Shown one piece after another: positions 1 to 25,188 of a stretch of 25,188 nt of DNA. Position 1 is the stretch's first letter; each line of letters starts with the position of its first letter. This stretch comes from a virus. The notes beneath the pieces were generated by a model. The model made no database searches. It was not told the DNA's origin and saw only the letters and a program-made list of their open reading frames with translations. A program made the position numbers and the translations under genes. The DNA lies in the IMG/VR virus record IMGVR_UViG_3300042309_001530, positions 1 through 25,188 of that record; one strand, written 5' to 3'.

Positions 1-2
1 TT

Positions 3-692
3 GATGCCGATATACAAGATGCAATAAATGATGGGATTATAATGGTGGGCGCGGCGGGTAATAATTGTTCAAGAATGGATACCCTAAATGGATCTTATTA
101 TAATAGTTACGCAGAATGGTCTGGAAGTTCGTTTGGTAGTTATTTTTATCAAAGAGGAAGTACGCCGTCAAGTGCATCTAATGTAATATGTGTAGGGTCT
201 TTGGATTCTTATGTATATGATGCGATAGAATCAAAGTCTTCGTTTAGTAATTTTGGAAGAAGGGTTGATATATTTGCTCCGGGTCACGATATACAAAGTA
301 GCATGATTTTAACAAATCCTTCATCTCCTCCTCCAACGGATCCCAGAAGCTCGTCGCATTATTTACAGAAATATAACGGTACAAGTATGGCTAGTCCACA
401 AGTATGTGGAGTATTGGCGTGTTTAATGGAAAGGTATCCTAATATAAAACAAGAAGATGCCGTAAATTTTTTGACGGAAAATTTTAATTCTTTAAATAAT
501 ATTGCAAATCCTTTAAACGATTTATATTATAGTATAGAAGATACTCCCAATAGATTATTATATAATTTTCAAGAAAGAAAATATGGAAATGCTATTGGAC
601 GTCCTGATGATGGTAATGCTTATCCATCATTATCGAGAGGATTAAGAAAAAATAAAAACGCAAAATATCCGAGGGTTAAAGTAAATAGATAA
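3..692 (+). CDS. Subtilisin-like (S8) serine protease, 5' truncated
   Basis: The reading frame is open from base 3, so the gene begins before the window and the ATG at 42 is internal. The sequence before it (..INDGII-MVGAAGNN) is the usual subtilase run leading to the oxyanion-hole Asn (codon 60-62). The nucleophile motif NGTSMASP lies at about 375-392, with the catalytic Ser codon at 384-386. The Asp and His motifs of the triad would lie upstream of the window. After the catalytic domain there is a basic tail rich in Lys, Arg and Pro. The stop TAA is followed after one base by the ATG of the next gene (TAAtATG), so the two are probably translationally coupled. Subtilases occur in some large phages as virion-associated proteases; a role in virion maturation or host-envelope attack is inference. 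The family call is secure, the role is not. Confidence 0.88.
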   Translation, partial: DADIQDAINDGIIMVGAAGNNCSRMDTLNGSYYNSYAEWSGSSFGSYFYQRGSTPSSASNVICVGSLDSYVYDAIESKSSFSNFGRRVDIFAPGHDIQSSMILTNPSSPPPTDPRSSSHYLQKYNGTSMASPQVCGVLACLMERYPNIKQEDAVNFLTENFNSLNNIANPLNDLYYSIEDTPNRLLYNFQERKYGNAIGRPDDGNAYPSLSRGLRKNKNAKYPRVKVNR

Positions 693-693
693 T

Positions 694-1407
694 ATGAAAG
701 ATAAAGATACAATTCTTTTAGAACAAGCATATCAAAGTATTTTTGAAAATGAAATGGGTTATCCTGCAAACTGGAATAAAGGATTTCAACATCCAATAAG
801 AATAGCATCAGGAGGACAAGAAGTCCCTTTTATAAAGGATGGAAGATGGTATCTTTATGTTTGGGATAGTCAAAAACAAAAACATTATATATATTCTTAT
901 ACGGATGATAGATTTTACGATGATGATTATTTTTCAGATATACCAAAAATTAATAAAGACGAGGTTGATGACTTTAAAAGTGTTGCAAAAGAGAGCGTTG
1001 AATTGAACGAAAATTTGGTAAGAGGTTTGGGAAAATTGGCATTGGGAGCCGCGATGGCTGCCAGCCCGATGCTTTCAAAGGCAAGCCCACCAGAGAATCC
1101 TAATTATCCTGTTGTTGCACAGCAAGTAAATACCATGCAGGATAATTTAAAGACTGCGAATTTAATTTCAAATATATCCAAACAAGCCGAGGATGTGGCT
1201 TTAAAACCAAAAAACAGCGAAATTGGTCAAACGATTAGTTTAGATCGTTTAAGGGACCAATTAAAGAAAGCATTTAATGTCCAGACTGATGACGAATTAA
1301 ATAATAAGATAGACGAGTTCTTAAACAAATATAAAGACTCTGACTATAAAATTTTATTTAACGGTCTTAAATTTTTAAAAGCAAAAGCACCGACTGTTAC
1401 TATTTAA
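694..1407 (+). CDS. CTS-type protein with an internal signal-like segment
   Basis: This 237-aa protein is not recognised. Its N-terminus (MKDKDTILLEQAYQSIFEN) is an amphipathic helix ending in IFE, like the capsid-targeting sequence that T4 prohead protease removes after I/L-x-E. Residues about 20-80 are aromatic-rich and could form a small beta domain. Around residues 105-125, after the sequence VELNE, comes a stretch rich in Gly, Ala and Leu (GLGKLALGAAMAASPML) that reads like a bacterial signal peptide or a short membrane helix. The C-terminal half is charged and helical. It starts one base after the stop of the subtilisin-like gene, and its stop overlaps the stop of the convergent gene at 1404 by four bases (TTAA). 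Packaging in the capsid is inferred from the N-terminus only. Confidence 0.8.
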   Translation: MKDKDTILLEQAYQSIFENEMGYPANWNKGFQHPIRIASGGQEVPFIKDGRWYLYVWDSQKQKHYIYSYTDDRFYDDDYFSDIPKINKDEVDDFKSVAKESVELNENLVRGLGKLALGAAMAASPMLSKASPPENPNYPVVAQQVNTMQDNLKTANLISNISKQAEDVALKPKNSEIGQTISLDRLRDQLKKAFNVQTDDELNNKIDEFLNKYKDSDYKILFNGLKFLKAKAPTVTI

Positions 1408-2138
1408 CTCTTGACAGCATTAAGAGGAATATTTTGTCCTTCTTTACCGTGGAATTCTATGATTTCCCCGTTTAATCTTATTCCGCCGATTTTATATGGG
1501 TCCAAATCATAAGATGTTAACCCACCTCTTAATTCATTTCTTAATTTGTTTTGGATGATTCTTTTTGCTCTTGCGATATAAGCTTTGTCTCCTCCTCTTG
1601 GAGAACCGTCCTTGTTTAAAGGAATTTCATTTATATCTTTCTTGGGTTTTTCCTCACCAGCAGCTAAAAGTTCCGGCTTACCTTGAACCTGTCCTAAAAT
1701 ATTAAAATAATCACCAACTACATTATATCTAATTCCTTTTCCAAGATCTCTGGCGTATACGTCTTGTTTTTCCCTGTTTGCAACCGGATCAAATGGTTTC
1801 GATAACGAAGCGATCAACTCTGCTTTTGCTTTTTCTTCGTATTCATCTTGTGGTTGATAATTTTGAATAACATTAAGATTATGTTCTTTTAAGTTGCCGT
1901 AGTTTATACCGAGATTTACAACAAATCTTTTCGTCGGTCCATTTGGGCGTTCGCCTTTTTTAACATCCGCCGTACCTTGGGTTTGATATATAAAAGATGC
2001 AAATTTAGCACCTTTGGACAAAAAATTTTTTAAATCATTATATAATTTTTCGTTATCGGGTTGTTCCGGTATATATTCCGCTTGATTTTGATCAATGTTT
2101 TCTAAAATATTTTTATATGTTAAATCAAATTTATTCAT
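1404..2138 (-). CDS. CTS-type hypothetical protein
   Basis: This 244-aa protein begins MNKFDLTYKNILEN, another N-terminal helix ending in a possible prohead-protease site (ILE). The middle (FASFIYQTQG..RFVVNLGINYGN) and the C-terminus (IGGIRLNGEIIEFHG) look like beta strands. I have a weak memory of similar small-barrel proteins in marine T4-like phages, too weak to name a function. A stretch near residues 180-205 is rich in Arg and Lys. The gene is alone on the minus strand between two plus-strand genes. It has a late-promoter-like box (AATAAATA) nine bases upstream of its ATG and shares a TTAA stop overlap with the gene before it. Because it is single and inverted, it may have been inserted as a unit. 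Confidence 0.8.
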   Translation of the reverse strand: MNKFDLTYKNILENIDQNQAEYIPEQPDNEKLYNDLKNFLSKGAKFASFIYQTQGTADVKKGERPNGPTKRFVVNLGINYGNLKEHNLNVIQNYQPQDEYEEKAKAELIASLSKPFDPVANREKQDVYARDLGKGIRYNVVGDYFNILGQVQGKPELLAAGEEKPKKDINEIPLNKDGSPRGGDKAYIARAKRIIQNKLRNELRGGLTSYDLDPYKIGGIRLNGEIIEFHGKEGQNIPLNAVKS

Positions 2139-2147
2139 GTTTTTATA

Positions 2148-2155
2148 TATTTATT
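2148..2155 (-). promoter_or_regulatory. Late-promoter-like box AATAAATA
   Basis: On the minus strand AATAAATA lies nine bases upstream of the ATG at 2138. It is back to back with the plus-strand TATAAATA at 2157, with one base between. Confidence 0.55.
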
Positions 2156-2156
2156 C

Positions 2157-2164
2157 TATAAATA
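2157..2164 (+). promoter_or_regulatory. Late promoter TATAAATA
   Basis: A perfect TATAAATA, twelve bases upstream of the ATG at 2177. It probably drives the four-gene run to 4773. Confidence 0.65.
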
Positions 2165-2176
2165 TTCAAATACTAT

Positions 2177-3073
2177 ATGTTAACTTTTGAAAAATATTTT
2201 TTGACGGAAACACATGATGCTTATAAAGTAGGTGATTTTTTAAATGTCCATGCCGGAAAATCATTAATCGTTAAAAATTTAAAAGATGAAAACGGGATCG
2301 CATTTGTATTGTTGAAAACCGTTGATGAATCACAAAAATATAAAGGCACCTTTTTACAAATAGATTTGGATTCCAATAATATAATCGCCCATACAATGTA
2401 CCCATCTTATGATATGGCGATTAAAAAGTACAATGATATTATAGATAAAGCTTCAAAATATTCTACTTTGTCTGAAGCCATAAAAGTTCCGTTTGGGGGG
2501 TATGAAGATTATAAAGGAAAAGCAAAGGTTTATGTAAATTTAAGGGCATCTCTCCCCAAAGAAAGAAAACTTGTTTATTCGATCCAAGGATATGTACCTA
2601 GACCAGACACAAATAAAAAATCTTATAAAGTTATAGGTTATAATAATCAGTTAGTATTGGGTGATGTAAAGTTTTCTATTATAGAAGATAAATGGAAGCA
2701 AGTTCAAACCGATGGCGGTAAAAAAAATGTACATTCTACTGTGGTAGGAAATATTTTAAATGAAGAACCAAAAAAGCTTTCTACATATATAACATACGAT
2801 CCTAGAAAATATAGGTATTTCGTAAGATTTGAAAACGGCACCGCGATACCAATTAAAGCGGCGTCTAAAGTTGCGTTTAATCCTGATGGGTTGACAGCAG
2901 ATGGCGTTATTGATATGGAACCGAGTGAAGTGCGTCCCGAAGGAGCGTTATTAACACCCGAAGAACTTTATTATATGCAAAGAAGAAAAGAAGAACTAAA
3001 ACAAGATAGTCTTTTAAGAAGAAGAAAAAAAAGATTTTTAAATAAAATAAACCAAACAAACAATGAAAATTGA
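2177..3073 (+). CDS. CTS-type hypothetical protein with basic C-terminus
   Basis: This 298-aa protein starts MLTFEKYFLTETHD, an N-terminal helix ending in FLTE, as in T4-type capsid-targeting sequences. The body alternates hydrophobic and polar residues and looks like mixed alpha/beta; no catalytic motif is visible. The last 40 residues are strongly basic and charged (RRKEE.., then LLRRRKKRFL), suggesting a nucleic-acid-binding or coiled tail. The start is supported by a perfect TATAAATA box at 2157-2164, twelve bases upstream. It is the first gene of a run of four on the plus strand (to 4773); its stop overlaps the start region of the next small gene at 3063 by 11 bases. The function is unknown. 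Confidence 0.82.
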   Translation: MLTFEKYFLTETHDAYKVGDFLNVHAGKSLIVKNLKDENGIAFVLLKTVDESQKYKGTFLQIDLDSNNIIAHTMYPSYDMAIKKYNDIIDKASKYSTLSEAIKVPFGGYEDYKGKAKVYVNLRASLPKERKLVYSIQGYVPRPDTNKKSYKVIGYNNQLVLGDVKFSIIEDKWKQVQTDGGKKNVHSTVVGNILNEEPKKLSTYITYDPRKYRYFVRFENGTAIPIKAASKVAFNPDGLTADGVIDMEPSEVRPEGALLTPEELYYMQRRKEELKQDSLLRRRKKRFLNKINQTNNEN

Positions 3074-3227
3074 TATATCATTCAAACAATACTTAGAAGA
3101 AAAAAAAGCAAAGCGGGACCGTTGCCTTAAAAAAGCAGATTCCGTTTATGGTAAAAAAACAAGTGCATACAAATCAGGAGCGGTTGTTAAATGTAGACAA
3201 GGTAAAATCTGGAAAAAGAAAAAATGA
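3063..3227 (+). CDS. Small basic Cys-containing CTS protein (54 aa)
   Basis: This short gene reads MKIDISFKQYLEEKKAKRDR and then a basic core with two Cys, one in DRCLKKADSVYG and one in VVKCRQGK. The pattern (RCxxKxxSxYxxxxSAYxSGxxVKCR) is one I recognise from small proteins that recur in T4-like marine phages, usually behind a capsid-targeting-like N-terminus. Here the N-terminus ends in YLEE, which fits a prohead-protease site. The start overlaps the end of the upstream gene by 11 bases, and its TGA overlaps the ATG of the next gene (ATGA), so translation is probably coupled. Its length, Lys/Arg content and Cys pair suggest a DNA-binding or internal head protein; that is inference. Confidence 0.75.
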   Translation: MKIDISFKQYLEEKKAKRDRCLKKADSVYGKKTSAYKSGAVVKCRQGKIWKKKK

Positions 3228-3481
3228 AATTCGACGAAGCAATAACTAATATTCTAGAAGGTTTTGATAAAGAAAAAAAACAAGGTTTGCGTGGTTGGTT
3301 TTCTAGAAATAACGGTAAGGGTTGGATTGATTGTAAAACCGGTAAACCTTGTGGTAGACAAAAAGGAGAAAAAAGAAAAAGTTATCCTGCTTGCCGACCA
3401 ACCAAATCGATGTGTAATTCCAGAAAAAAACATAAAAAAGGTTCAAAAAGAATTTCTTGGAAAAAAGGAGATAAAGTTTAA
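3224..3481 (+). CDS. Small basic Cys-rich CTS protein (DUF5872-like)
   Basis: This 85-aa protein starts MKFDEAITNILEGFDKE, a helix ending in ILE|G, a possible prohead-protease site. The rest is very basic and contains four Cys (DCKTGKPCGRQKG, YPACRPTKSMC). The block GWxDCKTGKPCGRxKGEKRKxYPACRPT is a recurrent small phage and bacterial domain that I associate with DUF5872; I could not check that accession. The start is fixed by the ATGA overlap with the 54-aa gene before it; the next gene follows its stop after two bases. The four Cys could bind a metal. A second open frame at 3264-3524 on the same strand is a shadow of this gene. Confidence 0.78.
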   Translation: MKFDEAITNILEGFDKEKKQGLRGWFSRNNGKGWIDCKTGKPCGRQKGEKRKSYPACRPTKSMCNSRKKHKKGSKRISWKKGDKV

Positions 3482-3483
3482 TT

Positions 3484-4773
3484 ATGAAAAATTCGGATCA
3501 AATATTATTAGAAAAAATATATGATGATATTAATTTTAATAAATTTGTATCGGAATTGGGGTTGGTTTCAGAAGCTGATTGGAGTGGAAAATATAGTGAT
3601 GTACAAAAAACTTGTTTTTCACCAGAATCCGTAGCAGACGCTCTTAATAAACAATTGGAAAGATATGCATTATCAGCAAAAGAAAAAAAAGATTCTGAAA
3701 AAATAAACCCAGCAGAATTTCCATTAATATCAAAAGGAAATATAGGAAAAACTCAACTAGTTTCCGGTGGTGATATTGATGTCGAAGAATTTAAAAAATT
3801 GTTAATGAAGCGTCCGAATACAATATTCAGCGATACGACAAAAGGTTTGAATTCAAGTGATGATAATGTAATAACAAAAATGACTGGTATACCGGCTCTT
3901 CGTGGTATTATTTATGATGAACAAGAAAACAATTTTTACGTTATAAATACGTGCAAAGGAGCGGGTTCGTGTACAGTGGGTTGTTACGCTTTAAAGGGTA
4001 GATATATTTATATGGACGCTAGAAATCAAAGTTTAATGAATAGATTGCAATTTCTTATCAATCATCCTGATGATTATGAAAAAATGGCGTATATGGAAGC
4101 TGAACGTTTCGCCTTTGAGGCAAAACAAACCGGAAAAAAACTAGAGCTTCGGTGGAATGATTCCGGTGATTTTTTTAGTGATTCTTATTTTGAAATGGTA
4201 GTTAGAATTACTAAAAAATTACAAGCTAATAATTATCCAATTAAATCTTATGCCTATACCAAGATGGGAAAATATTTAGATCTTGGTCGTGAACACGGTA
4301 TGGAAATGACATTTTCTCTTGGTGCTAAAAAAGAACAAAGAGATATTGTTGGTGATTTATCAGACGAAAAAGTTGCTATCACAGTAAGACCATTAAAAAT
4401 CGACAAAAAAAGCGGAAAAAAAGAAGGTCATATAAAATTTATAGATTTATTTGTAAGAGCTAAAGATAAAAATGGAAAGTTATCCGCTCACATGGAAGCC
4501 GGTGATGACGGTAAACCTATTTTTATAAATGATCAAGCTCGAATGGAATTAAAAAATAGAATTGTAGAATATTTTAATAATCCACCAAAAACCGATAAAG
4601 AAAATCAAGGGCTTAAAAATCTTTTAGATATCAACAAATTAATATATACGGATGAACTTCCAAACGAAGTCTCTGATAAAAGAGAATACGATTTAATAGT
4701 ATTACCGTTCGGTGATAATGAAAAACCAGCCCAACGAAGTGATGTTAGATTTATATTCTTAATGTTTCATTAA
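3484..4773 (+). CDS. Gp88-like Cys-rich protein with CTS-type N-terminus
   Basis: This 429-aa protein has an N-terminus (MKNSDQILLEKIYDDIN..) nearly identical in pattern to those of 694 and 16849, followed by LVSE|A as a possible prohead-protease site. Near residues 158-168 there is a three-Cys motif, TCKGAGSCTVGCYA (C-x5-C-x3-C). It is followed by RNQSLMNRLQFL, then LRWNDSGDFFSDSYF and YAYTKM. This order matches the phage gene-product-88 type domain (Cys motif with CYA, an RN..R segment, a LR.N.SGDF block, an aromatic-T-K strand), of unknown function. Three close Cys could hold an Fe-S cluster, but the spacing is not the canonical radical-SAM C-x3-C-x2-C. It is the last gene of the plus-strand run and shares a TTAA stop overlap with the convergent gene at 4770. 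Confidence 0.75.
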   Translation: MKNSDQILLEKIYDDINFNKFVSELGLVSEADWSGKYSDVQKTCFSPESVADALNKQLERYALSAKEKKDSEKINPAEFPLISKGNIGKTQLVSGGDIDVEEFKKLLMKRPNTIFSDTTKGLNSSDDNVITKMTGIPALRGIIYDEQENNFYVINTCKGAGSCTVGCYALKGRYIYMDARNQSLMNRLQFLINHPDDYEKMAYMEAERFAFEAKQTGKKLELRWNDSGDFFSDSYFEMVVRITKKLQANNYPIKSYAYTKMGKYLDLGREHGMEMTFSLGAKKEQRDIVGDLSDEKVAITVRPLKIDKKSGKKEGHIKFIDLFVRAKDKNGKLSAHMEAGDDGKPIFINDQARMELKNRIVEYFNNPPKTDKENQGLKNLLDINKLIYTDELPNEVSDKREYDLIVLPFGDNEKPAQRSDVRFIFLMFH

Positions 4774-5579
4774 GAATTAAATTTTCCAGTAAAAAGAAAT
4801 TTAATTCTTTGCCAAAAACCAATTCTTGTCGGCGTTCCGACGGTAATATTTTTTGAATCCGAAAAACTTCTCTTCGGGAACGATGGTTTGTATATAGACT
4901 CTTCTACAGTAGTATGCTGTTTCTTCTTTCTGTTAGTCATGTATTTTGTTTGATATACTTCAGTAAAAGACTTTAGATTATATTTATCACCAATGTAATA
5001 TGTTTCTCCGGGATTCAATTTTCTAAAATAATATTTGTTTTTATATCCTTTTCTTTTTGTTTTGGGTGATACTCTATTGAAAAGATGATCATAAATACCT
5101 ACTGTATAATTTGGGTTTTTAATAATATCTTCAAAATTTAAAAAAATATCAACCAAAGTTCCGTTTTTTAAAAACGAACCAATTCCACATCTCTTCAAAC
5201 CGGTTGGTATTTTAATTCCTGTATTTTTATTTTCCATATTGTTTAAAACATTTGAAATGATATTATTTGTGTTTTGTTTATTTAAAACTGTAGGTCTATG
5301 GTTTAAAACGCTAATTTTAAGTTGCGGTGTTTTCCCAATATTTATTTTCTTAAAAATAAAATTTCTATGTGTCTTTTGTTGACCGTTTATGCATAGTTTA
5401 ACTTGTTTTGGTTCAAAGCCATCCCTTTTTATATCTTTCATATTGCTATAGACTTTTATAATATACCCATTTAAATCATATTGAGCAATTATATAGTCTT
5501 TACTTTTATCGGTTCTGTTAATATTTCTGTTTGCTATAGGCAATGTCATCTGTTGAAGTTTGAGTTCTATATTTTCCAT
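4770..5579 (-). CDS. NUMOD-repeat DNA-binding-like protein lacking a nuclease domain
   Basis: This 269-aa protein contains a segment at about residues 30-80 (IAQYDLNGYIIKVYSNMKDI..CINGQQKTHRNFIFK) with the pattern of NUMOD/IENR1 modules: y-d-l-d-G-x-x-i-x-x-f-x-s, a short helix, c-l-n-g, then k-T-h-x-g-y-x-w. Such modules accompany HNH and GIY-YIG homing endonucleases and bind DNA. A second, more degenerate copy appears near residues 135-190 (VDIFLNFEDIIKN..YKNKYYFRKL). No HNH, GIY-YIG or LAGLIDADG catalytic motif is visible, so this looks like a freestanding DNA-binding protein or a homing-endonuclease remnant. A sigma70-like promoter (5588-5615) ends eight bases before the ATG. Its stop is shared (TTAA) with the Gp88-like gene. 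Confidence 0.68.
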   Translation of the reverse strand: MENIELKLQQMTLPIANRNINRTDKSKDYIIAQYDLNGYIIKVYSNMKDIKRDGFEPKQVKLCINGQQKTHRNFIFKKINIGKTPQLKISVLNHRPTVLNKQNTNNIISNVLNNMENKNTGIKIPTGLKRCGIGSFLKNGTLVDIFLNFEDIIKNPNYTVGIYDHLFNRVSPKTKRKGYKNKYYFRKLNPGETYYIGDKYNLKSFTEVYQTKYMTNRKKKQHTTVEESIYKPSFPKRSFSDSKNITVGTPTRIGFWQRIKFLFTGKFNS

Positions 5580-5587
5580 ACAAACTC

Positions 5588-5615
5588 ATCATAGCAATAA
5601 CCGATTATTTGTCAA
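5588..5615 (-). promoter_or_regulatory. Sigma70-type promoter of the NUMOD-repeat gene
   Basis: On the minus strand: TTGACA (5610-5615), a 16-base spacer and TATGAT (5588-5593). The spacer contains a small inverted repeat (AATAA-tcgg-TTATT) that could be an operator. The ATG at 5579 follows the -10 box after only eight bases, so the leader would be a few bases at most. Confidence 0.6.
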
Positions 5616-5618
5616 ATT

Positions 5619-6068
5619 TTATTTGAATGATTCTATTATTTTTTTTAAAATTTTTAAAATTCCTGTTATTATAACCTTATTTTCAAAATTGTCATTTGGG
5701 AATTCTATATAACAGTAATTTGATCCCTTTTTCAATAAATCAAGTTCAAGTTTTTTATTTTTATTGGCTTGTCTTTTTCCTATAAACGGCAGACTTGCTG
5801 TTTTTGATAAAATATTTTTTATTTTTTCGTGTATGTTTTTCGAAACATTTATATAAACTCCTTTAGTTTTTGAATTTTCATTTATATCTATAACAATTTT
5901 CGAATCGGTTTTTAAAATTTTATCAGGATCAAAATTTTTATCGTATATTTTAATACCATTTTTCCCTTTAAAAAATTTCATTATTAGTTGTGAATGATAT
6001 TGATCCGAATCATTCATAATTAAAATTATAGGTTTTTTTATTGAAATAAAATTTTCAAAAGTTATCAC
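5619..6068 (-). CDS. Zinc-site-dead paralogue of the M14-type peptidase at 15669
   Basis: This 149-aa protein aligns by eye with most of the M14-type protein at 15669-16235. SKIVIDINENSKTKGVYINV matches PKLVISLHEDDEADGVYAYC, and the C-terminal block LELDLLKKGSNYCYIEFP matches LEIALKKRNIPYCTLETP. The likely zinc ligands of the intact copy are replaced: His24 by Asp20, Glu27 by Gln23 and His94 by Asn63. The D-P-N-R segment is missing, accounting for most of the length difference. The catalytic-Glu position is kept. It begins MITFENFISI, similar to the short CTS-type N-termini nearby. It is therefore unlikely to be an active zinc peptidase; a binding, regulatory or structural role is possible. 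The reading frame is intact, so it does not look like a simple pseudogene. Confidence 0.7.
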   Translation of the reverse strand: MITFENFISIKKPIILIMNDSDQYHSQLIMKFFKGKNGIKIYDKNFDPDKILKTDSKIVIDINENSKTKGVYINVSKNIHEKIKNILSKTASLPFIGKRQANKNKKLELDLLKKGSNYCYIEFPNDNFENKVIITGILKILKKIIESFK

Positions 6069-6088
6069 GGAAATACTTATAAAAAATA

Positions 6089-6117
6089 TTGAAATTTTTC
6101 AAGAAATATGGTACATT
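6089..6117 (+). promoter_or_regulatory. Possible sigma70-type promoter for hsp20
   Basis: A TTGAAA box (6089-6094), a 17-base spacer and TACATT (6112-6117) lie upstream of hsp20. The -35 box is also one arm of a small inverted repeat (TTGAAA-TT-TTTCAA). The -10 box is weak, so this is tentative. Initiation here would leave a leader of about 70 bases containing the Shine-Dalgarno sequence and one copy of the flanking repeat. Confidence 0.35.
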
Positions 6118-6121
6118 TAAT

Positions 6122-6129
6122 GATAAATA
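6122..6129 (+). promoter_or_regulatory. Late-promoter-like box GATAAATA upstream of hsp20
   Basis: GATAAATA matches the NATAAATA late-promoter form. It is 66 bases upstream of the hsp20 ATG, much farther than the other copies in the window (5-14 bases upstream of their ATGs). The resulting leader is long enough to carry a normal ribosome-binding site. Confidence 0.45.
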
Positions 6130-6137
6130 AATTTTAG

Positions 6138-6150
6138 CTCTGGTGCTCAA
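6138..6150 (+). repeat. Left copy of the 13-bp inverted repeat flanking hsp20
   Basis: CTCTGGTGCTCAA here is the exact reverse complement of TTGAGCACCAGAG at 6710-6722. The left copy lies in the hsp20 leader. Together with the next bases it can also fold locally: CTC-(T)-GGT, loop GCTCA, ACC-GAG (6138-6155). Confidence 0.85.
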
Positions 6151-6183
6151 CCGAGACTAGATAAACATATTAACTCGCTTAAA

Positions 6184-6189
6184 AAGGAG
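6184..6189 (+). promoter_or_regulatory. Strong Shine-Dalgarno of hsp20
   Basis: AAGGAG is followed by a six-base spacer and ATG at 6196. It is one of very few clear Shine-Dalgarno sequences in the window; most genes start behind A/T-only sequence or directly behind a late-promoter box. This suggests hsp20 is translated more efficiently or by a different route than its neighbours. Confidence 0.8.
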
Positions 6190-6195
6190 AAAAAT

Positions 6196-6693
6196 ATGAA
6201 TACAGAAATAACAAAATACAATCCAACAACATACACGGTAGGACATTATTCCTCCACAGACCGGTTATTCAACCAGCTACCGGCTCTGTTCAACGACAGC
6301 TGGTTTAAAAATGTATTTGGAGAATTGGACAAAGCGTTCGATGTTCCAGATGCAGTATACCCATACAATGTAAAAACGATTAAGAATAAGGATGGAGAAC
6401 CTGAAAGATTCGAGGTCGAAGTTGCATTGGCTGGCGTAGGAAAGAATAATATTGATGTAAAGGTTCGTGATGGACATTTACACATCAATATTTTAAAAGA
6501 TGAAATAAATGAAGATAAAAACACCAACTATGTCCGTAAAGGAATAAGTCGGCGTAAAGGAAATCTTTCATTTGTTTTAAACGAAACAACCGATCCTAAA
6601 AAGATCACATCAACATACACGGACGGACTTTTGCGAGTTACCGTCCCTGTAAAACAACCGGAGGTTTACAACGTAGACATAAAGGTTGATTAA
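6196..6693 (+). CDS. Hsp20 / alpha-crystallin family small heat-shock protein
   Basis: This 165-aa protein has an N-terminal arm and then an alpha-crystallin domain: ERFEVEVALAGVGKNNIDVKV (about residues 75-95), a charged loop, the RRKGNLSFVLNE strand, and the closing TYTDGLLRVTVPVK strand (G-L-L-x-V-x-V-P, the family signature). Small heat-shock proteins hold unfolded proteins in an ATP-independent way. Phage-encoded Hsp20 is common in T4-like marine phages, where it is thought to assist folding of virion proteins. The gene stands alone between divergent neighbours with its own promoter region, a strong Shine-Dalgarno and an intrinsic terminator. Its base composition is visibly less A+T-rich than that of its surroundings. 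The 13-bp inverted repeat just outside it makes it a discrete cassette. Confidence 0.93.
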   Translation: MNTEITKYNPTTYTVGHYSSTDRLFNQLPALFNDSWFKNVFGELDKAFDVPDAVYPYNVKTIKNKDGEPERFEVEVALAGVGKNNIDVKVRDGHLHINILKDEINEDKNTNYVRKGISRRKGNLSFVLNETTDPKKITSTYTDGLLRVTVPVKQPEVYNVDIKVD

Positions 6694-6699
6694 GTTTTA

Positions 6700-6735
6700 T
6701 AGTCTTGGATTGAGCACCAGAGGCTATATTTTTTC
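6700..6735 (+). terminator. Intrinsic terminator of hsp20
   Basis: The stem TAGTCTTGG (6700-6708) pairs with CCA-(g)-AGGCTA (6717-6726), with one bulged G, one G-U pair and an eight-base loop. A T-rich run (TATATTTTTTC) follows. The right copy of the hsp20-flanking inverted repeat makes up the loop end and 3' arm. The hairpin also covers the stop codon of the convergent dCMP deaminase gene (6724-6726). Confidence 0.65.
6710..6722 (-). repeat. Right copy of the 13-bp inverted repeat flanking hsp20
   Basis: TTGAGCACCAGAG is the exact reverse complement of 6138-6150. It sits inside the hsp20 terminator hairpin. Confidence 0.85.
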
Positions 6736-7134
6736 ACAAATTATTTTATAGAAATCAAATATCTCCAACGCATTTTGATCTCTATTATACAATTCTCTAT
6801 AAACTACTTTTTTAATTCCTTTGGCTGCTATCAAAGTCGCGCAAGATGAGCATGGTAATAGCGTACAGGCTAAAAGCTCGCCTTCTCCGTATTTTACATT
6901 ATTAAGCGCATTGGCTTCCGCGTGTAATATAAATTTTCTTCTATAATCGCGGTCTTCCCAAAATTTAGGGTTTACATTTTTTTGAGGTGCTAATCCATTA
7001 TATCCAACCCCCACTATTCGATGATTTTTATCTAAGATACAAGCTCCAACTTGTATGTGTATATCTTCTGATCTTTGCGCCGCCACTTCCGCAATCCTTA
7101 GTGCATATTCTTCCCAAGATATTCTAGTTTTCAT
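6724..7134 (-). CDS. Deoxycytidylate (dCMP) deaminase
   Basis: The protein converts dCMP to dUMP, feeding thymidylate synthesis during phage DNA replication. It shows the zinc-dependent deaminase motifs HAEANAL (His ligand and catalytic Glu) and PCSSCATLI (P-C-x-x-C, two Cys ligands). The N-terminal RISWEEYALRIAEVAAQRS, followed by VGACIL and VGVGYNG, is typical of the dCMP deaminase family. I chose the ATG at 7132-7134 because the family usually begins M-k-x-R-I-S-W; an in-frame ATG at 7152 would add six residues (MVHLNN). With the chosen start it overlaps the upstream deaminase-like gene by 11 bases, so the two are probably co-translated. Its stop lies within the hsp20 terminator. Confidence 0.9.
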   Translation of the reverse strand: MKTRISWEEYALRIAEVAAQRSEDIHIQVGACILDKNHRIVGVGYNGLAPQKNVNPKFWEDRDYRRKFILHAEANALNNVKYGEGELLACTLLPCSSCATLIAAKGIKKVVYRELYNRDQNALEIFDFYKIICEKI

Positions 7135-7540
7135 ATTGTTCAAATGTACCATTGTCCGTAGTAAAATACATTTTTTTAGGCTTCATGTACTGCATAAGTG
7201 ACTTGCAGCTTTTGCAAAATTTTGAATTTCTTATTTTTAAATTTCTATCAATTCTTACGTTTACTACTGTTAATTTGTTATATGGTATATTTGTTTTATT
7301 TTTTAATCTCAAAAACAAATCTAATTCGGCACATGTAGTTTTGCATTCATGAATTTTTCCATCATCAAAAGATAATGGATTTTTGATTTTATTTAATGGA
7401 TGGGTTTTATTTTTATTTTTACCTATACACACCAATCTATTTTTATACCACCCGAAAGAAAAAACTTGAACCCGAAGATCGAAGTCGGGATCGAATTCGG
7501 CTTGTGCAATTTCTAAACTTTTTTTAAATTCATATTGCAT
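7124..7540 (-). CDS. Second cytidine-deaminase-fold protein
   Basis: This 138-aa protein shows a diverged deaminase zinc site: TTCAELDLFL (C-A-E, as in cytidine deaminases, where Cys replaces His) and, about 45 residues later, FCKSCKSLMQY (C-x-x-C, without the preceding Pro). Between them, LTVVNVRID fits the central strand of the fold, and KKMYFTTDNG the next one. The early part (VQVFSFGWYKNRLVCIGKNKNKTHP) fits the first two strands. It lies directly upstream of, and overlaps, the true dCMP deaminase gene. It could be a nucleoside or nucleic-acid deaminase acting in the same pathway; the substrate is unknown. The fold call rests on spaced motifs only. Confidence 0.68.
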   Translation of the reverse strand: MQYEFKKSLEIAQAEFDPDFDLRVQVFSFGWYKNRLVCIGKNKNKTHPLNKIKNPLSFDDGKIHECKTTCAELDLFLRLKNKTNIPYNKLTVVNVRIDRNLKIRNSKFCKSCKSLMQYMKPKKMYFTTDNGTFEQYEN

Positions 7541-7555
7541 TCTTTGGTTTTTAAA

Positions 7556-7563
7556 GGTAAATA
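7556..7563 (+). promoter_or_regulatory. Late-promoter-like box GGTAAATA
   Basis: GGTAAATA lies seven bases upstream of the ATG at 7571. It is a weaker match to NATAAATA, with the core TAAATA intact. Confidence 0.4.
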
Positions 7564-7570
7564 CTAATAT

Positions 7571-7789
7571 ATGCCAGCCGTATCAAAAAAACAAGAAAGA
7601 TTTTTCAGAGTAGTAGCCGCAGCAAAAGAGGGTAAAAAAGGAATATCAAAAAAGGCTAAAGATGTAGCTAAACAAATGTCTAAAAAAGATATTAAGAAGT
7701 ATACAAAAGCCAAAAAAAATGCGCCCGAAGAAGCTAAAGAAAAAAATGAATCTTTTAATTTAGCGGATGAAATTTATAAATTGCTTTAG
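7571..7789 (+). CDS. Small basic DUF3008-like protein
   Basis: This 72-aa protein begins MPAVSKKQERFFRVVAAAKEGK and continues with a Lys-rich helical part (VAKQMSKKDIKKYTKAKK). The pattern M-P-A-x-S-x-K-Q-x-R-F-F, a middle S-x-x-x-x-x-V-A-K-x-M and then D-x-K-x-[FY]-x-x-T/A-K-x-K is that of the short DUF3008-type proteins found in phages and bacteria; their function is unknown. An extra acidic tail (NESFNLADEIYKLL) follows the usual end. The stop TAG overlaps the stop of the convergent gene at 7786 by four bases. Confidence 0.75.
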   Translation: MPAVSKKQERFFRVVAAAKEGKKGISKKAKDVAKQMSKKDIKKYTKAKKNAPEEAKEKNESFNLADEIYKLL

Positions 7790-8160
7790 GCTCTAAATTC
7801 TAAAGCATTCCAAACATCAAGCATATCATTAGCTGATCCGGTGATCTTATCATTCATCCACGCTTCTATTTCCAGTCCACTCTCTAAACTATCTAATATT
7901 CTTTGAGTATGAGCACATAATGACTTTAAATTTGCTATTGTCATTCTTTTAAATTGATCATCTGTTTGTGGTGCTGGTAATGCCGGTGTTACATCAACTA
8001 CCGGCATTGTTTCGGGTTGATCGACAACTGGTGGGGCTGATATATTGTCTAAAGCATTTTCGACACCGGTGGTTTGGTTATCTTGATTTATGGTAGCTAA
8101 AGTGTTTTCGAAAATTTTTTCATAATTTTCCATCAATGTCGTTAAGTCTTTCTTATTCAT
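7786..8160 (-). CDS. CTS-type protein with C-terminal helical ExW domain
   Basis: This 124-aa protein begins MNKKDLTTLMENYEKIFENT, with IFE|N as a possible prohead-protease site. A Pro/Val/Asp-rich linker follows (about residues 38-68). The C-terminal domain (IANLKSLCAHTQRIL, then LEIEAWMNDKITGSANDMLDVWNAL) is helical. The E-x-E-x-W-[MV]-x-x-K-I motif recurs, to my memory, in small virion-associated proteins of T4-like phages. A late box CATAAATA lies six bases upstream of the ATG. No enzymatic motif is visible. Confidence 0.75.
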   Translation of the reverse strand: MNKKDLTTLMENYEKIFENTLATINQDNQTTGVENALDNISAPPVVDQPETMPVVDVTPALPAPQTDDQFKRMTIANLKSLCAHTQRILDSLESGLEIEAWMNDKITGSANDMLDVWNALEFRA

Positions 8161-8166
8161 ATAATA

Positions 8167-8174
8167 TATTTATG
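8167..8174 (-). promoter_or_regulatory. Late-promoter-like box CATAAATA
   Basis: Read on the minus strand, CATAAATA lies six bases upstream of the ATG at 8160, with only A/T bases between. Confidence 0.6.
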
Positions 8175-8190
8175 TTTTAAAATAACCTTT

Positions 8191-8607
8191 TCAATTTTTA
8201 TTTTCTTCGGTTTTTGATTGTTTAAAAATACTTCTTTCCAAGAAAGTCAATCTTTCATTTGTTATATCGATTGATTTTTGTTGTGTGGCTAAAATTAAAT
8301 TTAAATTTTTAAATTGTTCCGTTGCTATAATTTGTTGGTTCAATATACTTTCCAATCTATTTTGTATTAATCCAAATTTACTTTCAAACAAATCATCTTG
8401 TTTTTGGGCGTAGTTTTCAAATGTTTCTCTCTTGACATAATTCGCGGACATCCATAGAGTATAATAACCAATGCCTAAAAATGCGATAAACCCCAAGGCG
8501 GCTTTTGTAATAGTGGAAAGAATAGAAGGATGTATTTTTACTATTTTTGGTACTATTTCATGAAATTCTTCTTGACTATTACCAGTGGGCTTATTATTAT
8601 TAGACAT
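8191..8607 (-). CDS. Single-pass membrane protein with coiled coil
   Basis: This 138-aa protein has a polar N-terminus, one predicted membrane helix at about residues 33-54 (ITKAALGFIAFLGIGYYTLW), and then a long heptad-like helix rich in Gln, Glu and Leu to the end. The topology suggests a bitopic inner-membrane protein with a coiled-coil domain. A holin, spanin-like or membrane-anchoring role is possible, but no family motif is recognised. A TGTAAATA box lies ten bases upstream of the ATG. Confidence 0.72.
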   Translation of the reverse strand: MSNNNKPTGNSQEEFHEIVPKIVKIHPSILSTITKAALGFIAFLGIGYYTLWMSANYVKRETFENYAQKQDDLFESKFGLIQNRLESILNQQIIATEQFKNLNLILATQQKSIDITNERLTFLERSIFKQSKTEENKN

Positions 8608-8617
8608 ATTATATAAC

Positions 8618-8625
8618 TATTTACA
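8618..8625 (-). promoter_or_regulatory. Late-promoter-like box TGTAAATA
   Basis: On the minus strand TGTAAATA lies ten bases upstream of the ATG at 8607. The same variant precedes the genes at 12244, 20402 and 21378. Confidence 0.45.
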
Positions 8626-8659
8626 ATCTATCTAGTTTACATTTTAATATATTTTTTTT

Positions 8660-9709
8660 ATGAACAACAAAACACCAGAAGCAGTAAAAACATTAAGAAA
8701 TAAAGGGTTATCATTCAAGGCAATAGCCGATATTTTAGATATCGGTGAAACCACAGCGCGATATTGGTATTATGACATTTCTAGAGCAAAAAACAATCCA
8801 ATCGGATATGTTAATCAAAACCTTTCTAGAAATCTACCAAACAAATCTTCCAAAGAAGATGTTTTTGAGTTTTTGGAAAATTTAAAACCATTAAATTATG
8901 TTTCCAAAAGAAAAGAAGCTAAAGTTCAAGATTTAAATGATTACTGTGTTATAATTGGTGATATTCATTTCCCAACACAACACCAACCAACTATAAACAT
9001 TTTCTTTGAAACCATAAGAGAATTAAAGCCAAAAACTATTATTATAAATGGTGACAGCTTGGATATGTTTTCTATATCAAGATATCCTAAAGATATAAGA
9101 CAAAATTATTCTCTTTTAGATGAAAGATTGGAATACCATAATTTTCTTTCAGAGCTTATTGAAATTTCAAATGGCGCGAAGATCATAGAAACCAATGCGA
9201 ATCATAGTGGAAATGATATGTCGGGTAGATGGTTCCGATATTTATCGGATAGAATTGGGGAATTAGCATGTTTACCCGATGTAATTGATAAATTATCATA
9301 TCAAAATGTATTTTTGGGTCAGTATCAAAATATAGTAGATTTGGTAGATTATGTAGAATTGACCCCAAATTTAATAGTATTACACGGAGATATTGTAAGA
9401 AAGAATGGTGGATTTTCCGCTTTTGCTCATATGGAAAAGTGGATGGTGTCCATTATACATAACCATACGCATCGATTTGGATCTACTTCAAAAAGAATAC
9501 CATCTATAGGATCTAGAAAAGATTCTCAAATTTATGCGTGGGAAAATGCATGTGCTTGTGATTTATCCCCAGTTTATGGTTCTGCTCCAAATTGGCAAAA
9601 TGGTTTTTCTATCGTTTGCTTGGACGGAAATGATTATGGAATAGAACAGGTAAAGGTAGAAAACAATAGAGCTACTATTTCAACTTTAGGTAGGACATAC
9701 ATTTCTTAA
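8660..9709 (+). CDS. Calcineurin-like metallophosphoesterase with N-terminal HTH
   Basis: This 349-aa protein starts with a helix-turn-helix-like segment (about residues 8-40, KGLSFKAIADILDIGETTAR). The calcineurin-type metal site follows in order: GDIHFP (D101-x-H103), NGDSLD (D132), NANHS (the N-H motif, near residue 177), LHGD, and HNHTHRFG (the final H-x-H). These ligands bind two metal ions that activate water to cleave phosphate esters. Phage homologues are common; the substrate is unknown. The HTH could place the enzyme on DNA. The gene is single on the plus strand and overlaps the 3' end of a small convergent gene by 35 bases. Confidence 0.85.
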   Translation: MNNKTPEAVKTLRNKGLSFKAIADILDIGETTARYWYYDISRAKNNPIGYVNQNLSRNLPNKSSKEDVFEFLENLKPLNYVSKRKEAKVQDLNDYCVIIGDIHFPTQHQPTINIFFETIRELKPKTIIINGDSLDMFSISRYPKDIRQNYSLLDERLEYHNFLSELIEISNGAKIIETNANHSGNDMSGRWFRYLSDRIGELACLPDVIDKLSYQNVFLGQYQNIVDLVDYVELTPNLIVLHGDIVRKNGGFSAFAHMEKWMVSIIHNHTHRFGSTSKRIPSIGSRKDSQIYAWENACACDLSPVYGSAPNWQNGFSIVCLDGNDYGIEQVKVENNRATISTLGRTYIS

Positions 9710-9830
9710 ACCCTGATTTTATAGAATATAAAATATTATTTTTCTTAGGCTTTTCATCTAATTTTTGAATCGTCTTTTTAACTTCGATCATTATCGAATC
9801 CCTATATGATCGATGTGAAGAATAATTCAT
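9675..9830 (-). CDS. Small basic hypothetical protein (51 aa)
   Basis: An open frame of 51 codons runs from ATG at 9830 to TAG at 9675: MNYSSHRSYRDSIMIEV..., ending KKCMSYLKLK. It is basic and probably helical. Support: a GATAAATA late-type box at 9836-9843 and tight packing behind the membrane-protein gene ending at 9835. Against: it is short and its last 35 bases overlap the 3' end of the convergent phosphoesterase gene. No family is recognised. Confidence 0.45.
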   Translation of the reverse strand: MNYSSHRSYRDSIMIEVKKTIQKLDEKPKKNNILYSIKSGFKKCMSYLKLK

Positions 9831-9834
9831 ATAT

Positions 9835-10653
9835 TTATTTATCTTGATATTTTATGTTTCCCGGAGTTTCAACTTTGATGAAAGCTTTTGTCGGTTCGTG
9901 AATATTTTTTTTATTTTTATTTGTTATAATATTATTATAAGCTAACACTAAACATATCGCCAACGGATCAAAAACCAAAACAATTATAATAGTAAGCCAC
10001 TTAACTACAATATCAGTTTCAACATTAAAAAGTTTAGATACGAATTTTAAAGTACCTATATCAGTAGATTTGGTTTCTTCGGCTTTTAAATTTAAAAGCT
10101 CTAAATCAACAGGTTTTATTTTGTCTGATAATAAATTTATTTTTGTTTGGGAATCTATTATTTCTTGATTTGCTTTTGCTATTGCTTCATAAGCTTGCTC
10201 TCTAGGAACTCTATAATTTCCAGCATCTTGAACCCTTTGTTCTTGTATGAGTCGTATTTCATTTAATGTTTTAATTCTATCTTTTAAAACATTCATTTCT
10301 GATAAAATAGTATTTTTATTATTTTCTAATGATATTCTTTGTGTCTCTATAATTTCCACTTTTACATGACTTTTTTGAAAAGCTGAAGTTAAAAAACCAA
10401 AAATACCCAGAGAAGTTATACCCATTAATAAAATTATAGAAAATATCAAATATGTTTTTAACAGAAAATTTGTTTTATTCCAAAATCGATGCAAATAACT
10501 AGCTGCTATTAATTTTCCAAATTCCAACGAACCAGCCATTATACATATAGCTATAAATGCCCCCGAATATAATGACGCTAAACCTTGGACTGAAAAATAC
10601 GCGGCGCACCCGGCAACTAATAAAGCTGAAAAACCTACAATAAGAGCAAACAT
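9835..10653 (-). CDS. Four-helix membrane protein with central coiled coil
   Basis: This 272-aa protein has three N-terminal membrane helices (about residues 3-25, 30-50 and 65-90), a long charged coiled-coil section (about 100-195, with repeated IETQ, KDRIKTL, INLLSDKI patterns) and a fourth membrane helix near 215-240. A short basic tail ends in the cytoplasm if the first segment is inserted inward. Similar coil-containing membrane proteins are known as hypotheticals in large marine phages; no function is established. It follows the 529-aa virion protein gene after one base (TAAtATG), so the two are probably expressed together. Confidence 0.78.
   Translation of the reverse strand: MFALIVGFSALLVAGCAAYFSVQGLASLYSGAFIAICIMAGSLEFGKLIAASYLHRFWNKTNFLLKTYLIFSIILLMGITSLGIFGFLTSAFQKSHVKVEIIETQRISLENNKNTILSEMNVLKDRIKTLNEIRLIQEQRVQDAGNYRVPREQAYEAIAKANQEIIDSQTKINLLSDKIKPVDLELLNLKAEETKSTDIGTLKFVSKLFNVETDIVVKWLTIIIVLVFDPLAICLVLAYNNIITNKNKKNIHEPTKAFIKVETPGNIKYQDK
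9836..9843 (-). promoter_or_regulatory. Late-promoter-like box GATAAATA
   Basis: On the minus strand GATAAATA overlaps the stop of the membrane-protein gene and lies five bases upstream of the small gene starting at 9830. Confidence 0.4.
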
Positions 10654-10654
10654 A

Positions 10655-12244
10655 TTATCTACTTATTTCCTCCCAATCTAAAGATGCATAAACCAATTCC
10701 GTATTGGTACTTGCCGACACTGCTAAAATAATTTCATATGGTGTTCCAGTTAAACCATTTCTTTCAAGTTGAAATTTAAACAATGCTTCTTTTAAAATAT
10801 CTATCGTAGTTGAACCTTGAGCATTAGAAGTTAAAAACCCTTCTGCTAAAATTCTTCCACCTGTTATGGAAGTGCCGTCTAATTTATACTCCACACCCGA
10901 ATCAACTCCAGCATCAACCCATGCACCACCCCCGCTTGTTGTTCCACTTGCTATTACCCTCCAAGAATATATTCCTGTACCTGTACCCATTATGGATAAT
11001 GCCGTTAAAATTGCAATGGCATCCAATCTATTTGGTGAAGATTTCAATCTAATTGAAATAACTGGATAATATGTTCCTGCTGTTGCAAGAGATTTTGGTG
11101 AAGTGATGGGCGTAGAAATTGATTGTTGTAATCCTCTTAATTCATAACCACCTTCTGAAATTACAGTAGAACATACTTGTTTTAAGGTTTTAGAACCACT
11201 TGTTGCTGCTTTATTTGTTATTTCATATCTTAATGGTAAAGAAGCAGTTGTTATATAAGTTGAATCTAAAATATTAGCATGGTGGAATGAATGACAAATA
11301 ATAAACTTCCCGTTTATAACAAAACCAATTCGAACTGTACCTACACCAAGCCATTCGATATCCATCCAAAGAATTTGGGCTTTTGTAATATCCAAGGTTA
11401 ATCCAGAGGGGCCGGTCCCGTCTAATTTATCTCCATTCCAAGACGATCTTAAAACAGTCGTTTCCGATGATGGAGAACCATTGACGAGTGTTCTTTTCAC
11501 AAAACTTAAATTGCCATCATCTAATTGTAGATATATTCCATTATCTCGACCAAAGTAACCCACTCTTTGTCTTAAATTGTTGGCAGAGGAAGCAAATACA
11601 AATGTGTTCAATACTAGTAATGATTTACCGGGTTGATAGGAAAACACCTTTGTTGTTTCTCTTATAACAGAAGAACCCGATAAAGAATTAACGGTCATTT
11701 CAACCAAACCTTGATTTTGATTGAATGAGTATGTCCCCCCTACCGCCGTTAATGAAGCCCATAAATTATTATCCCTATATCTATGACTTGAATCAAACAA
11801 CGTCAAAGGAGAAGATGTTCTTAATCTTCCAAAAGAATCTAATTGTGTCAGGTCTACAATTTCTTCGTTTTTTATTGTATTTGTAACATTGACATTTAAT
11901 GATGATGTTGGTTGATAAACAGATACATAATTTCCATTTTTATCCCCTAACGTTACATCGTCTATTGTAGAATCCAAATCTTGTGATAAAACTCTTAAAG
12001 CATTATATCCTCCATCTGTTATAACATCCGCTTTTAAATTCGAATTCCAATCTTTTATTTCTACTTCCCCTATACTAACGCTATTGGCCGTAAGACTAAC
12101 CGCCATATCATCAAAATTTGTAATATAAGAAGCTTGTGCAAATAATTCTCTATCGGCATCATTGTTAACATGTATCCAAGAGTTATTATATCCTATGTTA
12201 CAATTTTCTGGTTTTGCGGAGACTTCATTAATTAGAGTATACAT
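10655..12244 (-). CDS. Virion structural protein (tail-fibre or head-decoration type)
   Basis: This 529-aa protein is rich in Ser, Thr, Gly and Asn and in beta strands. Its middle carries a run seen in structural proteins of many large phages: SFGRLRTSSPLTLFDS, YQPGKSLLV, QRVGYFGRDNGIYLQ, SSWNGDKLDGTGPSGLTLD, DIEWLGVGTVRIGFVI and LPLRYEITN. In phage genomes this block is usually annotated as a structural or adhesion-type protein with a lectin-like fold; the exact place in the virion is unknown. The C-terminal 100 residues form another beta-rich domain ending LVYASLDWEEISR. A TGTAAATA box lies eight bases upstream of the ATG, fitting late expression. The membrane coiled-coil gene follows after one base. 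Confidence 0.75.
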   Translation of the reverse strand: MYTLINEVSAKPENCNIGYNNSWIHVNNDADRELFAQASYITNFDDMAVSLTANSVSIGEVEIKDWNSNLKADVITDGGYNALRVLSQDLDSTIDDVTLGDKNGNYVSVYQPTSSLNVNVTNTIKNEEIVDLTQLDSFGRLRTSSPLTLFDSSHRYRDNNLWASLTAVGGTYSFNQNQGLVEMTVNSLSGSSVIRETTKVFSYQPGKSLLVLNTFVFASSANNLRQRVGYFGRDNGIYLQLDDGNLSFVKRTLVNGSPSSETTVLRSSWNGDKLDGTGPSGLTLDITKAQILWMDIEWLGVGTVRIGFVINGKFIICHSFHHANILDSTYITTASLPLRYEITNKAATSGSKTLKQVCSTVISEGGYELRGLQQSISTPITSPKSLATAGTYYPVISIRLKSSPNRLDAIAILTALSIMGTGTGIYSWRVIASGTTSGGGAWVDAGVDSGVEYKLDGTSITGGRILAEGFLTSNAQGSTTIDILKEALFKFQLERNGLTGTPYEIILAVSASTNTELVYASLDWEEISR

Positions 12245-12252
12245 CTAATTAA

Positions 12253-12260
12253 TATTTACA
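12253..12260 (-). promoter_or_regulatory. Late-promoter-like box TGTAAATA
   Basis: On the minus strand TGTAAATA lies eight bases upstream of the virion-protein ATG at 12244, just past the stop of the preceding small gene. Confidence 0.5.
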
Positions 12261-12262
12261 TT

Positions 12263-12454
12263 TTATTTGATCTTTAAAGTTGCTTCCCCATTTAATATAT
12301 CTATAACTTTAACGAAATATTTTTTTTTGTTGTAAAAAAAGTTAAAATCATCATTTATTTCTATTTTTATATCCGATACGAACGCCCATTTTTCTAAATC
12401 CATATAAAAATAGTTTCCGTCTTTAATAAGACACTCTGCTATAGAGTCGTTCAT
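12263..12454 (-). CDS. Hypothetical small protein (63 aa)
   Basis: Not recognised. The 63 residues look like a small beta barrel or sheet with aromatic residues (YFYMDLEKWAF, FNFFYNKKKYFVKVIDIL). Its ATG overlaps the TGA of the 45-aa gene before it (ATGA), so it is probably translated by coupling. Given its neighbours it may be a minor virion or assembly protein. Confidence 0.6.
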   Translation of the reverse strand: MNDSIAECLIKDGNYFYMDLEKWAFVSDIKIEINDDFNFFYNKKKYFVKVIDILNGEATLKIK

Positions 12455-12588
12455 TTATAAATAAAAATAATTTTATTTTTTGATTTTATAGAATTTGTAT
12501 TTTTAACTCCATTCCATTTTATGGAGTCAAAATTTTTATCGTATTCTTTTTTTACTATTGGTCTTGGTTTGTCGCCTTTTCCAGCCAT
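12451..12588 (-). CDS. Small conserved phage protein of the GKGDKPRP type (45 aa)
   Basis: The protein begins MAGKGDKPRPIVKKEYDKNFDS. The motif M-x-G-K-G-D-K-P-R-P followed by K-x-Y-D-x-N-[FY]-D-x-I is a recurrent short protein of T4-like and other tailed phages, of unknown function. Here a basic Asn/Lys/Ile tail follows the conserved part. It starts two bases after the stop of the gene at 12591 and its TGA overlaps the next ATG. The start is fixed by the conserved first residues. Confidence 0.75.
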   Translation of the reverse strand: MAGKGDKPRPIVKKEYDKNFDSIKWNGVKNTNSIKSKNKIIFIYK

Positions 12589-12590
12589 AA

Positions 12591-13145
12591 TTAAAGACCT
12601 CTTGTATATCTAGCGGGTATTACTGGAGGTAATCCCATGGATTTTCTTTTTTGATCTTGTAATTGAGATTGTGACATATGAATTTTGTCATTTACTTCTC
12701 TTGAAATTTCTGATTCGCTTTTGCCGCTAAAATTGCTTGGTAATAAATTTAATATTTTCTTTATAATATCATCTTCATATCGATTTTCTACATTCTGACT
12801 AAAATTGCTATCATTTTTAATATATTGATATAATAAAGATTTTATTTCTTTTGTATATTCTTCATTTTTAGAAGCGTCTGCTTCTGATTTTAAATTTTTT
12901 ACTTTTTCCTGTAATTCACTATTATTTTTTAAATTATTGATTATTACTTTAACTAATTCTTTTATATTTTTATTTTTTACGAAATTTCTATATCTATTCA
13001 AAACAAACTCAGTAGCATATGCTAAAAATATAAAACCACCAAAAACTACAGCGGTTCCTAATCCCGTGTCTGGTACTGTTTCTTCTGTATGAAGATTATT
13101 ATAAACATCTTCTAATTTAATTTGATCTTTTTGATTTGAATACAT
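12591..13145 (-). CDS. CTS-like single-pass membrane/coiled-coil protein
   Basis: This 184-aa protein has an N-terminus (MYSNQKDQIKLEDVYNNLHTEE) that fits the KDQI-x-LE-x-x-Y pattern of the longer CTS group in this window. A membrane helix follows at about residues 30-48 (GTAVVFGGFIFLAYATEFVL), then a long charged helical section and a Pro-containing basic end (MGLPPVIPARYTRGL). It has a perfect late box (TATAAATA) eight bases upstream of the ATG and is the first gene of the 13145-to-9675 run. If the N-terminus is really removed by prohead protease, the mature form would start just before the hydrophobic helix. The function is unknown. Confidence 0.74.
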   Translation of the reverse strand: MYSNQKDQIKLEDVYNNLHTEETVPDTGLGTAVVFGGFIFLAYATEFVLNRYRNFVKNKNIKELVKVIINNLKNNSELQEKVKNLKSEADASKNEEYTKEIKSLLYQYIKNDSNFSQNVENRYEDDIIKKILNLLPSNFSGKSESEISREVNDKIHMSQSQLQDQKRKSMGLPPVIPARYTRGL

Positions 13146-13153
13146 ATATATTA

Positions 13154-13161
13154 TATTTATA
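13154..13161 (-). promoter_or_regulatory. Late promoter TATAAATA
   Basis: A perfect TATAAATA on the minus strand, eight bases upstream of the ATG at 13145, with only A/T in between and no Shine-Dalgarno. Confidence 0.65.
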
Positions 13162-13181
13162 TTTAAAAGTTATCAAATCAT

Positions 13182-13466
13182 TTAGAAATCGATACAAAAT
13201 GTTGTAAACCCATTTAATTTAATATCTTTACCAAATACATCATAATCGTGATCCACCGAACCTTTAAGATAAACTATATACTTCTTATGTTTAGGTTCAA
13301 AAATTTTCATCTTATATTTCATTTTTAAAATAGTATTTAAATTCTCGCTTGATGATTTGGTGTAATTTGTTTCTCCGTAAAATTTTAAACTATCATATTC
13401 GTCAGAATATAAAAAATTAATCGCAAAACTATTTAATATTATTAGTGTTATTAGTGTTTTTTTCAT
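13182..13466 (-). CDS. Small exported protein with signal peptide
   Basis: This 94-aa protein starts MKKTLITLIILNSFAINFLYSDE, a clear Sec-type signal (basic start, hydrophobic core, polar cleavage region near residue 20). The mature part alternates polar and hydrophobic residues (KYIVYLKGSVDHDYDVFG) and looks beta-rich; one Cys lies near the C-terminus. It directly follows the lipoprotein gene (one base between stop and start), so the two exported proteins are probably made together. It could be periplasmic or attached to the outer membrane. No family is recognised. Confidence 0.7.
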   Translation of the reverse strand: MKKTLITLIILNSFAINFLYSDEYDSLKFYGETNYTKSSSENLNTILKMKYKMKIFEPKHKKYIVYLKGSVDHDYDVFGKDIKLNGFTTFCIDF

Positions 13467-13467
13467 T

Positions 13468-13848
13468 TTAATTTAAAAATTCTGCAAATTCTACAAAATT
13501 GTTTCTGCCTCTAATTTTTTCAGCTTCTCTTGCTATCTGTAATGGATTATCAATAAAAGCTCTCGTTTTCCAAGAACCTAAATAATCATATGTCCACAGT
13601 TGATTTTTACCTTTAGGATAGAGATATGCTACTACTGCATGTCCAGACCATTTATTTTTATCGTTTTTATAACTGTATCTAACGACCTCAGCCCACACAC
13701 CATATTTTTCTAATCCGCTTTTAAATGCAATGGCGGTTGGTAAACAAGCGTTTTTTTGTCTGGTCATCCATTGTTCTGGATTTTCTGGAGTAGTTTGACA
13801 CCCCATCAAAGCAATTGATAAAAATAAAAGAGAAATTTTTTTATACAT
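13468..13848 (-). CDS. Lipoprotein with a possible Cys-His-Asp peptidase site
   Basis: From the ATG at 13848 the protein has 126 residues. It starts MYKKISLLFLSIALMGC, a lipoprotein signal with lipobox L-M-G-C17. The mature part shows NACLPTAIAFK (Cys35), SGHAVVAYLY (His70) and LWTYDYLGS (Asp88). This order and spacing are those of transglutaminase-like and papain-like cysteine peptidases. An in-frame ATG at 13869 would add seven residues but overlap the nrdA stop; the start at 13848 leaves eight bases after that stop and gives a cleaner signal. It probably sits on the outer or inner membrane facing the periplasm. Receptor blocking, superinfection exclusion or peptidoglycan remodelling are possible roles, all inference. 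Confidence 0.72.
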   Translation of the reverse strand: MYKKISLLFLSIALMGCQTTPENPEQWMTRQKNACLPTAIAFKSGLEKYGVWAEVVRYSYKNDKNKWSGHAVVAYLYPKGKNQLWTYDYLGSWKTRAFIDNPLQIAREAEKIRGRNNFVEFAEFLN

Positions 13849-13856
13849 TATTATGT

Positions 13857-15521
13857 TTATGCTTCGCAAGATTTACATGTTAAGATTGACCTAGCCAATT
13901 CTTGTGCGGGATTTGCGCTTCTTTGATAATATAAAGATTTAATACCTTGCTCCCAAGCAAAAATCATAAGTTCGTTTACTTCTTTAGGTTTTGTATTAGG
14001 CGGAATCATTAGGTTCAAACTTTGTCCTTGATCGATATATTTTTGTCTTTGTGCCGCCTGAATGACAATTTCTTTTTGAGAAATTTCACCAAATGTTTTA
14101 AACACATCCTTTTCTTCTTGTGTCAAAAATTCCAAGTGTTGTACGCTTCCACCTTTAACTAAGATAGACTTCCATGTATCATCATCATCTTTTCCTTTTT
14201 CTCTTAAAAGTTTTTTAAGAAAAGGATTTTTATATGTGAACTTACCTTTCGCCAAATCTTTTACAAAATAGTTACTATTCAGCGGTTCTATACTTGGAGA
14301 AACTTGACCGAGAATAAAGCTTGATGATGTTGTAGGGGCAACTGCTAATGTGGTAACGTTACGTCTAAGATATTCTAGTTTATTATCTTTATAATAAATT
14401 GGCGCAGATCCAAAAATACTTGCTAATTTAGCAGTTGCTATATCCGCTTTGTTTCTAATAAAAAACCAAATTTGACTGTTGAGTAATTTCGCATCCATCG
14501 ATTCAAAAGCAATCATTTTGGATTGAAGTAAAGAATGCCAACCTAAAACACCAACACCCAAGGCTCTTTGATTTGTTGCAAACTTTCTAGGAGCTTCCAT
14601 GAATTTTATGCCTTCTGTTTTATTAATAAATTCTGTCATTACGGCATCAAGAAAATAAATTAATATTTCTACCGCATCAGTATCTTTCCATTCTTCCCAC
14701 TTTTCTAGATTCATAGATGAAAGATCACAAACAAATGATTCATCTTCATTATTTGAAAGCATAATTTCGCTGCACAAATTTGAATTATTAATTTTATAAT
14801 TTTTTTCTTTATAAATTTCTGGTGCCTCATTATTAGCATTGTCACTAAAGAAAATATACGGATATCCCGATTCAAATCTCTTTTTGATAACAAGCCCCCA
14901 AATTTTTCTTGCTTCTTTATCACCATCGATCATTTTTTTCATCCATTCATCGGAAACACAAACACCAATCGAAAGATTTTGAATCGCATGACCCTCTCCT
15001 CTAATCTGCAAAAATTCTTCGATGTCTGGATGGTCGATTGGGAGATATGCGGCGAAAGAGCCTCTACGAACATTTCCCTGTGAAACAACTTCCATAAGTT
15101 TATCATAAAGTTCCATAAAGTGGACTGCACCTGTTGATTCGCCTCCAGATGAAATTGGTGTTCCTCTAGCTCTCAAATCTCCAAAAAATGCTGATGTCCC
15201 CCCACCATGCTTTGTCATTAAAGCGACTTCCGAAACCTTTTCCATGATTGCTTCCATAGTATCGCCCACATAAGACCCAAAGCATGAAATAGGAAGACCT
15301 CTTGCTCTTCCAAAATTTGCCCAGATAGGAGAACTTATAGAATAAAACCCTTTATGCATATAATCAACAAATTTATCGACAAATTCTTTCATATTAAGAT
15401 ATTTTCCTGCGGTTTCCGCCATATCTTGAATTCTTTGTTCTGGTGTTTCTCCCTCTAATAAATAACCTCTTTCGAGAAATTTACGAGAATCTTTATTAAG
15501 CCAATATATTTCTTTGTTCAT
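13857..15521 (-). CDS. nrdA: Ribonucleotide reductase class I, alpha subunit
   Basis: NrdA reduces ribonucleoside diphosphates to deoxy forms with the radical-carrying NrdB. At 554 residues it is short: it starts directly in the catalytic barrel (FLERGYLLEGETPEQRI) and lacks the N-terminal ATP-cone, so the dATP on/off switch is absent. Visible features are PISCFGSY and VCDLSSMN (the two Cys oxidised in each turnover), NLCSEIML (the thiyl-radical Cys), QGNVRRGSFAAYLP, GVGVLGWHSLLQSK and SLYYQRSAN (the Tyr pair of the radical path). The C-terminal TCKSCEA is the Cys pair that re-reduces the active site. nrdB lies upstream on the same strand, but three other genes separate them. The first 26 bases overlap the end of the small coiled-coil gene at 15496. 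Confidence 0.95.
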   Translation of the reverse strand: MNKEIYWLNKDSRKFLERGYLLEGETPEQRIQDMAETAGKYLNMKEFVDKFVDYMHKGFYSISSPIWANFGRARGLPISCFGSYVGDTMEAIMEKVSEVALMTKHGGGTSAFFGDLRARGTPISSGGESTGAVHFMELYDKLMEVVSQGNVRRGSFAAYLPIDHPDIEEFLQIRGEGHAIQNLSIGVCVSDEWMKKMIDGDKEARKIWGLVIKKRFESGYPYIFFSDNANNEAPEIYKEKNYKINNSNLCSEIMLSNNEDESFVCDLSSMNLEKWEEWKDTDAVEILIYFLDAVMTEFINKTEGIKFMEAPRKFATNQRALGVGVLGWHSLLQSKMIAFESMDAKLLNSQIWFFIRNKADIATAKLASIFGSAPIYYKDNKLEYLRRNVTTLAVAPTTSSSFILGQVSPSIEPLNSNYFVKDLAKGKFTYKNPFLKKLLREKGKDDDDTWKSILVKGGSVQHLEFLTQEEKDVFKTFGEISQKEIVIQAAQRQKYIDQGQSLNLMIPPNTKPKEVNELMIFAWEQGIKSLYYQRSANPAQELARSILTCKSCEA

Positions 15522-15672
15522 GATTTAGTTTTTCAATAATTTTATCTTTAATTTCAATTTGTTTTTCTAACTGTTTAATTTTAGCTAATAATTCTTCTAT
15601 AGTTTCTTGTTGGGTATTTCTCCAAGAGGAAGCCAATTCATCAGCTGTCATATCCGATTTAAATGTTATCAT
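15496..15672 (-). CDS. Small coiled-coil protein (58 aa) between the M14 gene and nrdA
   Basis: The protein starts MITFKSDMTADELASSW and then forms a heptad-like helix (TIEELLAKIKQLEKQIEIKDKIIEKL). Its ATG overlaps the TGA of the M14-type gene (ATGA), and its last 26 bases overlap the start of nrdA, so the three genes are tightly coupled. It is not recognised. A Zwf- or SlyX-like small coiled coil is possible, but nothing specific supports this. The start is fixed by the overlap. Confidence 0.65.
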   Translation of the reverse strand: MITFKSDMTADELASSWRNTQQETIEELLAKIKQLEKQIEIKDKIIEKLNHEQRNILA

Positions 15673-16235
15673 ATCAAACTGTTTATGATTGCAATTAATG
15701 TATCAACTCTTGTTTGTATATCTTCCGTGGAAGAGGGAGTTTCTAAAGTGCAGTATGGAATGTTTCTTTTTTTCAATGCTATTTCAAGAGATCCTTTATA
15801 CGGTTGTTGTCCATTTGTAATCACACCATCATCAGTTATATCATTATGAGCTTTAGTTGTCAATTTTATTTTACTTTTAGCTAAGGAGTTTTTCACTTTA
15901 TCTTCTATGTCCGATGAACAGTAAGCATAAACACCATCTGCTTCGTCATCTTCATGTAAAGATATAACAAGTTTAGGATTTATTTTTTCTATTTCCGCAA
16001 GCAATCTATCTTGTAAATCATTTTTATCATCGGTATCAAAATGTCTATTTGGATCTTCGCTACCAATTCTTCTTTTGTTTGTTTTGTTGATGTTTGAAAA
16101 TACTTTAATGTTTGGTTTATTTTTAAAAAATTGTGCAGCTAAATCTCCCGCTGGTTCATCACCATGTAATCCACTTATGATTACATAATCATAATCTGAA
16201 TTTAAAATTTGTTCGACTAAAAAATCGAATTTCAT
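15669..16235 (-). CDS. M14-type zinc carboxypeptidase / amidase-like protein
   Basis: This 188-aa protein carries the metal site of the M14 (AstE/AspA-like) family: SGLHGDEPAG (H24-x-x-E27), EDPNRHF (the D-x-N-R substrate-binding segment, R64), SLHEDD (H94, third ligand) and LETP (E165, the catalytic base). Family members remove C-terminal residues or acyl groups from small substrates, including murein peptides, so a role in peptidoglycan or amino-acid-derivative hydrolysis is possible; the substrate cannot be read from sequence. The first residues (MKFDFLVEQIL) resemble the short CTS-type N-termini of the window. A perfect inverted repeat (16248-16268) lies 12 bases upstream of the ATG. A degenerate paralogue lies at 5619-6068. 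Confidence 0.8.
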   Translation of the reverse strand: MKFDFLVEQILNSDYDYVIISGLHGDEPAGDLAAQFFKNKPNIKVFSNINKTNKRRIGSEDPNRHFDTDDKNDLQDRLLAEIEKINPKLVISLHEDDEADGVYAYCSSDIEDKVKNSLAKSKIKLTTKAHNDITDDGVITNGQQPYKGSLEIALKKRNIPYCTLETPSSTEDIQTRVDTLIAIINSLI

Positions 16236-16247
16236 ATTATATATAGT

Positions 16248-16268
16248 GTTGTATATGAAATATACAAC
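16248..16268. promoter_or_regulatory. Perfect inverted repeat, operator-like, upstream of the M14-type gene
   Basis: The arms GTTGTATAT and ATATACAAC are exact reverse complements around a three-base centre GAA. The site lies 12 bases upstream of the ATG at 16235. There is no T-run on either side that would make it a terminator. TTGACA lies just upstream on the minus strand (16269-16274), but no good -10 box follows at the right distance. An operator or an mRNA hairpin is possible. Confidence 0.5.
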
Positions 16269-16300
16269 TTGTCAATGAAAATTTAATTTTAAAACGTTAG

Positions 16301-16849
16301 TTAACGATCATAAGGAGATTCAAATTGTCCATAATATGGCTCATCATCCCCATATGAATCTGGTCCAGAATAATTATCTCTATATTTATTTTCTGCTCCA
16401 GAAACACCAGCGTCTTTTATTTCTTTCCAATTAATTTCTTCTGCTTTTGTTTTTAATGCTTTAATAATTGCATTATATTTTTCATCACCTATTTGTTCCG
16501 GTGTTATTACCACATTTTGACTCTCTTCTGTAGGATGTTGTAATATAAGCCTTATATTACTCCATTCATCATAATCAAATTCTATTTCATCATCACTACC
16601 CGGATCTGTCATTGTGTCGGGATATCCTTTGCGGATATAATAATATGTTATTAAATTTCCCGCTATGCTAAATTTTTTTCCGGATTTATTCTCTGGAAAA
16701 AATACTGAAACATCAATTTCTGGAGAATTTGTATTTTCCGTACCATCAAATTCCGATTCGTGTTGAAGTGTTTCATTTAAAATTTTAACAGGGTTTAAAA
16801 CTTTTTTAAAATATAAACTTTCTAATATTATTTGATCTTTGTTTCTCAT
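16301..16849 (-). CDS. CTS-type acidic hypothetical protein
   Basis: This 182-aa protein begins MRNKDQIILESLYFKKVLN and then KILNE|T, a possible prohead-protease site; the opening matches those at 694 and 3484. The rest is acidic with a beta-rich middle (KKFSIAGNLITYYYIRKGYP, then NIRLILQHP) and a Gly/Tyr/Asp-rich end (GPDSYGDDEPYYGQFE). It is not recognised. It has its own late box (CATAAATA) six bases upstream of the ATG although it sits between nrdB and nrdA, so it can be switched on late independently of them. Confidence 0.78.
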   Translation of the reverse strand: MRNKDQIILESLYFKKVLNPVKILNETLQHESEFDGTENTNSPEIDVSVFFPENKSGKKFSIAGNLITYYYIRKGYPDTMTDPGSDDEIEFDYDEWSNIRLILQHPTEESQNVVITPEQIGDEKYNAIIKALKTKAEEINWKEIKDAGVSGAENKYRDNYSGPDSYGDDEPYYGQFESPYDR

Positions 16850-16855
16850 ATAAAA

Positions 16856-16863
16856 TATTTATG
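16856..16863 (-). promoter_or_regulatory. Late-promoter-like box CATAAATA inside the nrd cluster
   Basis: On the minus strand CATAAATA lies six bases upstream of the ATG at 16849 and directly after the nrdB stop codon. Confidence 0.6.
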
Positions 16864-16864
16864 C

Positions 16865-17836
16865 TCAGAACAAGTCATCTTCTGTAAATGATTGATTCTT
16901 TTTGGAATATTCTACGGGTCTGGAATGAAAAAAATCGGTCATATTATTTCCCAATAATTCCTCTTCAAACCAAGTTGTGGAAGATAAAAGCTTTTTATCA
17001 ACATCAAATGCTTTTGGAAATTTTATTTGTTTTAAAGAATCATTAATTCTATTTTTTACAAATTCTTTTAAAACAGCAGCACTTAAACCTTCTTCTTGTA
17101 TTCCATTTACCATCCAATCGATAATTTTGGATTCCGAATCAAAAGCTTCTTTTGCTTCTTCTAAAATTTTCGCCACCAGTTCATCATCAAAAAGATCAGG
17201 ATATTCTTTACGAATTGTATTAATGATTTGAATGCCGACCAAAGCATGTATATTTTCTTCATTTCTTGTATATTTTACTTGTTGGTCTGTATCTTTCAAG
17301 ACATTTTTAAATCTGGCGAACCAGTTTATGACATAAAACTGTGAAAATAAAGAAACATTTTCAACAAATAAAGTGAAAAGAATCAAAGCATAAAGATATT
17401 GTTTTTTACTATCTTTGTAAAACCTGTGAGTATATTTTTTTAAATATTTTACTCTACCTTGAATCCAATCAAGTTTTAAATTTTCTTCAAATACTTTTTC
17501 TAAACCCAATGTCGAAATCAATCTTTCATATGCGTTGTTATGAATAACTTCAACATTTGCCATAACAAAACCTAAATCAGCTAAAGAAGGATGGGGTAAG
17601 TTCTCTCCTAATTTAGCCCAAAAGGTTTTTACAGCAACTTCTATTTGCCCGATTGCAGACAATGTTCTTACAATAATTTCTTTTTCTTGTTCTGTTAGTT
17701 TTACTTTGAATTGTTGTATATCAGACTTAAAAGAAAATTCTTTATCCGTCCAAAATCCATTATGCATAGATTCTATAAATTTATCTGTCCATGGGTATAA
17801 GTTTGGTTTACGCGAGATTTGTTCTTCGAATATCAT
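16865..17836 (-). CDS. nrdB: Ribonucleotide reductase class I, beta subunit
   Basis: NrdB carries the di-metal centre and tyrosyl radical used by NrdA. The 323-aa protein shows the ligands in order: GQIEVAVKTFW (E66, where many NrdBs have Asp), NVEVIHNNAY (E96, H99 and the radical Tyr103), LFVENVSLF (E159) and NEENIHALVG (E194, H197). The C-terminal tail (SFTEDDLF) is the usual docking peptide for NrdA. There is no N-terminal ATP-cone, unlike some NrdBs that pair with cone-less NrdAs, so the enzyme as encoded here appears to lack the overall-activity switch. The gene follows the HExxH protease gene with a nine-base gap. No late box lies upstream, fitting expression earlier than the CTS genes. 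Confidence 0.94.
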   Translation of the reverse strand: MIFEEQISRKPNLYPWTDKFIESMHNGFWTDKEFSFKSDIQQFKVKLTEQEKEIIVRTLSAIGQIEVAVKTFWAKLGENLPHPSLADLGFVMANVEVIHNNAYERLISTLGLEKVFEENLKLDWIQGRVKYLKKYTHRFYKDSKKQYLYALILFTLFVENVSLFSQFYVINWFARFKNVLKDTDQQVKYTRNEENIHALVGIQIINTIRKEYPDLFDDELVAKILEEAKEAFDSESKIIDWMVNGIQEEGLSAAVLKEFVKNRINDSLKQIKFPKAFDVDKKLLSSTTWFEEELLGNNMTDFFHSRPVEYSKKNQSFTEDDLF

Positions 17837-17845
17837 ATTTTTAAA

Positions 17846-18211
17846 TTATTTTTTTACTTTTTTATTTTTTCTTTTTTTTAAAATGTGTTTTTGTAATTCT
17901 GATTTATATATTTTATTGGATAAAATTTTTAAAAAATATGAATGATCCAAAACATCACATTTGTTTATTATTCTACTTTCCAAGTAACGAACATATGTTT
18001 CCGAATAATCGGGGTACAAATAGTGCAAACATTCGTGATATGCTGTGGGTAATACATCTTTCCTATAATCCAATTCTAAATCAGACCAATTGCAAAGTCC
18101 AACACAACCTTTCATTTTTCTAAAATTAAAAAAATCAAATGATTTTTGTTTTACCAGATTCAAACATTTTTCTTGAAGAATCTTCAATTGTCTGTTGTTT
18201 GGCTTTTTCAT
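17846..18211 (-). CDS. HExxH metalloprotease-like small protein
   Basis: This 121-aa protein has a zinc-protease motif, TAYHECLHYLYPDYSE (H-E-C-L-H, with a Glu eight residues after the second His). Similar [HExLH-x-x-x-P-D-x-x-E] proteins occur in tailed phages, where function is unknown. A GLCNW segment precedes the motif and the C-terminus is very basic (ILKKRKNKKVKK). It is the first gene of the long minus-strand run that continues with nrdB, starting next to the control region at 18212-18386. Whether it acts on host or phage protein is unknown. Confidence 0.7.
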   Translation of the reverse strand: MKKPNNRQLKILQEKCLNLVKQKSFDFFNFRKMKGCVGLCNWSDLELDYRKDVLPTAYHECLHYLYPDYSETYVRYLESRIINKCDVLDHSYFLKILSNKIYKSELQKHILKKRKNKKVKK

Positions 18212-18281
18212 TTAAAATATTTAGTTAAAATACAAAAAACAAAATAAAAATCATAACACGTTTACTTTAAACATAATATAA

Positions 18282-18301
18282 AATTTATTATATAATAAAT
18301 T
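18282..18301. repeat. 20-bp perfect palindrome (A/T only)
   Basis: AATTTATTAT is followed directly by its reverse complement ATAATAAATT, with no spacer. A/T-only palindromes arise more easily in such DNA, so the weight is moderate. Confidence 0.6.
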
Positions 18302-18317
18302 GTTTCATAAATTGTTT
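18295..18317 (+). repeat. Tandem direct repeat, 2 x 11 bp
   Basis: ATAAATTGTTT occurs at 18295-18305 and 18307-18317, a 12-base period. The first copy overlaps the 20-bp palindrome. It may be a binding site for a regulator or replication protein. Confidence 0.6.
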
Positions 18318-18330
18318 ATGGGTTGTTATA

Positions 18331-18338
18331 TATAAATA
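18331..18338 (+). promoter_or_regulatory. Late promoter TATAAATA upstream of the AAA ATPase gene
   Basis: A perfect TATAAATA, 48 bases upstream of the ATG at 18387. Confidence 0.55.
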
Positions 18339-18351
18339 TTTTTTAATTGTA

Positions 18352-18380
18352 TTGACAATATTTGTTGTCTTTAATATATT
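18352..18380 (+). promoter_or_regulatory. Sigma70-type promoter of the AAA ATPase gene
   Basis: TTGACA (18352-18357), a 17-base spacer and TATATT (18375-18380). Only six bases separate the -10 box from the ATG at 18387, so initiation at the usual distance would begin at or next to the start codon. A small inverted repeat (GACAA-tatttg-TTGTC, 18354-18369) overlaps the -35 box. Confidence 0.65.
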
Positions 18381-18386
18381 GTATAT

Positions 18387-19550
18387 ATGTCTGAAAAATT
18401 TTTCAACTACAAAAAACAAGAAAATTATTATGATAAGTCAGCCAGCAACAGTTTTCCGGTAAATCTTTATATTAGTAATACTTTTGGGTGTGCGCCTGTA
18501 TGTTTTTCGTGTGATGATATTTTCGATGAAGGGGCTTTAATTTTTTTAAAAAATAATTCATTATTAGTATCTTATACATGTAACGGTAAAATAGAATCAG
18601 TAACGGATTTTATAAATGATACTAGAGGCGGTTCATTTTTATTTTTTTACAAAAATGTTTTTGTGAATATTTCTAGAAAACATCATGATGATGGCGATGA
18701 TCATTTTTATAGTGATAGTGTTTCTAAATCATTGAATCAAAAAAATTTAGATAAAAAAAAGTTATATAATATACATTTTAAAGGTCCGGTAGATAGTGTC
18801 TTTCCTATAAAAGATTTTACACCATTTATTCATAAATCAAAAGATCCTCAAATTAATATTTTTGTAAAAAATTCATATGGCGAGTATAATTTTGAACCTT
18901 TAACCGTAAAACTTCCTAAAAATTTAAACTTGGATTTAAATTATGGTAAAAATTTTTCAACTATATCCAACAATATAATAAAAAAATTAAAAAAATCTGA
19001 ATGTGGTTTATTCATGTTTCATGGTCCAAGTGGAACAGGAAAATCTACTTTTATTAAATATTTATCCACAAAAGTAAATAGAGATTTTATTTACATCCCG
19101 AACACAATGCTTGAAACGTTTACTACGGATCCTACTTGTTTGCAAATGCTTATACAAAAATCAAATTCCGTTTTGGTTTTGGAAGATGCGGAAAAATTAA
19201 TTTTAAAACGACATGGTGATTCTTTAGATACATCTGGTGTGTCTACTATTTTAAATTTATCGGATGGTATAATGGGTGATATTTTAAATATATCTATTAT
19301 AATAACTTATAATTGTAATGCTACGGACATAGATCCAGCTTTAAGAAGAAAAGGTAGAATGAAAATTAACTATAAATTTGATCTTCTTTCTAAAAATGAT
19401 GCCATAGATTTAGCTAAAAAGTTAAACTATCCCGATTCTTTAATTGAAAAACAAATAACGGATTCCATGTCTCTAGCTGATATCTATAATTTAAATGATA
19501 TCAATTCATACGAAGTAGATGATAAACCAGACAAAAAAATGGGTTTTTGA
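18387..19550 (+). CDS. AAA-family ATPase
   Basis: This 387-aa protein has an N-terminal region (about 1-190) that is not recognised, followed by a C-terminal AAA module. It shows Walker A (GPSGTGKST, near residue 213), Walker B (LVLEDAEK, near 263), a sensor-1-like ITYNCN and an arginine-finger segment (PALRRKGRM). The combination of NVxxIDPALRRxGR-like and short overall length resembles Bcs1/FtsH-like AAA ATPases that remodel proteins. The RecB-like nuclease gene follows after one base (TGAtATG), which suggests the two proteins work together on DNA or on a protein-DNA complex. Both a sigma70-type and a late-type promoter lie upstream. Confidence 0.85.
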   Translation: MSEKFFNYKKQENYYDKSASNSFPVNLYISNTFGCAPVCFSCDDIFDEGALIFLKNNSLLVSYTCNGKIESVTDFINDTRGGSFLFFYKNVFVNISRKHHDDGDDHFYSDSVSKSLNQKNLDKKKLYNIHFKGPVDSVFPIKDFTPFIHKSKDPQINIFVKNSYGEYNFEPLTVKLPKNLNLDLNYGKNFSTISNNIIKKLKKSECGLFMFHGPSGTGKSTFIKYLSTKVNRDFIYIPNTMLETFTTDPTCLQMLIQKSNSVLVLEDAEKLILKRHGDSLDTSGVSTILNLSDGIMGDILNISIIITYNCNATDIDPALRRKGRMKINYKFDLLSKNDAIDLAKKLNYPDSLIEKQITDSMSLADIYNLNDINSYEVDDKPDKKMGF

Positions 19551-19551
19551 T

Positions 19552-20352
19552 ATGGATAGTATTTTTTTAAAGTTAGAGGAAGCGTTTTCTGATGTTTTTT
19601 TTATACAAAAAAATCATACATATAAAATAAAAGGAAACCCTTCTAAAAGTTCGGTTTCGGGTGTTATCAAAAAATACGAATCAGTTTTTGATTCACAGAA
19701 TATTTCAGAAAAAATAGCAAAAAAACGAGGGGTATCGCAATCGGAAATATTAGAAGAATGGGATTTTAAAAGAGAATATTCTTGTCATAAAGGATCCGAA
19801 TTTCATTTGTTTGTTGAAAATTTTTTAGCGAGAAAACAAATATCAATTGATGATGATAGTTTAAGTTTATTTTTTAATAAACATAAAAATTTTTTAAATG
19901 AAAATTCCATAAATACATATAAAGAAGAACTTAAAAAACTTATAAAAAATTTTATAATGTTTTATAATTGGTGGAAAAAAGATCATATATTGTTTAAGTC
20001 TGAGTTTGTAATCGGTGATGAACAGACTGGTATATGCGGCACTATAGATAATCTTTCGTATAATAAAAAGACAAATGAGTTTGTCATTTTTGATTACAAA
20101 ACAAACAAAGAAATAAAAAATAAAAATGAATACGGAGAAAAAATGCTTGGTATCTTATCACATTTAGATAAATGCGAATTTGTAAAATATAGTTTGCAGC
20201 TATCGTTGTATTCGACTATAATAGAAAAGATAACGTCTATAAAAATACCAAATTCATATATTATATGGGTTAATGGAGAAGATACGTTTGAGTGTATAAA
20301 AACATTAGATTTGAAAAAAGAATCGTTAATGATTCTTAATGATTTTTTGTAA
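19552..20352 (+). CDS. RecB/Cas4-like PD-(D/E)XK nuclease
   Basis: From the ATG at 19552 this is 266 residues. It shows the RecB-family nuclease order: GSEFHLFVENFL (an early His/Glu helix), FKSEFVIGD, GICGTIDNL (the first metal Asp), FVIFDYKTNKE (D-x-K) and YSLQLSLY (Q-x-x-x-Y, the motif shared by RecB, AddB and Cas4). Such enzymes cut or resect DNA ends. An in-frame ATG at 19519 would overlap the AAA gene by 32 bases; the start at 19552, one base after that gene's TGA, is preferred because such junctions recur here. Coupling with the AAA ATPase suggests a joint role in recombination or host-DNA degradation. Confidence 0.82.
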   Translation: MDSIFLKLEEAFSDVFFIQKNHTYKIKGNPSKSSVSGVIKKYESVFDSQNISEKIAKKRGVSQSEILEEWDFKREYSCHKGSEFHLFVENFLARKQISIDDDSLSLFFNKHKNFLNENSINTYKEELKKLIKNFIMFYNWWKKDHILFKSEFVIGDEQTGICGTIDNLSYNKKTNEFVIFDYKTNKEIKNKNEYGEKMLGILSHLDKCEFVKYSLQLSLYSTIIEKITSIKIPNSYIIWVNGEDTFECIKTLDLKKESLMILNDFL

Positions 20353-20359
20353 AAAAATG

Positions 20360-20374
20360 TAGATTTGTAATCTA
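20360..20374. repeat. Small inverted repeat between nuclease and scaffold-like genes
   Basis: TAGATT and AATCTA pair around TGT. No T-run follows, so it is a poor terminator; it may be an operator or a chance event. Confidence 0.3.
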
Positions 20375-20379
20375 TCAGG

Positions 20380-20387
20380 TGTAAATA
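20380..20387 (+). promoter_or_regulatory. Late-promoter-like box TGTAAATA
   Basis: TGTAAATA lies 14 bases upstream of the ATG at 20402. Confidence 0.5.
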
Positions 20388-20401
20388 TTCTTACAAACAT
20401 T

Positions 20402-21313
20402 ATGACTATGGACCCTATATCAAAACTCTATTTAGATGTAATAAACGAAGCAAGCCTTCCTGATTCAAAGGTTAAAACAGATCTTAAGGTCGGCGCTCCA
20501 TTTGGAGATTCTTCAAACGAAAAAAACACATCCAATTTCCAAAAGGGAACAGGAACCGATAACGTTGAAGGATTGGAAACTCCCGAAGAAGCTCCCGATG
20601 AACTTACATGTGATGTAGATTCTACAATTAAAAAGATTTCAAAGGAGTCATCAAATCCTTTTGATGCGTTATATAATAAAATTATTTCCGAAGAAGGAAG
20701 TTTCAATTTTTCAACCGAAAAGGATAACGAATTGGATTCATCTGATTTAGAAAATTCTTTTGGCGATGATTCAATTGGTGATTCTGATGATTCGGATGTT
20801 TCTGAATTCGCGGATTCCGAAGATGATTCTTCAGAAGAAGTTACTTTAACTTTAAATAAAGAACTCGCAAGCGAATTAATCGAACTTTTACAGGCCGCTT
20901 TAGGTGAAGATTCTTCCGAAGATGAATCAGAAGAAGAATCTTCCGAAGATGAATCAGAAGAAGATGAATCATCAGACGATGAAACCGGAAATTCAGCATT
21001 CGGCGAAACCGATGGTTCTTCTGATGATAACAATGTATCAAAAGAATCTTTCGCATTAGACGATGCCGAAGAACTCGGTGATGCCTTGGTTGATGTTGAA
21101 AAATTAAGTGCTGGATTAAACAACCCAAACAACATCGTCGTTAAAGGAAATCTTAAGCCTAGCAAGAAAAACGCTGAAACACCATCTACAGGAAAACATT
21201 CTGATGGAAAATTAAAACCTCATAATACACAAACAGGTGTTTCAAAGTTAACTAAAAAGAATCAAAAAGTTGAAGGCGGAGTTAAAGAGGGAGACTTTTT
21301 TAACAATAAATAA
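20402..21313 (+). CDS. Acidic CTS-type protein, prohead-scaffold-like
   Basis: This 303-aa protein begins MTMDPISKLYLDVINEAS, with VINE|A as a good prohead-protease site; an alternative ATG at 20408 would give MDPISKLYLDVINEA. Residues about 100-220 are extremely rich in Asp, Glu and Ser, with a helical LNKELASELIELLQAAL segment, and the end is basic (GKHSDGKLKPH..KKNQKVEGG). Acidic, cleavable internal proteins of this kind are known in T4 (gp22 and the small core proteins), so a prohead core or scaffold role is likely but unproved. A tandem 27-base repeat encodes part of the acidic tract. The gene is followed by a strong intrinsic terminator, fitting high-level expression, and lies two genes before the gp14-like neck gene. 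Confidence 0.72.
   Translation: MTMDPISKLYLDVINEASLPDSKVKTDLKVGAPFGDSSNEKNTSNFQKGTGTDNVEGLETPEEAPDELTCDVDSTIKKISKESSNPFDALYNKIISEEGSFNFSTEKDNELDSSDLENSFGDDSIGDSDDSDVSEFADSEDDSSEEVTLTLNKELASELIELLQAALGEDSSEDESEEESSEDESEEDESSDDETGNSAFGETDGSSDDNNVSKESFALDDAEELGDALVDVEKLSAGLNNPNNIVVKGNLKPSKKNAETPSTGKHSDGKLKPHNTQTGVSKLTKKNQKVEGGVKEGDFFNNK
20912..20964 (+). repeat. Tandem 27-base coding repeat in the acidic protein
   Basis: The unit starting TCTTCCGAAGATGAATCAG occurs at 20912 and again, identical over 26 bases, at 20939. It encodes S-S-E-D-E-S-E-E-E and could change length by slippage. Confidence 0.8.
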
Positions 21314-21337
21314 TAACCTTTAAAAAATATATAAAAT

Positions 21338-21364
21338 AAGCCCCGCTCTTTGCGGGGCTTTTTT
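21338..21364 (+). terminator. Strong intrinsic terminator after the acidic protein gene
   Basis: AAGCCCCGC (21338-21346), a five-base loop TCTTT and GCGGGGCTT (21352-21360) form a perfect 9-bp stem, followed by TTTT. It is the only G+C-rich terminator in the window. The late-type box of the next gene starts at its last T. Confidence 0.93.
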
Positions 21365-21371
21365 GTAAATA
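21364..21371 (+). promoter_or_regulatory. Late-promoter-like box TGTAAATA abutting the terminator
   Basis: TGTAAATA lies six bases upstream of the ATG at 21378 and begins at the end of the terminator T-run. Confidence 0.5.
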
Positions 21372-21377
21372 TATATA

Positions 21378-21776
21378 ATGACATTTCTTGAATATTATAA
21401 TTTAAGTAAATCTGAAAATAATGTTAATTCATTGAATACTGGTTCATTATCTAATGATAAAAGAACGCATCGACATGAAAAAGCCTTATTCGGTATAAAT
21501 CAAATAATGGGTAAAACCAAAAAACTAAATTCGGTTCCCGAATATTTGACCCATAAAGATGATGATATTAATCAATGTATTAAAACAGGAAAAGATCAAC
21601 CAATAAATCCAGCCAGAGCCGAACAAATTAAAAAAGATTACGGTCTTTGTCCTACTCACGAAGAACCAGAAAAAGCTATAAAACAAACAAATGTATACTT
21701 AGTATTAACTCCAAATGGGTTATATAAATTAACTTTCAAAGGCAAAAATTATGGAAACGGTAAGGTTTTTAGATAA
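21378..21776 (+). CDS. CTS-like hypothetical protein upstream of the neck gene
   Basis: This 132-aa protein starts MTFLEYYNLSKSENN, a short form of the CTS-type N-terminus. The middle is Lys- and Asp-rich (THKDDDINQCIKTGKDQPI), and the last third is beta-like (TNVYLVLTPNGLYKLTFKGKNYG). It is not recognised. The start is supported by the TGTAAATA box six bases before it. Its last 26 bases overlap the start of the gp14-like gene, so the two are co-translated and this protein may take part in head or neck assembly. Confidence 0.68.
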   Translation: MTFLEYYNLSKSENNVNSLNTGSLSNDKRTHRHEKALFGINQIMGKTKKLNSVPEYLTHKDDDINQCIKTGKDQPINPARAEQIKKDYGLCPTHEEPEKAIKQTNVYLVLTPNGLYKLTFKGKNYGNGKVFR

Positions 21777-22380
21777 ATTAACTAATTTTCAAGAAAGAAA
21801 AAATTTTTCATACTGGTGGAAAGAACAAATCAGTATGTATGGACAAGAAGTTAATTATTTTTCTAGTCTTGTTCAATTGTCCGCTATGAATTCTTTATAT
21901 GGAGAGGATGTAGCATCGGGATATTCTGAAGGTAAAAAATTAATAGTTCAATTAAATTTAAACAATGATTCTTATCTTTTAAGTAAATTCGGTGTGCTTG
22001 CTGATAGTGATATGACCGGTGTAATACATCCCGATATGTATGAAGATATTTTTGGTAAAGGTAGCGAACCCAAAATGGGGGATCTTATGGAATTATCTGA
22101 ATTTGGATCGGATAGAATTAATTTTCCAAAAAGAGGGGCTACTGTTTATGAGCTTACCGAAGTAATTGATGAATTTCAATTAAATGCAATAGCTGGACAT
22201 TATGTTTGGTTTTTTAAAGCTAAGAGATACGACTTCTCTTACGAAAATGGATCTCCCGGATCTGGCGTGGGTAATAATCCAGCTAATGATAATGACATTA
22301 TCGAACAAGCATCATTGGACAATTTTAATTATGATGAAGATAATTTATGCAGTAAAGACTCTGTATATGGAGATTATTAA
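21751..22380 (+). CDS. gp14-like neck (head-closure) protein
   Basis: This 209-aa protein has the layout of the T4 gp14 neck family: an early QISMYGQEVNYF strand, LYGEDV, then LLSKFGVLADSDMTGVIHPDMYEDIFG, GDLMELSEFG, a YELTEVIDEFQLN strand pair and HYVWFFKAKRYDFSYE. In T4, gp14 with gp13 forms the neck that joins the DNA-filled head to the tail. The acidic C-terminal tail (NPANDNDIIEQ, NFNYDEDNL) also fits. Its stop overlaps the convergent gene at 22377 by four bases (TTAA). The call is by motif order, not by search. The neighbouring acidic CTS protein supports a head-assembly cluster. Confidence 0.68.
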   Translation: METVRFLDKLTNFQERKNFSYWWKEQISMYGQEVNYFSSLVQLSAMNSLYGEDVASGYSEGKKLIVQLNLNNDSYLLSKFGVLADSDMTGVIHPDMYEDIFGKGSEPKMGDLMELSEFGSDRINFPKRGATVYELTEVIDEFQLNAIAGHYVWFFKAKRYDFSYENGSPGSGVGNNPANDNDIIEQASLDNFNYDEDNLCSKDSVYGDY

Positions 22381-22640
22381 GAATTAACTTTATTTAATTC
22401 CTCTTCGTAATAAAAATCAATATTATAATTCTGTTCTAAAATTTTTCTTAAATACATATTTTCTGTGGATTTTATATATTTGCTTATTGCTATTGGTTTT
22501 ATATTTTTTTCAAACGATATATTCTTTTTTTCTGATGCATCAGCTATTATATTTATTGCTTCGTATAGAGCCATCCAGCGAGCTAAAATAGCTGATTCTT
22601 CATGAATCACGGTCCAAGATTTATTATTCTTTGTTTTCAT
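22377..22640 (-). CDS. Hypothetical protein (87 aa)
   Basis: Not recognised. The protein is largely helical (EESAILARWMALYEAINIIADASEKK) with a charged end (NIDFYYEEELNKVNS). It overlaps the end of the upstream zinc-ribbon membrane-protein gene by 17 bases, so it is probably co-translated with it. Its stop is shared (TTAA) with the gp14-like gene on the other strand. Confidence 0.62.
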   Translation of the reverse strand: MKTKNNKSWTVIHEESAILARWMALYEAINIIADASEKKNISFEKNIKPIAISKYIKSTENMYLRKILEQNYNIDFYYEEELNKVNS

Positions 22641-23040
22641 CTATAATATTGTTTGCTTGTAAGTTTAAAACTTCTGTTTGACGAGCCACCACGTATTGTA
22701 TTTTCACGGAATTTTTTTTGTTGCAAGCCGTACAAGTGAATTCTGATGTTTGAAGATCATCAGCAATAAAAGTCATTACATTAGGGTGATTACAATATGC
22801 GCATTCCAATATAGTGGATAATGGTTCTAAAACATCAAGTTCTTTTTTTAATCTTTGCTGTGTTAAGTAAGAATTTATTACACTCGCAACAAAGGAAAAT
22901 AATATATATTGACAAGAAAAAGCCAATAAAAAAGTAGTTAAAAAATTACCACCTATATTATATACAGCAAGCCCTATTAATATAGAAATTATTAAAACTA
23001 CTACAGTAGATTTTAATACGTTTTTTATCTTATCGCTCAT
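22624..23040 (-). CDS. Two-helix membrane protein with zinc ribbon
   Basis: This 138-aa protein has two membrane helices (about residues 10-28 and 33-58, STVVVLIISILIGLAVY and FLTTFLLAFSCQYILFSF). After a charged linker comes a zinc ribbon of two Cys pairs (LECAYCNHPN and FTCTACNKKNS), then a short tail. The N-terminus and the ribbon are probably both cytoplasmic. Similar small membrane zinc-ribbon proteins occur as hypotheticals in large marine phages. The ribbon may bind protein or nucleic acid at the membrane; this is inference. Confidence 0.72.
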   Translation of the reverse strand: MSDKIKNVLKSTVVVLIISILIGLAVYNIGGNFLTTFLLAFSCQYILFSFVASVINSYLTQQRLKKELDVLEPLSTILECAYCNHPNVMTFIADDLQTSEFTCTACNKKNSVKIQYVVARQTEVLNLQANNIIDENKE

Positions 23041-23061
23041 ATAAGAATAATATGATATAAA

Positions 23062-23568
23062 TTATTTTTTGTCAATTTTATTTGGTAACTTTATTACGAC
23101 TTCGGTATTTTTAAAATAATTTGGATTATTATTTTGAGACGAATTCATTTTTATTTCGGGGGATGCTTTTAATGCTAAATCTGAAATTTCATCAATTTTA
23201 AATGCTGCTTTTTTAGTTGCTATTACTATTTTTTCCAAATATTTGTGAATTTTATTTAATTCTTGTTTTTGATTTATATTTAAAACTGGCACGTTGCCGC
23301 AGTCACTTATCTTCTGCATAACATTAATTATGTTAAATGCTGCTGTTGCCATATCTTCAGAAGCGGTTTGTAAAGGCCATGGATATGATATAGGTTGTTC
23401 TACAGCAGGAGATTCCATATCAGTAGTAGCTCCGCTTTGATATGGGTGATGATAACCGTCTCTAGTGGAAATTGGAGCAAAATCTTTTCTAGGTGATGCG
23501 CTTGATGCTGGATATGTTTTATTTACATTTCTATCGTAAATTTCATTTACCAGATCATAGAATTTCAT
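23062..23568 (-). CDS. CTS-type hypothetical protein
   Basis: This 168-aa protein begins MKFYDLVNEIYDR, with LVNE|I as a possible prohead-protease site. A low-complexity part rich in Ser, Pro and Tyr follows (about residues 18-70). The rest is a helical region (AFNIINVMQKISDCG, then LNKIHKYLEKIVIATKKAAFKI) and a polar tail. It is not recognised. It starts one base after the stop of the zinc-ribbon gene (TAAtATG), so it uses that gene's late-type box. Confidence 0.76.
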   Translation of the reverse strand: MKFYDLVNEIYDRNVNKTYPASSASPRKDFAPISTRDGYHHPYQSGATTDMESPAVEQPISYPWPLQTASEDMATAAFNIINVMQKISDCGNVPVLNINQKQELNKIHKYLEKIVIATKKAAFKIDEISDLALKASPEIKMNSSQNNNPNYFKNTEVVIKLPNKIDKK

Positions 23569-23569
23569 A

Positions 23570-23755
23570 TTACCTTAATGCACCGACTTTAGATAGATTT
23601 CCACATCTACCACATATCCATTTGCATAATTTTTGGGACTCTTTTGTTTTGGGATCAAAAGATTCTACGATTCTACCCATAACAGCAGTACCACAAAAAG
23701 AACATGATATTGGCTTGTTTTCTACTTTTTGATATTGTGGTTTAGTATTTGTCAT
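23570..23755 (-). CDS. Small zinc-ribbon protein (61 aa)
   Basis: The protein shows SCSFCGTAV (C-x-x-C) and LCKWICGRCGNLS (C-x3-C-x-x-C), enough to bind zinc in a ribbon. It is otherwise unrecognised. A GATAAATA late box lies six bases upstream of the ATG, and the CTS gene follows after one base. It may bind DNA, RNA or a protein partner. Confidence 0.74.
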   Translation of the reverse strand: MTNTKPQYQKVENKPISCSFCGTAVMGRIVESFDPKTKESQKLCKWICGRCGNLSKVGALR

Positions 23756-23761
23756 ATTATG

Positions 23762-23769
23762 TATTTATC
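23762..23769 (-). promoter_or_regulatory. Late-promoter-like box GATAAATA
   Basis: On the minus strand GATAAATA lies six bases upstream of the ATG at 23755. It overlaps the stop region of phoH. Confidence 0.55.
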
Positions 23770-24566
23770 TATTTTTGTTTCGGTTTCCAAGTATCTTTTT
23801 CGTTTTCTAATTTATTTACAACAAATTTAACAAAATTTGATCTGACAATATCTTCTTTTGTGAATTTAAAATGTACTATTCCGTGTTTTTCTGATTCTTC
23901 ATCAGAAAAAATATCACATACTTTTGAAAATCCTCCTGATTTATTTTCAGCTAAATCCGATTGCATCGGGTCGCCACAGAATATAATTTTTGAAAATTCA
24001 CCCATTCTTGTTATTGTAGTAACAAGTTCTCTGAATGTTATGTTTTGGCATTCATCTACGATAATCGCTTTAGCGGCCCAATGTAAACCTCTGATATAAT
24101 TAACTGGTGTGGCACTAAATCTTTCATCATTTCTTAAACGATTCAGCGAACCATTATCTAATAATTCTTCGAGTTTTTCCATAAAAGGTGCCATGTAAGC
24201 TTCGAATTTTTCATCGATTGTACCCGGTAGATATCCTATTTTAGAATCTGCACTTTCAACTGCACTTCTAATAAAAACTATATCTGATATTTTTTTATTT
24301 TTTAATAGATTTAAAGCCCCATAAACAGCTGTTAATGTTTTTGATGTTCCTGCCGGACCTTCTATTAAAACACATCTTACATTTTTATCTTTTATTATTT
24401 CTATTAATTTTTTTTGTTTTTCCGTCCATGGCAATTCTTTTATATTAAAATCAAAATTTACTTTTTCCCGTTGAAAAACATAAGGTGATTTATCTAAAGT
24501 TTCTTTTTGATTGTTATTTAATTCCAAAGAATTAACCTCTTTTTTTTTGATTTTTTTCAGTTTCAT
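23769..24566 (-). CDS. phoH: PhoH-like P-loop ATPase
   Basis: This 265-aa protein has a charged N-terminal section (about 1-50) and then the PhoH core: LPWTEKQKKLIE, Walker A (GPAGTSKT), FIRSAVESADSKIGYLPGT, Walker B (AIIVDECQN), FCGDPMQSDL, and the closing FTKEDIVRSNFVKFVV. PhoH-like genes are very common in marine and T4-like phages; the protein is an ATPase related to superfamily 1 helicases, with a role in RNA or phosphate metabolism proposed but not settled. It starts eight bases after the stop of the upstream CTS gene and has no late box of its own. Confidence 0.93.
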   Translation of the reverse strand: MKLKKIKKKEVNSLELNNNQKETLDKSPYVFQREKVNFDFNIKELPWTEKQKKLIEIIKDKNVRCVLIEGPAGTSKTLTAVYGALNLLKNKKISDIVFIRSAVESADSKIGYLPGTIDEKFEAYMAPFMEKLEELLDNGSLNRLRNDERFSATPVNYIRGLHWAAKAIIVDECQNITFRELVTTITRMGEFSKIIFCGDPMQSDLAENKSGGFSKVCDIFSDEESEKHGIVHFKFTKEDIVRSNFVKFVVNKLENEKDTWKPKQK

Positions 24567-24574
24567 TAAAAAAA

Positions 24575-24952
24575 TTAAGCTTTTGGTGCGTTTGATGCGT
24601 AAGAATTGTCTGGTGCTTTAACTGAATTTGATTGCGTTTGATTTGTAGGGGGGTTTTCCGTTTTGTTTTCTTGGTTGTTATTTAATTTTTGATATCCTAT
24701 TGTTTTTAAAACTGGATCTAACTCTTCTGGTTTTGTTATTTTCAATGCTGCCATTAAAGATTTAATTATATCTTCGGGTGTGTTTGGTGTTTCTTTTTGA
24801 CCGGTTAAAATATCTTTTACTGTGTTAAGAACCTCGCCAGCGGCCTTCGTGCCTACGTTTGGTGGCACTGTAGTATTGGCTAATACGTTTTGAGGTACGT
24901 TTAAATTTTGTTCTTTTATAAAAGAATCTATTACATTGTAAAATTTTTTCAT
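24575..24952 (-). CDS. CTS-type low-complexity protein
   Basis: This 125-aa protein begins MKKFYNVIDSFIKEQNLNV, with FIKE|Q as a possible prohead-protease site. A Pro/Val/Thr-rich linker, a helical segment (TPEDIIKSLMAALKITKPEELDPVLKTIG) and an Asn/Gln/Pro-rich disordered tail follow. It is not recognised. It starts one base after the stop of the small basic Cys gene at 24954 (TAAtATG) and so belongs to the same transcription unit. Confidence 0.76.
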   Translation of the reverse strand: MKKFYNVIDSFIKEQNLNVPQNVLANTTVPPNVGTKAAGEVLNTVKDILTGQKETPNTPEDIIKSLMAALKITKPEELDPVLKTIGYQKLNNNQENKTENPPTNQTQSNSVKAPDNSYASNAPKA

Positions 24953-24953
24953 A

Positions 24954-25188
24954 TTACCAATCCTTACATGCTTGATATTTAGCGGTACCCGGCTTTGCTG
25001 ATGAACACTTGTGTCTGGCTCTAAATGATTTTTTTCTTTTTGTATTTCCGGATTTGCCAGTAACCCTAACTCCTTTTTGACCCCAATGCACTCTTTTATA
25101 TCCTTTTCCTTTTGGGTTTTTCACGCACTTCATCCATTTTTTACCTTTAGATGTGGATGATGTTTTTTTAGTTGGTCCTGTACATTTC
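24954..25188 (-). CDS. Small basic Cys-rich phage protein, 5' end outside the window
   Basis: The minus-strand frame is open from the window edge (first complete codon at 25187) to TAA at 24954-24956. It reads K-C-T-G-P-T-K-K, then KKWMKCVKNPKGKGYKRVHWG, GQKGVRVTGKSGNTKRKKSF and RARHKCSSAKPGTAKYQACKDW. The pattern K-R-V-x-[WF]-G, a G-x-x-x-[RK]-V-x-x-K-S-G, R-x-K-S-F-R-A-R-H-x-C and a final C-x-x-W is that of a small basic protein common in tailed phages, and often carried behind a CTS-type N-terminus, which here would be off the edge. Four Cys and a high Lys/Arg content fit metal and DNA binding. The next gene starts after one base. Confidence 0.82.
   Translation of the reverse strand, partial: KCTGPTKKTSSTSKGKKWMKCVKNPKGKGYKRVHWGQKGVRVTGKSGNTKRKKSFRARHKCSSAKPGTAKYQACKDW

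What the first reader, a model, noticed from the sequence alone, without database searches (positions are those of the whole stretch)
694..24952. A large set of proteins with capsid-targeting-like N-termini
At least eleven proteins begin with a 10-25-residue amphipathic helix that ends in, or runs into, an I/L-x-E site, as in T4 internal head proteins. One form reads M-x-x-[KS]-D-Q-I-x-L-E-x-x-Y (694, 3484, 16849, 13145); a shorter form reads M-K-F-x-x-x-[LIV]-x-E (23568, 24952, 3224, 2177, 16235). Others are at 2138, 8160, 3063, 20402 and 21378. The bodies behind them differ completely: a Gp88-like Cys protein, an M14-type peptidase, small basic Cys proteins, an acidic scaffold-like protein and unknowns. 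The T4 rule (prohead protease cuts after I/L-x-E) is established; that all these are packaged cargo is inference. If true, the head carries an unusually rich payload delivered with the DNA.
Basis: partly seen in the sequence, partly recalled or inferred. Interest (0 to 1): 0.75.

Follow-up and report, generated by a model that had tools for sequence, protein, structure and literature searches.

The report
Shared head-packaging tags on phage cargo
Large uncultured relatives of phage T4 put one of a few short, interchangeable address labels on the front of dozens of unrelated proteins, which most likely sends them into the virus head so that they are injected into the bacterium with the DNA, giving a simple sequence key to a phage's injected arsenal.

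Summary
The observation largely holds. All 14 listed genes are open frames at the given places; eleven have a strict I/L-x-E near the N-terminus, one V-x-E, two (13145, 21378) none. The window is a fragment of an uncultured T4-superfamily phage. All eight relatives of at least 111 kb carry a gp21-type S77 prohead protease and gp23 with conserved L/I-x-E sites. There are three tag types: A, MK(N/S)KDQILLExxYxxILxE; B1, MxSFKxYIxE, which resembles T4's capsid-targeting sequence at its mutationally defined residues; B2, MKFDxLVxxILxE. Exact A tags sit on 69 distinct proteins in 48 unrelated body families of viral contigs, with no genuine hit in 257 Gb of bacterial and archaeal genomes. The same body occurs behind different tags in about nine families, including an ADP-ribosyltransferase found with A, B1 and B2, and window genes 1404 and 2177. 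Bodies include ADP-ribosyltransferases, an ArdC domain, a helicase, acetyltransferases and CCA-adding enzymes. Best reading: T4-type packaging and injection of a large, fast-changing payload, with a tag type (A) unlike the T4 sequence. Packaging and cleavage are inferred; no virion was examined.

The parts
694..1407 (+). form-A tagged gene, MKDKDTILLEQAYQSIFENE; tag about 694-753
   Evidence: homologues L296, L275, L255 all with form A
682..687 (+). TAAATA late-promoter-like motif 12 nt before the ATG of 694
1404..2138 (-). B-type tagged gene, MNKFDLTYKNILEN; same body carries form A in relatives
   Evidence: L317, L322, L303
2177..3073 (+). B1 tagged gene, MLTFEKYFLTE, L5_gp82-like body (PF25735)
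   Evidence: same body with A-like tag in G005_154888 and B2 tag in L281
3063..3227 (+). small basic Cys protein with B1-like N-terminus MKIDISFKQYLEEK
3224..3481 (+). small basic Cys protein with B2-like tag MKFDEAITNILEG
   Evidence: L202 homologue MNLKQLILDVIEEG
3484..4773 (+). form-A tagged GP88-family protein (PF17338), MKNSDQILLEKIYDDI
   Evidence: family seen with A and B1 tags
7786..8160 (-). form-A-like gene MNKKDLTTLMENYEKIFEN; homologues carry MRSKDQILLENAYSSI
12591..13145 (-). form-A variant MYSNQKDQIKLEDVYNN, no I/L-x-E
15669..16235 (-). B2-like tag MKFDFLVEQILN on an M14/AspA-like body (weak Pfam match, HGDE motif)
16301..16849 (-). form-A tagged gene MRNKDQIILESLY, unknown body
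20402..21313 (+). acidic protein, MDPISKLYLDVINEA; lineage-conserved, probably core/scaffold
21751..22380 (+). T4-type head-closure protein used to find the lineage; not itself tagged
23062..23568 (-). conserved protein with N-terminal V/I-x-E (MKFYDLVNEIYD), probably head/core
24575..24952 (-). B-type N-terminus MKKFYNVIDSFIKE
24954..25187 (-). basic Cys protein cut by the record's end; relative L064:6557-6832 has the tag MSKFDLAVASILEE before a similar body

Best explanation
The N-termini are capsid-targeting propeptides. During late infection each tagged protein is made, often from a T4-type late promoter. Its first 10-20 residues bind the growing scaffold core of the prohead, and the gp21-type S77 protease then cuts after an L/I-x-E (about E8-E14 in the B forms; E10 and/or E18-20 in form A). 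The freed body stays in the head with the DNA and is injected at the next infection to modify or disarm the host. Three tag types do the same job and are exchanged between bodies. Shown here: tag sharing by unrelated bodies, tag exchange, protein-level conservation, virus-specificity, presence of the protease and its conserved sites, enrichment of late-promoter motifs. Inferred: packaging, cleavage, injection and the roles of the bodies.
For: Excess over shuffles. Exact form-A peptide on 69 distinct proteins in 48 body families, and in 257 Gb of cellular genomes a single antisense chance hit. Same bodies behind different tags, boundary at residue ~20. S77 and gp23 in 8 of 8 relatives of at least 111 kb and S77 in 4 of 4 tag-bearing records of at least 169 kb. 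Conserved sites in gp21, gp22, gp23. B1 matches the T4 IPIII signal at residues 4, 7, 8, 10 (PMC9026906). 45 DNA spellings of KDQILLE; third bases near codon-usage expectation. Late-promoter motif before 53% of A families against 20% of untagged. Bodies include ADP-ribosyltransferases, ArdC domain, helicase, GNAT, like known injected proteins (PMC5512222). Untagged GP88 homologue in phage Gilgamesh.
Against: No virion data. Form A lacks the aromatic residues that target IPIII in T4. Its conservation runs past E10 to Y13-I16, so a cut at E10 alone would not explain it. Some members (13145, 21378) lack an I/L-x-E. Late-promoter enrichment is partial (A 53%, B1 28%). The window itself holds no protease (fragment).
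Confidence: 0.84

Rival explanations
1. The tag is a docking or localisation signal for another late structure (membrane, baseplate, replication site) and the proteins are not injected.
For: Packaging was not observed; form A differs from the T4 signal at the targeting residues.
Against: Form A exchanges with the T4-like B1 on the same bodies; L/I-x-E is retained in tags and in gp21/22/23.
Confidence: 0.09
2. The shared start is a DNA or mRNA element (promoter plus start region, translation enhancer) spread by recombination; the peptide does nothing.
For: Codons 1-10 are about 80% identical within a contig; TAAATA lies close to the start.
Against: 20 nt upstream are only 36-47% identical; KDQILLE is spelled 45 ways in 69 genes; third-base identity 0.65 against 0.58 expected; exchange with unrelated B peptides.
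Confidence: 0.03
3. Most of these are scaffold/core proteins degraded in the prohead, not cargo delivered to the host.
For: 20402 and 23062-23568 are conserved in nearly all large relatives and keep an early site; T4 gp22 and gp67 are cut to pieces (PMC9026906).
Against: Form-A bodies are accessory (21 of 22 without homologue in the other records) and several are enzymes; sites are concentrated in the first ~20 residues (46/69 at 16-22 against 10/69 at 24-30).
Confidence: 0.04

Closest known systems
T4 internal proteins IPI, IPII, IPIII and their capsid-targeting sequence (CTS)
   Same: Short N-terminal signal ending in L/I-x-E on unrelated, variable bodies, in a phage with gp21; B1 (MKSFKQYIKE) parallels IPIII (MKTYQEFIAE) (PMC9026906, PMC3012670, PMC12373910).
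   Different: Three signal types, one (A) without the T4 aromatic residues and longer; far more bodies, many enzymatic; an uncultured lineage; the bodies share no sequence with IPI-III that was detected here.
T4 Alt (packaged ADP-ribosyltransferase)
   Same: A predicted ADP-ribosyltransferase with an N-terminal packaging-type signal.
   Different: PARP/DUF3990-like fold match and a small single-domain protein; target unknown.
Polyvalent proteins of phages and plasmids (PMC5512222)
   Same: Overlapping domain repertoire: ART-PolyVal, ArdC N-terminal domain, helicase, GNAT, proposed to be injected with DNA.
   Different: Here each domain is usually its own protein with its own short tag.
SPN3US / phiKZ head ejection proteins
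   Same: N-terminal propeptides removed by a gp21-related prohead protease (PMC10052503).
   Different: There most propeptides are long (111-254 aa), with a different motif.

Membership tests
T4-type CTS / internal head proteins | Same short N-terminus on unrelated bodies | tested here: met
T4-type CTS / internal head proteins | Aromatic residues at 4 and 7, I/L at 8, E at 10 (B1 tags) | tested here: met
   MKSFKQYIKE, MISFKKYFLLE, MLSFKQFLE against MKTYQEFIAE; some B1 members are one residue shorter or longer
T4-type CTS / internal head proteins | The same residues in form A | tested here: not met
   L8 and E10 kept, but K4 and I7 instead of aromatic residues; so form A is not called a T4 CTS by sequence
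T4-type CTS / internal head proteins | gp21-type S77 prohead protease in the genome | tested here: met
   8 of 8 and 4 of 4 large records; the window is a fragment without it
T4-type CTS / internal head proteins | Late expression | tested here: inconclusive
   TAAATA enriched, A 53%, B2 50%, B1 28%, untagged 20%; no expression data
T4-type CTS / internal head proteins | Present in the virion with cleaved N-terminus, injected | not testable with these tools
   no virion proteomics for this lineage
Polyvalent proteins | Several disparate domains in one polypeptide | tested here: not met
   the bodies examined individually show one recognised domain or enzyme each

The most novel reading that the evidence does not exclude
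Form A (MK(N/S)KDQILLExxYxxILxE) is an independent, general head-address signal, not derived from the T4 CTS, by which an uncultured T4-superfamily lineage loads a large, rapidly exchanged set of injected effectors, including ADP-ribosyltransferases, ArdC-like and helicase proteins and a CCA-adding enzyme, from blocks of consecutive tagged genes.
Probability: 0.6. Interest if true: 0.78.

Novelty: new variant of a known kind. Interest (0 to 1): 0.68.

Why it matters
T4's three internal proteins are injected inhibitors of type IV restriction enzymes (PMC12373910), but injected proteins are otherwise hard to recognise because their bodies share nothing. A virus-specific tag of about 20 residues that exchanges between bodies lets the injected arsenal of a whole uncultured lineage be read from sequence. 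In this sample the form-A signal alone marks about 90 body families, most of unknown function and good candidates for new anti-defence or host-takeover proteins. It also turns 'what does a prohead core recognise' into a comparison of three signals doing the same job.

Tried and rejected
Window against phage records by DNA: no match. GP88 protein as bait in phages and viral contigs: no match. PhoH and the phrog_1645 virion structural protein as baits: too widespread to define the lineage. 20-aa form-A consensus by tblastn in isolate phages: no match, but too short a query to be sensitive, so absence from isolates is not claimed. Eisenberg moment as a general test of 'amphipathic' fails for form A residues 5-19. 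First AlphaFold run with three sequences was unusable; nine sequences gave a usable body. PADLOC hits on tagged proteins are weak and not relied on. Rejected: a purely DNA-level element. Rejected as optional cargo: 20402 and 23062-23568, because they are near-universal in the lineage. The 90-family count comes partly from loci fetched with the tag itself and is not a rate; the tag-blind figure is 18 form-A genes in eight relatives plus 4 in the window against 0.05 expected. Gene calls come from a simple script of mine, so a few starts will be wrong.

Full report
What the window is. The window is a whole 25,188-base uncultured virus record with about 41 genes: ribonucleotide reductase, PhoH, dCMP deaminase, HSP20, exonuclease, a T4-type head-closure protein (PHROG 679), a virion structural protein and many unknowns (the names without a family hit are from my reading of the sequences). 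No phage record matches it by DNA. The head-closure protein found 80 relatives in viral contigs at 57-86% identity. Eight of these are 111-226 kb and were taken whole. Their gp23 is about 34-35% identical to the best listed isolates, so this is a T4-superfamily lineage with no close isolate in that collection.

The refutation test. All eight large relatives carry Peptidase_S77 (gp21) and Gp23. Records chosen only because they carry the form-A tag give the same answer: all four of at least 169 kb have S77, one of them more distant by its neck protein at 46%. Smaller records lack it, as expected of fragments. In all eight, gp21 begins with LLVE (E10 or thereabouts), gp22 has conserved sites early in the chain, and gp23 has L/I-x-E ending at 21, 51 and 60, the last aligning close to the T4 maturation site E65. 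The T4 control shows MKTYQEFIAE in IPII and IPIII and LLIE9 in gp21.

The observation. All 14 listed starts are real. Eleven have strict I/L-x-E, one V-x-E, two none (see observation check). Against column-shuffled N-termini of 1,348 proteins, form A is seen 22 times (expected 0.05), the MxF form 56 (expected 19) and any early I/L-x-E 333 (expected 200, s.d. 11). The last figure suggests roughly fifteen excess carriers per record, a rough estimate since homologues across records are not independent.

Three tag types. Form A: M-[KR]-[NST]-K-D-Q-I-L-L-E-x-[AL]-Y-x-x-[IV]-L-x-E. B1: M-x-S-F-K-x-Y-I-x-E and close variants. B2: M-K-F-D-x-L-V-x-x-I-L-x-E. B1 parallels the T4 signal residue by residue. 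For IPIII, mutagenesis placed targeting mainly at residues 4 and 7 and processing at 8 and 10 (PMC9026906); B1 has F4, Y/F7, I/L8, E10. Form A keeps L8 and E10 but has K4 and I7, continues to Y13, and has a second L/I/V-x-E at 16-22 in 46 of 69 proteins against 10 of 69 at 24-30. The form-A targeting unit is therefore probably about 20 residues, with cleavage at E18-20, E10 or both.

Specificity. The exact peptide MKxKDQILLE, back-translated, hits 67 stretches of viral contigs, giving 69 distinct proteins in 48 body families. In 257 Gb of bacterial and archaeal genomes it hits once, antisense inside a methyltransferase-like gene.

Protein-level constraint. KDQILLE is spelled 45 ways in 69 genes. 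Between unrelated bodies, residues 2-13 are 62% identical and bodies 6%. Third bases agree 65% where residues agree, against 58% expected from codon usage. Within single contigs codons 1-10 are about 80% identical, so local copying of the tag also occurs.

Tag exchange. This is the strongest evidence. One family of predicted ADP-ribosyltransferases, 69-93% identical to its first member, occurs with A (MKNKDQILLENLYDSISND-KFSYPL), B1 (MLSFKQFLESKEESD-FSYPL) and B2 (MKFDSLIEKILKEEEI-KFSYPL). Other exchanges: GP88, the family of window gene 3484, with A and B1; window 1404 (B) against L317/L322 (A); window 2177 (B1) against G005_154888 (A-like) and L281 (B2); L267 (A) against MKSFKQYIKE in L263/L285; L321 (A) against L324 (B1); L292 (A) against B1 and B2; L313 (A) against L034 (B-type). 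A GP88 homologue in Streptomyces phage Gilgamesh begins directly at the domain, with no tag.

Cargo. Recognised bodies behind tags: PARP/DUF3990-like ADP-ribosyltransferase (below Pfam cut-offs by sequence; the nine-sequence model has pLDDT 78.6 and its top Foldseek matches are PARP catalytic domains at E about 1e-3, TM about 0.5), ART-PolyVal (E 1e-14), an ArdC N-terminal domain and, next to it, a 986-aa SNF2/ResIII helicase, CCA-adding-type nucleotidyltransferase with HD domain, GNAT acetyltransferase, zeta-toxin-like kinase, GP88 and L5_gp82. In the model the first 18 residues are low-confidence while the body from about residue 20 is confident, matching the exchange boundary. In L264, 13 of the first 17 genes clearly carry an A or B tag and two more loosely, many overlapping end to start. 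No replication or nucleotide-metabolism gene of the window carries a strict A, B1 or B2 tag.

Expression. TAAATA, the core of T4 late promoters, lies before 53% of A families, 50% of B2, 28% of B1 and 20% of the rest, with a peak 12 nt before the ATG. This is a motif count, not expression data.

Reading. The most likely mechanism is T4-type core targeting, cleavage by gp21 and injection. The concept and a B1-like signal are known (a conserved CTS with highly diverse cargo in T-evens, PMC3012670, PMC12373910). What appears new here is the form-A signal, the exchange of several signals on the same bodies, and the size and enzymatic make-up of the set in an uncultured lineage; I found no paper in the held library describing it, which is not proof of absence. 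Packaging, cleavage and injection remain inferred. Genes 20402 and 23062-23568 are better seen as core head proteins.

Noticed in passing
L234:17306-19081 (-), record G006; also record G021: The gp21 prohead protease gene is interrupted in frame by an intein-like insert (PF14890 splicing domain just under its cut-off, weak LAGLIDADG), giving a ~600-aa frame with two S77 pieces.
   Followed up: partly
Large relatives; in the window e.g. 682-687, 8167-8172, 16856-16861, 21366-21371: TAAATA peaks sharply 12 nt before the ATG. With T4 late-promoter geometry the late mRNAs would be almost leaderless; clear Shine-Dalgarno sequences are scarce before window genes.
   Followed up: partly
L264:2-11604: A block in which 13 of 17 genes clearly carry form-A or B1 tags, many with overlapping ends: looks like an island of head-packaged proteins.
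   Followed up: partly
window 20402-21313: The acidic protein repeats the motif inside: MDPISKLYLDVINE near its start and NPFDALYNKIISEE further on, so it may offer more than one protease site or core-binding helix.
   Followed up: no
L263:9706-10359 and L285: MKSFKQYIKE|MAYPVSFSF: the predicted cut after E10 would leave a Met, as if the tag had been placed before an original start codon.
   Followed up: no
L264:5377-6909, L280:2119-3651: CCA-adding-type tRNA nucleotidyltransferase with a form-A tag: an injected tRNA-repair enzyme would be unusual.
   Followed up: no
window 3-692: C-terminal part of a subtilase-type (S8) protease cut by the start of the record; substrate unknown.
   Followed up: no
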